The notes under the pieces: model-generated | Seen by the model: the letters and a program-made list of their open reading frames with translations, nothing else | What the model was told of the DNA's origin: nothing | The model's database searches: none | Position numbers and translations under genes: made by a program | In this document: one piece after another, positions 1 to 64,000 of the stretch | Layout: each line of letters opens with the position of its first letter | Position numbering within the stretch: position 1 is the first letter of the stretch | NCBI RefSeq assembly: GCF_012932915.1 | Contig: NZ_VCQU01000004.1 | Span: 434,001 to 498,000, forward strand | Length of the DNA stretch: 64,000 nt | Origin: Antrihabitans stalactiti | Lineage (GTDB): Bacteria; Actinomycetota; Actinomycetes; Mycobacteriales; Mycobacteriaceae | Direction: 5' to 3'

Positions 1-329
1 GCCGTAACATCGAACGCAATCGCATCCAGACTGCACGTTCCGTGCACAGCGATGCCGAGCGCATCGGCGAACGCGGCTGCAGTGGCCATTCCGACGCGCA
101 AGCCGGTGAATGGTCCGGGACCAGCTCCCACCACCACTGCCTCGAGATCAGCTGGGCGCAAACCTGCTTCGGCCAAACTCTCCAGAATCAGCGGAGTCAG
201 AATCTCGGCGTGACCACGCGGATTCGTTGTCGCGCGACTGGCCAGCGCACGGACCGTTCCGTCCGCGGCGAGCTCGACGACGCCCGTCGTGACCACTGGT
301 GTCGCGGTATCGATTGCCAGCAGAATCAC
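1..329 (-). CDS. tsaB: tRNA threonylcarbamoyladenosine biosynthesis protein TsaB (partial)
   Basis: This is the N-terminal 109 codons of TsaB; the rest lies beyond the left edge. TsaB is the ASKHA-fold partner of TsaD and TsaE in making the t6A37 modification of ANN-decoding tRNAs in the cytoplasm. The translation begins VILLAIDTATPVVTTGVV and carries the family signature GAGPGPFTGLRVG near residue 70. The GTG start at 329-327 overlaps the TsaE stop in a GTGA junction, so the two are probably translationally coupled. The order alr, hydrolase, tsaE, tsaB is the usual actinobacterial arrangement, in which rimI and tsaD normally follow. Confidence 0.93.
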   Translation of the reverse strand, partial: MILLAIDTATPVVTTGVVELAADGTVRALASRATTNPRGHAEILTPLILESLAEAGLRPADLEAVVVGAGPGPFTGLRVGMATAAAFADALGIAVHGTCSLDAIAFDVT

Positions 330-778
330 GACCGCCACTCCCACTGCACGGTCCGGACATCGGACTCCGGCTCACGTCGCAAGCGGACCAGCAAGTGCCG
401 ATCGGCAAGGTGTTCGACCAGACCCTCGCCCCACTCGACAACGACGACCGCGTGTTCGAGATCGGTATCGAGGTCCAGCGCGTCTAGCTCGTCTAGCGGA
501 TGTGGGCCCGCGCCGAGGCGGTAGGCATCGACGTGCACCATCGGCACCGGAGGTCCGTCCACTCGCTCGCCTGCGGGATGGCTGCGCGCGATGATGAACG
601 TCGGTGACGTCACGCGGCCGCGGACACCGAGACCAGCCGCAATCCCCCTCGTCAGCGCCGTCTTTCCGGCGCCGAGCGGTCCGTCGAGGACGACGAGATC
701 GCCTGCCTTGAGCTCTGCCGCGAGCGCAGCACCGAAGGCTTCGGTGTCGGCCGTCGTCGGCAGTTCTCGCTCAGCCAA
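326..778 (-). CDS. tsaE: tRNA threonylcarbamoyladenosine biosynthesis ATPase TsaE
   Basis: TsaE is the small P-loop ATPase that drives turnover of the TsaB-TsaD complex in t6A synthesis. With the TTG start at 778-776 the product is 150 residues, the usual family size. The Walker A motif GPLGAGKT sits at about residues 33-40, followed by the family-typical TSPTF segment and a VHVDAYRL stretch. The frame stays open further upstream, but that part is antisense-like sequence inside the preceding hydrolase gene. The TTG start overlaps the hydrolase stop by 8 bases, which fits translational coupling. The downstream end overlaps tsaB by 4 bases. Confidence 0.9.
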   Translation of the reverse strand: MAERELPTTADTEAFGAALAAELKAGDLVVLDGPLGAGKTALTRGIAAGLGVRGRVTSPTFIIARSHPAGERVDGPPVPMVHVDAYRLGAGPHPLDELDALDLDTDLEHAVVVVEWGEGLVEHLADRHLLVRLRREPESDVRTVQWEWRS

Positions 779-1832
779 CGCGGACCCGCTTCGGCGTGCT
801 CTGGTACACCCTCGCGCGGTCGAGCAATCGGTCCAATGCGTCGTTGACGACGTCGGGGAATTCCAGGTGGACCATATGGCCGGCACCCTCGACCCGAACG
901 AGCTCGCTGTTGGGAAGCGCTTCCGCAATCTTCACTGCACCGGCGAACGGGATGACCATGTCGGCGTCGCCTGAGAGGACGAGGGCCGGAATGTCTTCGA
1001 GCACAGGCAACGTCGCGGTCTCGTCGTGCAATTCCAAAGCCTTCAAGAACTTTACGATCGTGACGACGGAGGTGTCGTCGATCATCTCGTAGGTGAATTT
1101 GGCGAGACTCGGACTCACATCGGTCCGAAACGATGCCGCGTGCAGGATCGGCCAGATGACAGTCCGAGCGGTGACGCGCCCCAACTGGACGAGTCCCGGC
1201 GATGCGCGAACCACGAGCCGAAAACCGTCGAGAGCAGGGTTGTGCAGATTTCGGCCGAGTCCATTGCGTGCGATCCCCGCCGCGGTGGTCGACAGCAGCC
1301 CGATGCCGACAACTCGACTCGCAAACAGTTCCGGAAACTGGCGCGCCGTAGCGAGGACCGTCATACCACCCATCGAATGCCCAACCAGGACAACAGGTCC
1401 GGTGGGCGCGACCGCGGCGATGACGGAATTGAGGTCTCGGCCGAGTTGCTCGATCGAGGAGTGCTCGTCAGGCGGTTCACCGGACAGCCCATGGCCGCGC
1501 AGGTCGTAGAACACCATCCTGACATCGTCCCAGCGGTCCGCGAGCAGTTTGCGTTGCAGATGAAACGACGTCATCCGATTGCTGAAACCGTGGCTGAACA
1601 CCATCGTGATCGCGGCATCGGGCGACCCACATTCGCGCACGGCGATTTCCACCCCGTCGTCTGCGATGACGGTGCGTGCGCGATCGGAATCGATCACACC
1701 GAAATTCTCGTCGGCGAACGGGTCACCATGCTTACGCTTGGCAACCTTGCGGACCGCGTGCGCTCCTGCCAGCCCGGCGAGGGCTACCGCGCTGACCGCG
1801 CCGCCGACCACCCCAGCGCGTTGGCGCTTCAT
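771..1832 (-). CDS. alpha/beta-hydrolase, membrane-anchored or exported
   Basis: A 353-residue alpha/beta-hydrolase of unknown substrate. A hydrophobic N-terminal stretch at residues 8-27 follows basic residues and looks like an uncleaved signal anchor, so the enzyme probably faces the cell envelope. The nucleophile elbow is GHSMGG (Ser153), the acid is Asp289 or Asp291 in SGDADMVIP, and the histidine is His319 in GAGHMVHLE; the oxyanion-side motif SHGFSNR is near residue 80. The ATG overlaps the alr stop in an ATGA junction and its own end overlaps tsaE, so it belongs to the alr-tsaE-tsaB transcription unit. A hydrolase at this place is common in mycobacteria and relatives. An esterase or lipase is the likeliest function. 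Confidence 0.85.
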   Translation of the reverse strand: MKRQRAGVVGGAVSAVALAGLAGAHAVRKVAKRKHGDPFADENFGVIDSDRARTVIADDGVEIAVRECGSPDAAITMVFSHGFSNRMTSFHLQRKLLADRWDDVRMVFYDLRGHGLSGEPPDEHSSIEQLGRDLNSVIAAVAPTGPVVLVGHSMGGMTVLATARQFPELFASRVVGIGLLSTTAAGIARNGLGRNLHNPALDGFRLVVRASPGLVQLGRVTARTVIWPILHAASFRTDVSPSLAKFTYEMIDDTSVVTIVKFLKALELHDETATLPVLEDIPALVLSGDADMVIPFAGAVKIAEALPNSELVRVEGAGHMVHLEFPDVVNDALDRLLDRARVYQSTPKRVRVG

Positions 1833-2986
1833 GTGGTCTCCTCCCCGCCGACATGCCTGCGCACGGTCCGGCCGCGCATCCCGGTGACGATTTCGTAGTG
1901 AATTGTGCCCAGCGTATCGGCCCAGTCTTGAGCGCGCGGTCCACCGCGATCGCCGGTGCCGAACAGCTCAGCTTCGTCACCCTCCTCGACGCCACCGCCG
2001 TCCGGTCCCAGATCGACGACGAACTGGTCCATGCACACGCGGCCGATCGCGGGACGACGAATGCCGCCCAACAGCACGTCGAACTTGCCACCCAACAGGC
2101 GAGGAACGCCGTCGGCATATCCCACTGGCAGCAGGGCAACCACGGTGTCGCGGGGGGCGATCCATTCGTGGCCGTACGAGACGCCTTCGCCGGCCGCGAC
2201 TTCCTTCACCAGCGCGACGCGAGCTTTCGCCGACATGGCAGGAATCAGATCGAAATCGCCCAGTTCGGGAACCGGAGACAGTCCGTAAACGGCGATTCCC
2301 GGGCGCACCATATCGAACTGCATATCCGGCCGGGTCACCGTCGACGCAGAGTTGGCGAGGTGGACGAGCTCGGGCACCAACCCACGGGCTTTCGCTGCGG
2401 CGATCGCGTCGAGAAATCGCTCGCGCTGCTTGTCCACGACGGGGTTGTGCGGCTGATCGGCCAGCGCGAGGTGGCTGAAGATCGCGCGCAGCCGGACCGT
2501 TCCTTCCCGGCCCAGCCGGACCAATTCATCGAGCACTCGCGGGTATTCGAGCGGCGACGCGCCGTTGCGGTTGAGTCCGGTATCCACCTTGATCGTGACG
2601 GTGGCGGGTTCTCCGACAGCTTTGGCTGCCGACGCAATCGCATTCAGATGTTTGACGGACGCGACGCCGATTTCGATGTCCGCGGCGATGGCGGCCCCGA
2701 AGTCTGCGTCGGAGGTGTTCAGCCAGGTCAGGATCGGGGCTTCGATTCCTGCGGCGCGCAGCTGCAATGCCTCGTCGATCGTGGTGACACCGAGTTCACG
2801 CGCCCCGGCTGCCAGCGCGGCTCGTGACACCTCCACTGCCCCGTGGTTGTACGCGTCTGCCTTCACCACTGCCATCACTGCGGCGTCGCCTGCGAAGCGG
2901 CGCAGCACACGCACGTTGTGGCCGATCGCGTCGAGATCGATGACGGCTTCGGCCTGCGGAGTGGTCAGGGACTGGTTGGAGAGCAC
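1829..2986 (-). CDS. alr: Alanine racemase
   Basis: PLP-dependent racemase that makes D-alanine for peptidoglycan. With the GTG start at 2986-2984 the protein has 385 residues, normal for Alr. The PLP lysine is Lys42 in AVVKADAYNHG; the family consensus has Gly where Asn47 stands. The catalytic tyrosine is Tyr271 in GVSYGHEW. The motifs VDTGLNRNG and PVGYADGVPR are also present. The open frame extends 67 codons upstream into the preceding gene, but GTG-LSNQ is the first codon that leaves a sensible 31-base spacer after nnr. The 3' end overlaps the downstream hydrolase by four bases. Confidence 0.95.
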   Translation of the reverse strand: MLSNQSLTTPQAEAVIDLDAIGHNVRVLRRFAGDAAVMAVVKADAYNHGAVEVSRAALAAGARELGVTTIDEALQLRAAGIEAPILTWLNTSDADFGAAIAADIEIGVASVKHLNAIASAAKAVGEPATVTIKVDTGLNRNGASPLEYPRVLDELVRLGREGTVRLRAIFSHLALADQPHNPVVDKQRERFLDAIAAAKARGLVPELVHLANSASTVTRPDMQFDMVRPGIAVYGLSPVPELGDFDLIPAMSAKARVALVKEVAAGEGVSYGHEWIAPRDTVVALLPVGYADGVPRLLGGKFDVLLGGIRRPAIGRVCMDQFVVDLGPDGGGVEEGDEAELFGTGDRGGPRAQDWADTLGTIHYEIVTGMRGRTVRRHVGGEETT

Positions 2987-3017
2987 TAGAAAATAGTGCC
3001 ACTTCCCGAACGAAGGC

Positions 3018-4436
3018 TCACAAGACGTACGTCCGAACGAGCCGGATAGCAGGCGTGACGTGGGACAACAGCGGCGATGCCGAGATCGGTGCAGACCCCT
3101 CCGCTGCCAAATTTGCCGCGAGCGAGTGCACGCGCGCTGCCATCGCCGCAGCAATCGCAGGTTCGAGTCCGGCGGCAAGCAACGCACCGATGATCCCCGA
3201 CAGGACGTCGCCCGATCCAGCGGTCGCCGCCCAGGACCCGCCTGCCTCGTTCACATAGGTCGGCGCGCCAGGCGCGGCGATCACTGTCGCGCGGCCTTTC
3301 AGCAGCACCGTCACGCCCCACGCTTCGGCCAGCTTTCGGACGGCGCCGACGCGATCGGGGCCGGGTGCTGCTCCGGCGAGTCGTTCGAACTCCCCAGCGT
3401 GGGGAGTGAGCAGCGTCGGTGCTTGCCGGAAGCGGACGAGATGAGGGTGCGTGGCGAGCAAGGTCAATGCGTCCGCATCGACGACGACCGGCAGGTCGGT
3501 GCCGAGCACGCGTTCGAGAATGTCGAGCGCGGAGTAGTCGGTCCCACATCCAGGCCCGACCACCCACGCCTGCACCCGGCCGACAGAGTCGAAGTCGGGC
3601 GCCGCTACCACTTCCGGCGAATGCGCGAGGACCTGGTCCGTAGCCGAACCGACGTACCGCACCATCCCCGACGTCGCGGCAACCGCACCGCCGGTGCACA
3701 GGACTGCGGCACCCGGGTAGCGGGCACTGCCTGCGCGAATACCCACTACGCCTTGCGTGTACTTGTCATCGGTCGAGCGCGGGATTGGCCACAAGCTGCC
3801 GACTTCGGCGATCTCCATGGCCTGCAGGTCCGCATCAACCAGCCGTAATCCGATGTCTACCAATTCGACTCGGCCACACCACGGCGCCGCCAAAGCGTGC
3901 ACGCGTTTGTAGGCACCGAATGTCACTGTCACGTCGGCACGTACGGCAGGTCCGTCGACGGCCCCGCTATCGGGATCCACTCCACTCGGCAGGTCGACGG
4001 AAATGATTGGCGCGCGGACCTTTCCGACGAGGTCAGCGGCGGCCGGTCGCAGCGGGCCATGCCCGGAGATTCCGACTATGCCGTCGACCACGAGGTCCGG
4101 CGTCCCGATATCGGTCGCGACGCGTCCTCCCGACTTACGCAACGCGGCAAGCCCTTTCGAGTGGGCTCGCGCCTGGTCGAGCAACACTGCGCGGACAGCC
4201 ACACCGCGACGTCGTAGGAACGCACCCGCGAACAGCGCGTCACCGCCGTTGTCGCCGGACCCGACCAACAACGTCACGTTCCGCCCGCTCACGCCACCCG
4301 TGCGGGTTCGCAGCTCGGCAGCGACGACGCGAGCCAGTCCGTACGCCGCGCGCTGCATCGGCACACCCTCGCGAACACGCGTGAAGAGGTCGGCCTCTGC
4401 CGCCCGGACCTGGTCAACCGAGTAGTAGCCCCGCAT
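3018..4436 (-). CDS. nnr: Bifunctional NAD(P)H-hydrate epimerase / ADP-dependent dehydratase
   Basis: Repairs damaged, hydrated NAD(P)H in the cytoplasm. The N-terminal YjeF_N epimerase half contains LLVGSGDNGGDALFAGAFL and SVDLPSGVDPDSGAVDG. The C-terminal ribokinase-like dehydratase half contains TPHAGEFERLAG and the GSGDVLSG anion-hole motif. The start is the ATG of MRGYYSVDQVRAAE at 4436, giving 472 residues, close to the usual size of the fused enzyme; the frame remains open upstream but the family N-terminus begins here. It is divergent from the cupredoxin lipoprotein gene and lies 31 bases before alr, the actinobacterial order. Confidence 0.93.
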   Translation of the reverse strand: MRGYYSVDQVRAAEADLFTRVREGVPMQRAAYGLARVVAAELRTRTGGVSGRNVTLLVGSGDNGGDALFAGAFLRRRGVAVRAVLLDQARAHSKGLAALRKSGGRVATDIGTPDLVVDGIVGISGHGPLRPAAADLVGKVRAPIISVDLPSGVDPDSGAVDGPAVRADVTVTFGAYKRVHALAAPWCGRVELVDIGLRLVDADLQAMEIAEVGSLWPIPRSTDDKYTQGVVGIRAGSARYPGAAVLCTGGAVAATSGMVRYVGSATDQVLAHSPEVVAAPDFDSVGRVQAWVVGPGCGTDYSALDILERVLGTDLPVVVDADALTLLATHPHLVRFRQAPTLLTPHAGEFERLAGAAPGPDRVGAVRKLAEAWGVTVLLKGRATVIAAPGAPTYVNEAGGSWAATAGSGDVLSGIIGALLAAGLEPAIAAAMAARVHSLAANLAAEGSAPISASPLLSHVTPAIRLVRTYVL

Positions 4437-4462
4437 ATCTGGCGAGGCTACGCTTGCGCACC

Positions 4463-4855
4463 ATGACCGCCCACCGACGATTCGCTTCGAAGTTGCGACA
4501 CATCGCGCTTGCCATGTTGCTGCTGGTCTTGCTGGCCGCGTGCGGGGGTAGCGATTCGGGCTCCGATGCAAGTTCGCCGTCGGCGGAGACCCCTCCACCC
4601 GCGAACGCTGTCGACGTCAAGGACATGCGGTTCAGCCCCTCGGCGATCACCGTCAAAGTCGGCGACACGGTCACCTGGCGGTTCGACGACAACGGCCGAC
4701 CGCACAACGTCACCGGCGACCAGGACGCCGCGGCGATCATCAAGAGCCCGATCATCAAGAAGGGCGACTACAGCGTCACGTTCACGAAGCCGGGCGTCTA
4801 CCACTACACCTGCACACTCCACGCGCAGATGACCGGCACGGTCACAGTCGAATAG
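4463..4855 (+). CDS. Cupredoxin-domain lipoprotein (amicyanin/plastocyanin-like)
   Basis: A 130-residue exported lipoprotein. The basic N-terminus and hydrophobic stretch end in the lipobox LLAAC, followed by a short Gly/Ser/Pro linker. The cupredoxin fold has DMRFSPSAITVKVGDTVTW and a complete type 1 copper set: His in GRPHNV and the C-terminal loop CTLHAQM giving Cys, His and Met. It should be an electron-transfer or copper-binding protein on the outer face of the membrane. A TTG three codons upstream (4454) is an alternative start. Only 26 bases separate it from the divergent nnr start. It is followed at 4922 by a paralogue lacking these ligands. Confidence 0.85.
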   Translation: MTAHRRFASKLRHIALAMLLLVLLAACGGSDSGSDASSPSAETPPPANAVDVKDMRFSPSAITVKVGDTVTWRFDDNGRPHNVTGDQDAAAIIKSPIIKKGDYSVTFTKPGVYHYTCTLHAQMTGTVTVE

Positions 4856-4921
4856 GTCGTAGGTTCGCCCCCGCGATACCCTCGAGCCGAAGCTTTCAGT
4901 TGTGGATGAGGAGACAAGCGG

Positions 4922-5620
4922 TTGGACGAGCCCCCGCGCGGCCGGTTTCGCAAGTTGCTCGGCGGCGGTCGCAAGAAGTCGAAAGCGCCTGTTGCCGAGG
5001 ACGATTCGCCCGTCGTCGACGATGTCGAAGAGCCTGCCGAAGTCGAACCCGAGCTCGATCTGTTCGCCGAGCCCGAACCGGACGAAGCACCCGAACCGGT
5101 CGTCGAGCCGGAGGTCGATGAGACCGAGGCATTCGAGGCTGACCCGGTCGAGGAGCGGCAGGCGGCAAAGCACGCCAAGGTCGAGTCGAAGAAGAATCGC
5201 TGGGTCGTGATCGCCGCCGCGGTTGTGGCGATCGCAGCAATCGCAGGCGGCGTCATCTTCTGGGCGGTCACCGCTCGCAACAACAACGACGACTCGGCCA
5301 CCCCCGCGCGCGTCAGCCTGCTTCCCGCCCGACCGACGACGTCCGCGCCCCCGCAGGAAACCGGCGACGTCGTCGTCCGCGTAGCCGGGTCGTTCTCACC
5401 GCCGTCGGTGACGATCAAGGCCGGGCAGACCGTCACCTGGATCTTCGATGACGGCGGCAAGAAGCACGCAGTTCAGGGCTTGAAAGACATCGGCCAGATC
5501 ATCAACGGACCGGTCATGATCGAAGGCAAGTACACCGTGCTCTTCGACCGCCCGGGCACCTTCGAATACATCGACTCGCTGTTCCCCGACTCGCGCGGCA
5601 AGGTCATCGTCGAAAAGTAG
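4922..5620 (+). CDS. Membrane-anchored cupredoxin-like protein lacking the copper ligands
   Basis: A 232-residue protein with a very acidic cytoplasmic N-terminal tail (residues about 22-80, rich in Glu, Asp and Pro), a basic stop-transfer segment KKNR, one transmembrane helix at about 94-117 and an external cupredoxin-like domain at about 145-232. The domain aligns with the preceding lipoprotein (SFSPPSVTIKAGQTVTW against RFSPSAITVKVGDTVTW), but the CxxHxxM loop is replaced by FEYIDSLFPDSRGKVIV, so no Cys or Met ligand remains; His in KKHAV is kept. The start is TTG, supported by GAGGAG eight bases upstream. It probably arose by duplication and has a structural or regulatory rather than electron-transfer role. 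Confidence 0.8.
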   Translation: MDEPPRGRFRKLLGGGRKKSKAPVAEDDSPVVDDVEEPAEVEPELDLFAEPEPDEAPEPVVEPEVDETEAFEADPVEERQAAKHAKVESKKNRWVVIAAAVVAIAAIAGGVIFWAVTARNNNDDSATPARVSLLPARPTTSAPPQETGDVVVRVAGSFSPPSVTIKAGQTVTWIFDDGGKKHAVQGLKDIGQIINGPVMIEGKYTVLFDRPGTFEYIDSLFPDSRGKVIVEK

Positions 5621-5664
5621 TCGTGAGTCTTTTAGGAGTCTCTGGACTCCTAAAAGACTCACGA
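5621..5664. repeat. Palindrome family A, copy 1 (intergenic hairpin)
   Basis: Two perfect 20-base arms, TCGTGAGTCTTTTAGGAGTC and its complement, flank a 4-base loop (TCTG). The element begins immediately after the stop codon of the cupredoxin-like gene and ends one base before the glmS stop, so it fills the convergent gap. It probably works as a bidirectional terminator or mRNA 3'-end hairpin, though no clear U-tract follows. Near-identical copies are at 16526, 56823 and 58732. Confidence 0.9.
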
Positions 5665-5665
5665 G

Positions 5666-7534
5666 TCATTCGACGGTGACCGACTTCGCGAGGTTGCGGG
5701 GCTTGTCGACGTCGAAGCCGCGTGCTTGGGCGACCTCGGCGGCGAAAACCTGCAACGGCACCGTCGAGAGGAGCGGTTGCAGCAGGGTCGAGGCGGCGGG
5801 AATCTCGAAGAGATCGTCGGCGAACGGCCTGACCGTGTCGTCGCCTTCCTCTGCGATCACGATCGTCCGCGCACCACGGGCCTGGATCTCGCGGATATTG
5901 CTCAGCAGCTTCGAATGCAGGACCGCGCGACCCTTGGGCGATGGCATCACCACGATGACGGGCAGGCCGTCCTCGATGAGCGCGATCGGCCCGTGCTTGA
6001 GCTCGCCGGCGGCAAAGCCTTCCGCGTGCATGTAGGCCAGCTCTTTGAGCTTGAGTGCGCCTTCCAGCGCGACCGGGTAGCCAACGTGCCGACCGAGGAA
6101 CAACACCGTCGACGAATGGGCCAATTCGCGAGCCAGGGCCCGGACCGGGTCCATCGTCTGCAGCACGCGAGCGACGAGGTCCGGCATCGCGGCGAGGTCG
6201 TGGTACTCACGCGCTACCTCGTCGGGATATTTGGTGCCACGGGCTTGCGCAAGGGCGAGCCCGACCAAGTAGTTCGCCGTCACCTGCGCGAGGAACGCCT
6301 TGGTCGACGCGACCCCGATCTCCGGTCCTGCCCGGGTGTAGAGAACGGCATCGGCTTCGCGAGGAATCTGAGCGCCGTTGGTGTTGCACACCGCGAGGAC
6401 GCGGGCTTTCTGTTCTTTCGCGTGCCGCACGGCTTCGAGGGTGTCTGCGGTCTCCCCGGATTGGGAGATCGCGAGCACGAGCGTCGAGCGGTCCAGCACG
6501 GGGTCGCGGTAACGGAATTCCGACGCCAGTTCGATTTCGACGGGCAGCCGGGTCCAGTGTTCGATGGCGTACTTGGCGAGCAGACCCGAGTGGTAGGCGC
6601 TACCGCAGGCGACGACGAACACCTTGTCGACCTCGCGAAGCTCCTGATCGGACAGCCGTTGCTCGTCGAGCACGATGCGGCCCTTGGCGAAGTGCCCGAT
6701 CAAGGTGTCGCGAACGGCCGCGGGCTGCTCCTCGATCTCCTTGAGCATGAAGTAATCGTGGCCGCCCTTCTCGGCGGCCGCGAGATCCCAGTCGATGTGG
6801 AAGGGGCGAACCAAAGCCGTGGCGTCCGTGCCATCGAAACTGGTGACTGTGTAACCCTCGGCGGTGATCACGACCATTTGGTCTTGCCCGAGTTCGACGG
6901 CGTCGCGGGTGTGCTCGACGAACGCGGCGACGTCGGACCCGATGAACATCTCGCCGTCGCCGACGCCGACCACCAATGGGGTCGACCGCCTGGCCGCAAC
7001 GATGGTGTCCGGGTGATCGGCATGGGTGAAGACCAACGTGAATGCGCCTTCGAGGCGTCTCAGCACCGACAACGCGCTCGCTGCGAAGTCACCGGCCGTG
7101 TCGCCTTCGGCGTACGCACGCGACAGCAGGTGGACCGTCACCTCGGTGTCGGTATCGCTGAGGAAAGCGACGCCCTCTTTTTCGAGTTCGACGCGCAGCG
7201 GCGCGAAGTTCTCGATGATGCCGTTGTGGACGACGGCGATCTTGCCGGTCACATCGCGGTGCGGGTGGGCATTGCGGTCGGTCGCGCGGCCGTGGGTTGC
7301 CCAACGGGTGTGTCCGATTCCGGTATGACCACGGAAGGCATCAGGGCCCGCTTCGTCGAGCTCGGCCTCGAGATTCGCGAGCTTGCCGGACTTGCGTTCG
7401 ATCGCGACGCCGCCCGCCCCGTCGAGTATCGCGATGCCCGCGGAGTCGTAACCGCGGTATTCCATCCGCCTCAGCGCCTCGACCACGACACCTCGCGCCT
7501 CGCGATGGCCGACGTACCCAACGATTCCGCACAT
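5666..7534 (-). CDS. glmS: Glutamine-fructose-6-phosphate aminotransferase (isomerizing)
   Basis: Makes glucosamine-6-phosphate from fructose-6-phosphate and glutamine, the entry step to UDP-GlcNAc and peptidoglycan. The 622-residue protein starts MCGIVGYVG, so Cys2 is the glutaminase nucleophile after Met removal; MEYRGYDSAG, GHTRWATHG and HNGIIEN are in the N-terminal GATase domain. Two SIS sugar-isomerase domains follow (SQSGETADTLEA near residue 356, then FLGRHVGYPVALEGALKLKE), and the C-terminus is NLAKSVTVE as in the family. The divergent hydrolase-like gene begins 119 bases upstream. I see no glmS ribozyme-like structure, as expected for actinobacteria. Confidence 0.97.
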   Translation of the reverse strand: MCGIVGYVGHREARGVVVEALRRMEYRGYDSAGIAILDGAGGVAIERKSGKLANLEAELDEAGPDAFRGHTGIGHTRWATHGRATDRNAHPHRDVTGKIAVVHNGIIENFAPLRVELEKEGVAFLSDTDTEVTVHLLSRAYAEGDTAGDFAASALSVLRRLEGAFTLVFTHADHPDTIVAARRSTPLVVGVGDGEMFIGSDVAAFVEHTRDAVELGQDQMVVITAEGYTVTSFDGTDATALVRPFHIDWDLAAAEKGGHDYFMLKEIEEQPAAVRDTLIGHFAKGRIVLDEQRLSDQELREVDKVFVVACGSAYHSGLLAKYAIEHWTRLPVEIELASEFRYRDPVLDRSTLVLAISQSGETADTLEAVRHAKEQKARVLAVCNTNGAQIPREADAVLYTRAGPEIGVASTKAFLAQVTANYLVGLALAQARGTKYPDEVAREYHDLAAMPDLVARVLQTMDPVRALARELAHSSTVLFLGRHVGYPVALEGALKLKELAYMHAEGFAAGELKHGPIALIEDGLPVIVVMPSPKGRAVLHSKLLSNIREIQARGARTIVIAEEGDDTVRPFADDLFEIPAASTLLQPLLSTVPLQVFAAEVAQARGFDVDKPRNLAKSVTVE

Positions 7535-7653
7535 GGTTCACCAGGGTACTGGGGTCACCAGCACCTTCGGACCACCTACCACTGCCATCTTTTGCAAGCA
7601 AGGACCCCGGTCGGCCCGCGAACCAGCCCTGACATCGGATAACGTCTTGCTTT

Positions 7654-8514
7654 GTGGCGTCCTCTGTGAAATCCCTCTTAGCTGAGCTCGCGAACCGCGG
7701 TCCGCATCGAGTGCAGCGTGGAGACCTGGCGATCGTGGGACAGTCCGGCGTGGTCTACTCGCCCGCCGAAGGCCTGAATCTGCCGGCGGTGGCATTCGGG
7801 CACGGCTGGATGACGAACGTGGACAACTACAAATCCTTGCTGCAGCACCTCGCGTCCTGGGGCATCGTGGCAGCCGCCCCGAACAGCGAGCGCGGGTTGT
7901 TCCCGTCGCACCTCGGTCTTGCCGCCGACCTACGCACCACCCTCGACATCTGCGTCGGTGTGCGTCTCGGCGCAGGCGGGATCAGCGTCCACCCGGAAAA
8001 GCTGGCATATGCGGGCCACGGTCTCGGTGCGGGAGCTGCCGTGGTCGCAGCAGCTCAGCACTTGGAGGTTGCCGCTGTTGCCGCACTCTTCCCGGCGCCG
8101 ACTACTCCGCCGTCCGAGGTCAGTGCCGAGCACGTCGCCGTACCTGGGCTCATCTTGTCCGGCACCGACATGGGCGCCATCGACTCGAATGCGAAGAATC
8201 TTGCGGCCGCATGGGGCGGTACTGCGATCCTGCGCACGATCGACAAAGCGACGGGCAACGGGCTGCTGGAGGGGCGACGGGTCATGTCGGCGCTCGGCGC
8301 GGGCAAGCCGGAGAAGAAGACGCAATCGACAGCGCGTGCGTTGCTGACCGGTTTCCTGCTCTACACCGCAGGCGGGGACAAGAAGTACAAGGACTTTGCC
8401 GACCCGGAAGTCGAGATTCCCAAGACTTCGCTTGTCGATCCGCTCGCCGAAGAAGACGAGGACTCGGGGCGCAGGTCGCCGCTCGGTCAGATCAGCCAGC
8501 TGTTGGGTCGATAG
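7654..8514 (+). CDS. Alpha/beta-hydrolase-fold protein lacking the catalytic triad
   Basis: A 286-residue protein resembling cutinase/dienelactone-hydrolase-type alpha/beta-hydrolases: FGHGWMTNVDNYKSLLQHLASWG is the usual strand-oxyanion segment and AYAGHGLGAGAAV is the nucleophile elbow. The elbow reads G-H-G-L-G, so the nucleophilic serine is Gly123, and the histidine loop reads IDKATGNGLLEG without histidine. It is therefore probably a non-catalytic scaffold or binding protein. The acidic C-terminal tail (EEDEDSGRR) is unusual. It starts with GTG at 7654 and is divergent from glmS; its last 28 bases overlap the convergent coiled-coil gene. I do not know the function. Confidence 0.75.
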   Translation: MASSVKSLLAELANRGPHRVQRGDLAIVGQSGVVYSPAEGLNLPAVAFGHGWMTNVDNYKSLLQHLASWGIVAAAPNSERGLFPSHLGLAADLRTTLDICVGVRLGAGGISVHPEKLAYAGHGLGAGAAVVAAAQHLEVAAVAALFPAPTTPPSEVSAEHVAVPGLILSGTDMGAIDSNAKNLAAAWGGTAILRTIDKATGNGLLEGRRVMSALGAGKPEKKTQSTARALLTGFLLYTAGGDKKYKDFADPEVEIPKTSLVDPLAEEDEDSGRRSPLGQISQLLGR

Positions 8515-8711
8515 GTCTGCGGTTCGTCGTCGAGTTCCGGCTCTTTCGGTGGTTCGACGACCGGGGCAGGCTTGTCCGCGTACGCTTCGTCGGCTAATTC
8601 ACGTGACCGCCGGTCGGCTCGCTTTCGCGCCTCGTCGAGTTCGTCGCGTAGCCGATCGACGCGGCGGCGATACTCCGCGGCGATCGACTCGATCTCGCGG
8701 CTCCAACTCAC
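8487..8711 (-). CDS. Small charged coiled-coil protein in the glmM-downstream operon
   Basis: A 74-residue protein. Residues 3-42 form a highly charged helix (YRRRVDRLRDELDEARKRADRRSREL) with heptad-like spacing, and a Pro/Glu-rich tail follows. No signal peptide or membrane segment. Its ATG overlaps the stop of the preceding gene in ATGA, so it is probably translated from the same mRNA as the two upstream genes with type VII secretion features. The 3' end overlaps the convergent hydrolase-fold gene by 28 bases. Its function is unknown; a chaperone or cytosolic partner of the upstream products is possible. Confidence 0.6.
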   Translation of the reverse strand: MSWSREIESIAAEYRRRVDRLRDELDEARKRADRRSRELADEAYADKPAPVVEPPKEPELDDEPQTYRPNSWLI

Positions 8712-9628
8712 AGGGGTCCGGCCTCGGACAGTTCGACGTCCGGTGGATCGATCTCGAGCGCAATGCCACCGACAGGTGCATCGACGACCTGCGGTGGGGT
8801 TTCCGACAGTCCTGTCAGCAACGCTTCGCTGCGGCTCGGCTCGGCGGGCTTCGATGAATTCGGCATCGGATATGCGCTGCTGTCAACGGAATTCATCGAA
8901 CCCGTCAACGATTTGTACATCGCTTTCGTCGCGATGTCGGATTCCTTACACAACTCGTCGACCACCTTCAGCTGCGCGTCGAGTAGCGGGACGAACACCT
9001 CACGTAGCCACACCGCGCAGCGCGTTGCGACGTGCTCTCGCGCGGGGGCAATCGGCAACAAGGCAAGGGCGAGGTCCACCGTGAGATCCGGGAAATGCGT
9101 CGCGAGCGAGACCGACAATGGCAGCGTGACACCGTCGGTTACGGCCTTCGAACCGGCGACGATGACCGCGATATCGTCCGCGGTCTTCCCGGCGACGCGC
9201 TCCTCGGTGAGTCCGCCGACGACGTCGGACTTGGCATGGACGACGTCGCGCAAGCCGTCGGCGGCCGCAGTCATCGTGGCGAGAACCTCGCGGAGTTCCG
9301 ACCGACTCGCGCTTGCCCGATCGAGCAACCGCGCCAGATGGTCCTGGGCAGCCGCAGACGACGCGTCGTCCGTCCACGCTGATTCGAGCGCACGAACGTG
9401 CGTGCGCTGCCCGTCTGCCTCGGCGTCGAGCGCGTCGCAGACCTGTGCGATGGCATCGGTATCCGCCTCTAACACGTCGAGCTTCATTCCCCGTTGCGCG
9501 TTGTAGCGCGCCAAGAGTTGCTCGACTTCGATTGCCCGGCCCGTGACCTCGCCGTATGCGGGCAGAAACGCCGCGAAGTGCGACAGACCGTGCGCACCGG
9601 CGTCGAGAATCTCATCGACAGAGCTCAT
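8708..9628 (-). CDS. Helical protein, possible type VII secretion-associated protein
   Basis: A 306-residue, Ala-rich, mainly helical protein without signal peptide. The N-terminal 110 residues resemble a helical hairpin with a central tryptophan (ALESAWTDDASSAAAQDHL), as in WXG/PPE/EspA-type secreted proteins. A central part (about 150-240) includes a hydrophobic stretch, and the C-terminal about 60 residues are Pro/Ser/Glu-rich and probably disordered. It overlaps both neighbours by 4 bases, so the three genes form one coupled unit downstream of glmM. From memory, M. tuberculosis also has uncharacterised genes between mrsA/glmM and glmS. The link to type VII secretion is inferred from the small upstream gene and the W-turn. 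Confidence 0.65.
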   Translation of the reverse strand: MSSVDEILDAGAHGLSHFAAFLPAYGEVTGRAIEVEQLLARYNAQRGMKLDVLEADTDAIAQVCDALDAEADGQRTHVRALESAWTDDASSAAAQDHLARLLDRASASRSELREVLATMTAAADGLRDVVHAKSDVVGGLTEERVAGKTADDIAVIVAGSKAVTDGVTLPLSVSLATHFPDLTVDLALALLPIAPAREHVATRCAVWLREVFVPLLDAQLKVVDELCKESDIATKAMYKSLTGSMNSVDSSAYPMPNSSKPAEPSRSEALLTGLSETPPQVVDAPVGGIALEIDPPDVELSEAGPL

Positions 9629-9930
9629 GTGAGCAGGCCGTCGAACGTCGCTGCGATTTCATCGTCTTGGCGTCGATATGCCAGAGCTGTGGCGTCGACC
9701 GCAGCCGCGGCAGCAGCAGTCGCCGCCTGCCACGACCCGATGACTGCCCCGATCCGCGCATAGCCCGCACTCATTGCATGCCCCTCAGCCGCGAACTCGC
9801 GCCCCGCGGCGTCAGCACCGAATGCGCAGTTCTCCGCCGCAGCTGCCGCGTCACCGACCGTCGCTGCGGACGCAGCGAGCAACGTGACTGATTCACGTAC
9901 TTCGTCGAACTTGATATCCACGAGACCCAC
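9625..9930 (-). CDS. EspC-like small protein with type VII secretion signal
   Basis: A 101-residue, Ala-rich, helical protein resembling the ESX secretion-associated (EspC/DUF2580) family. It has Trp67 in the turn GSW and, in the following helix, Tyr85-Arg-Arg-Gln-Asp89, which fits the general type VII export signal YxxxD/E. No Sec signal. The start is GTG at 9930; another in-frame GTG three codons later is possible. Its stop overlaps the next gene in ATGA. The pairing of a short YxxxD protein with a longer helical partner resembles known co-secreted pairs, and a complete ESX-4 machine is encoded 13 kb away. Export itself is inferred. Confidence 0.65.
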   Translation of the reverse strand: MGLVDIKFDEVRESVTLLAASAATVGDAAAAAENCAFGADAAGREFAAEGHAMSAGYARIGAVIGSWQAATAAAAAAVDATALAYRRQDDEIAATFDGLLT

Positions 9931-9968
9931 CCCCGATTCGGCACGATATCAGCCGCCCCAGCGCCGAG

Positions 9969-11309
9969 CTACCGGACAGCGGCAACCAGTTCTGCCAGGT
10001 CATCGGCAAGTTTTTGCGCCTGGTCGAGTTCGGTAGCTTCCACCATCACACGTACGAGTTCTTCTGTTCCACTGGGGCGCAACAAGACTCGACCGTTGTC
10101 GCCGAGCAGTGCCGCGGCCGCCTCGACGGCGTCGGCCACTGCCGGTGCAGTTGCGACGGCCGCCTTGTCCGTCACACGAACGTTCACCAGAACCTGCGGC
10201 AGCGTCTTCATCACGCCGGCCAACTCGGCGAGCGGCTTGCGAGTCTGCGCCATCCGACCGAGCACCCGCAGCGCCGTGAGGATTCCATCGCCCGTGTTCG
10301 ACACCGCAGGCAGCACGACATGACCGGACTGCTCGCCGCCGAGGGAAAACGGTCCGTTGCGCAGCTCCTCGAGCACGTAGCGATCGCCAACGGCAGTCGT
10401 CTTCACCGCGATGCCGGCTTCTCGCATAGCGATATGCAGCCCGAGATTGCTCATGACCGTCGTCACGAGCGTGTTCTGTGCAAGATCGCCGGACTCACTC
10501 ATCGCGATCGCCAGCACCGCCATGATCGCGTCGCCGTCGACGATGGCACCACTCGCGTCGACCGCAAGACAGCGGTCCGCGTCCCCGTCGTGCGCGAAAC
10601 CGACCTCGGCTCCATGGGCCACGACCGCACGCTGCAGGTCCTCCATATGGGTCGAGCCGCAGCCGTCGTTGATGTTCAGTCCGTCGGGCGACGCGTTGAT
10701 CGCAATCACTTCGGCGCCGGCGGCGGTGTACGCAGCCGGACCGAGCAGCGAGGCGGCGCCATGCGCGCAGTCGACGACAACCTTGATGCCGTCCAACCGG
10801 ACAGTGTTGGTCGCCGCGAGATGGTCCAGGTACTTCTCCCCCGCATCGGCGATCATGTGGACACGGCCGATTCCAGCTCCCGTCGGTCGGCGCGCGGCGC
10901 CACGTTCGAGAGCAGCCTCGATGCGGTCCTCGACGTCGTCGTCCAGCTTGTGCCCACCGGCAGCGAAGATCTTGATTCCGTTGTCCGGCATGGGATTGTG
11001 CGACGCGGAGATCATGACACCGAGACACGCCGAGTAGGCATCGGTCAGATACGCGACCGCCGGGGTCGGCACCACACCAACGTTCAGCACGTCGACGCCG
11101 GCGGCAGTCAGACCTGCTGTGACCGCGGCTTCGAGCATTTCACCGCTCGCGCGGGGGTCTCGGCCGACGACCGCGGCAGGACGAGTGCCCATGGTGGGCT
11201 CGGACGCGAGCACGTCTGCGGCTGCACTGGCAATCCGCAGCGCGAGTTCTGGGGAGACCATCTCGTTCGCGAGACCGCGCACACCATCGGTGCCGAACAT
11301 TCGACCCAT
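9969..11309 (-). CDS. glmM: Phosphoglucosamine mutase
   Basis: Interconverts glucosamine-6-phosphate and glucosamine-1-phosphate, the step after GlmS. The 446-residue protein starts [15 protein letters not shown], with the active-site phosphoserine Ser103 in [13 protein letters not shown], the metal-binding loop AHDGDADRC, and the C-terminal phosphate-binding motif [12 protein letters not shown]. The chosen ATG (11309) has AAGGAG at the right distance (complement of 11319-11324); a start six codons further upstream would lie within that ribosome binding site. rpsI ends 95 bases upstream, with a terminator between. Confidence 0.96.
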
Positions 11310-11348
11310 AGAGCAGAACTCCTTCAAACCGTGGAAAGAAAACGAAGA

Positions 11349-11376
11349 GAGCAGGCGCCAAGTATGACGCCTGCTC
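11349..11376 (-). terminator. Intrinsic terminator after rpsI
   Basis: Read on the minus strand, GAGCAGGCG and CGCCTGCTC pair around a 10-base loop, and the stem is followed by a T-rich run (TTCGTTTTCTTT). It lies 28 bases past the rpsI stop and about 40 bases before the glmM start, so it should separate rplM-rpsI from glmM. Confidence 0.8.
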
Positions 11377-11404
11377 CCTTTCCGTACTGCGCCGAAGCGT
11401 TAGA

Positions 11405-11892
<488 letters not shown>

Positions 11893-11896
<4 letters not shown>

Positions 11897-12336
11897 TGGG
11901 ACACCTGCTTGATCTCGAAGGGAACCGGCCGTTGCGCCTGGTGGGGGTGATTCGGGCCTGCGTAGACCTTCAGCTTGCTGCTGATGACGCTAGCGAGCTT
12001 GTTCTTCGGGATCATGCCGATGATGGCCTTCTCCACGAGACGGTCTGGGGTCTTCGACAACACCTCGCCGACAGAGCGCGACCGAAGTCCGCCCGGGAAG
12101 CCTGAGTGGTTGTGCAAGAACTTGCCGGTGAGCTTGTTGCCAGAGATGGCAACCTTGTCGGCGTTGATGATGACGACGAAATCGCCGCCGTCGACGTTAG
12201 GGGCGTAGGTCGGCTTGTGCTTACCGCGCAGCAAGTTCGCTGCTTGAACGGCAAGACGGCCGAGCACTACGTCAGTGGCGTCGATGACGTGCCACGTTCG
12301 GGTCACGTCACCTGCCTTGGGGCTGTACGTAGGCAC
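11893..12336 (-). CDS. rplM: 50S ribosomal protein L13
   Basis: Large-subunit protein L13, 147 residues from the GTG at 12336. It starts [22 protein letters not shown], with [30 protein letters not shown] and the C-terminal [14 protein letters not shown]. The frame is open further upstream, but the family N-terminus starts here and GGGAAG precedes it. The 177 bases upstream (12337-12513) must hold the promoter and leader; I could not pick out a convincing promoter or L13-binding structure there. Confidence 0.97.
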
Positions 12337-12513
12337 AGTGCTTCCCTGTCTGTTCGTAGGTGGTGCCAGCCACAGCGAGCGGTCGAGTTGATCCCCGGCG
12401 GCTAGTGGAGACCCGGGACTCGCGTTACGACTTTCGAAGGCCGTACCGCACGCCAACCGAGAAGACTACCGGGCTGCATACAGGCAGGTCAAAACGCGCA
12501 TACGCACGCGAGA

Positions 12514-14880
12514 TCAGCTCGACTTCTTCAGCCGCAGTTTGCGCAGGGTGAAGAACGCCAGGATCAACCCGATCGCGAAGAGCACGCCGATGTCGAGCGC
12601 CCAAATCTTGTCTGTGTGCTTCCACAAGATGTCGCCCGGCTGCGGGACCGGACCGCGTTGCGGATCGATCTGCAGCTCGCGCAGATTGATCGTCGATGCG
12701 CCGGCTGCGAAGCCCCAACGAGACGGGAAGAGCCAGGAGATCTGGTCGAGCACAACGCGACCGGTCACCGGAATCAAGCCGCCGCACATCACCAGTTGCG
12801 CCATGATCGTGACCACGATAAGAGGCATCACCTGTTCGCTCGACCTTGCGATCGCCGAAAGGAACAGTCCGACCATGACGCAACAGCACGCCGTGACCGC
12901 GATGTCGACGAACAGCTCCACCGATCCGATAGGAATGACGTTGCCGTCACCCGGCGCCTTCTTCCGCAGAAGCACGATGCCGACGACGATTGCGGATTGG
13001 AACAACGCCGCGAGGCAGAACACGATGACCTTCGCGAACAAGTAGGCCGACGGCAACAGCCCGACCGCACGCTCTCGCTCGAAGATCGTCCGCTCACCGA
13101 CGAGATCGCGCACGGTCAGTGACGAGCCCATGAAGCAGGCACCCAGAATCAGCAGCGTCATGATCTGCTGCGGTTCGGTCAGCGCCTTTTCCGGATCCGA
13201 CTTCGTGAAACCGTTGGTCCCCGGAACGATCAGGGACAGCGCGCCGAGGACGAACGGCAACAACACGAGGAAAACCAGATAGCCACGGTCGGCGATGATC
13301 AGCCGGAACTGTCGACGCACGATCGTCGAAATCTGTTTCCGCGTGCTCGTGTGTGCGGGACGACCGACCGCACCGTGCTGCGGTGGTGGTGGCGGGCCGG
13401 GCGGTGGCTGCCGCGCTCGGAAAGCCGCGAAGACGCGGTCGGGATCGGCTGCGACTCGGGTGAAGATCTCCGCCCAATCGGTGCTACCCATCGCGGCACC
13501 CACGCCACGCGGGTTACCGCAGTACGCCGTCTTCCCGCCCGGTGCGAGCAGCAGCACCTGGTCGCACATGTCGAGGTGAGTCAACGAGTGGGTGACGACG
13601 AGAACGACACGGCCTGCGTCCGCGAGCTGGCGCAGCATCACCATGACCTGGCGGTCCAGCGCCGGGTCCAAGCCGGACGTCGGCTCGTCGAGAATCAGCA
13701 GCGACGGACTGGTCAACAGTTCCAGCGCCACCGACGCACGCTTGCGCTGGCCGCCCGACAACCGGTCGACCCGGGTGTCGGCATGCTCGGTCAGCGAGAG
13801 CTCGGCCAGGACGCCGTCGATGACCTTCGTGCGATCGGCGGCTGACGTATCCGGTGGCAGGCGAAGCTCCGCGGCGTATCGCAAGGCCTGCCGAACCGTG
13901 AGTTGCCGGTGCAGAACGTCGTCCTGCGGAACCATGCCGATGCGGCTTCGGAGCGCCTCGTATTCGGCGTGGAGGTTACGGCCTTCGAAATTGACCGCGC
14001 CCATCGTCGGACGATTGATACCGGCGATGATTCGCGCGAGCGTCGACTTTCCGGCACCGGAGGGCCCGATCATCGCGGTCAGCGAGCCCGGGTTGGCGTT
14101 CATCGACACGTCGACGAGGAGCTGCTTGTTGCCCTCGACCGTGAAGCCCAGGCCGTGCAGGTTCAGACCGGTCTCGGCTGCGCCGCGCGCACGCAGCCGA
14201 AGCGTGCCCTCGGTGACGACGAAGTCGACGTTTCCGATGGTGACCGTGTCGCCCTCGCGGAGCACGCTGCGCTGCACCCGCGAGCCGTTGACGAAGGTGC
14301 CATTGACGCTGCCGACGTCCTCGATCACGAGACCCTGTGGCGACGGCAGGAGCCGGGCATGCTTACGCGAGGCGAGGACGTCGTTGACGACGATCGAGTT
14401 GTCACTCGTACGACCGATCGTGAGGCCACCCTGCGGTACCCGGCTGGGCGCGCTGACACGCGCAGCCTCCGGCCGCTGCCGCACCGGCGGCATCTGTTCG
14501 GTGCTCGCTTTTTGCGTCATTCCGACGGTCGGGGGGCGCACCGGCGGAGTCGGCGGGCGAGGCGCGCTGACTGGATGTGGAATCAGGACCACCAGCGGGC
14601 CGGTCGAGGGATCACCGAGCCGCGCCTGCAGCGGGCGATCGATGCGGACCGGACGCGAGATACGTTGGCCGTCGATGAAGACGCCGTTCGTACTGCCGTT
14701 GTCGGTGAGGACCCAAACCCCTTGCCACGCAACGGTTGCATGGACCCGTGACACAAGTGGATGGTCGACGAACACGACGATCTCGGGTGCGCGCCCGAAG
14801 GTGATCGGCCTACGCGAATCGAAGACCCGGTCCGCACCGTCGACGCGGACCGTGATGGTCTGGACCGCAGGTGAACTCAT
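12514..14880 (-). CDS. FHA-FHA-ABC transporter (Rv1747-like)
   Basis: A 788-residue half-transporter that joins two phosphothreonine-binding FHA domains to an ABC-2 exporter. FHA1 is at about residues 25-90 (TFGRAPE, SRVHA, STNGVF), FHA2 at about 150-225 (IGRTSDN, SRKHARL, SVNGTFVNG), with a Pro/Thr-rich linker between them. The ABC domain has Walker A GPSGAGKST at 272-280, signature LSGGQRKRAS and Walker B LLILDEPTSGLDP. About six membrane segments follow from residue 530. The architecture matches M. tuberculosis Rv1747, which is controlled by PknF phosphorylation of linker threonines and linked to cell-wall glycolipid export. The ATG at 14880 is preferred because FHA1 begins just after it. 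Confidence 0.9.
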   Translation of the reverse strand: MSSPAVQTITVRVDGADRVFDSRRPITFGRAPEIVVFVDHPLVSRVHATVAWQGVWVLTDNGSTNGVFIDGQRISRPVRIDRPLQARLGDPSTGPLVVLIPHPVSAPRPPTPPVRPPTVGMTQKASTEQMPPVRQRPEAARVSAPSRVPQGGLTIGRTSDNSIVVNDVLASRKHARLLPSPQGLVIEDVGSVNGTFVNGSRVQRSVLREGDTVTIGNVDFVVTEGTLRLRARGAAETGLNLHGLGFTVEGNKQLLVDVSMNANPGSLTAMIGPSGAGKSTLARIIAGINRPTMGAVNFEGRNLHAEYEALRSRIGMVPQDDVLHRQLTVRQALRYAAELRLPPDTSAADRTKVIDGVLAELSLTEHADTRVDRLSGGQRKRASVALELLTSPSLLILDEPTSGLDPALDRQVMVMLRQLADAGRVVLVVTHSLTHLDMCDQVLLLAPGGKTAYCGNPRGVGAAMGSTDWAEIFTRVAADPDRVFAAFRARQPPPGPPPPPQHGAVGRPAHTSTRKQISTIVRRQFRLIIADRGYLVFLVLLPFVLGALSLIVPGTNGFTKSDPEKALTEPQQIMTLLILGACFMGSSLTVRDLVGERTIFERERAVGLLPSAYLFAKVIVFCLAALFQSAIVVGIVLLRKKAPGDGNVIPIGSVELFVDIAVTACCCVMVGLFLSAIARSSEQVMPLIVVTIMAQLVMCGGLIPVTGRVVLDQISWLFPSRWGFAAGASTINLRELQIDPQRGPVPQPGDILWKHTDKIWALDIGVLFAIGLILAFFTLRKLRLKKSS

Positions 14881-15065
14881 GCAGCGGATCCTATTCGATT
14901 CAGGTGGCCACCACGCCTGACTGGCGTAGCTGCTCAGGACCAGCGAAATCCCGTCGAACATTGCCTATTTGTCATACTCCCCCCGAACCTCACCACAACG
15001 TACTGTAGGCAGACCGATACTGGCACATGTCGAATGGTGACCGCCAGGTTCCGCAAAGGGTACAT

Positions 15066-16517
15066 ATGACACCGAGGTTCGGGCGGCTCGCGAGCGCCGT
15101 TGTTCTGGGTTTCGCGACGCTGATCGTCGCTGGTTGCGCCGGCCAGATCGACGGCAAGCCGGTCGATATCTACGCCGATCCGAATCGAGTAGCGGGACTT
15201 CCGACAACCAACGGTCCGAACGGATTGCGCCCCGGCGTTCCCAACTCCACGCTGGAGGCTGAGAACTCCGACGACGGCCAAGTCGACCACATCGCGATCG
15301 ACGCCGTGGACGACCTGCAGGAGTACTGGAAGGCCGAGTATTCGAAGTACTTCGATGGCCAGTTCGAGCCGGTCACCAAGCTGATCTCCTGGGACCCGAA
15401 AGACAAGTCGAACAAGCTGCAATTCTGCGACGACGCGACCAAGGGTTTGGTCAACGCGGCGTACTGCCCGCTGGACAAGACCATCGGCTGGGACCGCACC
15501 ATTCTGCTGCCCACCCTCCGCGATCAGTTCGGTGACATTTCCATCGTCACGGTGCTCGCGCACGAGTACGGTCACGCGATTCAGGATCTCGCCGGCATCG
15601 TCGGCAACTCGCGCTCCGAAGTCATCGTTGCCGAGCAGCAAGCCGACTGTTTCGCCGGCGCATTCATGCGCCACGTCGCCGAGGGTGGGTCCGCCCACTT
15701 CACGGTCAACACCTCGGACGGCCTGAACTCCGTTCTTGCAACGATCATTTCGGTCCGTGACGCTCCGGAGGATTCGTCCGACGGTTCGCCGCACGGTTCG
15801 GCATTCGAGCGGGTGAGCGCGGTCCAGGCCGGGTTCACCGAGGGTCCGTCCGCGTGCAAGAAGATCGACCTCTCCGAGATCAAGGCCCGTCGACTCGGCC
15901 TGCCGCCGACCATGTTCGAGAGCGCATCCGACACCGGTGAGCTCCAGCCCGACGAGCAAGTCCTCGATACGTTCACGACGGCACTCGACGAGATCTTGAC
16001 CCTGTCGAACAGCCCGGAGGTCGACTACTCGGGTACCGACCTCGGATGCTCAGACGCTAAGGCGACTCCGGCCGCGACGTACTGCCCGGATTCCAACAAA
16101 GTCGGCATCGACCTCACCGCGCTCGAAGAACGCGCTGCCGTGATGATGGACGCCGACAACTCGGTTCGCCTACCCACAACGGTGACCGGCGATTACAACG
16201 CCTACGTGCTCGTGGCATCGCGATTCGCCCTCGCCAAGCAGAAGGAGAACGGCGACTCGCTGACCGGCCCGAAGGCGGCGCTGCGCACGTCGTGCCTCTC
16301 GGGATTCGTCACCGCCGTGCTCGGATCGTCGAACAATCCGACAAAGGATTTCTCGCTGTCTCCCGGCGATCTCGACGAGGCTGTCTCCGGACTCTTGCAG
16401 GACGGACTAGCGGCGAGCGACGTCGACGGCACAACGGTCGATGCCGGCTTCTCCCGCGTCGACGCATTCCGCACCGGGGTCCTCGGCGGCGAGGACGCCT
16501 GCAAGCGCTACGCGTAG
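15066..16517 (+). CDS. Exported neutral zinc metallopeptidase lipoprotein
   Basis: A 483-residue lipoprotein with a 24-residue signal ending in the lipobox LIVAGC. The catalytic zinc site is H166-E-Y-G-H170 in LAHEYGHAIQD, and the probable third ligand is Glu190 in AEQQADCFAGAFM, the pattern of the putative neutral zinc metallopeptidase family (YpfJ-like). Six or more cysteines lie outside the signal and may form disulfides. An ATG 13 codons upstream (15027) is possible, but 15066 has AAAGGG in front and gives a clean signal peptide. It is divergent from the FHA-ABC gene (185-base gap with no obvious operator). Substrate unknown. Confidence 0.85.
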   Translation: MTPRFGRLASAVVLGFATLIVAGCAGQIDGKPVDIYADPNRVAGLPTTNGPNGLRPGVPNSTLEAENSDDGQVDHIAIDAVDDLQEYWKAEYSKYFDGQFEPVTKLISWDPKDKSNKLQFCDDATKGLVNAAYCPLDKTIGWDRTILLPTLRDQFGDISIVTVLAHEYGHAIQDLAGIVGNSRSEVIVAEQQADCFAGAFMRHVAEGGSAHFTVNTSDGLNSVLATIISVRDAPEDSSDGSPHGSAFERVSAVQAGFTEGPSACKKIDLSEIKARRLGLPPTMFESASDTGELQPDEQVLDTFTTALDEILTLSNSPEVDYSGTDLGCSDAKATPAATYCPDSNKVGIDLTALEERAAVMMDADNSVRLPTTVTGDYNAYVLVASRFALAKQKENGDSLTGPKAALRTSCLSGFVTAVLGSSNNPTKDFSLSPGDLDEAVSGLLQDGLAASDVDGTTVDAGFSRVDAFRTGVLGGEDACKRYA

Positions 16518-16525
16518 CAGCCCAC

Positions 16526-16575
16526 CCCTCGTGAGTCTTTTAGGAGTCCAGGGACTCCTAAAAGACTCACGAGGG
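16526..16575. repeat. Palindrome family A, copy 2
   Basis: Perfect 24-base arms with a 2-base centre (AG). The core CTCGTGAGTCTTTTAGGAGT is the same as in copy 1, with extra CC/GG pairs at the outer end. It starts 8 bases after the metallopeptidase stop and ends one base before the convergent kinase stop. All 50 bases are identical to copy 3 at 56823. Confidence 0.92.
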
Positions 16576-16576
16576 T

Positions 16577-17386
16577 TCAGCGGAGGGCGTCGATCCGATC
16601 GGCGACGGCGGCGGCGGTGCGAAGGCGAGTTCCCTTGGGCGCCAGGCACAATTCGACCAGCGCGGCTTCGTCTGGGGTGAGCAGCGGGGAGATGCGCGCC
16701 TTCCCCGCGTGCACGGCACGGATAGCGAGCATCGGCTGCCCGACCGGCAATTCACCGTAGAGGCCTTCGCCGGTCAGGGCGCGATTGATGGTCGCGCCGA
16801 GCGCCCAGACGTCGCTTGCCCGTGAGGGCGTCTCACCGTAGAGCAGCTCGGGATCGAGAAACTCGACCGAGGTTGCAGGCGCCATAGAGGTGACCGTATT
16901 CGACGAGTTGAGTACTCGGACCAGACCCAGATCCGACAGCTTGCCGCCGGTGTCGTCGACCATGACGTTGGCCGGCTTGATGTCACCGTGGACCATGCCT
17001 GCCTCGTGCAGCTCGTGGACCGCTCGGCTGGCATCCGCCAACGCGCGCAAGATCTCCCGGCGTTCGAGCGGACGGGCAGGCGACGCGAGCGAGCCCATCG
17101 GAAAGTACTCCATCGCATACAGGAAGTTGTCTTCGAGCACGGCGTCGTAGATTCGCACCAGATGAGGCGACCGGACCGCCGCGAACGCACGCAATTCGCG
17201 AACCCCACGTCGATATGCGTCTTCGCTGACCTGACCGGCGAAGACCTTCAACGCAACCCGGTCCGTTGCCAGACCGAGCCGCTCGGGGGCTTCTGCCAGG
17301 TAGTAGCGGCCGTGATTACCTTCGCCGAGCAGCCGGAGAATTCGATAGTCCGCGATGGCGGCCGGAATTGCTGCGTCAACTCGCAT
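16577..17386 (-). CDS. Soluble serine/threonine protein kinase
   Basis: A 269-residue Hanks-type kinase domain with no transmembrane helix or sensor domain. The glycine loop is GEGNHG (21-26), the ATP lysine Lys47 in VALKVF, the catalytic loop HGDIKPAN (Asp135, Asn140), the metal aspartate in SDLG (Asp152), and the P+1 region SVEFLDPELL. HRD is HGD and DFG is DLG, so it is a divergent kinase but has every catalytic residue. It is divergent from the antiporter (73-base gap) and lies within 6 kb of two FHA genes, which read phosphothreonine, so these may form one pathway. The partners are inferred from position only. Confidence 0.88.
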   Translation of the reverse strand: MRVDAAIPAAIADYRILRLLGEGNHGRYYLAEAPERLGLATDRVALKVFAGQVSEDAYRRGVRELRAFAAVRSPHLVRIYDAVLEDNFLYAMEYFPMGSLASPARPLERREILRALADASRAVHELHEAGMVHGDIKPANVMVDDTGGKLSDLGLVRVLNSSNTVTSMAPATSVEFLDPELLYGETPSRASDVWALGATINRALTGEGLYGELPVGQPMLAIRAVHAGKARISPLLTPDEAALVELCLAPKGTRLRTAAAVADRIDALR

Positions 17387-17459
17387 AGGAAAATCCTCGC
17401 GCTTCCTTGTTTTCGACCGGTGATGACAGCGAGACGGTGGTCATGGTGAACTCAGGATC

Positions 17460-19562
17460 GTGAAACATTCTGGGGCCGAAGTTTTCGCGTTCGTGTTGAT
17501 CGATATCGCGGTGATCATCGTCGTCGCGCGGTTGTTCGGACGTGCCGCGCGTTTCGTTCGCCAGCCGGCCGTCGTGGGCGAGATCGTCGCAGGCATCGCA
17601 CTCGGACCCAGCTTGCTCGGCGCGCTCCCCGGCGATCTCGATGGCCACCTGTTTCCCCCTGATGTCGTTCCGTATCTCAAAGTACTAGCCTCGCTCGGCT
17701 TGGTGCTGTTCATGTTCATCGTGGGTCTGGAACTCGATGTCGCACTTATTCGGGGCCGCGGACGAACAGCAGGCACGATTTCGTTGCTGTCGATCGTATT
17801 TCCTTTCGCGCTCGGCGCGGCGGCAACACTGATCTTGCATCCGTTGCACGACCACGTGATCGGCGAAGGCGGGAAAGAGAAAGCCGTCTCGATGCTCGCG
17901 CTCACGTTGTTCATGGGTGTGGCCATGTCGATCACTGCGTTCCCAGTGCTTGCGCGAATCCTGGCCGACCGCAAGATGCATCGCACGACCGTGGGCGTTC
18001 TCGCACTCGCGTCAGCGGCCGTGGACGACATCATCGCGTGGACGCTGCTGGCGTTCGTCGTCGCAGTCGTCAAGGGCGGCAGCCCGCTCGAGGTACTCAA
18101 AATCGTCGCGATGTCGGCCGTATTCGCGGTCGTGATGTTCACCGTGGTTCGCCCGCTCTTGGTCCGTCTCCTCGGTTGGTACAAGCGCGCCGGTCGAGTG
18201 ACGCCGGACATCTTGGCGGTCGTCCTCGTCGGTGTTCTGGTGTGCGCGTTCATCACCGCGAAAATCGGGATCCACGAGATCTTCGGTGCGTTCCTGTTCG
18301 GCGCGATCCTCCCCCGCGAGGGCGCCCACGAAATGACGCAGGAAATTCTCGAAAAGCTCGAACAGATGAGTGTGCTGCTCCTGCTGCCGCTCTTCTTCGT
18401 CGTCACCGGATTCGGTGTGAACATCGTCGGTCTGACGGGCTCGGCACCACTGCAACTGCTGCTGATTCTCGCTGTGGCCATCGGTGGCAAATTCATCGGT
18501 GCCTATGGCGGCGCCCGGATGCAACGAATGCCCCGCCAACAAAGTGGTGCAATCGCAATTCTGATGAATACCCGTGGGCTCACCGAGCTCGTCATTCTGT
18601 CGGTCGGAAAAGAACTCGGCGTCCTCGATACCGAATTGTTCACGATGATGGTGTTGATGGCGCTGATCACCACGGCGCTCGCCGAACCATTGTTGCGGAT
18701 CGTCTATCCGGAGAAAGCAATTCAGCGCGACATCGAGGCTGCGGCCAAGTCAGCGCTCGGCACAGAGCAGAAACACCGAATTCTCGTCGTCGTCGACGGA
18801 CCGCCCGGAGTTGCCACCGAGCGAATGCTCCGCTTGGCCGACGCGGCGATCGCCGGACGTGAACCCGGGGAAATTCTGCTCTCCAGATTCCTGCCGGCAG
18901 CCGATCACAATCCTCGTGGCTTGGAACTCGGTGCAGGCGCTCTCCCTGATCTTGTGGGGATGGCCGAAGCGGTCGAGGGGCTGGAACGGTTCGCGCACGA
19001 GTCCGGGGTGACTACACGGATCAAGGTGCTGTGCCGATTCAGTTCCGAACCGGGTCGCGACGTGCAGCGGCAGATCGTGACCACCGACGCCGAAGCACTC
19101 GTCGTGAGTGCCGAATGGACGCGGCGGAACAAGGAGGCATTCGACGAGCTCGACGATGTGACCGTGCTCGTCGTGTCGTCGGAGCTACCCGATGTGTGGT
19201 TCGGATCCGGAACCGAGGCGGCGCTCGCGCTGGCCGACGGACGGCTGCTGGTGCGCGACGACGGCTCAGGTGATGCTCGCCGGGCGGTCCTCGTGGCCGG
19301 TCGTGCAGCGCTCGTGCGGGGAGCGGAACTGATCGGCGTCGTGTCAGCAGATGCAGCAAAGGTCAAACGGAAACTGACCTATTCACTGGAGCCGTTGCAG
19401 ACGGCGGGAACCGCGATAGCCGTCGTGCCGCTTACCGATTCATCGATCGCCCAGAACCGAATCACCGCGGCAGCGCGAGTCATCGACCGCACGGGGGGCT
19501 CGGAGATCAATCTCAGAGACGAGATAACGGCGGTGGTCGACGCCCGCGTTGCTCAGAGGTGA
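17460..19562 (+). CDS. CPA2-family Na+(K+)/H+ antiporter with C-terminal soluble domain
   Basis: A 700-residue protein. Residues 1-415 hold about 12 hydrophobic helices of a KefB/NapA-type exchanger, with GEIVAGIALGPS, FMFIVGLELD and the paired aspartates in SAAVDDIIAW expected for cation binding. Residues about 430-700 form a soluble region that looks like tandem universal-stress-protein-like folds (HRILVVVDGPPG, then DAEALVVSAEW). It should exchange monovalent cations for protons across the membrane. It starts with GTG. The C-terminal 10 bases overlap the convergent FHA gene. Regulation by the neighbouring kinase is possible but not shown. Confidence 0.85.
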   Translation: MKHSGAEVFAFVLIDIAVIIVVARLFGRAARFVRQPAVVGEIVAGIALGPSLLGALPGDLDGHLFPPDVVPYLKVLASLGLVLFMFIVGLELDVALIRGRGRTAGTISLLSIVFPFALGAAATLILHPLHDHVIGEGGKEKAVSMLALTLFMGVAMSITAFPVLARILADRKMHRTTVGVLALASAAVDDIIAWTLLAFVVAVVKGGSPLEVLKIVAMSAVFAVVMFTVVRPLLVRLLGWYKRAGRVTPDILAVVLVGVLVCAFITAKIGIHEIFGAFLFGAILPREGAHEMTQEILEKLEQMSVLLLLPLFFVVTGFGVNIVGLTGSAPLQLLLILAVAIGGKFIGAYGGARMQRMPRQQSGAIAILMNTRGLTELVILSVGKELGVLDTELFTMMVLMALITTALAEPLLRIVYPEKAIQRDIEAAAKSALGTEQKHRILVVVDGPPGVATERMLRLADAAIAGREPGEILLSRFLPAADHNPRGLELGAGALPDLVGMAEAVEGLERFAHESGVTTRIKVLCRFSSEPGRDVQRQIVTTDAEALVVSAEWTRRNKEAFDELDDVTVLVVSSELPDVWFGSGTEAALALADGRLLVRDDGSGDARRAVLVAGRAALVRGAELIGVVSADAAKVKRKLTYSLEPLQTAGTAIAVVPLTDSSIAQNRITAAARVIDRTGGSEINLRDEITAVVDARVAQR

Positions 19563-20947
19563 GCGTGCGGCGAGTCGAACGTGACGGTCCGGCCGCCGAC
19601 CATCACCTCGGCGCCGGGCGTCAGAGTGAACGGCTGGCCTGGCGCGAGCCTGGTCCATTCGAGGGCGCCGGGCGGACGAACGTGCGTTCCGTTGGTCGAG
19701 CCACGGTCCACGACTGCCACGTCCCACTCGATCAATCGGAACTCGGCGTGCGCGCGCGACATTCCGCCCGAGGAATCCTGTAGCCGAATCGGTGTGAGTC
19801 CGCGCCTGGCTGCGTCGGAGTTCTCCGGGTCGCGGCCGATGACGCAATCGTTGTCCAGCACGAACGTGGTGCCGTCGTCGACGACGAGCAGACCGAGCGG
19901 CGGACGCACGTCTTCGGACAAGATGCCTGTCAGCTGGTCCATGCGAAGGCCGCAGACGCGACAGAACGCGACGCGCGGATCGTTCAAGTGCTGGCGCGCG
20001 CATTTGAACCCCCGGACCCGGGTGCCGATCACACCCTTCTCGGTCGTGTCGTTCGTCCGGTCGCGCTTGCCGGGCCGCGGCGCGTCGCCTTCGGGCAAAG
20101 GCTGGCGGGGCAGGACTGGTTCGTCGAGCAGATCGATACGAGACGATATCGCCGGAGGCTTGAGCAACGGTTCCGGACGCTTCGACAGCGCGGTGGGCTG
20201 CAGGAGTGGGTCCGGCTCGGGTAGTGGCGGAAGTTTGGGCGGCGATTGCGGCTCGTCGTCGTAATCGTCGTCGTCGATGTCCTCGAGATCGACGGCCTTC
20301 ATCATCGCGGTCGCGGGGAGGTCGTCTGTCGGCGCCGGGAAGAGTTTGCGCAGCACCGACGGCTTCTTCTGCTCGGGCGGTGTGGCTTTCGGTTTCGGGC
20401 TCTGGCGCGGCGCGGTGCTGCCCATCTGGAGGTCGCCGAACCACAGTATCGCTCCGGACCCTGGCGCTACGCCCTCGACCAGCGAACTGATACCCGGTTC
20501 GTCGGGCAACTCAGCGACCTCGCCACCCTCGTCATCGACGAACAGTCCGGCGACGATGGATGCTGCCGCAATCCGGTCGACGGTGAACGCGGCGTCGCTT
20601 CCGCGGAACACCTCCTGCTCGCCATTCGGTCCGGTGACGATTGCCGTCACTCCCCCGTGCAAGAAGATGGCAAGGCCGTTGTCTGCCGGCGACAAGATGC
20701 CGAACTCGATCTCGTCGTCGGTGTTCACAATCCACCGTGTCGCTGCCTTCGCGATCACTCTGCCCGGCCGATCCGGTTCCTGCTCCGTCGCCGCGACGAC
20801 CAGATCGTTGAGCTGCTGCCACGCTTTGGCCGCTGCGGAACCTGCGGTCAGCGACGACGACTCACGATGAGCGACAACGACAATGACGCCCGAAGTGGTC
20901 GCGACGAGGTGACTGCCTGGAACGACTTCGACCTGGCTTGTGGTCAC
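19553..20947 (-). CDS. FHA-domain protein with acidic linker
   Basis: A 464-residue cytoplasmic protein. The N-terminal 150 residues form a beta-rich domain that I do not recognise (VVPGSHLVATTSGVIVVVAH to VFRGSDAAFTVDR). A Pro/Asp-rich linker with a DDDDYDDE run follows, then a small Cys cluster (CARQH..., CRVCGLRMDQ) that may bind zinc, then a C-terminal FHA domain (VIGRDP, MSRAHAEF, GSTNGTHV). Its GTG start overlaps the stop of the upstream membrane gene (GTGA), and a strong AGGAAGG precedes it. It should bind a phosphothreonine partner; the soluble kinase and the Rv1747-like transporter are encoded close by. Confidence 0.82.
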   Translation of the reverse strand: MTTSQVEVVPGSHLVATTSGVIVVVAHRESSSLTAGSAAAKAWQQLNDLVVAATEQEPDRPGRVIAKAATRWIVNTDDEIEFGILSPADNGLAIFLHGGVTAIVTGPNGEQEVFRGSDAAFTVDRIAAASIVAGLFVDDEGGEVAELPDEPGISSLVEGVAPGSGAILWFGDLQMGSTAPRQSPKPKATPPEQKKPSVLRKLFPAPTDDLPATAMMKAVDLEDIDDDDYDDEPQSPPKLPPLPEPDPLLQPTALSKRPEPLLKPPAISSRIDLLDEPVLPRQPLPEGDAPRPGKRDRTNDTTEKGVIGTRVRGFKCARQHLNDPRVAFCRVCGLRMDQLTGILSEDVRPPLGLLVVDDGTTFVLDNDCVIGRDPENSDAARRGLTPIRLQDSSGGMSRAHAEFRLIEWDVAVVDRGSTNGTHVRPPGALEWTRLAPGQPFTLTPGAEVMVGGRTVTFDSPHAHL

Positions 20948-21387
20948 ATGAACCTTCCTCCCGAAAACCGCCAACGGTGAAATACGAGGCGCATCGGTCC
21001 GTTGACGATGATCCAGAACGCCAACCACGTGATGATGAACTGAATCAGGAACGCAGTGAGCGACGGATGTAGATCCTCTCCGACGATAATGCTGGTGTAC
21101 CGCAAGAGAAGCCAAATCACGAGGCCTTCATTGACCATAGTGATCAATCCGAACAGCGTCGGCCAGTCCTTCTCCCAGCGAAACTGCTGCAGCCCGTGAT
21201 AGACCAGTTCCCACAGCACGCCGACGAGAACAACCGCGAGCAACACGCTCATCGTCACGCGATAGCTCTGCCCAAGCGACAGATCGCCGGTCGGCAGGAC
21301 CGGAGTGATGATGAGGGCGACGAAGAACCCGATGATGCCGAGCCCGAGCACGCGGGTTTGGATGCGGCCATTGAGAGTTGGAAGCAT
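20944..21387 (-). CDS. Four-helix membrane protein
   Basis: A 147-residue integral membrane protein with four predicted helices (about 13-30, 44-64, 81-97, 107-128), no recognised domain, and charged loops containing QQFRWEKDW. It sits 7 bases downstream of the flavoprotein gene and overlaps the FHA gene start by 4 bases, so all three should be expressed from one mRNA and may form a membrane-tethered complex. I do not recognise the family. Confidence 0.75.
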   Translation of the reverse strand: MLPTLNGRIQTRVLGLGIIGFFVALIITPVLPTGDLSLGQSYRVTMSVLLAVVLVGVLWELVYHGLQQFRWEKDWPTLFGLITMVNEGLVIWLLLRYTSIIVGEDLHPSLTAFLIQFIITWLAFWIIVNGPMRLVFHRWRFSGGRFM

Positions 21388-21394
21388 GTCGGTG

Positions 21395-22948
21395 TCAGAT
21401 CCTCTTGTTTCTGGCCCATAGCCACCATTGGTGCGTCGATCGCAACGGACCCATCCGCTTTACGAAGCCGTTGGCTGCCAGGTCGTCGCTGATCTCCTGC
21501 GCAGCGATCTGCAACCCGAGGAAGGTATCGACGCCTGGGAAGTACCCGCCGAGGGTTGCCGTGCCCGATGCGTAGATCTTGCCCGTCCCGCTGCGAGTTC
21601 CTATCAGTTCGAAGGTCCGGTCCACGTCGAGTCGCCCGACCGGGTTGCGTCCGGCGCCCGTATGGTCGAGCAGATCCGCGAGCAACCGATGCTCACGGAT
21701 GTCGGCCTCCAGACCCGTACAGTCGATGACGTAGTCGATCGGCGTATCGAACGGTTGCGTCGGAGGCGGAAACGGCAGCGGCGCAGCAGGATCCGGGACG
21801 ATCGTCGAGATCACGCCCTGGCCGTTCGGTGCGGGCCGCAGGTCCCTGGCCGTGCCTGCCATCACCTGGTACCAGCCCTCGGCACGACCGCGCTTGAGCT
21901 GGGCCTGCCAGTTCTTGCGGATCGGGGTGTTAGTGCCACCCATTTCTTTGTATGCCCGCGCGCGTTCCTCGCCTTCGAGCTTCCGAACCTTTGCTTTCAG
22001 CTGACCACCCCACACCGACTTCGGGTAGTTGAAGCCCTGGAACGCCCAACCGTCCTTGCCCTTGCGGCGCGAAAAGACGTTGGCGCCGTGCGGCTTGTCC
22101 ACATACGTGCGGAACAGATGCAGAATCGTGGTGTTGAGGTTGAATCGCTCGCGATCGTCGCAGAGTCGCTGCAATACTCGGGACGCGACGATGCCGCTGC
22201 CGCGAATCATCACCGTGCTCGGCCGGCGCTGCAGGGCCTGATAGAGATGTTCGTGCGGTTCGTAGGCGTTCACGACGCGGGACGGGTCGCGATAGCGTTC
22301 GCGGTACTCCTGCAGATCGTCGAGCAACTTCAGGCCCGGATAACCGATCGCGACATGAACGTAGTTGCTGCGGAAGGCGATTCGCTTCGTCGGGGCTGCG
22401 CCGGCAGGCGGCGTGAGGATTGTGAAGTAACCACCACCCGAGCGGCGCCGGATCATTCGCACAACACCGTTGCGCAGCGACTGGCCGTAGCCGATCCGGT
22501 GGAACTCCTTCTCCATCGCGGTGAAAACCTGGCCCGCGCGCGGCGTGTAGTAGTTGGAGAAGATCGGTTCGGTCAGGACGTTCCACAGCGGCTTCACGAA
22601 ATCGGCCGGGTTCTTCGCGGAGAACGCTTCGCGTACCGCATACGACGGAAAGCCCCAGATGTTGTCCGGCTGCGACTGCGAATCCGAACGTAGTCGCTCT
22701 TGCCGCGGAATCTGCGACACGCGGGTCAGGTACTCGTAGCTCTGCCACGGGACGGTTTGCGGTCCAAGGACGGCCATCGACTGGGCTGGAACGCCATAGA
22801 TGCGGAGGGTGTCGAATGTGACGAACGAACCGATGCCACTGCCCACGGTCACAAAGGGAACATCCACGATCGGAATACCGGACGCGATCACCATGTCGTC
22901 GGTCCAGACATCCGTTTCGATCAACTGCTGATTCAGATCCCCTCGCAT
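21395..22948 (-). CDS. FAD/NAD(P)-binding oxidoreductase of unknown substrate
   Basis: A 517-residue flavoprotein of the pyridine nucleotide-disulfide/monooxygenase-like superfamily. The first Rossmann motif is VTVGSGIGSFVTFD near residue 35, somewhat inside the protein; the second nucleotide motif is VMIRGSGIVASRV near 256; the ATG-like motif is DYVIDCTGL; and the C-terminal FAD-binding segment is IYASGTATLGGYFPGVDTFLGLQIAA. No redox-active CxxC. It is the first gene of an operon with the membrane protein and the FHA protein. This combination suggests a redox activity read or controlled by phosphorylation, which is an inference. Substrate unknown. Confidence 0.78.
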   Translation of the reverse strand: MRGDLNQQLIETDVWTDDMVIASGIPIVDVPFVTVGSGIGSFVTFDTLRIYGVPAQSMAVLGPQTVPWQSYEYLTRVSQIPRQERLRSDSQSQPDNIWGFPSYAVREAFSAKNPADFVKPLWNVLTEPIFSNYYTPRAGQVFTAMEKEFHRIGYGQSLRNGVVRMIRRRSGGGYFTILTPPAGAAPTKRIAFRSNYVHVAIGYPGLKLLDDLQEYRERYRDPSRVVNAYEPHEHLYQALQRRPSTVMIRGSGIVASRVLQRLCDDRERFNLNTTILHLFRTYVDKPHGANVFSRRKGKDGWAFQGFNYPKSVWGGQLKAKVRKLEGEERARAYKEMGGTNTPIRKNWQAQLKRGRAEGWYQVMAGTARDLRPAPNGQGVISTIVPDPAAPLPFPPPTQPFDTPIDYVIDCTGLEADIREHRLLADLLDHTGAGRNPVGRLDVDRTFELIGTRSGTGKIYASGTATLGGYFPGVDTFLGLQIAAQEISDDLAANGFVKRMGPLRSTHQWWLWARNKRI

Positions 22949-23030
22949 TTCGGCGATCGTACCTGGCTCCCGTTGCTGCCGCGTGTTTCCGATCGGATGC
23001 TGCCCTGACCTGCGAAATCGTAATAAAACA

Positions 23031-23064
23031 ACGAAATGCCCGGTAGTTGAATACCGGGCATTTC
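23031..23064 (-). terminator. Intrinsic terminator of the esxU-esxT transcript
   Basis: A perfect 14-base stem (CGAAATGCCCGGTA and its complement) closes a 6-base loop. Read on the minus strand it is followed by TTGTTTTATTACG. It lies 19 bases after the esxT stop and 82 bases before the flavoprotein start, so it separates the ESX-4 minus-strand operon from the next operon. Confidence 0.88.
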
Positions 23065-23083
23065 GGGCGCGAACGGGGTCGAA

Positions 23084-23383
23084 TTAGGTGACCCAGCGCA
23101 GCGCTTCGCGGTCCTCGGTGCTCTTCATGCTCACGTTGCCGTCTTCGACGACCTTCGCGATGGTCTGGAGAACGTGGATCAGCTCTTGGTGGGCTGCATT
23201 CCACTTGTTCTGCTGCGCCAGGTACGACGTGCTCGTCGAACCGTCCCACGTCGTGAACAACGCCTTCACCGTGCTCTGGAGGTCGTCGTGCGTGGAGTTC
23301 AGTTTCGCCGCGTCGGCGTTGAGATCAGTCGACAGCGCCGAGACGCCACCGAAATCCTGCTTGATACTTCCGCTCTGTGTCAT
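23084..23383 (-). CDS. esxT: WXG100 protein EsxT-like
   Basis: A 99-residue WXG100 helical-hairpin protein with Trp46-Asp-Gly48 at the turn (LFTTWDGSTSTSY). It is the last gene of the ESX-4 minus-strand set, 32 bases after esxU, matching the EsxU-EsxT pair order in ESX-4 loci. The two should form a heterodimer that is secreted by EccC-EccE. I see no YxxxD/E signal at its C-terminus; the partner EsxU has one, as expected if a single signal serves the dimer. Confidence 0.88.
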   Translation of the reverse strand: MTQSGSIKQDFGGVSALSTDLNADAAKLNSTHDDLQSTVKALFTTWDGSTSTSYLAQQNKWNAAHQELIHVLQTIAKVVEDGNVSMKSTEDREALRWVT

Positions 23384-23415
23384 GGCTGCTCCTTAAGTGT
23401 TTACGGCGATTCGGC

Positions 23416-23727
23416 TCAGAGATTGAGAAGGGAGTTGACGCTCTTCACCGCGTCGACATTCGCTACCTCGGTGGTGTCGTAGCCCCTCGCGTTGGCGCGG
23501 AGATTGTCAGCGATCTCGGTCAAGCTCGTGTGCAGCTTGTTCGACGCGTCGTCGTACTTCTGCATCAGGAGGACGAACTGGGCCGAAGAATCGCTTGCCC
23601 AGACGCTGGAGGACCCTTCAACCTTGCCTCTGACCTGGCCGAGAATTGCCGCCAATGCGTCCTTTTCCCGATCGACCCGTTCAGCCCCGGATGTCAACTC
23701 CGCCGGGGTCGCCTTCAAATTCGACAT
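23416..23727 (-). CDS. esxU: WXG100-like protein EsxU-like
   Basis: A 103-residue helical protein with Trp43-Ala-Ser45 at the turn, a WXS variant of WXG. After the second helix comes Tyr83-Asp-Thr-Thr-Glu87, a match to the type VII export signal YxxxD/E. It precedes esxT in the same operon. The 138 bases upstream (23728-23865) separate it from the Rv3446c-like gene and may contain its own promoter, which I could not identify with confidence. Confidence 0.87.
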   Translation of the reverse strand: MSNLKATPAELTSGAERVDREKDALAAILGQVRGKVEGSSSVWASDSSAQFVLLMQKYDDASNKLHTSLTEIADNLRANARGYDTTEVANVDAVKSVNSLLNL

Positions 23728-23865
23728 GATGAATCCCTCTCGTCGTGTTCTGTACGGCTGCCCCCGTTGAGCTGCGCCGCCTCACCCCTACATTTGATTG
23801 GACGCCGTTAGGGCCCAACCGGTTCCCATCAATTCGAGAAAGTTTGTGATCCCCCGGCTGGCGAT

Positions 23866-25233
23866 TCATCGCGCGATAACAACTGACCGCACGAGCCGTT
23901 CGCATTCCCCCGCCAGTAAGTTCCATTCCCCCAACAAGAACTGACAGCCGACACTGACTTGAGTGCCGTTTTCCACGATAACATGCCACTTGACCTGCGA
24001 GTACTCCTCCGGCGACTCGACGTAGAAGATCACTTGTCGCCCGCCGAAATCGACACCGGTTTCGACCTCGGAGAACGTTGCACCACGGTCGTTTTCGGCA
24101 ATCTTCTGCCGAAGCGTCGCGGCGGCCTGCTCCTGCGTGAATGCCGAGCGAAGTGCGGTCTGCGTGACCGTGATTCGGCGATCAGGGCCTCCGTCCGGAA
24201 CGAGGGTCAGCCGGTTGCCGTAACCAGGCACAGATTGCTCGGTGTCCTTGACATGCCAGCCGGGCGGAAGCGTCATGCTTGCCCGACCCAACACCACCGG
24301 AATGCCGTCGGTCGCCGACGTGCTGGGCGAATCGGTTTTGTCGATTGTGCGTGCCGCGAGCACAATCCCCGCACCGAGCAGCGCGACGACCAACAGCACC
24401 GCGGCGACCACGGGCCACACACGACGACGTTGGGGTGCGGACGCCGGCTCTTGGAGCCATTGCGCGCGCGGCGCAGGCTCCGGATCCGATTGCTGCGGGC
24501 GGGGTTGTGTTGCGATGGGCAGTCGTGCGGCACTGCGTGCGACCTCACGCGAAGCGACCACGTGAATACGCGAGTGCCCGAATGCCGTTGCGAGCGCGGC
24601 AATCAACGCGGGCTTGTGGTCGGTCAACTCGCCACATACCAACACCGCATCGACATCGTCGGTGCCGGCAACCCGAGCCGCAAGGTCGGCAAACTCGCCT
24701 AAGCGGTCGACGGAATCATCGAGCCCTAGCTCGGTTTCCACTTCGCACGAAAGCACGCGGCCGTCGGAGTCGACACGGCTCGCAATCGTTGCCACGGAAC
24801 CACATTCGAGGACCACGAAGCGCCGCGCTGTAGCCGAGGGCGAGGCACGGTACATATGGGCGCGTACGACCGCGGTCGCAACCGCCAACGTAAGAACCTC
24901 GTTTGCACATTGCCTGCCTGCTGCAGCGACGACGTTCTGGCGTCCGGCACCCCAGTGCGTAGGGTGCGTGACTACCGCGAGATCGGCAGGCGCTCCGGCA
25001 CCCACTTCGAGCGCGGCTTGCCAGAACACTCGAGCCATCGATTCGACTACGGGAATCATCCTCGCGCCGACGGCGCAATAGCCACTGTCGATGAACCAGC
25101 TGGGCGGCATCGAAACCTGGTTGGCATCATCGATACCCGCTGGTCCGTCCCAGTCCTCGCGCCCGTACCGCGCCCACACTCGGGTCTCACTGAGGTGGAC
25201 CGCGAATGCGAGGCCTATAGGGGCGGTAGCCAC
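23866..25233 (-). CDS. Type VII secretion-associated protein, Rv3446c family
   Basis: A 455-residue protein. The N-terminal 240 residues resemble an actin/Hsp70-like ATPase fold (VVTHPTHWGAGRQ, VLECGSVATIASR, AVLVCGELTDH). One transmembrane helix follows at about 275-295 (VWPVVAAVLLVVALLGAGIV) and then an external C-terminal domain (PGWHVKDTE ... FLLGEWNLLAGECERLVRSVV). This matches the protein encoded next to eccC4 in mycobacterial ESX-4 loci, Rv3446c. Its role is unknown; the layout suggests a membrane-bound accessory with an inactive or specialised chaperone-like cytoplasmic domain. The GTG start overlaps the eccC end by 19 bases. Confidence 0.85.
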   Translation of the reverse strand: MATAPIGLAFAVHLSETRVWARYGREDWDGPAGIDDANQVSMPPSWFIDSGYCAVGARMIPVVESMARVFWQAALEVGAGAPADLAVVTHPTHWGAGRQNVVAAAGRQCANEVLTLAVATAVVRAHMYRASPSATARRFVVLECGSVATIASRVDSDGRVLSCEVETELGLDDSVDRLGEFADLAARVAGTDDVDAVLVCGELTDHKPALIAALATAFGHSRIHVVASREVARSAARLPIATQPRPQQSDPEPAPRAQWLQEPASAPQRRRVWPVVAAVLLVVALLGAGIVLAARTIDKTDSPSTSATDGIPVVLGRASMTLPPGWHVKDTEQSVPGYGNRLTLVPDGGPDRRITVTQTALRSAFTQEQAAATLRQKIAENDRGATFSEVETGVDFGGRQVIFYVESPEEYSQVKWHVIVENGTQVSVGCQFLLGEWNLLAGECERLVRSVVIAR

Positions 25234-28200
25234 GCGACCTGCATCAGACCGGTGACCGAGCGCGTCGCCAACGTTCCACGACCCGGCGGCATCGCAGAAC
25301 CGCGAACTGTGCCGATGAGATAGCCCTCGTCGCGGTTTCCGCTCATCACGAGACCGGCAGGCGACACGTCGCGCATCCGCGCGATCACCGGTTCGTACAG
25401 CGACCGCGCCGCACCGCCCGAACGGCGCGCGATGATCACGTGAAAACCGAGATCCTTTGCGAGCGGCAAATATTCGATGAGCGGTGTGAGTGGGTTGCCG
25501 GTGGTGGCGCTCGACAGCAGGTCGTAATCATCGACGACGACGTAGATCTCCGGACCTGTCCACCACGACCGATCTCGCAATTGCTGCTGGGTGATGTCCG
25601 GCGGTGGCATCCGACGAGACAGGATTCCGGCAAGCTCGGTCAGCATCGCCGCGATCGTGTCGTGGACCGCCGCATAACCGGCGATGTGCGGACCCTCGAA
25701 TGCACCGAGCATGGTCCGTCGGGTATCGCAGATGATCAGCTTCGCTTGCTCGGGTGTGTTCGCCTCGATCAGGCCTTCGCAGATCCCGCGCAGCAACGTC
25801 GACTTTCCACACTCGACATCACCAAAGATCATGAAGTGCAACTGGTCTGCGAAGTTGATGAAGACGGGAGCCAGGTCGGCCTCGTCCAGTCCGATAGGAA
25901 TTCGCAAACACTTCTGCGCGGGGTCGAGTTGCCTCGGCCAATCTCCGGCGGCGCGCAGGAGTTCGGCGCGCGAGAGCCGGTCGGGCAGCATTCGGACCGG
26001 CGGCGCACTGCGTCCATGCGTGGCCGCGGCGATGGCGGCAACGGCATCCGCCACGCCGTCGCGTAGGTCGCTCGGGTTCGAGTTGCCGTCGACTCGGGGC
26101 AACGCCATGAGTAGATGCAAGGCTTCCCGAGTGATGCCGCGCCCCGGCCGACCTTCCGGCACCAGCAAGCCGACCTTGCGGCCGAGATCGGAATCCGCCG
26201 GATCACCGAGCCGAAGTTCGATTCGGGTACCCAGCTGGTCCTTGAGCGCGGGCCGCACCTCGCCCCAGCGAGCGCAGGAGATCACGACATGGACGCCATA
26301 GGACAAGCCCTGCACTGCAAGGTTGATGATCTGCTGTTCGAGGATCTCGAAATCCTGGCGAATGCTGCCGAACCCGTCGATCACCAGGAACACGTCGCCG
26401 AACGGATCGACAGCGACTCCCGCAGCCGGACCGCCTTGGCTGGGATCGGACCCACGCAACCGCCGGAATTCGGTCATCGATTCGATGCCGAGCTGGCGGA
26501 ACAGTTCTTCCCGATGCCGGACGATGGATGTCATTTCGGCGACCGTCCGCCGGACCCGATCTTCGTCGAGCCGATTCGCGACCGACCCCACATGTGGCAG
26601 GCCTTCGAGCCCGAGCAGGGTGCCACCGCCGAAGTCGAGGCAGTAGAACTGCACCTGTTCGGACGAGTGCGTCAAGGACATGGACATGATGAGCCCGCGC
26701 AACGCCGTCGACTTGCCCGACTGTGGGCCGCCGACGATCGCGACGTTGCCCTTGGAACCGGACACGTCGAGGATCAGCGGATCCCGCCGCTGGTCGTAGG
26801 GCCTGTCGACGATGCCGATCGGGGCGCGCAGCGGTGATACCCGAGGCGGAGGTTCGACGAGGATCGAGCGTGGGATCAGTTCGTCCAAGGTCGGCGCTTC
26901 ATCGAGCGGCGGCAGCCAGATCTCGTGCGCGGGCGTGCCGCGTCCGCGAATCCGGTCGACGACAACCTGCATCACCGTCGGACTGTCCCCCTCGACTTCG
27001 GCCGGGTCGGGCGCGATGACGACAGGTGCCGGCTGCAATTGCGACGCGTCCAGCGCGACAGGCGCGGCGGTGAAGGCGCGGACTTTGACGTCGATGTCGG
27101 AGCGCCCGACCTCGGTCGATTCGCGGGCCCGACCCCGGCCGGTGTACGGACCTGACACGTACGCACCTTGGAACCGCGCGATTTCCGACGCATCCGAACG
27201 CAGGTAACCCGCGCCAGGGTTGGCAGGCAGGTGGTAGGCGTCGGGAACACCGAGGACAGTACGAGATTCGTTGGCGGAGAACGTTTTCAAACCGATTCGG
27301 TAGGAAAGGTGGCTGTCGAGGCCGCGTAGTTTACCTTCGTCGAGCCGTTGACTGGCCAGGAGCAGATGCATGTGCAACGAGCGGCCCAGCCGGCCGATCG
27401 CGACGAAAAGATCCGCGAAATCCGGCTGCTGCGTGAGCAATTCGGAGAACTCGTCGATCACGACGAACAGCGCGGGAAGTGGGTCGAGGTCGGCTCCGGC
27501 TGCCCGCGCCTTCTCGTAGTCCGAGACGTTCGCGAAATTGCCTGCCGATCGGAGCAGCTCCTGCCTGCGATTCATCTCGCCCGCGAGTGCGTCACGCATG
27601 CGGTCGACCAGCGCCGATTCTTCTTCGAGATTGGTGATGACCGCAGCGACGTGCGGCGCACTGTCGAGACCGAGGAAGGTCGCGCCGCCCTTGAAGTCGA
27701 CGAGGACGAGGTTGAGCTGATCCGGTGAATGGGTGGCGAGCAGACCCACGACCAACGTGCGCAGGAACTCCGACTTTCCGGAACCCGTAGCGCCGATGCA
27801 CAGTCCGTGCGGACCCATGCCGTTTTCCGCAGCTTCCTTCAGGTCGATCTCGACCGGCGTGCCATCGGCTGCGAGCCCGATCGGGACTCGAAGCCGGTCG
27901 CGCCCGATTCGGATCCGCCAGGTGTGCTCCGGGTTCAGCATGCCGACGTCGCCGAGTCCGAGCAGTTGACTCCACGACGAGATGACCTCGCCTTCGTCGG
28001 CTGTGTCGGCGGTCCGGCGCGCCGGCGCCCGGAACGGCGCGAGCCGCCGAGCGACGTTCTGCACCTGATGTGTACTCATCTGATCGACGGACGCGAACGT
28101 CTCGACGCCCTGGCCGCTGCGCGCACCGATCTGGCCGTTCTCCACGACCAACTGCAACCCGCGGGTCGCGGCAAGCCGAGGAAGGTAGCCACACAGATCC

Positions 28201-29240
28201 ATAACGGTGAGCGAATCGACGCCACCGTCGGCGATCACGTCGTTCTCGGTGTCAGCCTCGAGCAGACCACCGTCGACGACAACGACGATCTGCGCTACCC
28301 CAGCCTGCGGCGGCGCGTTGCGCGAGTATTTGTTGCGCATGAGCAGCGTCGAACTCAGCGCGGCGTTCAACTCGATGATCGAGCCGTAGATCATCCGTTG
28401 GCTGCCGACGCCGTCGATCCCCTCGGGATGCTGCGAATGGGGCAGCCACTTGATCCATTCCCACTCACGTGCCGTGTCAGGCCCGCAGACCACAGCAACC
28501 TGCAGCTGATCAGGACCGTGAAAGGTGCACAACTGAGCCAGCATCGACCGAACCATTGCCCGAGCCGACTCGCGGTCGCCATCCAGCGCGATCACTGCGA
28601 ATCCGCGAAGCGACACCGCGGTCGGGAGTTCGGGCACTACCGAATGTGCGCGAACGAACCGGCGCAGCGAGACCGCGGCGACGGGCTCGAGTTCCTCGAC
28701 CGGACCGGTCTGGGGAGCAACAAGCCGGGTAGCCAACCGCTGGCTGCCTTTCCCTACTCGGGCGTGGCAGTAATCGGAATCGGTGATCCGTCGCTCCCAC
28801 ATTCGGCCGGTGCCCGCCAGCGTCCACAGCAGATGAGGATCGGGGTGGCTCCACTCGAGCGCTTTGCGCTGTTGGGCGCCGGTTTCGTAGACATCCCGCC
28901 GCAACTGGTCGAGATACCGCAGGTAGTCCTTGCGGTCTTCGTTCGACTCGGCGGTCTTCGGTCCGCCGCTGCGTCCCTGGCCGGCGAACATGCCGACCAT
29001 CGAGAACAACATCATCACGGGGAACAGCAGGCTGTACGGGTTGGAACCGATTCCGCCGGAGGTGAATAGCAGGGCCATCATGCCGACCATCGCGACGACC
29101 ATGACGAGCGGCAGCATCTTCATCAGAAGGTTTCCAGGAGTTACCCGGGGCACCTCCGGAGGTGGCTGCAGCGTCACTTCGCCGCCGGGCGACCTAGGCA
29201 CCTCACGCCGAGACCTACGCTGAAAACGAACCGTGCTCAT
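25215..29240 (-). CDS. eccC4: Type VII secretion ATPase EccC (ESX-4)
   Basis: A 1341-residue membrane ATPase, the motor of the ESX-4 machine that recognises Esx substrates. Two N-terminal transmembrane helices (about 40-80) are followed by three FtsK/SpoIIIE ATPase domains, with Walker A motifs at about residue 480 (GATGSGKSEF), 837 (GGPQSGKSTA) and 1143 (GDVECGKSTL). Walker B in the first domain is LFVVIDEF. The chosen ATG of MSTVRFQRRSRREVPRSPG has a good AGGTG; the frame is open 81 codons upstream without support. EccC is not split into Ca and Cb, as is usual for ESX-4. It is divergent from eccD across 160 bases. Confidence 0.96.
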   Translation of the reverse strand: MSTVRFQRRSRREVPRSPGGEVTLQPPPEVPRVTPGNLLMKMLPLVMVVAMVGMMALLFTSGGIGSNPYSLLFPVMMLFSMVGMFAGQGRSGGPKTAESNEDRKDYLRYLDQLRRDVYETGAQQRKALEWSHPDPHLLWTLAGTGRMWERRITDSDYCHARVGKGSQRLATRLVAPQTGPVEELEPVAAVSLRRFVRAHSVVPELPTAVSLRGFAVIALDGDRESARAMVRSMLAQLCTFHGPDQLQVAVVCGPDTAREWEWIKWLPHSQHPEGIDGVGSQRMIYGSIIELNAALSSTLLMRNKYSRNAPPQAGVAQIVVVVDGGLLEADTENDVIADGGVDSLTVMDLCGYLPRLAATRGLQLVVENGQIGARSGQGVETFASVDQMSTHQVQNVARRLAPFRAPARRTADTADEGEVISSWSQLLGLGDVGMLNPEHTWRIRIGRDRLRVPIGLAADGTPVEIDLKEAAENGMGPHGLCIGATGSGKSEFLRTLVVGLLATHSPDQLNLVLVDFKGGATFLGLDSAPHVAAVITNLEEESALVDRMRDALAGEMNRRQELLRSAGNFANVSDYEKARAAGADLDPLPALFVVIDEFSELLTQQPDFADLFVAIGRLGRSLHMHLLLASQRLDEGKLRGLDSHLSYRIGLKTFSANESRTVLGVPDAYHLPANPGAGYLRSDASEIARFQGAYVSGPYTGRGRARESTEVGRSDIDVKVRAFTAAPVALDASQLQPAPVVIAPDPAEVEGDSPTVMQVVVDRIRGRGTPAHEIWLPPLDEAPTLDELIPRSILVEPPPRVSPLRAPIGIVDRPYDQRRDPLILDVSGSKGNVAIVGGPQSGKSTALRGLIMSMSLTHSSEQVQFYCLDFGGGTLLGLEGLPHVGSVANRLDEDRVRRTVAEMTSIVRHREELFRQLGIESMTEFRRLRGSDPSQGGPAAGVAVDPFGDVFLVIDGFGSIRQDFEILEQQIINLAVQGLSYGVHVVISCARWGEVRPALKDQLGTRIELRLGDPADSDLGRKVGLLVPEGRPGRGITREALHLLMALPRVDGNSNPSDLRDGVADAVAAIAAATHGRSAPPVRMLPDRLSRAELLRAAGDWPRQLDPAQKCLRIPIGLDEADLAPVFINFADQLHFMIFGDVECGKSTLLRGICEGLIEANTPEQAKLIICDTRRTMLGAFEGPHIAGYAAVHDTIAAMLTELAGILSRRMPPPDITQQQLRDRSWWTGPEIYVVVDDYDLLSSATTGNPLTPLIEYLPLAKDLGFHVIIARRSGGAARSLYEPVIARMRDVSPAGLVMSGNRDEGYLIGTVRGSAMPPGRGTLATRSVTGLMQVAWLPPL

Positions 29241-29400
29241 CTGAACACCTCCCCCCGTACTGGCCGTCAGAACACACGGCCGAGACCCCCTCGTTCGGTG
29301 CTCATAGTAGAGGCCGGGTCGGACATGTCGTACAGTCGATGGGCATTCTTGTGGGGCGATGTGGGCTCGGACCTGCATCGAAACGAGTTGGGGGAACGTC

Positions 29401-30867
29401 GTGGCACAAGCGCGCAGCAACGAATTTGGCAGTGAATCGAGCCCTTCTCGAGTCCGTGCACCAGACCTGTGCCGGTTGACCATCCTCGCTCAGTCGACGC
29501 AGGTCGACCTGGCGTTGCCTGCCGATGTTCCGGTGGCACTGCTCGTTCCGGGAATCGTCGACATGATCCGCGGGCACGGTAACACCAACGAGTTCGACGA
29601 GGCCCCTGAGCAGGTCGAACCCGAGAATTGGGTGCTCGCGCGCATTGGCAGGCCGCCGCTGTCTTCGACGCTCAGTCTCACCGAGCACGGCGTTCGCGAC
29701 GGCGAGCTGTTGATGCTGGAGAGCCTCACCGCGACGGCTCCGACACCGTTGTACGACGACATCATGTACAACGTTGCCACCGTCGACGCGGGCCGTTACC
29801 GCCGCTGGACGCCTCGGATCGCCCGCCTCATGGGATCTGCTGTAGCGGGTGTTGCCGCGACCGTCGGCAGCTTTGCGTTGCTGTGGTCCGGCGCGGGCGA
29901 AGAGGACGTCATCGGCGCCGTCGCGGCATTGTTCGCTGCGCTGCTCTTCCTCATCGCCGGCACGGTCACCAGCCGGGTCTACGGCGATGGGCCGAGCGCT
30001 CTCGTATTGAGTGGCTGCTCGCTACCGACGGCGTTTGCCGCAGGTGTGCTGTTCGTCCCCGGTGACCTGTCTGCGGCACAACTGCTTCTCGGGACGACCA
30101 CCGCAGGCGCCACCGCAGTTCTCGCGCTGCGGGTGAGCGGCGTCGGTCTCACGCTGTTCACCGGGGCCGCAACCGCAGCCGCCTTCATCGCACCTGCTGC
30201 CCTCGTGGAGGTGCTCACCGACTATCCGACACGAGCGATCGGCGCAGTCGTCGCAGCGGCCGCCCTCATCGGTCTCGCGTTCGCGCCGCGGATCTCGATG
30301 ATGCTCGCGAAGCTGCCACTGCCGAACGTGCCTGCGCCTGGCACGTCCGTCGATCCCGCCGAAGACGACCCCAGCGACAACCAGGTCATGCCCTCGTTCA
30401 CTGCGCTCGCCGCTTTGGCGCAGCGGGCGCGTCAGTACCTGACCGGACTGGTCGGCGCAGCGACCGTCGTGACCGCCGGTGGCGCACTGGTCGCCGCCGA
30501 GCAGGGGGTGCACGGAATTTATTGGGCGGGAACCTCTTTGGCGTTGGTCTGCGCCGCTGTACTGATGTTTCGCGGACGGACCTACGCGAGCGCCGAGCAA
30601 GCGATCACACTGATCGGCGGCGGCGCTGCGGTCGTCGTTACGCTGCTGGTCGGCTCGGCCGTCACGTCCGGACAGTCGCTTGCAGTGTTCGGTGCCGCGA
30701 TGGTCATCGCGGTCGCGGCACTTTCGATGGGCATCCTCGCGCCGATGCATACCTTCTCGCCGCCGCTGCGCCGAGCGGTCGAGTTGATCGAATACGCCTG
30801 TGTCGCCGCGGTGCTACCGCTGGTGTGCTGGGTGGGCGACCTGTACTCGATGTTGCGCGGGCTGTGA
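29401..30867 (+). CDS. eccD4: Type VII secretion membrane channel protein EccD (ESX-4)
   Basis: A 488-residue membrane protein. The N-terminal cytoplasmic ubiquitin-like domain (about 20-110, CRLTILAQSTQVDLALPADVPVA) is followed by about 11 transmembrane helices, the EccD layout that lines the inner-membrane pore. The GTG at 29401 (VAQARSNEF) is preferred over the longer frame because GGGGGAA precedes it. The stop overlaps mycP in a GTGA junction. Confidence 0.93.
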   Translation: MAQARSNEFGSESSPSRVRAPDLCRLTILAQSTQVDLALPADVPVALLVPGIVDMIRGHGNTNEFDEAPEQVEPENWVLARIGRPPLSSTLSLTEHGVRDGELLMLESLTATAPTPLYDDIMYNVATVDAGRYRRWTPRIARLMGSAVAGVAATVGSFALLWSGAGEEDVIGAVAALFAALLFLIAGTVTSRVYGDGPSALVLSGCSLPTAFAAGVLFVPGDLSAAQLLLGTTTAGATAVLALRVSGVGLTLFTGAATAAAFIAPAALVEVLTDYPTRAIGAVVAAAALIGLAFAPRISMMLAKLPLPNVPAPGTSVDPAEDDPSDNQVMPSFTALAALAQRARQYLTGLVGAATVVTAGGALVAAEQGVHGIYWAGTSLALVCAAVLMFRGRTYASAEQAITLIGGGAAVVVTLLVGSAVTSGQSLAVFGAAMVIAVAALSMGILAPMHTFSPPLRRAVELIEYACVAAVLPLVCWVGDLYSMLRGL

Positions 30868-32300
30868 GCGCGCGACGAGCAGTCCGGCTGTGTGGCGTCG
30901 TCGCGGTCCTGAGCCTGACCGTCGTGCTCGGCCAGGGAACGGCAAGCGCCCGTGGCCCGCTGCCGATCGATCCGTCGCAGCTGCCAGGAAAGGGCGCCCC
31001 CACGGCACCCGATACCGAAAAGGGCACCAACTGTCTCTTCACCGTGCCGTTGGCGGCGTCGAAGGCCGTTCCCGAGCCGCAGCGCTACCTCGACTTTCGC
31101 TCAGCTTGGCAATTCAGTAGAGGTCAGGGCGTCAAGGTTGCCGTCATCGACACCGGAGTTGCGGCGCATCCTCGGCTGCCAGGTTTGGAGCCGGGCGGCG
31201 ATTATGTCGGCAACTCCGACGGCACCGAGGACTGCGATATTCACGGCACCATCGTCGCGGGTCTGATTGCGGCAAAAGACGATCCGGCGGACGGCTTCTC
31301 CGGGGTTGCGCCCGACGCGACGATCCTCACCCTCCGCCAGTCCAGCGCCATCTACCAAGTCAAGGGTCGCGGTGCGCAGAAGAAGGAAGGCGAGAACGCC
31401 GACGGCTACGGCGATGTGGGCACCCTCGCCGCGGCCGTCGTCCGGGCCGCCGATCTCGGCGCCAAGGTCATCAACATCTCCGAAGTCGCTTGTGCTGCAC
31501 CAACGCTCGATGACCGCGCTCTCGGCGCTGCAGTGCGTTACGCCGCGGTCGAGCACGATGCCGTCATCGTTGCCGCGGCGGGCAACAACGATCGCGAATC
31601 ATGCAAAGGCGCCAATCCGGGGATCGATCCCCTCCATCCGACGGCCGACCCCTACGACCGCGTCGCCACGGCGGTGTCGCCTGCGTGGTACGACGATTTC
31701 GTCCTCGCCGTCGGCTCCGTGAGCAGCAACGGCGCCGCCTCGAGCTTCACCGTTCCTGGTCCCTGGGTCGATGTGGCAGCGCCCGGTGAAAACATCACGT
31801 CCCTCAATCCAGTCAACTGGCAACAGGGTGTCGACACGACGACGAAGACCAACGAAAAGGGCGAGAAGGGCACGTTCCAGGGCACGAGCTTTTCGGCGCC
31901 ACTGGTCGCGGGAACGGTCGCGCTGGTGCGTGCACGGTTTCCGCAGCTATCGGCTCCGGAAGTCATGAAACGGATCAAGGCGACAGCCCACGCCCCCGCG
32001 GAGGGCTGGAATCCTTACGTCGGATTCGGCGTGATCGACCCGGTCGCATCGGTGACCGCGACGGTGTCCCCCGACCAGCTGAGCCGGATTCTCACGCCCA
32101 ACTCGGCGAAGCTGCCGATACCGCCTGCCCCGCCTGCGCCGGACAACCGCCCACGCAACGTGGCGCTCATCGGTGCAGGAATCATCGCAACGTTGCTCGT
32201 TCTCGGCGTGCTTGCATCGTTTCCGATCCGCCGCCGAATTCAGTTGGCCGAGTCCTCCGGCAACGCCGCCGTGGAATCGTCGGGCGCCAGACCGTCGTAG
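30864..32300 (+). CDS. mycP4: Mycosin, type VII secretion subtilisin-like protease MycP (ESX-4)
   Basis: A 478-residue membrane-anchored subtilisin-like protease. It has a signal peptide (residues 1-29), catalytic Asp96 in VAVIDTGV, His127 in DIHGTI and Ser342 in GTSFSAP, and a C-terminal transmembrane helix (about 435-455) with a basic tail. Mycosins cap the periplasmic side of the ESX complex and are needed for its stability. The GTG start overlaps the eccD stop, so the two are coupled. Its last 61 bases overlap the end of the convergent eccB. Confidence 0.94.
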   Translation: MSARRAVRLCGVVAVLSLTVVLGQGTASARGPLPIDPSQLPGKGAPTAPDTEKGTNCLFTVPLAASKAVPEPQRYLDFRSAWQFSRGQGVKVAVIDTGVAAHPRLPGLEPGGDYVGNSDGTEDCDIHGTIVAGLIAAKDDPADGFSGVAPDATILTLRQSSAIYQVKGRGAQKKEGENADGYGDVGTLAAAVVRAADLGAKVINISEVACAAPTLDDRALGAAVRYAAVEHDAVIVAAAGNNDRESCKGANPGIDPLHPTADPYDRVATAVSPAWYDDFVLAVGSVSSNGAASSFTVPGPWVDVAAPGENITSLNPVNWQQGVDTTTKTNEKGEKGTFQGTSFSAPLVAGTVALVRARFPQLSAPEVMKRIKATAHAPAEGWNPYVGFGVIDPVASVTATVSPDQLSRILTPNSAKLPIPPAPPAPDNRPRNVALIGAGIIATLLVLGVLASFPIRRRIQLAESSGNAAVESSGARPS

Positions 32301-33727
32301 GCGACGACGGCCGACTCCCTGTCCAGCGTTCGGCCGTGTGCCAGTAGCGACACGATCGGCCACGGCGCGGGTTCAGGATTGGTGTCGAACCCGAGTGCGG
32401 TGGCGTCCTTGCCTGCAGGAACCCCGAAGCGCACACCGGTGTCTGCGACGAAGAAGGTGCCGTCCTTGCGCAGGCTGTCGGGATCGATGCCCGTCGCCTG
32501 AATGTAGGCGCCATCGCCGGGATGCAGATAGACGGTGTCGGCCTTCTCCCCCGAGCCGTCGGCCTGCGCGAGCTTCACCGCTTTCGACTTGTCAGGGATC
32601 GGCAAGGCGCGACCTGACAGCAGGCTGACCTGCGCCGACCGCGAATCTTCGTCGGTCCCACGGACCGGTTTCCAGGACAGGCAGCTGACCGGCTTTTCGT
32701 CGGGTTTCGTCACGGCAAGCGCGGTCTCCGGGTAGGTAGCGACGTCGAGTCGTTCCACCACTCCCGCTTTGTTGATGTCGAACGGTTCCACCTTCTCGAC
32801 GTCTTTCGACCCCGACGGATTGGTGAAACGGATCAGATCTTTGGTCACCGAGCTGATCGCCTGAACCCCGTCGCGTAGGACGACGTAATACTGCGTCTTC
32901 TCGTTGCGCGTCGACTGAATGACCGCGCCGATGTTCTGCCCGGCAATCTCCTTGCTCGGCTTCGATCCGGCAGCATCGATCTTCGGCGGCACGATCTGCG
33001 GCACTTCGGGAATGGCGTTGAACAGGCCTGGGCTGATCGCTCGTGGCGTGACACCCTCCAACGCGAGCGCCGCGATGACCGCCGTGCTGTCAGGGGTGGT
33101 GCCGCTGACGTCGACCTTCGCCCGCTTGCCGTCGTAGACCAAGTACGTGGCGTCCTTGTTCTTGACGAGAATTGCGTTGCCGCCACCCAGGTCCGAAATG
33201 TGTTCGCCCAGTGTGGGATCGCCGATCAGGACCGAGGTCGACAGGTCGCTCGAACCGTCGGATCCGACTGCGTCGCACACTGTCCACGTGCGTCCGGAGC
33301 CGGAGCGATCGAACGGTAGCGCCGAGGGCGCGCCGGGAATGCCGACAAGCGGTCCGCGGGGCTTCTTCGCCAGCTCCGACTCTTTGATGATGGCGGGCTT
33401 CGCGGCGCTGCCGACGATCAGCCGTGCCGACGCCAGGTTCAGTACTGGATGCAAGGTGTCGCCCATGATCACGAACATCGCGCCCGAATCTTTGCCGACG
33501 ACGATCTTGTTGTCTGCCAGCTTGTCCTGTGGACGCAACAGTGCGAGAACGGCGCAGGCGGCGAGACCGAGGGACGCCAGGATCGCGCCGACCATCAGTG
33601 ACCGTGATTGCGACCGCATCGGGTCGTGCAGCATCCGCACATCCCTGCGGACCAGGGCGTGCTCCATACGTCGTACCAAGAATCGATAGCCACTGACTTG
33701 CAGTCGCGTCGTCGGCTGTGCAGCCAT
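32240..33727 (-). CDS. eccB4: Type VII secretion core protein EccB (ESX-4)
   Basis: A 495-residue protein with a short cytoplasmic N-terminus typical of EccB (MAAQPTTRLQVSGYRFLVRR), one transmembrane helix at about 44-64 and a large periplasmic repeat domain with two cysteines (VCDAVG and SCLSWKP). It forms the periplasmic part of the core complex. The ATG at 33727 has GGGGGAGGGAA in front. It is divergent from eccE (89-base gap) and convergent with mycP. Confidence 0.93.
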   Translation of the reverse strand: MAAQPTTRLQVSGYRFLVRRMEHALVRRDVRMLHDPMRSQSRSLMVGAILASLGLAACAVLALLRPQDKLADNKIVVGKDSGAMFVIMGDTLHPVLNLASARLIVGSAAKPAIIKESELAKKPRGPLVGIPGAPSALPFDRSGSGRTWTVCDAVGSDGSSDLSTSVLIGDPTLGEHISDLGGGNAILVKNKDATYLVYDGKRAKVDVSGTTPDSTAVIAALALEGVTPRAISPGLFNAIPEVPQIVPPKIDAAGSKPSKEIAGQNIGAVIQSTRNEKTQYYVVLRDGVQAISSVTKDLIRFTNPSGSKDVEKVEPFDINKAGVVERLDVATYPETALAVTKPDEKPVSCLSWKPVRGTDEDSRSAQVSLLSGRALPIPDKSKAVKLAQADGSGEKADTVYLHPGDGAYIQATGIDPDSLRKDGTFFVADTGVRFGVPAGKDATALGFDTNPEPAPWPIVSLLAHGRTLDRESAVVAYDGLAPDDSTAALPEDSAN

Positions 33728-33816
33728 GTTCCCTCCCCCAAGCCGCGCTTGCTCCCGCACGACACAGTACAGTTTCGACAAACGCTGTTTAAGCGGGCAG
33801 TTACTCGGGGGAGCAA

Positions 33817-35523
33817 ATGTTGGATCGGTCAGGAGCGACGCCTGGGCCCGTCCTCGGCAAGATTTCGGTCGCGAATCTGCTGGTCGCGCAGCTGATCGGC
33901 ATCGCAGTCGCGGTCGTCTGCATCGCGTCCGGCGTGCCGGGCTGGGTCACCGTTGCGGTATCGATCGCGGTCGGCGCGATCTGGTTGATCAGGGTTGCCC
34001 AACAGTCGCTGCTCGGTTGGATTGCGACGACGTGGCGCTATTTCACGATCAAGGAATACTCGCTCGGCAACACGGTCGATTACCGAGCGCCGTCGGGACG
34101 GTCGCTCGGCCTCTATTGGGACGGCACCACAGTGGTCGCAGTCGTCGAAGTGCTCCCACCGCGCGGTGGGCTCACGCGGATCACCCGTGAGGCCTTCGAC
34201 TCGTCGCACCTCCTTCCGCTTACGGCATTGGCGCGCTCGCTGCATCAGCACGACGTCACGCTCGGCGGCATCGACATCATCAGCCACGGTCATCGAACAC
34301 GGGCTGGCACGCCTGCCAGCGGTGTCTACGAGCAACTGATCGGTCCACTGCCTGCGGTCGCCGTGCGAAACGTCTGGCTAGCGATCAGTCTCGACGCCGC
34401 GAGCAGCACCGACGCGGTCGAGCGGCGCGGTGGCGGACGAGAAGGCGCCAGCCGAGCGGTCACGATCGCGACGCAACGAATCGTGCGTGCCCTCGGCGAC
34501 GCGGGCTGCCGCTCGCGAATCCTGACCGCTCCCGAGATTCGGGAAGCGGTTCTCAAAATCACGGCTGGTGCGGACCCGACGCGCTTGGCGCACGACTGGA
34601 AGCTCGCTCGTCTCGGCGAGAACGTCAACATCGGCTCCGCCATCAACCCGAACCGGCTCGGGTCCGACCTGCTCGCCAAGATCTGGATACCGCAGTCGCG
34701 TGGCACCACGGTCGCGGTCCGGCTGCGGCCAGGCAGCACTTCGGATTCGGTATCGGTCGGTGCCGGCTGGCGCCTCACATCGCGCACCGAGCCGGACCCG
34801 ATTCGATTGAGCGGCTTGGTTTCTCGCAACGGTCAGCACCGTGCCGGCGTGCTCGCCCACCTCCCCATCGCAGTGCCCGGCCTCGAGAACGCCATTCCGG
34901 TACACGAGTTCCCTGTCGACGACCTCGGTCGCCTGCATTTGCCGTCGTCCGGTTGCGGGCAGCTCGTGGGGTCCGACGAACAGCAGCAGGGCATCGCGAC
35001 TCGCATCGTCGGGTCCGGAATCTCGACCGTCTACATCGCGGGCGAAATCTACCTTGCACAGCAGATCGTGTTCCGCGCACTTGCCGTCGGCGCACGCGTC
35101 CTGATTCGCACGGACCGTCCCCACGCGTGGGAGAACCTGATCACCACGATCGCCAACCCGGAGCGGCTGCTCATCGCAGGCGAAGCCAACAACTCGAATG
35201 CAGGCTTCAACGCCACTGTCGTCGACGGCGGTGTTGCTCCGCCGCCGCACGCGGGTGTCACCACGATCTACCTCACGACCGATCCCAGCCGTTGGCCCGA
35301 GGCGAAACCTGATGTGGCGCTTCACCAGCCAGGCGCGATCGGCAATCGCGTGCTGCTGGAGACCGGGGCGGCGAAAGTCGAGTTGTCGCTCGTCACCATC
35401 CCGCGCGAATCGGCGTTCATCGGCCGAGCGCGTGGGAGTCGCGTCCAGCCGACCGGGCCTCAGCCGGGGTACGAATCGGCGGCGCGGGCTGTGCGCAGCG
35501 CTGTCCCCCACCACGCGAGCTGA
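33817..35523 (+). CDS. eccE4: Type VII secretion protein EccE (ESX-4)
   Basis: A 568-residue protein with two close N-terminal transmembrane helices (about 18-58) followed by a cytoplasmic domain (WRYFTIKEYSLGNTVDYRAP ... GLYWDGTTVVAVVEVLPP), the EccE layout. M. tuberculosis ESX-4 lacks eccE, while M. abscessus and many Nocardiaceae ESX-4 loci have it, which points to a complete and probably working machine here. The ATG follows GGGGGAG. Its last 64 bases overlap the end of the convergent FMN reductase gene. Confidence 0.9.
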   Translation: MLDRSGATPGPVLGKISVANLLVAQLIGIAVAVVCIASGVPGWVTVAVSIAVGAIWLIRVAQQSLLGWIATTWRYFTIKEYSLGNTVDYRAPSGRSLGLYWDGTTVVAVVEVLPPRGGLTRITREAFDSSHLLPLTALARSLHQHDVTLGGIDIISHGHRTRAGTPASGVYEQLIGPLPAVAVRNVWLAISLDAASSTDAVERRGGGREGASRAVTIATQRIVRALGDAGCRSRILTAPEIREAVLKITAGADPTRLAHDWKLARLGENVNIGSAINPNRLGSDLLAKIWIPQSRGTTVAVRLRPGSTSDSVSVGAGWRLTSRTEPDPIRLSGLVSRNGQHRAGVLAHLPIAVPGLENAIPVHEFPVDDLGRLHLPSSGCGQLVGSDEQQQGIATRIVGSGISTVYIAGEIYLAQQIVFRALAVGARVLIRTDRPHAWENLITTIANPERLLIAGEANNSNAGFNATVVDGGVAPPPHAGVTTIYLTTDPSRWPEAKPDVALHQPGAIGNRVLLETGAAKVELSLVTIPRESAFIGRARGSRVQPTGPQPGYESAARAVRSAVPHHAS

Positions 35524-36035
35524 CGCAGCATGCGCTCGGCTGCGTCGATGGCCGCACCGTCATCGACCTCCCCGTCGGCGTCGAAGCGCTTCTTGGCTTG
35601 ATGAAAGCTGACCGTCTCGCGGATCGACACCATGTGCAGTTCGGCGACGACCTGGCGTAGTTGTTCGGTTGCGCGCAGACCGCCGGACAGCCCGCCGTAC
35701 GACACGAAGGCGACCGGCTTGGCACGCCACTCGTGCTTCGCCGAATCGAACGCCGTCTTCAATGCGCCCGAGTAGCCGTGGTTGTACTCGGTCGCCACCA
35801 CGACGAACGCGTCCGCGGCAGCCAGGCGTGCCCGATATTCGCGGACGGCGTCGGTCACGACCAGATCTGCGGGCAGTGGTGTGTCGACAAGATCGATGAC
35901 GTCGACGTCGAACGCCCCGTCTACTCGAGCCCGGCGCAGAAACCATTCGGCGACAACGGGTGCGAATCGCCCTTCACGAACACTGCCGATGATCAGCACC
36001 AAGCGCAGCGGGTCGCGAGCAACGTCGGAGTCCAT
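35460..36035 (-). CDS. NADPH-dependent FMN reductase family protein
   Basis: A 191-residue flavodoxin-fold reductase. The FMN phosphate loop is GSVREGRFAP near residue 17, and the family motif EYNHGYSGALKTAFD is near residue 83, with SYGGLSGGLRATEQLR following. It probably reduces quinones, azo dyes or chromate with NAD(P)H; the substrate cannot be read from sequence. It is convergent with eccE and divergent from the PadR regulator, with 75 bases between. Confidence 0.88.
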   Translation of the reverse strand: MDSDVARDPLRLVLIIGSVREGRFAPVVAEWFLRRARVDGAFDVDVIDLVDTPLPADLVVTDAVREYRARLAAADAFVVVATEYNHGYSGALKTAFDSAKHEWRAKPVAFVSYGGLSGGLRATEQLRQVVAELHMVSIRETVSFHQAKKRFDADGEVDDGAAIDAAERMLRQLAWWGTALRTARAADSYPG

Positions 36036-36081
36036 GCGCCAAAACTACTAGGGAACGCTTGCGACTAATACTCGGACTCGG

Positions 36082-36099
36082 ATACTCTGACCAGAGTAT
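36082..36099. promoter_or_regulatory. PadR-type operator palindrome
   Basis: The inverted repeat ATACTCT-GACC-AGAGTAT ends one base before the AGGAGG ribosome binding site of the padR-like gene. A further ATACTC lies 15 bases upstream (36068), giving a partial direct repeat. PadR proteins bind ATAC/GTAT-type palindromes, so this is a likely autoregulatory site, which may also affect the divergent FMN reductase gene. Confidence 0.7.
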
Positions 36100-36110
36100 T
36101 AGGAGGTGTC

Positions 36111-36794
36111 ATGACGCGAAAGCCGTTCGCCCGCGGAAACCCGCTCGCATTGGCGGTCCTCACGCTGCTGTACGAGCGTCCGATGCACCCCTATCAGATG
36201 TCTCAGACCTTGCAGCAACGCGGCAAGCAGGAATCGGTGCGGCTGAACTTCGGGTCGCTGTATTCGGTCGTGGATTCGCTTGTGCGGCAAGGCCTGATCG
36301 AACCGACAGGGACCGAGCAGGATGGCAATCGTCCCGCCCGGACGGTCTACGCTCTCACGGCCTCCGGGGTCACCGAAGTGCTCGGCTGGCTACGGCAATT
36401 GATCAGCGAGCCGGTCAAGGAATTCCCTCAGTTCATGGCGGCCCTGTCTTTCATGCCGTTGCTTGCGCCCGACGAATGCGTTGGCCTACTTCGTGCGCGC
36501 GCCACAGCCGTACGCGGCCGCATCGCAGATATCGATGCCTCGGTCACCGAGGCGGCGAGATTCCTTCCCGAACTGTTCGTCATCGAGACCAAGTACGAAT
36601 TGGCCATGGCGCGCGCGGAACTCGACTACACCACAGCGCTCGCCGACCAGATCGAGACCGGAGCAATCGGCGGTGGAGACTTCTGGCGCCGACTGCACGA
36701 ACTTCGCGCCGATTACCCCGACGGTCGCCTGCCGCCCGCCGTGTTCGACTCGTTCATCGCAGAAATGGGGGTGCCAGGACCACCGACGAACTGA
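36111..36794 (+). CDS. PadR-family transcriptional regulator
   Basis: A 227-residue regulator. The N-terminal winged helix-turn-helix is typical of PadR (NPLALAVLTLLYERPMHPYQMSQ, LNFGSLYSVVDSLVRQGLIEP, ARTVYALTASG). The C-terminal part (about 100-215) is a helical dimerisation region, as in the Vir/AphA-like subtype. AGGAGG lies 5 bases before the ATG. It precedes an ABC-2 exporter, and such pairs usually control drug export in response to a ligand. Confidence 0.9.
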   Translation: MTRKPFARGNPLALAVLTLLYERPMHPYQMSQTLQQRGKQESVRLNFGSLYSVVDSLVRQGLIEPTGTEQDGNRPARTVYALTASGVTEVLGWLRQLISEPVKEFPQFMAALSFMPLLAPDECVGLLRARATAVRGRIADIDASVTEAARFLPELFVIETKYELAMARAELDYTTALADQIETGAIGGGDFWRRLHELRADYPDGRLPPAVFDSFIAEMGVPGPPTN

Positions 36795-36914
36795 CGACAC
36801 AGCAACGGCTCGAGTGCGCCAACACCCGAGCCGTCACCGGATCCGAACCGATCGACGCACAAGGCGCCTCTGCGATTCGTCTGCAAGCAAAAGCATATCG
36901 CCTGCGTGCTCGAC

Positions 36915-36944
36915 GGTTCATCCATCAACCCAGAAGGATGAATC
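36915..36944 (+). promoter_or_regulatory. Hairpin over the ribosome binding site of the ABC ATPase gene
   Basis: GGTTCATCC (36915-36923) can pair with GGATGAATC (36936-36944) as a 9-bp RNA stem with one G-U pair, enclosing a 12-base loop. The AAGG ribosome binding site (36934-36937) is partly inside the stem, and the ATG at 36947 follows 2 bases later. This may lower translation of the exporter genes or may be chance. The rest of the 152-base gap after padR contains a longer ACGGCTCG/CGAGCCGT inverted repeat near 36800 that could end or attenuate the padR transcript. Confidence 0.4.
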
Positions 36945-36946
36945 TG

Positions 36947-37957
36947 ATGTCTTACCAACCTGTATTTGCTGTCGAGGCAACCGATCTCGTCAAGACCTAC
37001 CCAGGCGCCCGTCGCAAGCCCGACGTCCACGCACTCGATGGCCTGAGCTTCGCCATCCCGGCAGGCACCGTCTACGGCCTGCTCGGACCCAACGGCGCTG
37101 GCAAGTCGACGACCACGAAAATTTGCACAACGCTCTCGGCGGCCACGTCGGGTTCCGCTCGCGTCGGCGGCTTCGACGTTGCACACAGCGCCGACGAGGT
37201 CCGTCGCCGCATCGGCTACGTCTCCCAAGGGACCGGCGCCGACCCACGCCAAACCCCGCAGGAGAATCTCGTCATGTCGGCGCGACTGCGCGGAATCTCG
37301 AGGCCCGAAGCAATCGATCGGTCCAGACGGCTACTCGCACAATTCGATCTGGCCGATGCTGCCGACCGCAAGGTCGCCAAGCTGTCCGGCGGAATGCGAC
37401 GCAAACTCGATGTCGCACTCGGACTGATTCATTCGCCCTCGGTCCTGTTCCTCGACGAGCCGACCACCGGCCTGGACCCAGAGGCTCGTGCCGAAATGTG
37501 GTCCGAGATAAGGCGACTGGCCAGCGAAAAGTCGCTCACCGTCGTGCTGACGACCCATTACCTCGAAGAGGCAGACGAACTCGCGGACCGCCTGCTCATC
37601 ATCGACCACGGTCGCGCGGTGATCGAGGGAACGCCGTCGGAACTGAAAGCCACCCTCGACGGCGACGCCTTGAGTGTCGAACTCTTCGAACCCGACGTTG
37701 CTGCGGTCCGCGCTGCGGCGCAGTCGATCTCGGCGCTGCGCCACGTCGTCGTCGAGGCCCGCGGGACAAGCGGGCGGCTCTACGCGCGCGCCGACGACCC
37801 AGCGGCGATCATCGGCCGCGTCATCAGTGAATTCGACTCCGCTGGAATCGAGTTCGGTGCAATCTCGGTGTCTCGACCATCGCTCGACGACGTCTACCTG
37901 CACTATGCAGGCAGGGCGTACCAGGCCGGAGCAGCGCTAGAGGCGGTGTCGGCATGA
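36947..37957 (+). CDS. ABC-2 exporter ATP-binding protein (DrrA-like)
   Basis: A 336-residue ATPase of the daunorubicin-resistance type. Walker A is GPNGAGKST near residue 49, the Q-loop is YVSQGTGAD, the signature is LSGGMRRKLDVA, Walker B is LFLDEPTTGLDPE and the H-loop is TTHYLEEAD. The C-terminal about 90 residues match the DrrA-type extension. Two ATGs lie close (36938, 36947); the second has better spacing from AAGG. It overlaps the permease by four bases and is probably controlled by the PadR protein. Confidence 0.92.
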   Translation: MSYQPVFAVEATDLVKTYPGARRKPDVHALDGLSFAIPAGTVYGLLGPNGAGKSTTTKICTTLSAATSGSARVGGFDVAHSADEVRRRIGYVSQGTGADPRQTPQENLVMSARLRGISRPEAIDRSRRLLAQFDLADAADRKVAKLSGGMRRKLDVALGLIHSPSVLFLDEPTTGLDPEARAEMWSEIRRLASEKSLTVVLTTHYLEEADELADRLLIIDHGRAVIEGTPSELKATLDGDALSVELFEPDVAAVRAAAQSISALRHVVVEARGTSGRLYARADDPAAIIGRVISEFDSAGIEFGAISVSRPSLDDVYLHYAGRAYQAGAALEAVSA

Positions 37958-38754
37958 TCGCCACAGCGCAAGCTCCCACTGCCGGTTGGTCGGTCGCTGC
38001 CGGACAGGTTTTCAAGCGATGGTCGATGAACACGCTGCGCGAATCGTGGGGCGTCGGCGTCAGCCTGCTGCAACCGATTGTCTGGATCCTGTTGTTCGGG
38101 CAGGTGTTCAAGTCGATCGGCACGATTCCTGGGTTCGGCGATGGTAGCTACATCACCTTCCTGGTGCCGGGCGTGCTGATGATGACCGTGCTCTTCTCGG
38201 GCGCGTGGGCAGGCACCGGCTATATCGAAGACATCGACAGTGGCGTCATGAATCACGTTCTCACAGCTCCGGTTTCGCGCAGCGCGCTCGTCGCTGGTCA
38301 GCTCGCCAATCAGCTCGCGGTGAGCGCGGTCCAATCGGCGATGGTGCTGCTGATCGGCTTCCTCGGTGGAGCGCGTTTTCATGGCGGCGTGCTGGGACTG
38401 GTGCTGGCACTCATCGCTGCAACGCTGTTGGCAGCCACGTTCTGCTCGTTCTCGTCCGCGATCGCACTGATCACTCGTAGCCAGCTCGCGCTGATCGGGA
38501 TATCGCAGATGATCGTCCTGCCTGCGACGTTCTTGTCATCGGCGATGATGGCGCCTGACCTGATGCCCAGCTGGGTACGGACCGTGTCGCGCTACAACCC
38601 CGTGTCCTGGGCGGTCGACGTGGGCCGGTCAGGTTTGGCGGGAACGCAGGACTGGGGATCGGTCGCCTGGCAGCTCGGGCTCCTCACCGCGCTCGCAGCG
38701 GCTGCCTTCGCCTTCGCGATATCGGCGTTCCGCAGTTTCCAGCGGTCGCTGTAG
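37954..38754 (+). CDS. ABC-2 exporter permease (DrrB-like)
   Basis: A 266-residue membrane protein with six predicted helices and the ABC-2 signature region near the last two (YNPVSWAVDVGRSGLAG). The coupling segment is LTAPVSRSALVAGQL. The ATG overlaps the ATPase stop in ATGA. Together the two genes should make a small-molecule or lipid exporter; the substrate is unknown. Confidence 0.9.
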   Translation: MIATAQAPTAGWSVAAGQVFKRWSMNTLRESWGVGVSLLQPIVWILLFGQVFKSIGTIPGFGDGSYITFLVPGVLMMTVLFSGAWAGTGYIEDIDSGVMNHVLTAPVSRSALVAGQLANQLAVSAVQSAMVLLIGFLGGARFHGGVLGLVLALIAATLLAATFCSFSSAIALITRSQLALIGISQMIVLPATFLSSAMMAPDLMPSWVRTVSRYNPVSWAVDVGRSGLAGTQDWGSVAWQLGLLTALAAAAFAFAISAFRSFQRSL

Positions 38755-38763
38755 GCCACGCCC

Positions 38764-38807
38764 CCGTGCGCGAGTCTCACCCCTGACGGGGTAAGACTCG
38801 CGCACGG
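38764..38807. repeat. Palindrome family B, copy 1
   Basis: Arms of 20 bases (CCGTGCGCGAGTCTCACCCC and complement, one mismatch) around a TGAC loop. It lies 9 bases after the permease stop and 23 bases before the methyltransferase start on the same strand. It is a likely terminator hairpin, without a clear U-tract. A related, more degenerate copy is at 44248. Confidence 0.85.
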
Positions 38808-38830
38808 TTCGGCTGGCTAGACTCGGCGAC

Positions 38831-39652
38831 GTGGGGAAAGTCGACGGAACTGCACTCAGTGGCGTGCCCGAAACTGCTCTGTGGACGCTGCGCAACAGAG
38901 CCGTCGAGGCGGCTCGCTCCGATTCGACATACGACGATCCACAGGCAGTGGCGGTCTACGAGGCGATCGATTTCCCGTACGAGAAGTTCGGCAAGCACAG
39001 CCAGAATTTCGCGTTACGCGCTCTCACCTTCGATCGCGTCGTTCGCGACTTTCTCGAGCGGAATCCGACCGGCACTGTCGTCGCTCTCGGCGAGGGTCTG
39101 CAGACGAGTTTCTGGCGCATCAATCACCCTGCGATGCACTGGATCTCGGTCGACCTCCCGCCATTGGTGGCGCTGCGTGAAAAACTGCTTCCTGCCGATC
39201 CCAGGCTCACCCACGTCGCAGCGTCGGCACTGGACCGCTCGTGGATGCGTCACGCGCCCATCGGCTCGCCGGTCATGGTCACCGCCGAAGGTCTGTTCAT
39301 GTACTTGCCGCCTGCAGACGTCCTCGCGCTCATCGCCGATATCGCCGCGAGATTCCCCGGCGGACAACTGCTCTTCGACAACATCTCCCAGGCGATCAGT
39401 GCCAAGTCGCTGGAGGGACGAGCGCCGGTGAAAGGCGCGGAGTACACGACCCCACCGATGCCGTTTCACCTGTCGATCGACGAGGCTAGGGCACTGCCGG
39501 AGCGGATCCCCGGGATCGCGTCGGTCGTCGACGTCGATGTCGCGCTCGGGCGCGGACTGTGGGGCGCCAAGGCGGTCCGGGCGTTGCTGAGCCTTCCGAG
39601 AATCCGCAACCGTAGACCCTCGATCACGCTGCTCGAGTTCGCTGCGGACTGA
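38831..39652 (+). CDS. SAM-dependent methyltransferase, LCM/TcmP-like
   Basis: A 273-residue protein of the leucine carboxyl methyltransferase/TcmP-like O-methyltransferase group. The SAM-binding region is GTVVALGEGLQTSFWR near residue 76, followed by WISVDLPPLVALREKLL and the post-strand segment VMVTAEGLFMYLPPADV. These enzymes methylate polyketides, acids or unknown small molecules; the substrate here is unknown. It starts with GTG, and it is flanked by the family B palindrome and by the hydrolase/TetR pair. Confidence 0.85.
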   Translation: MGKVDGTALSGVPETALWTLRNRAVEAARSDSTYDDPQAVAVYEAIDFPYEKFGKHSQNFALRALTFDRVVRDFLERNPTGTVVALGEGLQTSFWRINHPAMHWISVDLPPLVALREKLLPADPRLTHVAASALDRSWMRHAPIGSPVMVTAEGLFMYLPPADVLALIADIAARFPGGQLLFDNISQAISAKSLEGRAPVKGAEYTTPPMPFHLSIDEARALPERIPGIASVVDVDVALGRGLWGAKAVRALLSLPRIRNRRPSITLLEFAAD

Positions 39653-39670
39653 GCGCACGGAAAGAAGTTG

Positions 39671-39705
39671 TTGACATCGCAGCTCTTTTGGCTAATGTTA
39701 TTAGC
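39671..39705 (+). promoter_or_regulatory. Promoter with overlapping palindromic operator
   Basis: TTGACA at 39671-39676 matches the -35 consensus, and TAATGT at 39693-39698 is a fair -10 after 16 bases. The palindrome GCTAAT-GTT-ATTAGC (39691-39705) overlaps the -10, and a related GGCTAGC lies just downstream. This AT-rich site stands out from its surroundings. It likely drives the hydrolase-TetR operon and may be the binding site of that TetR protein. Confidence 0.6.
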
Positions 39706-39733
39706 TATAAGGCTAGCAAGCATAGGAGACGAC

Positions 39734-40552
39734 ATGACCGAGTTCCTCGAGACCGCGGAAGGCACACTCGCCTACCAAGTCACCGGCGACGGACCGCTCG
39801 TGGTCTGTTCCCCGGGGATGGGCGACCTGCGCAGCACGTTCGACAACATCACCCCAGCGCTCGTCGAAGCCGGCTACCGAGTCGCAGCCATGGACATCCG
39901 CGGCCTCGGCGAGTCGAGCGCCGGTTGGCGTCGATACGGCGACAGCGCCACTGCCACAGACATATTGGCGCTCGCGAAGCACCTCAGCGACCGCCCCGCC
40001 ATCCTGTTCGGCAACAGTTGCAGCGCCGGCGCTGCGGTGATCGCAGCACGTCAGGACCCCGCGGCCGTGGCTGCTCTTGTCCTCACCGGCCCGTTCGCGT
40101 TGACACGCTCGATCAGCCTCGTCGACAAGGCGACAGCCGCGGTCTTCGGCATTCCCGGGATCGGTCGAATGGGGTGGCTTGCCTACTGGCCGAAGTTCTT
40201 CGGCACCAAGCCTGCCGATTTCGAGGCTCGACGGCTCGAGTTGAAGCGCAACCTTGCCGAGTCGGGCCGGTTCGCAGCGGTCCACGCAATCTTCTACGAA
40301 GATCACTCGGAAGCCGACGACGCGCTCGTCGGCGTTCACCACCCAGCGCTGATCGTCATGGGCGACGCCGATCCCGATTTCGCAGATCCCGTCGACCAGG
40401 CCAAGCGCATCGCGGCGCGCCACCCCGGACCGAACCAGGTCGTCATCGTTCCGGGAGCCGGTCACTACCCGCACAGCGAGCGCGTCGATCTCGTCGCTCC
40501 CGCGGTAGTCGAATTCCTCAACTCACTGGACCGCACACCGTGCCCCGAGTAG
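39734..40552 (+). CDS. Alpha/beta-hydrolase
   Basis: A 272-residue hydrolase. The oxyanion region is CSPGMGDLRSTFDN, the nucleophile elbow GNSCSAGAA, the acid MGDADPDF and the histidine GAGHYPHSE. The residue after the elbow is not the usual Gly-x-Ser-x-Gly (it reads G-N-S-C-S), which is found in some hydrolases. ATAGGAG precedes the ATG. It overlaps the following TetR gene by 13 bases, so it is probably the gene controlled by that regulator. Confidence 0.85.
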   Translation: MTEFLETAEGTLAYQVTGDGPLVVCSPGMGDLRSTFDNITPALVEAGYRVAAMDIRGLGESSAGWRRYGDSATATDILALAKHLSDRPAILFGNSCSAGAAVIAARQDPAAVAALVLTGPFALTRSISLVDKATAAVFGIPGIGRMGWLAYWPKFFGTKPADFEARRLELKRNLAESGRFAAVHAIFYEDHSEADDALVGVHHPALIVMGDADPDFADPVDQAKRIAARHPGPNQVVIVPGAGHYPHSERVDLVAPAVVEFLNSLDRTPCPE

Positions 40553-41121
40553 GCCTCACGCCGACGCTGGTGGTCTCGGCAGCCGCAGACATCGCCGATC
40601 TGGACGGGCTCGACGCGCTGACCTTGGCGCGGCTGGCCGAACAGTTGGACGTTCGAGTGCCGTCGCTGTACAAGCACGTCAACGGCCTCGACGACTTGCG
40701 TCGCGAACTCGCTCTGGTCGGTGTCCGGGAGCTCACGGCAATCGTCAGCTCGGCAACCGTCGGCCGGTCGGGTACCGACGCACTACGCGCGCTGTGTGCC
40801 AGCTACCGAGACTATTCGCGCCGCTACCCGGGACGCTACGCCGCCATGCAACGCGCGCCCGACCACGACAATCCAGCCGACGACGAACTCCGCACTGCCG
40901 GTGCGGAATTGGTCGGTCTCTTTACCAAGGTGCTGCGCGGCTACAACTTCGGCGACGACGACGCGATCCACGCGACTCGAATATTGCGCAGCGCGCTACA
41001 CGGATTCACCGCACTGGAGAACCTGGGTGGATTCGGCCTTCCCCAGTCGATCGACGACACCTTCGAGCACCTTCTCGACGTGCTCGTCTCCGGACTCACC
41101 GCGCTCGCCGAAGGGCACTGA
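40540..41121 (+). CDS. TetR-family regulator
   Basis: A 193-residue regulator. The N-terminal helix-turn-helix is LTLARLAEQLDVRVPSLYKHVNGLDDLRREL, and the C-terminal half has the WHG-type ligand domain features (YAAMQRAP, LHGFTALENLGGFGLP). The GTG start lies inside the end of the hydrolase gene, so the two share a transcript and the repressor probably controls it through the palindromic site at 39691. Confidence 0.85.
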   Translation: MPRVGLTPTLVVSAAADIADLDGLDALTLARLAEQLDVRVPSLYKHVNGLDDLRRELALVGVRELTAIVSSATVGRSGTDALRALCASYRDYSRRYPGRYAAMQRAPDHDNPADDELRTAGAELVGLFTKVLRGYNFGDDDAIHATRILRSALHGFTALENLGGFGLPQSIDDTFEHLLDVLVSGLTALAEGH

Positions 41122-41132
41122 CCATGGACTGG

Positions 41133-41150
41133 CTATACCGATCGACATAG
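41133..41150. promoter_or_regulatory. Operator-like site 1 (TetR autoregulation)
   Basis: CTATACCGATCGACATAG is an imperfect palindrome centred on CGATCG, with ends CTAT/ATAG. It ends 14 bases before the GTG of the following TetR gene. An 18-base site with 15 identical positions lies at 41748, again exactly 14 bases before a GTG start. Confidence 0.75.
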
Positions 41151-41164
41151 CCCATACTTGGTCT

Positions 41165-41734
41165 GTGACGAACACGCCGACCGCCCGCGAACGCCTCGTG
41201 GATGGCGCGCGCCAGGTGTTCAGCGAGCGCGGCATCGCCGGTACGTCGTTGTCGGACATCGTCGAACGCTCGGGAGCGCCTCGCGGCTCGATGTATCACT
41301 ACTTTCCCGCGGGCAAGGAGCAACTGGCTGAGGAGTCGACAACGGCAGCCGGCCGCATGATGGCGTCGACAATCAGCGGTCTGTGCGCGACCAAAGGGCC
41401 GGCCGAAGCGCTCTCGGTGATCGTGAACTTCTTCAGAAAACAGCTCGTGAACAGCGAATACACTGCTGGCTGCCCGGTAGCGGCTGGAGCGCTCGAAGGT
41501 GGCGAAGCACCGAGTGCGGGCCACGCGGCGGGTGACGCGTTCGCTGCGTGGGAGCAGATCCTCGCGGCCGCACTCTGGCAGCACGGAATGCCGAAGGCCA
41601 AGGCCGAGGTTCTCGCAACGACCGCCGTAGCCGCAGTCGAAGGCGCCATCATCATTGCCCGCGCGCAGCGGAGCACCACTGCCCTGGATCGCGTCGAGAA
41701 AGCCCTTCTTGCCAGCGTTCTGACTGTCGAGTAA
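41165..41734 (+). CDS. TetR-family regulator, LmrA/YxaF-type
   Basis: A 189-residue repressor. The helix-turn-helix is GTSLSDIVERSGAPRGSMYHYFPAGKEQL, and the C-terminal domain has the TAGCPVAAGALEGG motif typical of the LmrA/YxaF group. A GTG start follows the operator-like site. The molybdopterin oxidoreductase gene is 45 bases downstream with a matching site, so this is likely its regulator. From memory, the M. tuberculosis pair Rv0196 (TetR) and Rv0197 (oxidoreductase) has the same arrangement. Confidence 0.88.
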   Translation: MTNTPTARERLVDGARQVFSERGIAGTSLSDIVERSGAPRGSMYHYFPAGKEQLAEESTTAAGRMMASTISGLCATKGPAEALSVIVNFFRKQLVNSEYTAGCPVAAGALEGGEAPSAGHAAGDAFAAWEQILAAALWQHGMPKAKAEVLATTAVAAVEGAIIIARAQRSTTALDRVEKALLASVLTVE

Positions 41735-41747
41735 GTTCGGTCCAGAC

Positions 41748-41765
41748 TTATACCGCTCGTCATAG
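41748..41765. promoter_or_regulatory. Operator-like site 2 (oxidoreductase promoter)
   Basis: TTATACCGCTCGTCATAG shares 15 of 18 bases with site 1 at 41133. It ends 14 bases before the oxidoreductase GTG. The equal spacing and the position between the regulator and its presumed target support a single repressor acting on both genes. Confidence 0.75.
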
Positions 41766-41779
41766 CAGGGAGCCCACCA

Positions 41780-44242
41780 GTGACGACCGAAACCTCGCAC
41801 ACGACCGCATGCATCCTGTGTGAATGCAATTGCGGCATCAAGATCGAACTCGACGGTCGCCGCTTCAAGACGATCCGCGGCGACAAAGAGCACCCGGCAT
41901 CGCAGGGCTACACGTGCGAGAAGGCAATGCGGCTCGATCACTACCAGAACGGCACGCACCGGCTGACGTCGCCGCTACGCCGACGGTCCGACGGTAGCTA
42001 CGAAGAGATCGATTGGGACACAGCGATCTCCGAGATCGCCGCCCGCCTCGGCCAGATCCGCGACACCGTCGGCGGCGACAAGATCTTCTTCTACGGCGGC
42101 GCGGGCCAGGGCAACCACCTGGGGCGGGCTTACGGCGCAGCGTTGCAAGCGGCGATCGGTTCGAAGTACTACTCGAACGCCCTCGCGCAGGAGAAGACCG
42201 GCGAGATGTGGGTCGACGGAAAGCTCTACGGCGGCCATACGAAAGGCGATTTCGAGCACTCCGACGTCGTGGTGTTCGTCGGTAAGAACCCGTGGCAGAG
42301 CCACAGTTTCCCGCGCGCACGGCCTGTCCTGAAGGCGATGGCCGCGGACCCGAAACGCACGATGATCGTCATCGACCCACGCCGCACCGAGACCGCAGAC
42401 CTCGCGGACATCCACCTCCAGGTCCGTCCGGGCACCGACGCGTGGTGCCTGGCAGCGATGGGAGCGGTCCTCGTTCAAGAAGACCTCGTCGATCACGCTT
42501 TCCTCGCCGAGCACGCGGTCGACACGGAGCCAGTCCTGGCCGCGCTCGCCCAGATTCCCGTCGCCGAGTACGCGCAGACCTGCGGAGTGTCCGAAGATCT
42601 GATCCGTGCGGCCGCCCGCGCCATCGGAAATGCCGAAACTGCCTGCACCTACGAGGATTTGGGCATCCAGCAGGCGCCACACAGCACGCTGTCGTCCTAC
42701 CTCAACAAATTGCTCTGGATCCTGACCGGCAACTTCGGCAAGCCGGGCACGATGAGCCTGCACTCGTCGTTCGTGGCGATCGCGGGTGGTGGATCCGGCG
42801 GCGGTCCACGCAAGGCACCATCGCGGCTGGATTCTGTGATCGCGTCCGTCGGCGCGGTTGCGACGCGATTCGTAGCCGATGTTGTGACGGCCGGAATCGC
42901 CACGGCCGCAGAATATTCCGCTACCACCGGACTAGCCGATCGAGGCGCGGGCGCCCTGCTGTCGAAAGCACCGATCACCAAAGTCGCTGCAGGCGGCGGG
43001 GTCGGTGGCGGCGGTGGCAGAACGACGCCGGTCACCGGTGCCCGAATCATCGGCGGCCTGGTCCCGTGCAATTCGATCGCCGACGAGATCTTGACCGATC
43101 ACCCCGACCGCTTCCGCGCGATGTGGATCGACAGCGTCAACCCGGCGCACTCGTTGGCCGAATCCACTCGATTCCGTGCGGCATTGGACGCGCTCGACCT
43201 GGTCGTCGTGATCGATGTCGCCTTCACCGAAACCGCTCGGCACGCCGACTACGTATTGCCCGCGAGCACGCAGTTCGAAAAATGCGAAGCGACGTTCTTC
43301 AATTTCGAGTTCCCACGCAACGTCTTCCAACTACGAGCCCCCGTGCTCGACCCGCTGCCAGGGACCCTCGCGGAACCGGAGATCTATGCCCGCGTGATTC
43401 GCGCGCTCGATGTGATTCCGGTAGCGACGATTTCACGCCTCCGTAAGGCGGCCCACGCAGGTCCCGATGCCTTCGCTCTGGCCTTCTTCGCCAGCGTTGC
43501 AGCGGACCCGTCGTTGATGAAACTCGCGTCGGCGGTGCTGTACGAGACTCTCGGCGAGACCCTGCCGCCCAAAATGCGCGGCGCCGCCGCGCTGTGGGGT
43601 GCCGCGCAACTGTGCGCGGCGGCGAATCCGGCCGGCGTGCGGCGCGCTGGATTCGGTGGCACGGGAACGCAACCCGGAACGAAACTGTTCGACGCAATCC
43701 TGAACTCGCGTTCCGGCGTGACGTTCACGGTGGACGACTGGTCGGATGCGTGGAGCTACGTGCGCGGACGCGAGCATCGCATCAAGGTCGCGATCCCCGA
43801 GCTGCTGACCGAACTGGCGAAGCTCGACGCTGAGCAGTCGTGGACGAGCGAGGAGTTCCCGTTCATCCTCGCCGCGGGCGAGCGTCGCGCGTTCACCGCC
43901 AACACGATCATCCGCGACTCGGGTTGGCGACGTCGCGATGCTGCAGGCGCACTTCGGATGAGCACCGCCGACGCCGAAAGCATGGGCTTCACTACCGGCT
44001 CGCGCGTTCGTGTGATCACCGAAGCCGGCGCTGCCGAGACGGTCGTCGAGGTCTCCGACACGCTCCGCGCGGGTCACATCACCCTTCCCAACGGACTCGG
44101 CGTCGACAACATCGGCACCGACGGAGGCGCCGTCGCCGTCGGTATCGCGCCCAACGAACTCACCTCCTCGAAGCACAAGGACCCCATCGCCGGCACCCCC
44201 TGGCACAAGCACGTCCCCGCCCGCGTGGAGGCGGTGCTGTAA
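41780..44242 (+). CDS. Molybdopterin-dependent oxidoreductase (Rv0197-like)
   Basis: An 820-residue cytoplasmic enzyme of the DMSO-reductase superfamily. The N-terminal 4Fe-4S site uses Cys11, Cys14, Cys18 and Cys46 (CILCECNCG ... GYTCEKA), with an extra Cys16. bis-MGD-binding segments include FVGKNPWQSH, VIDPRRTETADLADIHLQ and the C-terminal molydopterin-binding domain near residues 690-810. The usual active-site Cys/SeCys position appears to be occupied by a different residue (QEKTGEMW), so the substrate cannot be given. Residues about 334-415 are an unusual Gly-rich insertion. It has no TAT signal. It is probably repressed by the preceding TetR. Confidence 0.85.
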   Translation: MTTETSHTTACILCECNCGIKIELDGRRFKTIRGDKEHPASQGYTCEKAMRLDHYQNGTHRLTSPLRRRSDGSYEEIDWDTAISEIAARLGQIRDTVGGDKIFFYGGAGQGNHLGRAYGAALQAAIGSKYYSNALAQEKTGEMWVDGKLYGGHTKGDFEHSDVVVFVGKNPWQSHSFPRARPVLKAMAADPKRTMIVIDPRRTETADLADIHLQVRPGTDAWCLAAMGAVLVQEDLVDHAFLAEHAVDTEPVLAALAQIPVAEYAQTCGVSEDLIRAAARAIGNAETACTYEDLGIQQAPHSTLSSYLNKLLWILTGNFGKPGTMSLHSSFVAIAGGGSGGGPRKAPSRLDSVIASVGAVATRFVADVVTAGIATAAEYSATTGLADRGAGALLSKAPITKVAAGGGVGGGGGRTTPVTGARIIGGLVPCNSIADEILTDHPDRFRAMWIDSVNPAHSLAESTRFRAALDALDLVVVIDVAFTETARHADYVLPASTQFEKCEATFFNFEFPRNVFQLRAPVLDPLPGTLAEPEIYARVIRALDVIPVATISRLRKAAHAGPDAFALAFFASVAADPSLMKLASAVLYETLGETLPPKMRGAAALWGAAQLCAAANPAGVRRAGFGGTGTQPGTKLFDAILNSRSGVTFTVDDWSDAWSYVRGREHRIKVAIPELLTELAKLDAEQSWTSEEFPFILAAGERRAFTANTIIRDSGWRRRDAAGALRMSTADAESMGFTTGSRVRVITEAGAAETVVEVSDTLRAGHITLPNGLGVDNIGTDGGAVAVGIAPNELTSSKHKDPIAGTPWHKHVPARVEAVL

Positions 44243-44247
44243 ACACT

Positions 44248-44287
44248 GTGCGTGAATTTCACCCCTGGAGGGGTGAGACGCGCGCAC
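44248..44287. repeat. Palindrome family B, copy 2 (degenerate)
   Basis: Nineteen-base arms with four mismatches around a GG centre. The inner TCACCCCT/AGGGGTGA part is perfect. The right arm's complement (GTGCGCGCGTCTCACCCCT) differs from the family B copy at 38764 by one base. It lies 5 bases after the oxidoreductase stop and 60 bases before the response regulator start, so it may end the oxidoreductase mRNA. Confidence 0.7.
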
Positions 44288-44347
44288 GGGTGACGAAACC
44301 ATGACACCTGGGCCAGGATGTGCCGGAACGACATATCGTTGAACATC

Positions 44348-45064
44348 GTGCACATCCTCGTTGCCGACGACGACCCGGTGGTTCGGGAAGTCGTGCGCCG
44401 CTACCTGCAGCGTGACGGCATGACCGTCATCGAGGCAGTCGACGGACCGCAGGCGATGGCGGCGCTGGCGGGCTCGAATCGCGGCGGCACCCACATCGAC
44501 CTTGCGGTCCTCGACGTGATGATGCCCGAACCGGACGGCATCGCGATCTGCGCTCGCATGCGGACCGAGTTCAAGAGCAACGTCCCGATCATCTTGCTCA
44601 CCGCGCTCGGCGACGAGGACGACCGCGTGCTGGGCCTGCAGGCCGGGGCAGACGATTACGTCACGAAGCCGTTCAGCCCGCGCGAACTCGCGCTTCGCGT
44701 CGCCTCGGTGTTACGGCGGTCCAGTCAGCGACCGACCGCCGACAACCGCACGCTGCGCGACGGTGCCATCGAGGTCCGGGTCGATGCGCAAGCGGCGCTG
44801 ATCAACGGCTCCCCCGTCGACCTGACGGCCCGCGAATTCGACTTGCTCGCCTTCTTTCTCGCGCATCCGCGCCGCGTCTACACCCGCGAGGAACTGCTAG
44901 AGCACGTGTGGGGATGGACCTTCGGTGACCTGTCGACGGTCACCGTGCACATCAAGCGCCTGCGCGCGAAGCTCGGCGACCACCACCGGATAGACACAGT
45001 GTGGGGTCGCGGATATGCCTGGGCCAGAACCGATCCCGATGGCGGCGGTGCAGATGCCGACTAA
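44348..45064 (+). CDS. OmpR/PhoB-family response regulator
   Basis: A 238-residue two-component regulator. The receiver domain has the acidic pocket VADDDP, the phosphoacceptor Asp56 in [13 protein letters not shown], Thr in LLTALG and Lys in [11 protein letters not shown]. The C-terminal winged helix has [32 protein letters not shown]. The start is GTG (VHILVADDD). It overlaps the histidine kinase gene by 11 bases and is its cognate regulator. Confidence 0.93.
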
Positions 45065-46082
45065 CGTTCCTGGCATCGTCGCCTACGCGCTCGCGTTCTC
45101 CATCCCGGTCGTCCTGCTCGGAGCATTGATTCTGCGCCGCGCACGCACCATGTCGCTGACCGCGAGTATGGCTGTCCTGGTGCTGATTCCGACGATCGCG
45201 ACGTTCGCCGGCGTCATCGGAATCAGCGGCATGATGTTCGACGATCAGCTGGAGCGGCTCGCAATCGTGCTCGTTGTCGTCGCGGCGGTGACGGTGCCTG
45301 CAGCGCTGATGCTCGGTCGCTATCAGGCACGGCGGACCGTGTGGGAGAAGGAGATTCGCGAACAGGAGCGTGCCGCCGAGAAGTCGCGGCGCGAACTCGT
45401 GGCGTGGGTCAGCCACGACCTACGGACCCCCCTCGCTGGAATTCGAGCGATGGCGGAGGCACTCTCGGACGGCGTCGTGAGCGAGCAAGCCGACGTCGAA
45501 CGATATGCAAACCAGATCGTCGGGGAGACGAACCGGCTCAGTTCGATGGTCGACGACCTCTTCGAGATGTCGAAGATCAACGCCGGAACGCTCCGACTCG
45601 ACATGGAACCCGTCGACCTGCACGAGCTCGTCGACGAGGTGCTGGCAGCCAGTCGGCCGACTGCCGAACGTTCCGAGGTCGCGTTGCACACGGAGCGACC
45701 GACGAAGCCCGTCGTCGTCTGCGGCAGCGACCGTGCGCTGGGACGCGTGCTTACCAATCTGGTGTCGAACGCGATCGCGCACACTCCCCCCGGCGGGCGA
45801 GTGGACATCTCGGTCGGCAGCGACGACGGTCAGGCATGGACCCGGGTCGACGACACCGGACCAGGCATCGCCGAGACCGACCTCCCACGTATTTTCGAGG
45901 TCGCCTACCGTGGCACCACCGCGCGCTCGCCCGTCGCCGCCGACGGTATTCCACCGGGCAGCGGGATGGGCCTGGCGATCGCCGCAGGGCTGATAGAGGC
46001 CCACCATGGTGCGATCACGGCCGTCAATCGCGACAAGGGCTGCCGCTTCGAGATTCGACTGCCCTTACTCGCTTCCTTGTGA
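45054..46082 (+). CDS. Sensor histidine kinase
   Basis: A 342-residue membrane kinase with two or three N-terminal helices (about 8-28, 34-58, 69-88) and only short external loops, so it probably senses membrane state or an intramembrane signal. The HisKA box is [18 protein letters not shown] with His121; the ATPase domain has [17 protein letters not shown] and GSGMGLAIA. Alternative ATG starts are at 45015 and 45039. It is coupled to the upstream regulator. The 115 bases after it hold no clear structure. Confidence 0.9.
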
Positions 46083-46197
46083 CAAAGCGGTTGCCGCACA
46101 ACAGATTATTCGATAACGATGCGGTCTTGATGCGCAAGAGTACGCTCGGCTTCGGCACCAATCGCGACCGCAGCGCTGCGGGTAAGGTGGTCTCTCG

Positions 46198-47571
46198 ATG
46201 GCCCTGATTGCACCGATCGACGCTTCTTTCTTGCTGATGGAAACACGCGAACAGCCGATGCACGTCGGTGGCCTGCAGATATTCCAACTGCCTGACGGCG
46301 CAGGGCCCGATTACGTCGGCGATCTGTACCGCCGCCTCCTCACCTACGACACTCTGCGCGGGCTGTATCGGCGTCGACCGAGCATGCCGAGCAACATCCT
46401 CGGCGACCTGTGGTGGAAGGACGAACGCGACAAAGACGTCGACTTGGAGTACCACGTCAGATTGTCTGCGCTCCCGAAGCCGGGACGCGTCCGCGAGCTA
46501 CTGGAGTTGGTTTCCCGCCTGCACGGAACCTTGCTCGACCGGCATCGACCGTTGTGGGAGTTTCATCTCATCGAGGGTCTGGAAGACAACCGTTTCGCCA
46601 CGTACGGCAAGGTGCACCACGCGCTCGTCGACGGCATTCGCGGGACGCAAGAGTCGGCAGGCCAGTACTCGCCGGATCCGGCCGCCGAGCTACCGCCGAT
46701 GTGGGCGCCGCGTGACAAACCCGCCTCCGCACGCACAAAGGCCGAGTCCAGCACCGAACGGCGCGCCCCGTGGCGGGCGGCGGCGGAGTTGGTCGGCGAC
46801 GTCGCTGGCGTGGCACCGACATTGATGAAGGTGTTCACCGACAGCATTTCCAAGGACTCGGCTGCGGTCGCGTTCACCGCACCTAAGACGATGCTCAACG
46901 TGTCGTTGACCGGTGCTCGCCGCTTCGCCGCGCAATCCTGGCCGATCGATCGAATCAAGAAGGTGGCCAAGGCAAACGGCGCGACCATCAACGACGTCGT
47001 GCTTGCGATGTGTTCGGGTGCGCTGCGCCGATATCTCGTCGCGAACGACGCGCTGCCGACCAAGTCGCTCATTGCCGCCGTGCCCGTTGCACTGCCGGTG
47101 GCCGACACCAGCCGCGAGGGCGGCAACGCCGTGACGATGGTGCTGTCCCGCCTTGCCACCGAGATCGCAGATCCGCTCGAGCGGCTGACCGCTATCCGAG
47201 CGTCGATGCTGACGGCGAAAGAATCCATGGCGGGCCGTTCGACGCTGCAGATCAATGCGGTCGGCATGGCGACGACTATCGTTCCAACGGGCCTCAACCT
47301 GATCCCCGGCTACGTCGCGTACGGACGCACGCCCTACAACCTGGTCATCTCCAACGTCCCGGGACCGCGAGAACCGTTGTACTGGAATGGCGCTCGGCTG
47401 CTCGGCTGGTACCCGGTGTCGGTCCCGACCGAAGGCCTGGCACTGAACATGACGGTGCTGAGCTACGCCGACAACATGGAATTCGGCCTGACCGGCTGCC
47501 GCCGCAGCGTGCCACATCTGCAACACCTTCTCGACTACCTCGAAGACAGCCTCGCCGAATTGGAGCAGTGA
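46198..47571 (+). CDS. Wax ester synthase/diacylglycerol acyltransferase (WS/DGAT)
   Basis: A 457-residue acyltransferase of the WS/DGAT family, which makes wax esters or triacylglycerol from acyl-CoA at the membrane. The catalytic motif is HHALVDG (His140, His141, Asp145). Other family motifs are HRPLWEFHLIEG, TINDVVLAMCSGALRRYL and NLVISNVPGPREPLYWNGARL. Rhodococci and mycobacteria carry many paralogues for lipid storage. The carboxylesterase begins 7 bases after, probably in the same transcript. Confidence 0.94.
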   Translation: MALIAPIDASFLLMETREQPMHVGGLQIFQLPDGAGPDYVGDLYRRLLTYDTLRGLYRRRPSMPSNILGDLWWKDERDKDVDLEYHVRLSALPKPGRVRELLELVSRLHGTLLDRHRPLWEFHLIEGLEDNRFATYGKVHHALVDGIRGTQESAGQYSPDPAAELPPMWAPRDKPASARTKAESSTERRAPWRAAAELVGDVAGVAPTLMKVFTDSISKDSAAVAFTAPKTMLNVSLTGARRFAAQSWPIDRIKKVAKANGATINDVVLAMCSGALRRYLVANDALPTKSLIAAVPVALPVADTSREGGNAVTMVLSRLATEIADPLERLTAIRASMLTAKESMAGRSTLQINAVGMATTIVPTGLNLIPGYVAYGRTPYNLVISNVPGPREPLYWNGARLLGWYPVSVPTEGLALNMTVLSYADNMEFGLTGCRRSVPHLQHLLDYLEDSLAELEQ

Positions 47572-47577
47572 ACACAC

Positions 47578-49062
47578 GTGGACCCTCTCGTCGAATTAGA
47601 GCAAGGCCAAATCAGGGGAACAACGACGGCAGGCGTGACTGCCTTCCTGGGCATTCCCTACGCCTCCGCACCCGCAGGCCCCGCCATGTTCCAGGCGCCC
47701 GGACCCGCACCGAGGTGGGACGGCGTCCGCGATGCGACTGCCTTCGGACCGACCGCACCCCAGCCGCCGTACAACAAGCCCCTGGACGACATTCTCGAGA
47801 ACCCCCGGCTGGACGGCGAGGAGTTCCTCAACGTCAACGTCTGGACCCCGGACCCTGGGAGTGCGGGGCTGCCGGTCATGGTCTGGATCCACGGCGGCGC
47901 GTTCCGCAACGGCTCGAACGCGGTATCGACCTATGACGGCGCGAACTTCGCTCGTGACGGCGTCGTCCTCGTCAGCATCAACTACCGACTCGGCGCGCCT
48001 GGCTTTGCTGTGCTCGACGACGCCCCACACAACCGCGGACTACTCGACCAACTCGCCGCATTGCGCTGGGTGCAAGACAACGTCGCGTCCTTCGGCGGCG
48101 ACCCGGGCCGCGTGACGATCTTCGGCGAGTCGGCAGGCGCGATGAGCGTTGCGACGTTGCTGGGCTCGCCCGCGGCGAAAGGCCTCTTCCAGCGAGCAAT
48201 CATGCAGAGCGGCAACGGATCCATCGTCGCCGACCTGGCGGACGGACGACTGGTCGCGCGCGATCTTGCGGCTCGCCTCGGCATCGACGCCACGTCGACC
48301 GACTTCGGCGCGCTCAGCTCTGCTGCGGTCATCGACGCGCAGAACGCGCTGTACCTCGACTTGGCCGCCAACCCCGACCCCGCGCGGTATGGCGCGACGA
48401 CCATCAAGAACGGTCTCGGGTTGATGCCACTGATCCCCGTTGTCGACGGTGACATCGTCCCGCACTATCCGATCGACGCGATAGCTGCCGGATTCGCCTC
48501 CGACATACCGCTCCTCCTCGGTACGACCACCGAGGAAATGCGATTGTTCCTCGCTCCCACCGGGATTACCGCCGGCCTCCCTGCGGAGATGCTGCCCCTG
48601 ATGGTCCCGCGGTTCGGCGGCGATCCGACGTTCATCGATACCTACACGGGCAATCGTCCCGGCGCCACACCTGGTGACGTACTCGCAGCCATCGGCACCG
48701 ACTCCGCTTTCCGCGTCCCGACGGCGAGATTCGCGGATGGTCACCACGCATCCGGTGGCGAAACCTACGTATACGAATTTGCTTGGCGCACAGAACATCT
48801 GAACATGGGCGCCTGCCACGCGATGGAGCTACCGTTCGTCTTCGACACCCTCGCCAGCGGCGGCGCGCAGCGAATGACCGCATCCGCACCTGCACAGGAC
48901 GTCGCCGACGCCATGCACAGCGCCTGGGTGAGTTTCGCGCACGGCAAGGACCCCGGCTGGGCCCGATACGACGCCGACTCGCGACCCGTGATGACCTTCG
49001 ATCAACCCGAGTCGCGAGTCGTCAATGCGCCACGCGACGACGAGCGGGCGCTGTGGGGTTGA
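47578..49062 (+). CDS. Type B carboxylesterase
   Basis: A 494-residue carboxylesterase. The oxyanion motif is WIHGGAFRNGS, the nucleophile Ser185 in FGESAGAMS, the acid region GTTTEEMRLFL and the histidine near the C-terminus in GACHAMELPF. No signal peptide, so it is cytoplasmic. It is convergent with the aldehyde dehydrogenase gene with only 6 bases between and no hairpin. The pairing with WS/DGAT suggests a role in ester turnover; substrate unknown. Confidence 0.9.
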   Translation: MDPLVELEQGQIRGTTTAGVTAFLGIPYASAPAGPAMFQAPGPAPRWDGVRDATAFGPTAPQPPYNKPLDDILENPRLDGEEFLNVNVWTPDPGSAGLPVMVWIHGGAFRNGSNAVSTYDGANFARDGVVLVSINYRLGAPGFAVLDDAPHNRGLLDQLAALRWVQDNVASFGGDPGRVTIFGESAGAMSVATLLGSPAAKGLFQRAIMQSGNGSIVADLADGRLVARDLAARLGIDATSTDFGALSSAAVIDAQNALYLDLAANPDPARYGATTIKNGLGLMPLIPVVDGDIVPHYPIDAIAAGFASDIPLLLGTTTEEMRLFLAPTGITAGLPAEMLPLMVPRFGGDPTFIDTYTGNRPGATPGDVLAAIGTDSAFRVPTARFADGHHASGGETYVYEFAWRTEHLNMGACHAMELPFVFDTLASGGAQRMTASAPAQDVADAMHSAWVSFAHGKDPGWARYDADSRPVMTFDQPESRVVNAPRDDERALWG

Positions 49063-49068
49063 CCGGCG

Positions 49069-50508
49069 CTAGCGCTGAATCGACTTGACCTCCAAGAACT
49101 CCGACAAACCGTGCGGACCGAGTTCGCGACCGTTGCCGGACTGCTTGTAGCCACCGAACGGCGCGAGCGGGTTGAAAGCCGCGCCGTTGATGTCGACTTG
49201 ACCGGTCCGTAGCCGACGGGCGACGCGCTCGGCCTTCGAGCGGTCCGCGGACCAGACTCCGCCGGCAAGTCCGTACGGGGTGCCGTTGGCGATGGCGACA
49301 GCGTCGTCTTCGTCGTCGAACGGGATGATCGACATGACCGGGCCGAAGATCTCTTCCTGCGCAATCGTGGAGTCCGGCGCGGCATTCGAGAAGACCGTCG
49401 GCCGGACGAACCAGCCGCGCTCGACACCTTCGACCGGTTCGACGCCGCCGGTCAACAACGTGGCGCCCTCGTCGATGCCTCTGCGGATGTAGCCGAGCAC
49501 GCGGTCACGATGCGCCGACGTGACCATCGGACCGATGTTGGTCGCCAGATCGAACGGGTCGCCCGTCACTGCGGCCTCGGCGACCGCCGTGGCGATTGCT
49601 TCGACCATCGGCAACTGCTCGCGCGGCACGAGCAACCGCGTCAAGGCCGAACAGGTTTGGCCGGAGTTGATGAAGCATTTCGAGAAGGCGTCGATGATCG
49701 CGACCTGCCAGTCGTCGGCATCGAGAATGACGTTGGCCGACTTGCCACCCAGCTCGAGCGACACGCGTTTGACCGTCTGCGCGCCTAGTTCTGCAACGCG
49801 GCGACCGGCACGCGTCGACCCGGTGATCGACACCATGTCGACGCCGGGGTGCGCGGCGATGGCCTCGCCGACCACCGGACCGGTGCCGTTGACCAGGTTG
49901 AAAACCCCTGCGGGGAGCCCGATCTCGTGGATGATCTCGGCCAGAATCAGCGACGACAGCGGCGCGACCTCGGTCGGCTTGACCACGATCGAACACCCTG
50001 CCGCCAGCGCAGGCGCGACCTTCGCGCACACCTGGTGGAGCGGATAGTTCCACGGCGTGATGGCGCCGACGACGCCGATCGGCTCTCGCACGATCAGCGA
50101 GTTGGCGATCTCCTCTTCCCACGGGAATTCGGTGACCAGTTTGGCCATGGACCCGAACGACCACGCAGGTAGTCCGGCCTGCAGCAGCCGCGAGGCGGCG
50201 ATCGGCGTGCCCATCTCCGAGGTCACCAATGCCGCAATCTCGTCGCCGCGTTCGGCCAGTTTGGCGTAGATCGCGTAGAGCACTTCGGCGCGTGTAGCGA
50301 TATCGGTTTTCGACCAGACGTCGAATCCGGAGCGTGCTGCTTGGACGGCTCGGTCGACGTCGTCGGCATTGCCGAGGGCGACCTTGGCGATGACCTCCTC
50401 GGTCGTGGGGTTGATGACGTCGTGCGTCTCGGTACCGGCCGGGTCGACCCACTGGCCGCCGATGTAGAACTTGTCGCGCACCTGAACGGGCGTTGCTGTT
50501 GCAGTCAT
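49069..50508 (-). CDS. NAD(P)-dependent aldehyde dehydrogenase
   Basis: A 479-residue aldehyde dehydrogenase. The nucleophile is Cys286 in [12 protein letters not shown] and the base is Glu252 in [20 protein letters not shown] and GSTRAGRRV form the cofactor site. It lies 12 bases after the GMC oxidoreductase gene on the same strand, so an alcohol to aldehyde to acid sequence is likely. The nearby lactonase and acyl-CoA ligase suggest the substrates come from lactones or medium-chain alcohols. Confidence 0.93.
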
Positions 50509-50520
50509 CGTCGTTTCCTC

Positions 50521-52503
50521 TCAGGCCTGCGCCGAGGCGAGTGGCTTGTCGGCGGACGCGGCGATCGCTTCCGCGGTTCGGTGGGCGAGCGCCATGATCG
50601 ACAGCATCGGGTTTGTCCCACTCGGTGACGGGAATGCGCTCCCATCGCCAATCCAGACACCAGGTGTGTCGTGCAGTTCGCCGAACGGTCCGGCGACGCT
50701 GGTCTGCGGGTCGGTACCCATTCGACAGGTACCCATCTGATGCGCCGAGAACATGCGATGACCGCCCGCGCGGAACGGAATCGCCTGCAGCCGAGCAACA
50801 TACGCGTCGAGGTCGTCGCCCCAGCGCCATCGTGGCAACCCAGGCGACAGCGCGCGCATCTCGATTGCACCTGCTGCACGATGCACCTGCGCCAGCACAC
50901 CGATGCCCGCCTGGAGGTTCGCGACATCCAGCGGGTCGCTGACCGGGTAACTCGCGACTGCTTCACCATTCGCGTCGATGGTCACGCGGCCGTGGCCATG
51001 ATCGCGAACCAACGCAAGCAACCAGGTCATGTTCGATGCCTGACTCATCAGGGCTTTGTGTTCGGCGGGTGAGCTGAACGGCAAGAACGCTGCCGAGGCC
51101 GCCGTCGTGTAATGCGCGGTTTCCAGCAGGAAGCCGTAGCCGTTGCCGGGGTTGGCGAACTGGTCGACCAAGCCGCTGTGCGCGGGACCCCACCAGCCCT
51201 GCTGCTCCTCCGCATACACCCCGCACAGTGCCGTAACCGGATGCAGCCGTAGGTAATTGCCAACCGCGGGACCGCCGATACCCGACCGCAAGAGCAGCGC
51301 GGGCGACTCCAACGATCCACCAGCAACCACGACGCGCGGCGCACGGACGGTGACCTTGCTGCTCGCGCCGCTCGCCGGATCAGAATAGGTTGCCTCGACG
51401 CCTGCAGCGCGGCCGTTTTCGACGATGACGCGCGACGCTCTGGTGCGGACGAGGATGTCCGCACCCGCGTCGAAGGCGTCCTGCAGGTAGCTCTTCATCG
51501 TGCCCTGCTTGGAGCCGGTCTGATCGCCGAAGCCGATGTAAGCGGCGGTCACCGGGTCGTACTTCGAGGCATCCGAGTTCCGGGTGATCTTCTGGAACGA
51601 CCAACCGAGTTTCTCGGCAGCTTCCTTCAGGCGAAGGGTCGGCGAGTTGTAGTCCGAGGTGTCGCCATTGACCGAAATGCGTTGCGAGACAGCATCCAGG
51701 TGCCGATCGAACTCGGCAGTGTCGACCCCTTCGAGCCCGAACTCCCGCGCCCACTCTTCGCGGACCCAAGGCTTGGTCCGCAGGCTGGTCATCCAGTTGA
51801 TGGTCGTGCCGCCGCCGAGCGTCGCACCCGCTTGCAGCGAAATGTTGAAATCGGCGCTCGCCACCGGACCGCCACGCCAGTACAGATTCTGATACGCCCA
51901 CAGTTCGAGCTGGTTGAAGTCGCTCTCGTCGAAATAACCCGCGGCCTCCAGCACGACCACCTTCATGCCCGCCTGGGCAAGCTTCCCCGCGATCGTTCCG
52001 CCCCCAGCGCCCGACCCGACGATCACGACATCGGCTTCCAGCACCTGATCTTCGCTGGGAACCAACGGCTTGATCGGCTTCGCGGCCGGCTGCGGCAGAC
52101 TCACCGGACCGGGGTAGCCGAGCCGGACCCAGTTGGGGTTCTTGCCGGTGTTCGGATCGGGCAGACCGTAACTCAAGAACGTCGTCAGCTGAATCAGCGC
52201 GCCAACTCCGACCGTCGCTTCCGGACCGAGCAACGCGGTGCGCGACAGTAGTACCTCACGCGATTGTTGTGAGGCCCCTACGATGCCTTGCGCGCCGATG
52301 ACGTCGACGAGCCCGAGCAGCCCTTCTCGAAGCTCGGGCGGCATCCCTTCGAGTAGTCCGACGATCGCGATATCGACTCCGAGGTCGCTCGCTTTCCGGG
52401 CCCAGAATCCGTCTGCGTCTTCGGCGTGTTCGATTGCGGGAACGATGGTGTCGCAGATTGCGCGCAACGCGTCTTGGCGTTCGGTGGTCATCCATTCGGT
52501 CAT
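50521..52503 (-). CDS. GMC-family flavin alcohol oxidoreductase
   Basis: A 660-residue GMC oxidoreductase of the long-chain alcohol oxidase type. An N-terminal helical region (about 1-150) precedes the FAD-binding motif VVIVGSGAGGGTIAGKLAQAG near residue 158. GATLGGGTTINWMTSLRT is the substrate/FAD segment, and the C-terminal SAHQMGTCRMG and PSGTNPMLSIMALAHRTAEAI complete the fold. It probably oxidises hydroxyl groups of aliphatic substrates. It is divergent from the QsdR-like gene, with a palindromic site between. Confidence 0.9.
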   Translation of the reverse strand: MTEWMTTERQDALRAICDTIVPAIEHAEDADGFWARKASDLGVDIAIVGLLEGMPPELREGLLGLVDVIGAQGIVGASQQSREVLLSRTALLGPEATVGVGALIQLTTFLSYGLPDPNTGKNPNWVRLGYPGPVSLPQPAAKPIKPLVPSEDQVLEADVVIVGSGAGGGTIAGKLAQAGMKVVVLEAAGYFDESDFNQLELWAYQNLYWRGGPVASADFNISLQAGATLGGGTTINWMTSLRTKPWVREEWAREFGLEGVDTAEFDRHLDAVSQRISVNGDTSDYNSPTLRLKEAAEKLGWSFQKITRNSDASKYDPVTAAYIGFGDQTGSKQGTMKSYLQDAFDAGADILVRTRASRVIVENGRAAGVEATYSDPASGASSKVTVRAPRVVVAGGSLESPALLLRSGIGGPAVGNYLRLHPVTALCGVYAEEQQGWWGPAHSGLVDQFANPGNGYGFLLETAHYTTAASAAFLPFSSPAEHKALMSQASNMTWLLALVRDHGHGRVTIDANGEAVASYPVSDPLDVANLQAGIGVLAQVHRAAGAIEMRALSPGLPRWRWGDDLDAYVARLQAIPFRAGGHRMFSAHQMGTCRMGTDPQTSVAGPFGELHDTPGVWIGDGSAFPSPSGTNPMLSIMALAHRTAEAIAASADKPLASAQA

Positions 52504-52514
52504 TGAGCGAACGT

Positions 52515-52539
52515 TACCTGCGTCACACTTACGCGGGTA
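52515..52539. promoter_or_regulatory. Candidate operator between the GMC and QsdR-like genes
   Basis: TACCTGCGT and ACGCGGGTA form an inverted repeat with 9-base arms, one mismatch and a 7-base spacer. It lies 11 bases upstream of the GMC start and 41 bases upstream of the TetR start. This is where a TetR protein would be expected to control both divergent genes. I did not find a convincing copy upstream of the acyl-CoA ligase-lactonase operon. Confidence 0.6.
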
Positions 52540-52580
52540 GTGCCAATAAATACACCGTCGATTGCTCGTATCATTTCCCC

Positions 52581-53180
52581 ATGACAACGACCGCGGGAGC
52601 GCTCACCCCTCGCCCTCCTGGGCGGCCCGCGTCGGCCAGCAAGGCAGAGGTCCTTGCAGTCGCGACGAAGCTCTTCCTGCAGGGTGAGCGCCTCGACGTG
52701 CAGGCGATTGCAACGGAATTGGGCGTCAGTCGCGCGACGATCTATCGCTGGTACGGGTCTCGCGAAGGTCTGCTCGGCACCGTGCTCGCGAGCGAATTCG
52801 AGCGCAGAATCGAGTCCGCCGATGCTGCTTGCGATGCTCGCGGAGCAACCCGCCTTCTGATCGTCATCGAGCGCGTCGTCCGCGAGATCGCCGAACACCA
52901 TGCGATGCAACGCTATTTCGAAAACGAGCCGACCTCAGCCTTCCGGATTCTCACGTCGAGCGGCGGCATCGTCCAGCCACGCGCGGTCTCGACAATCGAG
53001 AAGTTGCTCGATCGCGTCATCGACGAAGACGGCTACCGCCCCTCGATCGAGCGCTCGACCCTGGCGTACACACTGGTGCGATTGGGCGAAGCGTTCCTCT
53101 ACAACGACGCCGCCGCGGGGTTGCGCGGCGACATCGACCGGGCGGCGGAAGTACTCGTCGCCCTACTGCGAACCGACTGA
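52581..53180 (+). CDS. qsdR: TetR-family regulator, QsdR-like
   Basis: A 199-residue repressor. The helix-turn-helix is VQAIATELGVSRATIYRWYGSREGLLG. The C-terminal domain (RYFENEPTSAFRILTSSGG, YTLVRLGEAFLYNDAAAG) resembles the QsdR group. In Rhodococcus erythropolis QsdR controls the lactonase QsdA and acyl-CoA ligase QsdC; the QsdA- and QsdC-like genes lie immediately beside it here, with the gene ends convergent 5 bases apart. The symbol is given by this context and overall resemblance. Confidence 0.78.
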   Translation: MTTTAGALTPRPPGRPASASKAEVLAVATKLFLQGERLDVQAIATELGVSRATIYRWYGSREGLLGTVLASEFERRIESADAACDARGATRLLIVIERVVREIAEHHAMQRYFENEPTSAFRILTSSGGIVQPRAVSTIEKLLDRVIDEDGYRPSIERSTLAYTLVRLGEAFLYNDAAAGLRGDIDRAAEVLVALLRTD

Positions 53181-53185
53181 CGGCC

Positions 53186-54142
53186 TCAGCCTTCGAACCA
53201 CCGCCGCGGGTTTCCAACCAACATCGCCTCGATATCGGCGTCGCTGACACCGCGCTCCAGCAATGTAGGCACGACATCGCGCAGCACGTGGAAGTACGTC
53301 CAGTTCGGTAGCAGCGCAAGCATTTCCGGCGCCGCCCAGTCGATGTGGCAGGACGCGTCCTGCGACAGCACCATGCTGGCCGCGTACCCGCGACGGCACA
53401 TCTCGACCACGATGTCGATGCGTTGCTCGAACGGCAGGATGATGTCGATACCGAAGCGGTCCATGCCGAGCAGGTAACCGGCCTCGGCCAACTCCGCGAG
53501 GTGATCGGCGTCGGTACTGTCGCCGGAATGCGCCAGTTGAACGCGCGACGAATCGACGCCTTCGCTCTCCAGCACCCGCCGAACCTCGAGACCCGTCTTC
53601 GACCCTGGGTGCGTGTGGACCATGATCGGCGTGCCCGTCTCGCGGTTGGTCTGCGCAACCGCCCGCATCACCCGCTCCACACCTGCGGTCAGACCTTTGT
53701 CGTCGATCGCGCATTTGAGCAAAGCCGCCTTGACACCGGTGCCCTGGATGCCTTCGCGAATGTCGCGAACGAACAGCCCCGTCATCGGGTCGGGATCGCC
53801 CAACCGATATTCGAAGTAGTGCGGCGCATCGGTGTAGGTGTAGATCCCGGTCGCGACGAGAATGTTGAGCTCCGGGACCTGATCGGCGATCCCTTTGATA
53901 CGCGGCAGGTATCGGCCGAGCCCATCGACGGTGGGATCGACGATCGTGCTGATGCCGGTCGCGGCGAGGGCGTGCAAACGCTCGACCGCATCCGCGACCC
54001 TCGCTTGCTCGTCCCAGTCCGTATTCCAGTTCGCTTGACTGTCCGGAGTCAGCACGAACACGTGCTCGTGCATCAGCGTCTTACCCAGGGTGTCCGTGGC
54101 CACCGGGCCACGGACCGTCTCGACTGTTGACGTCGTTGTCAT
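53186..54142 (-). CDS. qsdA: Phosphotriesterase-family lactonase, QsdA-like
   Basis: A 318-residue amidohydrolase-fold enzyme of the phosphotriesterase-like lactonase group, close to the R. erythropolis QsdA size. All binuclear metal ligands are visible: His25 and His27 in LMHEH, the carboxylated Lys143 in ALLKCAID, His176 in VHTHPG, His205 in LAHSGDS and Asp262 in SQDASCH. QsdA opens acyl-homoserine lactones and gamma-lactones, giving quorum quenching and growth on lactones. The start ATG at 54142 begins MTTTSTVETVRGPV. It follows the acyl-CoA ligase by 10 bases. Substrate range is inferred from the family and context. Confidence 0.87.
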   Translation of the reverse strand: MTTTSTVETVRGPVATDTLGKTLMHEHVFVLTPDSQANWNTDWDEQARVADAVERLHALAATGISTIVDPTVDGLGRYLPRIKGIADQVPELNILVATGIYTYTDAPHYFEYRLGDPDPMTGLFVRDIREGIQGTGVKAALLKCAIDDKGLTAGVERVMRAVAQTNRETGTPIMVHTHPGSKTGLEVRRVLESEGVDSSRVQLAHSGDSTDADHLAELAEAGYLLGMDRFGIDIILPFEQRIDIVVEMCRRGYAASMVLSQDASCHIDWAAPEMLALLPNWTYFHVLRDVVPTLLERGVSDADIEAMLVGNPRRWFEG

Positions 54143-54152
54143 TGTGGGAATC

Positions 54153-55790
54153 TCAGCCGAGGTTGATGACGTCGAGTTCGCCTTCTGCGTACTTCGCTCG
54201 CAGCACCTTCTTGTCGAACTTGCCGACGCTGGTCTTCGGTACCTCACCGATGAACGACCAGCGCTCCGGCAGCTGCCATTTCGCAACCTTGTCAGCGAGG
54301 AACTCGCGCAGCGCCTCGGCGTCGACGTCGGCGCCCTCGCGGAGCACCGCTGCGACCAGCGGCCGCTCGTCCCACTTCTCGTCGGGAACGCCGAAAACCG
54401 CGGCTTCCGCGATCGCGGGATGTGCCATGACCGCATTCTCGAGGTCGACGGACGAAATCCACTCGCCACCGGATTTGATGACGTCCTTGGAACGGTCGAC
54501 CAGCGTCAGGAACCCGTTCGGCGAGATCTTGCCGACGTCACCCGTCTTCAACCAACCGTCGTGGAACTTGCCGGGATCGATGTCGGATCCATCCGGTGAG
54601 TAGTACGAACCGGTGATCCACGGTCCGCGAACCTCCAACTCGCCCAACGTCTCTCCGTCGTTCGGCGCCACGGAGCCGTCGTCGGCGATCAACCGCGCTT
54701 GCACACTGGCAGGGAAGCGGCCCTGCGTGATGCGGTACTCCCACGCCTGCTCGTCGGTCACGTGCGCGGGCGGGTGCGCGACGCTGCCGAGCGGCGACGT
54801 TTCTGTCATGCCCCACGCATGCAGGATGCGCACGCCGTGCTTCTCCTGGAATGCCTTCATCATCGACGGCGGCACAGCGGAACCACCCACGATGACGTCG
54901 CGCAGGTGTGTGATGTCCTGCGGCTTCGCCTCGAGCGCGGCAAGAACGCCGGTCCAGATCGTGGGCACCGCGCCTGCGAACGTCGGCTTCTCGGTCGCCA
55001 TCATCTGCAGCAACGGGTCCGGCTGCAGGAAGCGGTCCGGCATCAGCAGGTCCGCACCGGCCATCAGCGCCGCGTACGGCAGACCCCACGCGTTCGCATG
55101 GAACATCGGAACGATCGCCAGGATGTTGTCCTGGCTGTTGAGGCCCATCGCCATCGGTGAGCACACCTGCATCGCATGCAGCCAGCACGAGCGGTGCGAG
55201 TACACGACACCCTTCGGGTCACCCGTCGTCCCCGACGTGTAACACATTGCGGCGGCTGACTTTTCGTCGATCACCGGGAAGTCGAACGAGTCGGACTGCG
55301 AGGCGAGCAGTTCGTCGTAGGAATGCACGGTCACGCCGGCGGGCGCTTCGAGCGCCGACGCATCGCCGTTGGCGACGATCACGTGCTGGACGGTCTTCAA
55401 CGACGGCAGGTATTTGCCGAACAGCGGGATCAAGGTGGCATCGACGACGACAACCTTGTCCTCCGCATGGTTGGCCACGAAGATCAACTGCTCCGGGAAC
55501 AGCCGGATGTTGAGCGCATGCAGCACCGCACCCATCGCGGGGACCGCGTTGTACGCGACGAGATGCTCGTTGTTGTTCCACATGAACGTCGCGACGCGGT
55601 CGCCTTCGCCGATGCCGAAGCCGCGCAAGGCATTTGCGAGCTGCGCGGCCTGGCGGCCGAGTTCCCCGTAGGTCAGGACCCGAGTACCGGCACCCGTCCA
55701 GGTCGCGACCTTGGCTTCGGATTGGAAGGTGCTCGCGTACCGGAGCAACGTCGCCAATGACAGCGGCTCGTCCTGCATGGTGCTCAACAT
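54153..55790 (-). CDS. qsdC: Fatty acid-CoA ligase, QsdC-like
   Basis: A 545-residue adenylate-forming ligase. Motifs: YTSGTTGDPKGVVYSHRS (P-loop), HAWGMTETSP, GWLKTGDVGKISPNG with the hinge region VDRSKDVIKSGGEWISS, and the catalytic lysine in TSVGKFDKK. It activates medium- or long-chain acids to CoA thioesters. It is first in the operon with the lactonase, matching the function of QsdC, which activates acids freed by lactone opening. AGGAG lies 11 bases before the ATG; the ATG at 55778 is an alternative. Confidence 0.88.
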   Translation of the reverse strand: MLSTMQDEPLSLATLLRYASTFQSEAKVATWTGAGTRVLTYGELGRQAAQLANALRGFGIGEGDRVATFMWNNNEHLVAYNAVPAMGAVLHALNIRLFPEQLIFVANHAEDKVVVVDATLIPLFGKYLPSLKTVQHVIVANGDASALEAPAGVTVHSYDELLASQSDSFDFPVIDEKSAAAMCYTSGTTGDPKGVVYSHRSCWLHAMQVCSPMAMGLNSQDNILAIVPMFHANAWGLPYAALMAGADLLMPDRFLQPDPLLQMMATEKPTFAGAVPTIWTGVLAALEAKPQDITHLRDVIVGGSAVPPSMMKAFQEKHGVRILHAWGMTETSPLGSVAHPPAHVTDEQAWEYRITQGRFPASVQARLIADDGSVAPNDGETLGELEVRGPWITGSYYSPDGSDIDPGKFHDGWLKTGDVGKISPNGFLTLVDRSKDVIKSGGEWISSVDLENAVMAHPAIAEAAVFGVPDEKWDERPLVAAVLREGADVDAEALREFLADKVAKWQLPERWSFIGEVPKTSVGKFDKKVLRAKYAEGELDVINLG

Positions 55791-55907
55791 GTTCGGCGTT
55801 TCTCCTCTGTAGCGGTCATGCGGCCGGGATCAAGACTATTGCCAGGATCACATCGGCGGCAATGGTACGTTCCGCCCTGACTGTTTCAAATAGGAATGTG
55901 AGAAACC

Positions 55908-56831
55908 GTGCCACTCGACCCGAGCTACCGGCCCATTCTCGACACACTCGAGGCCAGCGGCGTCCTTCCGTTGAGCCAATGGACAGCGCCCCAGGCGCGC
56001 GAGGTCTATCGGCAGGTCTCCTTCGGCCGGCGCGGTCCGGATTTCATCGCTGAACAGGTCGACAAGGTCGAAAATCGTGTGGTGCCAGGTCCGGGCGGTG
56101 ACATCCCGGTCCGGGTGTACACGCCCGCCGACGATCGCGGCCGCGTCCTCACCTTTGTCCACGGCGGCGGCTGGGTAATCGGCGACATCGACACCCACGA
56201 TCCACAGTGCAGGCGCATCGCGAATGCGGTCGGCGCGGTGGTTGTCTCGGTCGACTATCGACGCGCGCCGGAACATCCGTATCCGGCGCCGCTCGACGAC
56301 GTCATGGCCGCACTGGCCTGGACCGCCGCCAACTATCCCGACCGGCCGCTGGTGGTCGGTGGTGACAGTGCCGGCGGAAACCTCTCAGCCGCAGCGGCTT
56401 TGCGAGCCCGCGACGAAGGTCCAGTGCTCGCCGCCCAGCTGCTGATCTATCCGGCAGTCGATCCCAGTTCCTCCATGCCATCGGTCGTGGCGAACGGCAG
56501 CGGCTACTTCCTGACCGGCGAAGACCTCGTGTGGTTCATCGACCAGTACCTGCCGGACCCGAGCATGCGCACCGAGCCGACTGCGGACCTCATCAACGCC
56601 GACCTCGCGGGTCTGCCGCCGACGGTGATAGCTACGGCCGAATTCGACCCCCTGCGCGACGAAGGTGACGCCTACGCCAATCGACTCCGGGAGTGCGGCG
56701 TCGAGGTCCGGCACTTTCCTGGACCAGGACAGATCCACGGATTCTTCGCCTTCGCCCCTGGCGTTCCCTCCGCGGCCGCGCTACGCGAAGACATGCTTGC
56801 CGCACTCTCGGACCTGCTCGACCCCTCGTGA
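55908..56831 (+). CDS. HSL-family esterase/lipase
   Basis: A 307-residue alpha/beta-hydrolase of the hormone-sensitive lipase family. The oxyanion motif HGGGW is at 85-89, the nucleophile Ser154 in GGDSAGGN, the acid in EFDPLRDEG and the histidine in QIHGFF. Cytoplasmic. It starts with GTG and is divergent from the acyl-CoA ligase gene (117 bases between, with short inverted repeats GTTTC/GAAAC and ATTGCC/GGCAAT of unknown meaning). Its last codons lie inside the family A palindrome. Confidence 0.9.
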   Translation: MPLDPSYRPILDTLEASGVLPLSQWTAPQAREVYRQVSFGRRGPDFIAEQVDKVENRVVPGPGGDIPVRVYTPADDRGRVLTFVHGGGWVIGDIDTHDPQCRRIANAVGAVVVSVDYRRAPEHPYPAPLDDVMAALAWTAANYPDRPLVVGGDSAGGNLSAAAALRARDEGPVLAAQLLIYPAVDPSSSMPSVVANGSGYFLTGEDLVWFIDQYLPDPSMRTEPTADLINADLAGLPPTVIATAEFDPLRDEGDAYANRLRECGVEVRHFPGPGQIHGFFAFAPGVPSAAALREDMLAALSDLLDPS

Positions 56832-56872
56832 GTCTTTTAGGAGTCCAGGGACTCCTAAAAGACTCACGAGGG
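56823..56872. repeat. Palindrome family A, copy 3
   Basis: Perfect 24-base arms around AG, identical over all 50 bases to copy 2 at 16526. Unlike the other copies it lies between two genes on the same strand: the esterase stop codon is inside the left arm, and the next gene starts 22 bases after the right arm. Confidence 0.92.
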
Positions 56873-56894
56873 TTGGGCTGAGTAGCCTGGGCGA

Positions 56895-57533
56895 GTGAGT
56901 GAGGCGGAGAGTTTTCGGAGCTACGGTGGCGTGCCTGTTGCCCATCGTCGCGACGAACGACGGGCCCGCTTCATCGAAGCAGCACTGACCGTTTTCGCAG
57001 CCCAGGGCTATGCGCACAGCACGGTCGCCGATGTCTGCGCAGCTGCTGGACTCTCGAAGCGGCAGTTCTACGAGCAGTTCGCCAACGCCGAGGAATTGTT
57101 GCTCGCCACCTACGACAAGATTCAGGCCGACGCCCGAGCGACCGTGCAGCAGGCGCTGGCGGAGCTGCAGACCGAAGACATCCGACAGGTCGTCGCGACG
57201 GCGATCACCGCATTCCTGACCTATATCGAATCGGACAGCCGCCGGGCGCGGGTTTCGTTCGTGGAGATCGTCGGCGTGAGCGAGCGGGTCGAACAACATC
57301 GTCTCGACGACCGCAAGCATTGGTCGTTGCTGATCAAGGTTGCCGCGGAGGCCACGATCGGTCCGAATGCGGAGCCGCCGAGCGGATACTCGCTGACCGC
57401 AACAGCGTTCATCGGCTCGCTGTACGCCGTCGTCCACGAGTGGAGTCTCACCGAACCGCGCCCACCGGTTGCCGACCTCGTCGAGCTTCTGACCAGAGTC
57501 CTGATTGCCCTCATTGCACCTACTGCGGGCTAG
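56895..57533 (+). CDS. TetR-family regulator
   Basis: A 212-residue regulator. The helix-turn-helix is STVADVCAAAGLSKRQFYEQFANAEELLL; the C-terminal ligand domain contains FVEIVGVSERVEQHR and a Trp-rich WSLTEPRPP segment. It starts with GTG. The PucR-type regulator begins 25 bases later on the same strand, so the two are probably co-transcribed. Targets are unknown; the esterase upstream and the secreted lipase nearby are candidates. Confidence 0.87.
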   Translation: MSEAESFRSYGGVPVAHRRDERRARFIEAALTVFAAQGYAHSTVADVCAAAGLSKRQFYEQFANAEELLLATYDKIQADARATVQQALAELQTEDIRQVVATAITAFLTYIESDSRRARVSFVEIVGVSERVEQHRLDDRKHWSLLIKVAAEATIGPNAEPPSGYSLTATAFIGSLYAVVHEWSLTEPRPPVADLVELLTRVLIALIAPTAG

Positions 57534-57558
57534 CATGCGAGCCATGGAGGACCGGCCG

Positions 57559-58731
57559 ATGACGCCCGCTCCGTTTGTGGCGACGGCAAGTCGGGTGCTG
57601 CTCGAGGAAATCGACAACCTCACGGACGAGATTGCCCGTGAGGTTGTACGGCGTGAACCCGCCTACGGCAACTTGAGCCCTGCTGCGCAACAAGACATTC
57701 GAAATGTCAGCCGGGACAATATGATCGCCATCCTCGGCGCGCTGAGCGGCGAACCCGCGTCCGGCGACGCAATCGCGCGTGCCACGGGAAAGCTGCGCGC
57801 CGAACAAGGTGTGCCGCTGCCAGCGGTGTTGCGTGCGTTCCGCATCGGGACGACCGTCGTCTGGGATCGGCTCATACTCGCAGCCGACAACCCCGCAGAC
57901 AGCCGCGATCTACTGCTGACGGCGTCGGACATCTGGAACGTTGTCGACGACTTCTCCCAGGGCATCACTGCTGCATATCAGGAAACGACGACGGAACAGA
58001 TGCGCCGCGACGCGCATGCCCGCGACGCGGCATTGGACGTTCTGCTGTCCGGACGCATCGTCGATGGCCCGGAGCTGTGGGAAAGCGCGAACGTCCTGCG
58101 GCTTCCGCACCATGCAACCTATTGCGTCGTCGTAGCCATGTCGGGAACGCCTGCAGGAGAGACTCTTCCCGGCGTCAGTGACAGCCTCGCGACGGTGGGG
58201 GTGCGGTCGGCGTGGCGCGTCGAGCTGGACAGTCAGGTCGGCGTCGTCGCACTCACTCCGCGGTTCGACGTTGAGCGCCTCGCGGCGTGCGCAGCCGAAC
58301 GGACGTTGGGCCGAGTCGGCGTTAGCGTGCCCTACGACAACCTGGAAGAAACGGCGGCAGCGCGTCGCCAAGCGCAATTAGCTTGCGCTGCAGGTAAACC
58401 CGGGAGCCGTGAAGTCGTGCAGTACGACAAAGCGCCTGTCGCGATTCTGCTCGCGGGCGCCCCGGAGGTCTCGGGCAGCCTCATCGCGTCTGTGCTCGGA
58501 CCCATCTTGGCGCTGCCCGAGCACGAACGCGACATTCTGCTCGAGACGATGCGGACCTGGTTCGCCTCCGGCGGCGACCCCTCCGCCACGGCGGCTGCGC
58601 TGTACTGCCATCGCAACACGGTCCGCCAGCGGCTCAATCGAGTCGCTCAGCTGACCGGGCACGATCTCACGTCGCCTACCGCGGCGATCGAGGTCTACCT
58701 AGCCCTCGAGGCCCACCGCATCGCCCCCTGA
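57559..58731 (+). CDS. PucR/CdaR-type transcriptional regulator
   Basis: A 390-residue regulator. The N-terminal RsbRD-like helical domain (about 1-150) is followed by a GGDEF-like central region and the C-terminal PucR helix-turn-helix (LLETMRTWFASGGDPSATAAALYCHRNTVRQRLNRVAQLTG). GGAGG lies 8 bases before the ATG at 57559, which is preferred over the in-frame ATGs at 57535 and 57544. This type often controls lipid or small-molecule catabolism in actinobacteria. The secreted lipase is the convergent neighbour. Confidence 0.87.
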   Translation: MTPAPFVATASRVLLEEIDNLTDEIAREVVRREPAYGNLSPAAQQDIRNVSRDNMIAILGALSGEPASGDAIARATGKLRAEQGVPLPAVLRAFRIGTTVVWDRLILAADNPADSRDLLLTASDIWNVVDDFSQGITAAYQETTTEQMRRDAHARDAALDVLLSGRIVDGPELWESANVLRLPHHATYCVVVAMSGTPAGETLPGVSDSLATVGVRSAWRVELDSQVGVVALTPRFDVERLAACAAERTLGRVGVSVPYDNLEETAAARRQAQLACAAGKPGSREVVQYDKAPVAILLAGAPEVSGSLIASVLGPILALPEHERDILLETMRTWFASGGDPSATAAALYCHRNTVRQRLNRVAQLTGHDLTSPTAAIEVYLALEAHRIAP

Positions 58732-58777
58732 CTCGTGAGTCTTTTTGGAGTCCCTGGACTCCTAAAAGACTCACGAG
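58732..58777. repeat. Palindrome family A, copy 4
   Basis: Twenty-two-base arms around CT with a single mismatch: the left arm reads GTCTTTTTGGAGTC where the other copies read GTCTTTTAGGAGTC. It starts directly after the PucR-type stop and ends 3 bases before the convergent lipase stop. Confidence 0.9.
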
Positions 58778-58780
58778 CGG

Positions 58781-60193
58781 TTAGCGGGCGCCGATGGGGA
58801 GGCCGATGATGGCGGCGAGTGCGTTGCCGAGCACGTCACCCCAACCGGGGAGGAACTCGGGCGCGCCTGCGATGGTCCCGACATCCTTGATGTGGCAACC
58901 AGGTTCGACGGGAACGCCGTTGAGTCGGTCGCGCAGCCACAGCAGCGCACTCGGCGCCATGAGCGGTTCCAACGAGATGTGTTCGCTGAAGTGATCACGG
59001 GTGTAGGTGACGTTGGCTGCCGGATCCTTGCAATATGTGTCGACCAGCGCGTTGACCTGGCCGATCGGGATCAGGTAGTCGGGATTCGCGTTGTACATGT
59101 ACATCGGCACCGTCGGCACGGACTGGCCCATCTTCGTCTTCCCGAGAACCTCCTGCACCTGCGGCTGCGCGACGGGGTCGCCGGGCCCGGTGTAGAGCAT
59201 TTCCAATCGCAAGAAGGGCATCAGTGCCGTTTGGTACGAAACGCACAATGGGTTCTTCGCTGCAAGCAACAGCTGACCGGCCGGATTCAGATTCTTCTGA
59301 AAGAAGTCCGCAAGCTCCGGGTATTCGCGAGAGACGCCGATAGCGGCGGCGAGGATGAGCCCGAACCCGACGTTGCCGTTCGCGAGCCGCAGCACGGCTT
59401 CCAAGTCGGCAGGGATGCCGCCTTCGGAGACACCGACGATGTTCAATTCGGGGGCGTAGCTCGCGTGCAGTTCAGCCGAGTGACCGGTCGCGATCGCGCC
59501 ACCGGAGTACCCCATCAAGCCAACCCGAGTATCGGTTCCCGGCAGTCCCAGCGGTGCGAACTGCTCCGCGGCCCGGATGCCGTCGAGCGTGATGCGTGCG
59601 TGCAACGGTCCGGCGGCGTACGCAGAATTCGGACCTTGGTAGTCCGGGATGATCACGGCATAACCCATGTGCAGGAGCGTCTGCGCATTGAGCAGACCTT
59701 CGAGCATCGGATTCACCGAGCCGGTCAGGTTGCCCGGAATCGACGCCAGCTGAAGCGAATACGACGGCGCGCAGTACTGACCGAGGGAATCCTCTGCGAT
59801 CTGGACCGAGACCAGTTTGCGCGGACCGCCATCTTGCGTTCCGCCGCGAGGCTTGATGACCGTCGCGACCGCAGGCACCGGCTCACCGCGGGTATTGGTC
59901 GACCGATAGGACAACTGCCAGGCATCGACGTTGAGTGGCAGCAGCGAGAAGTTCGCCAGGTTCACCTGCCGCGCGGCGATGATCTCGCCGGGCGCCTTCG
60001 GATCCAGGATGTCCGCCGACGGCAGATAGAAGCCATGGTCGAACTCGGGCGGACTCGGCGGAATCGGGAACGGCAGCGGCGGCTGCACCGGGACCGGATC
60101 GGCATTGGCCGACCCGGCGAAGAGAACGGACGCTACGAGCCCCAGGGAAGTGACCAGCAGTCGGCGTCGTCGCCGCAATCCTGGGCTTGTCAT
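58781..60193 (-). CDS. Secreted lipase (LIP family)
   Basis: A 470-residue exported lipase. A twin-arginine-like basic N-terminus (LRRRRRLLVTSLG) and hydrophobic core end near ANA-DPV, suggesting signal cleavage around residue 32. The nucleophile is in GYSGGAIATGHSAEL, the acid in NPDYLIPIGQ and the histidine in DHFSEHI. Cysteines in YCAPSY, LCVSY, YCKDP and GCHIK could form two disulfides. GGAGGAC precedes the ATG at 60193, so the ATG 12 codons upstream is less likely. This is the mycolata secretory lipase type that releases fatty acids from external lipids. Confidence 0.9.
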   Translation of the reverse strand: MTSPGLRRRRRLLVTSLGLVASVLFAGSANADPVPVQPPLPFPIPPSPPEFDHGFYLPSADILDPKAPGEIIAARQVNLANFSLLPLNVDAWQLSYRSTNTRGEPVPAVATVIKPRGGTQDGGPRKLVSVQIAEDSLGQYCAPSYSLQLASIPGNLTGSVNPMLEGLLNAQTLLHMGYAVIIPDYQGPNSAYAAGPLHARITLDGIRAAEQFAPLGLPGTDTRVGLMGYSGGAIATGHSAELHASYAPELNIVGVSEGGIPADLEAVLRLANGNVGFGLILAAAIGVSREYPELADFFQKNLNPAGQLLLAAKNPLCVSYQTALMPFLRLEMLYTGPGDPVAQPQVQEVLGKTKMGQSVPTVPMYMYNANPDYLIPIGQVNALVDTYCKDPAANVTYTRDHFSEHISLEPLMAPSALLWLRDRLNGVPVEPGCHIKDVGTIAGAPEFLPGWGDVLGNALAAIIGLPIGAR

Positions 60194-60327
60194 CGTTCGT
60201 CCTCCATTGATCGGCGAATTGGCAACCATTCAATAGTGGGCGACATGGTACCGACGGACTATGGGCGAACGCTTTCTCTGTGACGTCGAAAAATGTGCGC
60301 TTGCACACTCGCGAGAGGGTTTCGCAT

Positions 60328-60385
60328 CGAGAGTGCGGTTGTTCATGCCGAATCGGCCAAAATTGCCTGAACAACTGCACTCTCG
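60328..60385. repeat. Long inverted repeat between mtnP and the lipase gene
   Basis: CGAGAGTGCGGTTGTTCA (60328-60345) and TGAACAACTGCACTCTCG (60368-60385) form an 18-base inverted repeat with one mismatch and a 22-base loop. It begins 5 bases after the mtnP stop on the minus strand and ends 134 bases before the lipase start. No U-tract follows, so it may be a 3'-end hairpin or a regulatory site for the lipase gene. The rest of this 197-base gap shows nothing clear. Confidence 0.8.
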
Positions 60386-60390
60386 GCGTA

Positions 60391-61191
60391 TCACGGCAGC
60401 GCTATCGGTAGCTGCACTCCGTCGTGAACCCGGCAGTCGGCGCACGTGTCGTCGCCGGCGACTGCCGCAATCGCCGTCCGGACCAGCGCCTTGAAGGGTC
60501 CGATATTGCGTGCGAATTCGGCGAATACGTCGACGGCGCGCACTCCCCCACCAGCTTCGACGCCGGCATCGAGATCGGTCACCAAGGCGATCGCGGCGTA
60601 ACACATCTCCAATTCCCGAGCCAGGACCGCCTCGGGATGGCCGGTCATGTTCACGAGCTGCCAGCCTTGCGCGGCGAACCACTGGCTCTCCGCGCGAGTG
60701 GAGAATCGAGGACCCTCCACAACGACCATGGTCCCGCCGTCACCCACTCCCTCCTGCACGGCCGCTGCGCGCAACTCGGCGCAATACGGATCGGCGAACG
60801 ACACATGGACACCGCCGCCATCGAAGTACGTCTGCTCGCGGCCGGACGTGCGGTCCACGAGTTGGTCGGGAACCACGACCGCGCCCGGACCGAGTTGCGG
60901 GGTCAGGCTGCCGACCGCGCACGGGCCGAACACGCGGCGCACACCGACGGACCGCAAGGCCCACATGTTCGCTCGATAGGGCACGGTGTGCGGCGAGAAT
61001 TGATGCTGCGCACCGTGTCTGGGCAAGAAGGCGACGGTCCGCTCGCCGACCGTACCGATGGTCACCGGACCGCTCGGCGCGCCGTACGGCGTCTCCACGG
61101 CGACATCGACTGCACCGTCGTCGAAGAAATCGTAGAAACCGCTGCCGCCGATCACGGCCAGCGTCGGACGAGGATACGCGGGAGCTGCCAT
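60391..61191 (-). CDS. mtnP: S-methyl-5'-thioadenosine (or thioinosine) phosphorylase
   Basis: A 266-residue purine nucleoside phosphorylase-II-type enzyme for methionine salvage. The phosphate loop is VIGGSGFYDFFDD, PRHGAQHQFSPHTVPYRANM forms the substrate site and VGSLTPQLGPGAVVVPDQLVDRT follows. The C-terminal site reads NMTGHPEAVLARELEMCYA, then VTDLDAG. Adenosine-specific enzymes usually have MTTxPE, while thioinosine-type relatives have MTGxPE, so the base preference is open. It follows the CGNR regulator by 9 bases. Confidence 0.85.
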   Translation of the reverse strand: MAAPAYPRPTLAVIGGSGFYDFFDDGAVDVAVETPYGAPSGPVTIGTVGERTVAFLPRHGAQHQFSPHTVPYRANMWALRSVGVRRVFGPCAVGSLTPQLGPGAVVVPDQLVDRTSGREQTYFDGGGVHVSFADPYCAELRAAAVQEGVGDGGTMVVVEGPRFSTRAESQWFAAQGWQLVNMTGHPEAVLARELEMCYAAIALVTDLDAGVEAGGGVRAVDVFAEFARNIGPFKALVRTAIAAVAGDDTCADCRVHDGVQLPIALP

Positions 61192-61200
61192 GGAGCCACC

Positions 61201-61752
61201 CTATTGGGCAGCCCTGGCTTTGCGTGCGCGGTAGGCGGCGACATTCGCTTTGTTGCCACAGTTCCCGATATCGCAAAACAGCCGAGACCTGTTGCGAGAC
61301 AGGTCGATCAGTACGGCGTCGCAATCGGGTGCCGCGCAGAACTTCAGCCGGTCGAGGTCGCCGACGCGAATCACGTCGGCAAAAGCCATTGCCGCTTCGG
61401 CGCCCATCCGGTCGACCAATGGGTCAGCGGACTCGGTGACGTGCAGGTGCCAATCCCAGGTGCCGTGCCGAGTCAGCCACGGCCGCGCATTGGTCCTTCG
61501 CAGCAGATCGTTGACGACCTCGACGGCGGCCTCCGCGTCGGCTGCCTCCCACACCGAGCGCAGCAATGGGCGCAGCGACCGCACCGCCTCCAACTCCGCG
61601 TCGGTCCGCTCCCGCAAGCCAGTCCATTCGAACTCGACGAAAAATTCATCGAGACCTGCGACGTCGACCAGGCGTTCTCGACCCCGCGCCGACGTGTTGA
61701 CCAGCGCAGTCGCGGAACGCAACGCAAAGTCGGTGTCATGAGCGAAATACAA
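61201..61752 (-). CDS. CGNR zinc-finger regulator (ABATE domain)
   Basis: A 183-residue protein. The N-terminal ABATE-type domain (about 1-130, LVNTSARGRERLVDV, LRRTNARPWL) precedes a zinc finger at about 139-176 (CAAPDCDAV, RLFCDIGNCGNKANVAAYR). The family signature CGNR is CGNK here. It starts with TTG, with GGAGTAAAG in front. These proteins are thought to be ligand-binding DNA-binding regulators. It precedes mtnP in the same transcript and is divergent from the DMT transporter, which it may control. Confidence 0.82.
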   Translation of the reverse strand: MYFAHDTDFALRSATALVNTSARGRERLVDVAGLDEFFVEFEWTGLRERTDAELEAVRSLRPLLRSVWEAADAEAAVEVVNDLLRRTNARPWLTRHGTWDWHLHVTESADPLVDRMGAEAAMAFADVIRVGDLDRLKFCAAPDCDAVLIDLSRNRSRLFCDIGNCGNKANVAAYRARKARAAQ

Positions 61753-61823
61753 CTTTACTCCTGACTGCCTTGACCCGTAGTGTCACTAGCGTAACCCGAT
61801 AACGCTCATGACAGGGGGCTTCC

Positions 61824-62813
61824 GTGCGTCGATCAGGCATTTGGCTGACCGTCTTGTCGGCGCTGGCCTTCAGCTGGTCCGGGCCGTTCGCCAAGGCGTT
61901 GATGGACTCCGGCTGGTCACCCGGCGGAGTCGTCTTCGCCCGGCTCGCGGGTGCTGCGCTCGTCGCCTTCGCCGTCGCTGCGGCGGTCGATGCTCGGGCA
62001 TTGCGTGTCGCACCACGGCAGGTCCGCTCGTCGGCGCTGTACGGAATCGTGGCAATCGCGACCGTGCAGGCCACCTTCTTCCTCGCGATCCAAAGTCTGT
62101 CCGTCGGCGTCACGTTGATGATCCAGTTCCTCGCGCCGATCGTTGTGATCGGCTGGGAGTGGCTGGTCCGCGATATTCGACCCAGCACACTCACGATCCT
62201 GGGCGCGGTCCTCGCCCTCGCCGGAGCGGTCCTGGTCATCGATGTCTTCGGGGCCACCGAGGTGAGCATCGAAGGCATCGCCTGGGCAGCGCTGTCGATG
62301 CTCGGCAATGCGTGCTTCTTCCTGATGTCGACTCGGAGCGCTGGTTCGCCATCGCCGGTTGTGACGATGGCGTACGGCATGGTCTTCGCGGCGCTCGCGG
62401 TCGGCGCTCTCGGCGTCACCGGCCTGTTCACCATGACGTTCGCGACCGATCCGGCGGTCCTCGCCAGCCACGATCTGCCCTGGATATTGCCGCTCGTGCT
62501 GCTGATCACGATCAGTACGGTCGTCGCCTACCTGTGCGGAATCGCCGGCGTCGGCCTGATCGGCGCGACCCTCACCTCGCTCGTGCTGCTCACCGAAGTG
62601 CTGTTCGGTGTCATCTCGTCATGGCTGCTGCTCGGTCAGACGATCTCGGTAATCCAGCTACTCGGCGGCTCGTGCATCGTCGGCGGCGTCGCAATCGCCA
62701 GACTCGGCGGCGCGGGCGCTGCCGAACCGTTCATCGAGACGGTTGAGCCAACCGACGAAGCGCATACTCCGTCACCTCGATCAACGCCTCCTTCGCCGAT
62801 TCGCGCGACCTAG
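61824..62813 (+). CDS. EamA/DMT-superfamily transporter
   Basis: A 329-residue membrane protein with ten predicted helices in two EamA repeats (ALAFSWSGPFAKALMDSG, VLALAGAVLVIDVFG, and LTSLVLLTEVLFGVISSWLLLGQ). It probably exports small metabolites. It starts with GTG. TTGACC at 61770 with TAACCC after 16 bases is a weak promoter candidate, and AGCGT/ACGCT half-sites lie around it. The last 83 bases overlap the convergent GTPase gene. Confidence 0.9.
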   Translation: MRRSGIWLTVLSALAFSWSGPFAKALMDSGWSPGGVVFARLAGAALVAFAVAAAVDARALRVAPRQVRSSALYGIVAIATVQATFFLAIQSLSVGVTLMIQFLAPIVVIGWEWLVRDIRPSTLTILGAVLALAGAVLVIDVFGATEVSIEGIAWAALSMLGNACFFLMSTRSAGSPSPVVTMAYGMVFAALAVGALGVTGLFTMTFATDPAVLASHDLPWILPLVLLITISTVVAYLCGIAGVGLIGATLTSLVLLTEVLFGVISSWLLLGQTISVIQLLGGSCIVGGVAIARLGGAGAAEPFIETVEPTDEAHTPSPRSTPPSPIRAT

Positions 62814-63306
62814 CGTCGATGCTGATGATCGGGACGTCCGCGGAAATCGCGAGTGCGCGCCGAACGTCTTCGTGGTCGTGGCGCGGTGCACCATCGAACT
62901 CGTTGATGGCGATCAAGAACGGCAATTCCCGCGCCTCGAAGAAGTCGATCGGCGCGAACGAATCGTCGAGCCGCTGAGTATCGATCAGCACGACCGCGCC
63001 GATCGCGCCACGCACGATGTCGTCCCACATGAACCAGAAACGGCTCTGCCCCGGCGTCCCGAACAAGTACAGGACCAGATCGTCGGACAGGCTGATGCGG
63101 CCGAAGTCCATCGCCACCGTCGTCGTCGACTTGTTCGGCGTCGAGGACAGATCGTCGAAGGATTCGCTGACGTTGGTCACGAGGGCTTCGGTTCGCAGCG
63201 GAACGATCTCGGACACCGCGCCGACCAACGTGGTCTTGCCGACGCCGAACCCTCCTGCGATCACAATCTTCGCCGAGGTCACTCGGTCAGATGTTGCGAA
63301 GTCCAC
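62731..63306 (-). CDS. Conservon GTPase (CvnD-like)
   Basis: A 191-residue Ras-like GTPase. The P-loop is GGFGVGKTT (18-26), the switch II motif is LFGTPGQSRFWFMWD and the base-recognition region is AINEFDGA, in place of NKxD. Conservons encode a sensor kinase (CvnA), a roadblock protein (CvnB), a DUF742 protein (CvnC) and this GTPase, forming a membrane-associated signalling complex. The start overlaps cvnC by 20 bases. Confidence 0.92.
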   Translation of the reverse strand: MDFATSDRVTSAKIVIAGGFGVGKTTLVGAVSEIVPLRTEALVTNVSESFDDLSSTPNKSTTTVAMDFGRISLSDDLVLYLFGTPGQSRFWFMWDDIVRGAIGAVVLIDTQRLDDSFAPIDFFEARELPFLIAINEFDGAPRHDHEDVRRALAISADVPIISIDARSRESAKEALIEVTEYALRRLAQPSR

Positions 63307-63661
63307 TGAGAACCCTTTCGATCAGCTCGCGGCGCTCGACATCGGTCGAATCGTCCCGCAATGTTGCGAGCACCTTCACGTGCCCGCTCGCAACCAGGTC
63401 GGCGACAAGTACCCGAGCCACACCCAACGGAATCACCGCGCGGGCCGCAATCTCGGCCACAGACGGCGATTCGCCGCACAGTGCGAGGATGGCTGCCTCG
63501 ACATCGCTCAGCTCCCAATGCTTGTTTCGCGCTCCCGGTAGCGCCTGGACCAGCGCCTCCAATGCCAGCTCCACGGCGGGCTGCGTTCGGCCGGACGTCA
63601 ACGAGTACGGCCGCACCAAACTTGGCCGATTCACCGGAACATCATGCTCGTGACTGTCCAT
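63287..63661 (-). CDS. Conservon DUF742 protein (CvnC-like)
   Basis: A 124-residue protein with the DUF742 features RPSLVRPYSLTSGRT and VAEIAARAVIPLGVARVLVADLVASGHVKV, a winged-helix-like fold. The ATG at 63661 begins MDSHEHDVP; the frame is open upstream but the family starts here. It lies 13 bases after the CvnB gene and overlaps CvnD. Its biochemical role is not established. Confidence 0.9.
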   Translation of the reverse strand: MDSHEHDVPVNRPSLVRPYSLTSGRTQPAVELALEALVQALPGARNKHWELSDVEAAILALCGESPSVAEIAARAVIPLGVARVLVADLVASGHVKVLATLRDDSTDVERRELIERVLSGLRNI

Positions 63662-63674
63662 CCGACCTACCCCG

Positions 63675-64000
63675 TCACGGTCCCAGGTTCGTGCGCGGTG
63701 CTGCCTGGACGGCTTGCCCGACACGATCGACAAGAATCGCCATCTCGTATCCCACCTGGCCGATATCGCACGACGCACTCGTCAGCACCGCGAGAATCGA
63801 ACCGTCGCCGACGTTCATCGTCAACAAGTAGCCCTTCTCCATCTCGACGACCGTCTGCAGCACGCCGCCACCCCCGAACAGGTTCGACGCTCCGACGGAC
63901 AAGCTCGACAGACCCGAGGTCACTGCCGACAACTGTTCGGCGCGTTCGACAGGAAGTCGGTCGCTCGCCGACATCAGGAGACCGTCGGCCGACACGAGGA
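63675..64000 (-). CDS. Conservon roadblock/LC7 protein (CvnB-like, partial)
   Basis: The C-terminal about 108 residues of a roadblock/LC7-domain protein ([31 protein letters not shown], then [29 protein letters not shown]). The gene enters from beyond the right edge. CvnB proteins act as partners or regulators of the CvnD GTPase. The cvnA sensor kinase should lie just outside the window. Confidence 0.88.

What the first reader, a model, noticed from the sequence alone, without database searches (positions are those of the whole stretch)
5621..58777. Four-copy family of nearly identical long palindromes at gene ends
Copies at 5621-5664, 16526-16575, 56823-56872 and 58732-58777 share the arm TCGTGAGTCTTTTAGGAGTC. 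Copies 2 and 3 are identical over 50 bases although 40 kb apart; each arm carries GAGTC twice. Three copies fill the gap between convergent genes to within 1-8 bases, and the fourth contains a stop codon. Independent terminators would not keep the same sequence, so this looks like a dispersed element (REP/MITE-like) that has been selected as a bidirectional terminator or RNase III-type 3' hairpin. I know of no named family with this sequence.
Basis: partly seen in the sequence, partly recalled or inferred. Interest (0 to 1): 0.8.

Follow-up and report, generated by a model that had tools for sequence, protein, structure and literature searches.

The report
REP-like palindromes at gene ends
A bacterium related to Rhodococcus and Mycobacterium carries about two hundred nearly identical 40-base DNA palindromes, most of them found at the ends of genes, and relatives carry the same kind of element written in their own 'dialect', which points to an undescribed family of small repeats that may act as two-way gene ends.

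Summary
The four window copies belong to a family with 194 full palindromes in this 6.76-Mb genome (reversed control 0). The window also holds two copies of a second, diverged dialect (38764-38807, 44248-44287). In 464 kb of this genome, 20 of 66 convergent gene pairs are occupied, 12 of 259 tandem and 1 of 63 divergent. Apart from two lone arm matches the exact arm is absent from 250 other family genomes, but the architecture (about 40 nt, GTG[A/C]G...C[G/T]CAC) recurs with lineage-specific arms: a multi-dialect covariance model matches 44 of 397 order genomes, 25 of 86 genera, this one included. Of 46 sites inspected in other genera, 44 overlap or lie within 32 nt of a gene 3' end. Arms change together, almost only by Watson-Crick pairs (rows were picked as palindromes). 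No RAYT transposase was found in 10 genomes; a U-tract is missing at 87 of 96 ends. Best reading: an untagged, apparently RAYT-less, REP-like family acting as bidirectional gene ends. Termination is inferred, not shown; how it spreads is unknown.

The parts
5621..5664 (.). dialect-A palindrome (core 5623-5662) between convergent genes 4955-5620 (+) and glmS 5666-7465 (-)
16526..16575 (.). dialect-A palindrome (core 16531-16570) between convergent genes 15066-16517 (+) and 16577-17386 (-)
56823..56872 (.). dialect-A palindrome (core 56828-56867), identical to the copy at 16526; supplies the TGA stop (56829-56831) of gene 55908-56831 (+); next gene 56931 is also +
58732..58777 (.). dialect-A palindrome (core 58735-58774, one T-T mismatch) between convergent genes 57595-58731 (+) and 58781-60088 (-)
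   Evidence: (E 8e-10, but it is one of the rows model R2 was built from)
   Evidence: (E 2e-4, not a row of the model)

Best explanation
The four copies are members of a dispersed, REP-like element family. The unit is a near-perfect palindrome of about 40 nt (18-19 bp arms, outer GTG[A/C]G / C[G/T]CAC), in part of the related genomes framed by a small GC-rich hairpin on one or both sides that starts TAG and ends CTA. It sits at gene 3' ends, often supplying the stop codon (TGA from the core, TAG from the frame), most often between convergent genes in this genome. Because the palindrome reads almost the same on both strands, either transcript running into it makes the same long hairpin; I infer that this ends, trims or protects the mRNA of both neighbours (two-way gene end). 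Copies have been gained or lost between sites in the history of the genus by a machinery that is not a Y1/RAYT transposase of the Pfam family searched, and copies within a genome resemble each other more than those of relatives, giving lineage dialects. Shown: family, copy number, placement, symmetry, dialects, differing site occupancy between species. Inferred: RNA 3'-end function. Unknown: how it spreads and how copies become alike.
For: 194 full palindromes, reversed control 0. Occupied gene pairs 20 of 66 convergent, 12 of 259 tandem, 1 of 63 divergent; Fisher p 3e-9 for convergent against the rest; 61% of copies in 15% of intergenic bases. All unique elements held: 169, of which 78 convergent, 72 tandem, 11 divergent, 5 inside called genes, 3 at a locus edge. 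In other genera 44 of 46 distinct sites overlap or lie within 32 nt of a gene 3' end. Element-supplied TGA stops (offset -4); in G042 the nearest stop lies 14-16 nt from the core in 13 of 21 listed cases, as expected if the TAG of the frame is the stop. Arms covary: 138 double-change cells against 41 +- 5 in shuffles. Occupancy at orthologous gene ends by the strict scan: 3 of 14 in G042, 1 of 8 in G015, 1 of 7 in G061, 0 of 1 in G047; a looser reading adds one each in G042 and G061. At the sigma-factor gene end the three relatives have unrelated hairpins where G000 has the element. Predicted RNA hairpins -37.3 and -45.4 kcal/mol, z -8.1 and -8.5.
Against: No RNA 3'-end data. U-rich stretch at only 9 of 96 dialect-A ends (above the 3.4% of random 24-mers, but rare). 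Stem-loops of many bacteria prefer convergent gaps and the first 50 bp after a stop (PMC1590033, passages), so placement alone is not special. One copy lies between sufS and the next gene, which nearly abut in three relatives. In transcript orientation tandem copies have 31 G-U and 19 A-C mismatches (p 0.12), so selection on RNA structure is not demonstrated; templated correction of palindromes could give the same covariation. The aligned rows were chosen as palindromes with GTG ends, so the paired fraction and the invariant ends are partly built in. 11 of 169 elements are divergent and 5 lie in called genes, three of them dialect B of this genome (two divergent, one inside).
Confidence: 0.55

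Rival explanations
1. Neutral or mildly selfish miniature elements without cell function, tolerated only where they do least harm (just after stop codons), so that the placement reflects purifying selection.
For: Lineage-specific occupancy and dialects; stop codons kept by TAG or TGA of the element; one copy between genes that nearly abut in relatives; U-tract rare.
Against: Of the 12 tandem copies, 11 are within 34 nt of the upstream gene's 3' end rather than anywhere in the gap; same placement in other genera with different arms; 61% of copies lie in 15% of intergenic bases.
Confidence: 0.3
2. Binding site of a dimeric DNA-binding protein or nucleoid factor (dsDNA palindrome), placed between convergent genes for supercoiling or chromosome organisation.
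For: Nearly pure Watson-Crick symmetry, 4 one-sided cells of 522; outer GTG.G / C.CAC invariant in the 29-row alignment (rows were picked with GTG ends).
Against: The inner arm changes between and within genomes while symmetry is kept, not expected for a fixed half-site; two unlike dialects share this genome.
Confidence: 0.08
3. Classical REP elements moved by a RAYT.
For: Frame hairpins with TAG ends are often GTAG (5 of 12 in G042, 8 of 10 in g21, 5 of 8 in other f1 loci) like GTAG-tagged REPs; repeated IS-like sequences are inserted in them, as IS elements insert in REPs.
Against: No PF01797 match in 10 genomes of g1 and g21, while the control rings in E. coli; the core has no unpaired tag; frame hairpins are not above control in G000 (4 of 120, control 4 of 120) and few in other families (2 of 42, control 0 of 42).
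Confidence: 0.05
4. Ordinary intrinsic terminators that became alike by chance or by convergent selection.
For: Hairpins at gene 3' ends.
Against: Mean identity 95% among 48 dialect-A copies, 194 copies, U-tract rare, occupancy that differs between species.
Confidence: 0.02

Closest known systems
GTAG- and CGTC-tagged REPs (PMC3733652: abstract, outline, section 6 and passages seen)
   Same: High-copy short palindromes, mostly between convergent or unidirectional ORFs and downstream of genes, species-specific types; GTAG termini often supply a TAG stop; [quoted passage not shown]
   Different: Core here is symmetric to its outermost base, about 40 nt, without an unpaired tag (CGTC stems are 8-9 bp); no PF01797 in 10 genomes; few G-U pairs, whereas that paper notes frequent GT pairing. 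The words actinobacteria, Rhodococcus, Nocardia and Mycobacterium do not occur in its main text.
3'-end stem-loops and motif pairs in other bacteria (PMC1590033 and PMC5217627, passages seen)
   Same: Stem-loops concentrate at gene 3' ends and in convergent gaps; e.g. B. japonicum GAATCCAT(N)23ATGGATTC has 52 copies, nearly all near gene 3' ends.
   Different: Other sequences and organisms; no family of aligned dialects across genera in the passages seen.
Uptake-sequence pairs as terminators (H. influenzae USS; passage in PMC5217627)
   Same: A repeated word in inverted pairs at gene ends.
   Different: Here single arms are rare: 427 arm matches with up to 2 mismatches against 388 arms in 194 full palindromes.
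REPs as IS targets (PMC1525189, abstract seen)
   Same: Mobile sequences insert into the palindrome.
   Different: Other palindrome and organism; 12 of the 15 joints seen here cut the core at one position; no transposase gene was read.

Membership tests
REP (GTAG/CGTC tagged) with RAYT | short palindrome in high copy, extragenic, downstream of genes | tested here: met
   194 copies; 3'-end placement
REP (GTAG/CGTC tagged) with RAYT | unpaired GTAG or CGTC tag at one end of the stem | tested here: not met
   outermost pair G-C in all 29 aligned cores (rows picked with GTG ends). The small frame hairpins start TAG, preceded by G in 5 of 12 (G042), 8 of 10 (g21), 5 of 8 (other f1) cases
REP (GTAG/CGTC tagged) with RAYT | RAYT (Y1_Tnp, PF01797) in the genome | tested here: not met
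   0 of 10 genomes of g1 and g21, control positive; other carrier genera not searched
MITE | inverted termini with target-site duplication | tested here: inconclusive
   TAG left / CTA right of the core above control windows in G042, g21, other f1 and weakly in G000 (13 of 122 flanks, control 1 of 122) but not in other families; no empty/filled pair resolved a duplication
MITE | autonomous partner with the same termini | not tested
   not searched
Intrinsic terminator (canonical) | GC-rich hairpin followed by a U-tract | tested here: not met
   U-rich stretch (5 T in 8 within 24 nt) at 9 of 96 dialect-A ends and 18 of 337 of all ends; 3.4% of random window 24-mers
Intrinsic terminator (canonical) | transcripts end there | not testable with these tools
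   no RNA data
Uptake-sequence terminator (USS/DUS) | the word also occurs singly in large numbers | tested here: not met
Any Rfam 15 family | match at gathering score | tested here: not met
   window 0 matches; 20 related loci only two tRNAs

The most novel reading that the evidence does not exclude
A RAYT-independent class of palindromic 'gene-end cassettes' spread over many genera of this bacterial order: one mobile unit brings stop codons for both strands plus a two-way hairpin, is spread by an undescribed enzyme, and is rewritten in concert into lineage dialects. At one orthologous gene end (L086:3460 in G000, L078 in G042) similar left frame hairpins enclose quite different central dialects, as if the centre had been replaced in place.
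Probability: 0.25. Interest if true: 0.85.

Novelty: new variant of a known kind. Interest (0 to 1): 0.66.

Why it matters
The REP-like repeats in the papers seen are tied to other phyla and, for GTAG types, to RAYT transposases. A family without a RAYT in the genomes tested, with dialects and strict 3'-end placement in many genera of one order, would give a tractable system to ask how short palindromes spread and become alike, and whether such repeats define transcript ends in GC-rich bacteria in which U-tract terminators are thought to be scarce (the last point is recalled, from no call).

Tried and rejected
Chance: rejected by shuffles and reversed controls (dialect regex 9 against 0 in 600 kb). 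Phage origin: the 8 IMG/VR stretches with an arm have no second arm behind it. The one named genome hit, a Flavobacteriales MAG (the window's own genome was left out of that collection), has no second arm either. Plasmid DNA search gave only weak unrelated matches. RAYT not found. Rfam nothing. Sequence strings in papers: 0 hits; topic searches gave general REP, stem-loop or terminator papers or none. One regex hit inside a gene (L097:10051) was dropped as a false match before the counts. Single pattern hits in 11 genomes outside g1 and g21 were seen in the listing only and not followed. L170 and L260 are one site, so one search's 47 loci are 46 sites. The G000 stretches were placed around known elements, so absolute occupancy is inflated; comparison between gene-pair classes is less affected. 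Loci L078 and L080 were fetched because they carry elements, so two of the three shared G042 sites are biased. R1 counts are capped at 150 for G000 and G042. A reading of the GTGCG ends as group II intron boundaries was thought of and dropped, untested.
Full report
Observation. An 18-nt piece of it occurs 8 times in the window with up to 3 mismatches; 0.02 are expected. Two more palindromes of the window, 38764-38807 and 44248-44287, belong to a second dialect beginning GTGCG; the first of them is a row of model R2, the second is not.

Organism. Best plasmid-borne relatives of two window proteins are from Rhodococcus (24 of 49 records) and from Mycobacterium or Mycolicibacterium (11 of 13 records), all under 60% identity, so an actinobacterium of that group is inferred.

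Genome-wide. G000 has 213 forward and 214 reverse arm matches with up to 2 mismatches, reversed-pattern control 0 and 1, and 194 full palindromes GAGTC-N6-GAGTC-N2..8-GACTC-N6-GACTC, control 0. Arms thus occur almost only in pairs.

Placement. In the window plus 20 stretches of 20 kb (464 kb, the stretches chosen around known elements) 34 dialect-A elements remained after one false match was dropped: 20 convergent, 12 tandem, 1 divergent, 1 at a stretch edge. Occupied gene pairs: 20 of 66 convergent, 12 of 259 tandem, 1 of 63 divergent. Convergent against the rest: Fisher p 3e-9; 61% of copies lie in 15% of the intergenic bases, p 3e-9. Over all unique elements held (169, several genomes, many loci fetched because they carry one) 78 are convergent, 72 tandem, 11 divergent, 5 inside called genes, 3 at locus edges. 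Placement alone is not special: stem-loops of many bacteria favour convergent gaps and the 50 bp after a stop codon (PMC1590033, passages).

Dialects in relatives. The arm with up to 1 mismatch is absent from 250 other family genomes except for one lone match each in G118 and G130, without a second arm. A BLAST of window DNA against the three other genomes held of the genus gave dozens of matches of about 45-65 nt and 80-89% identity in G042; fetched, they are palindromes such as CTCGTGAGTCTTTTCGGAGG...CCTCCGAAAAGACTCACGAG, often framed by small hairpins. CGTGAGTC-N14..44-GACTCACG gives 141 in G000, 126 in G042, 0 in G015 and G061, and 7, 23, 10, 2 and 8 in five of six genomes of genus g21 (18 of 401 genomes in all; 11 others have one hit each). 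Model R1 has matches in 7 of 10 genomes of g1 and g21 and in 16 of 121 family genomes, 6 of 31 genera; nine diverged ones were searched again. Scans for palindromes of any sequence then showed further dialects in G061 and G015. Twenty-nine cores chosen from all dialects align over 40 columns without a gap; GTG.G and C.CAC are invariant. The rows were picked as palindromes with GTG ends and, except where a pattern allowed other lengths, at 40 nt, so these two features are partly built in; lengths of 39, 41 and 42 also occur. Model R2 built from them matches 44 of 397 order genomes, 25 of 86 genera, at E <= 1e-4, this genome included. Of the 35 positive genomes outside family f1, 27 are in f14, with cores such as GTGAGTGTTTTGGGTCGTTCTAACGACCCAAAACACTCAC. 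I inspected the 30 loci returned, not all matches; E-values are rough. Of 46 distinct sites in other genera and families (47 loci, one duplicate) none was called divergent or inside a gene; 22 are convergent, 22 tandem, 2 at edges, and 44 overlap or lie within 32 nt of a gene 3' end.

Symmetry. In the chosen rows 96.7% of cells pair against 68.1 +- 1.4 in shuffles; 138 cells changed on both sides against 41 +- 5; 4 of 522 are one-sided changes. In transcript orientation tandem copies show 31 G-U, 19 A-C and 38 other mismatches (G-U against A-C p 0.12). This fits selection on both strands, or templated correction of palindromes, better than selection on one RNA. Mean identity within G000 dialect A is 0.95 (48 copies), within its dialect B 0.82 (13), within G042 0.86 (32), within g21 0.74 (27); G000-A against G042 0.80, against g21 0.65, against dialect B of the same genome 0.41.

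Site history. At the glmS end (window 5621) G000, G042 and G061 carry three different dialects and G015 none; at the gatA end G000 and G061 carry one, G015 another dialect, G042 none; at the primary sigma-factor gene only G000 has the element, while the three relatives have unrelated hairpins. By the strict scan 3 of 14 G000 sites with an ortholog in hand are occupied in G042, 1 of 8 in G015, 1 of 7 in G061, 0 of 1 in G047; two of the three G042 cases come from loci fetched for their elements, and a looser reading adds one site each in G042 and G061. At L086:3460 / L078 similar left frame hairpins (CCTAGCCGCTTCGC and CCTAGGCGCTTCGC) enclose different central dialects.

Frames. Hairpins with a stem of 5 bp or more lie in 35 of 64 flanks in G042, 27 of 54 in g21 and 13 of 40 in other f1 loci; controls further out 0 of 64, 1 of 54, 0 of 40. 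In G000 4 of 120 (control 4 of 120), in other families 2 of 42 (control 0 of 42). TAG 12-21 nt left, or CTA right, of the core: G042 29 of 64 flanks (control 4), g21 18 of 54 (1), other f1 18 of 40 (0), G000 13 of 122 (1), other families 0 of 42 (1). In G042 13 of 21 nearest stops lie 14-16 nt from the core, where this TAG is.

Repeats inside the palindrome. Of 33 readable contig ends examined (19 starts, 14 ends; 6 further starts masked, some ends not fetched), 15 are joints of a repeated, IS-like sequence with part of a palindrome; 12 of them cut the core between positions 13 and 14. No transposase gene was read, so 'IS' is inferred from the recurrence at contig ends. It resembles the targeting of REPs by IS elements (PMC1525189, abstract).

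Function. The RNA hairpin is very stable (-37.3 and -45.4 kcal/mol, z -8.1 and -8.5), but a U-rich stretch follows only 9 of 96 dialect-A ends (3.4% of random window 24-mers). Gene-end function is inferred from placement, symmetry and the single sigma-factor gene replacement; it may be termination, RNase III-type trimming or 3' protection. The copy between sufS and the next gene (ORF 14349-14795 of L087; sufU by recall), which nearly abut in three relatives, speaks against an obligatory strong terminator.

Known families. REPs are the closest kind (PMC3733652 abstract, outline, section 6 and passages; PMC2817692 passages). Shared: copy number, 3' placement, stop-codon supply, species-specific types, insertion of mobile sequences. 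Not met: unpaired tag on the core, RAYT (0 of 10 genomes). I therefore call it a new variant of the REP-like kind, not a REP. That I found no print of it rests, in an open-access library only.

Noticed in passing
L132-L136, L293, L295, L304, L305, L307, L316, L317, L320, L321, L327 (contig ends of G000): Repeated, IS-like sequences are joined to truncated palindromes at 15 of 33 readable contig ends; 12 at the same core position (13|14). The palindrome looks like an insertion target; no transposase was read.
   Followed up: partly
window 38764-38807 and 44248-44287: Two copies of a second, more diverged dialect (GTGCG...CGCAC) with the same 40-nt length, just after gene ends.
   Followed up: yes
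L080 (G042), L145 (G047), L157 (G000): Apparently the same gene end carries three dialects in two genera; in L080 and L145 a second element lies about 1.1 kb away.
   Followed up: partly
L087:14823 (G000): Element between sufS and the next gene, which nearly abut in G015, G042 and G061.
   Followed up: partly
G042 and g21 loci, flanks of the core: Small frame hairpins beginning (G)TAG with a GC-rich stem look like GTAG-tagged REPs, although no PF01797 match was found in these genomes.
   Followed up: partly
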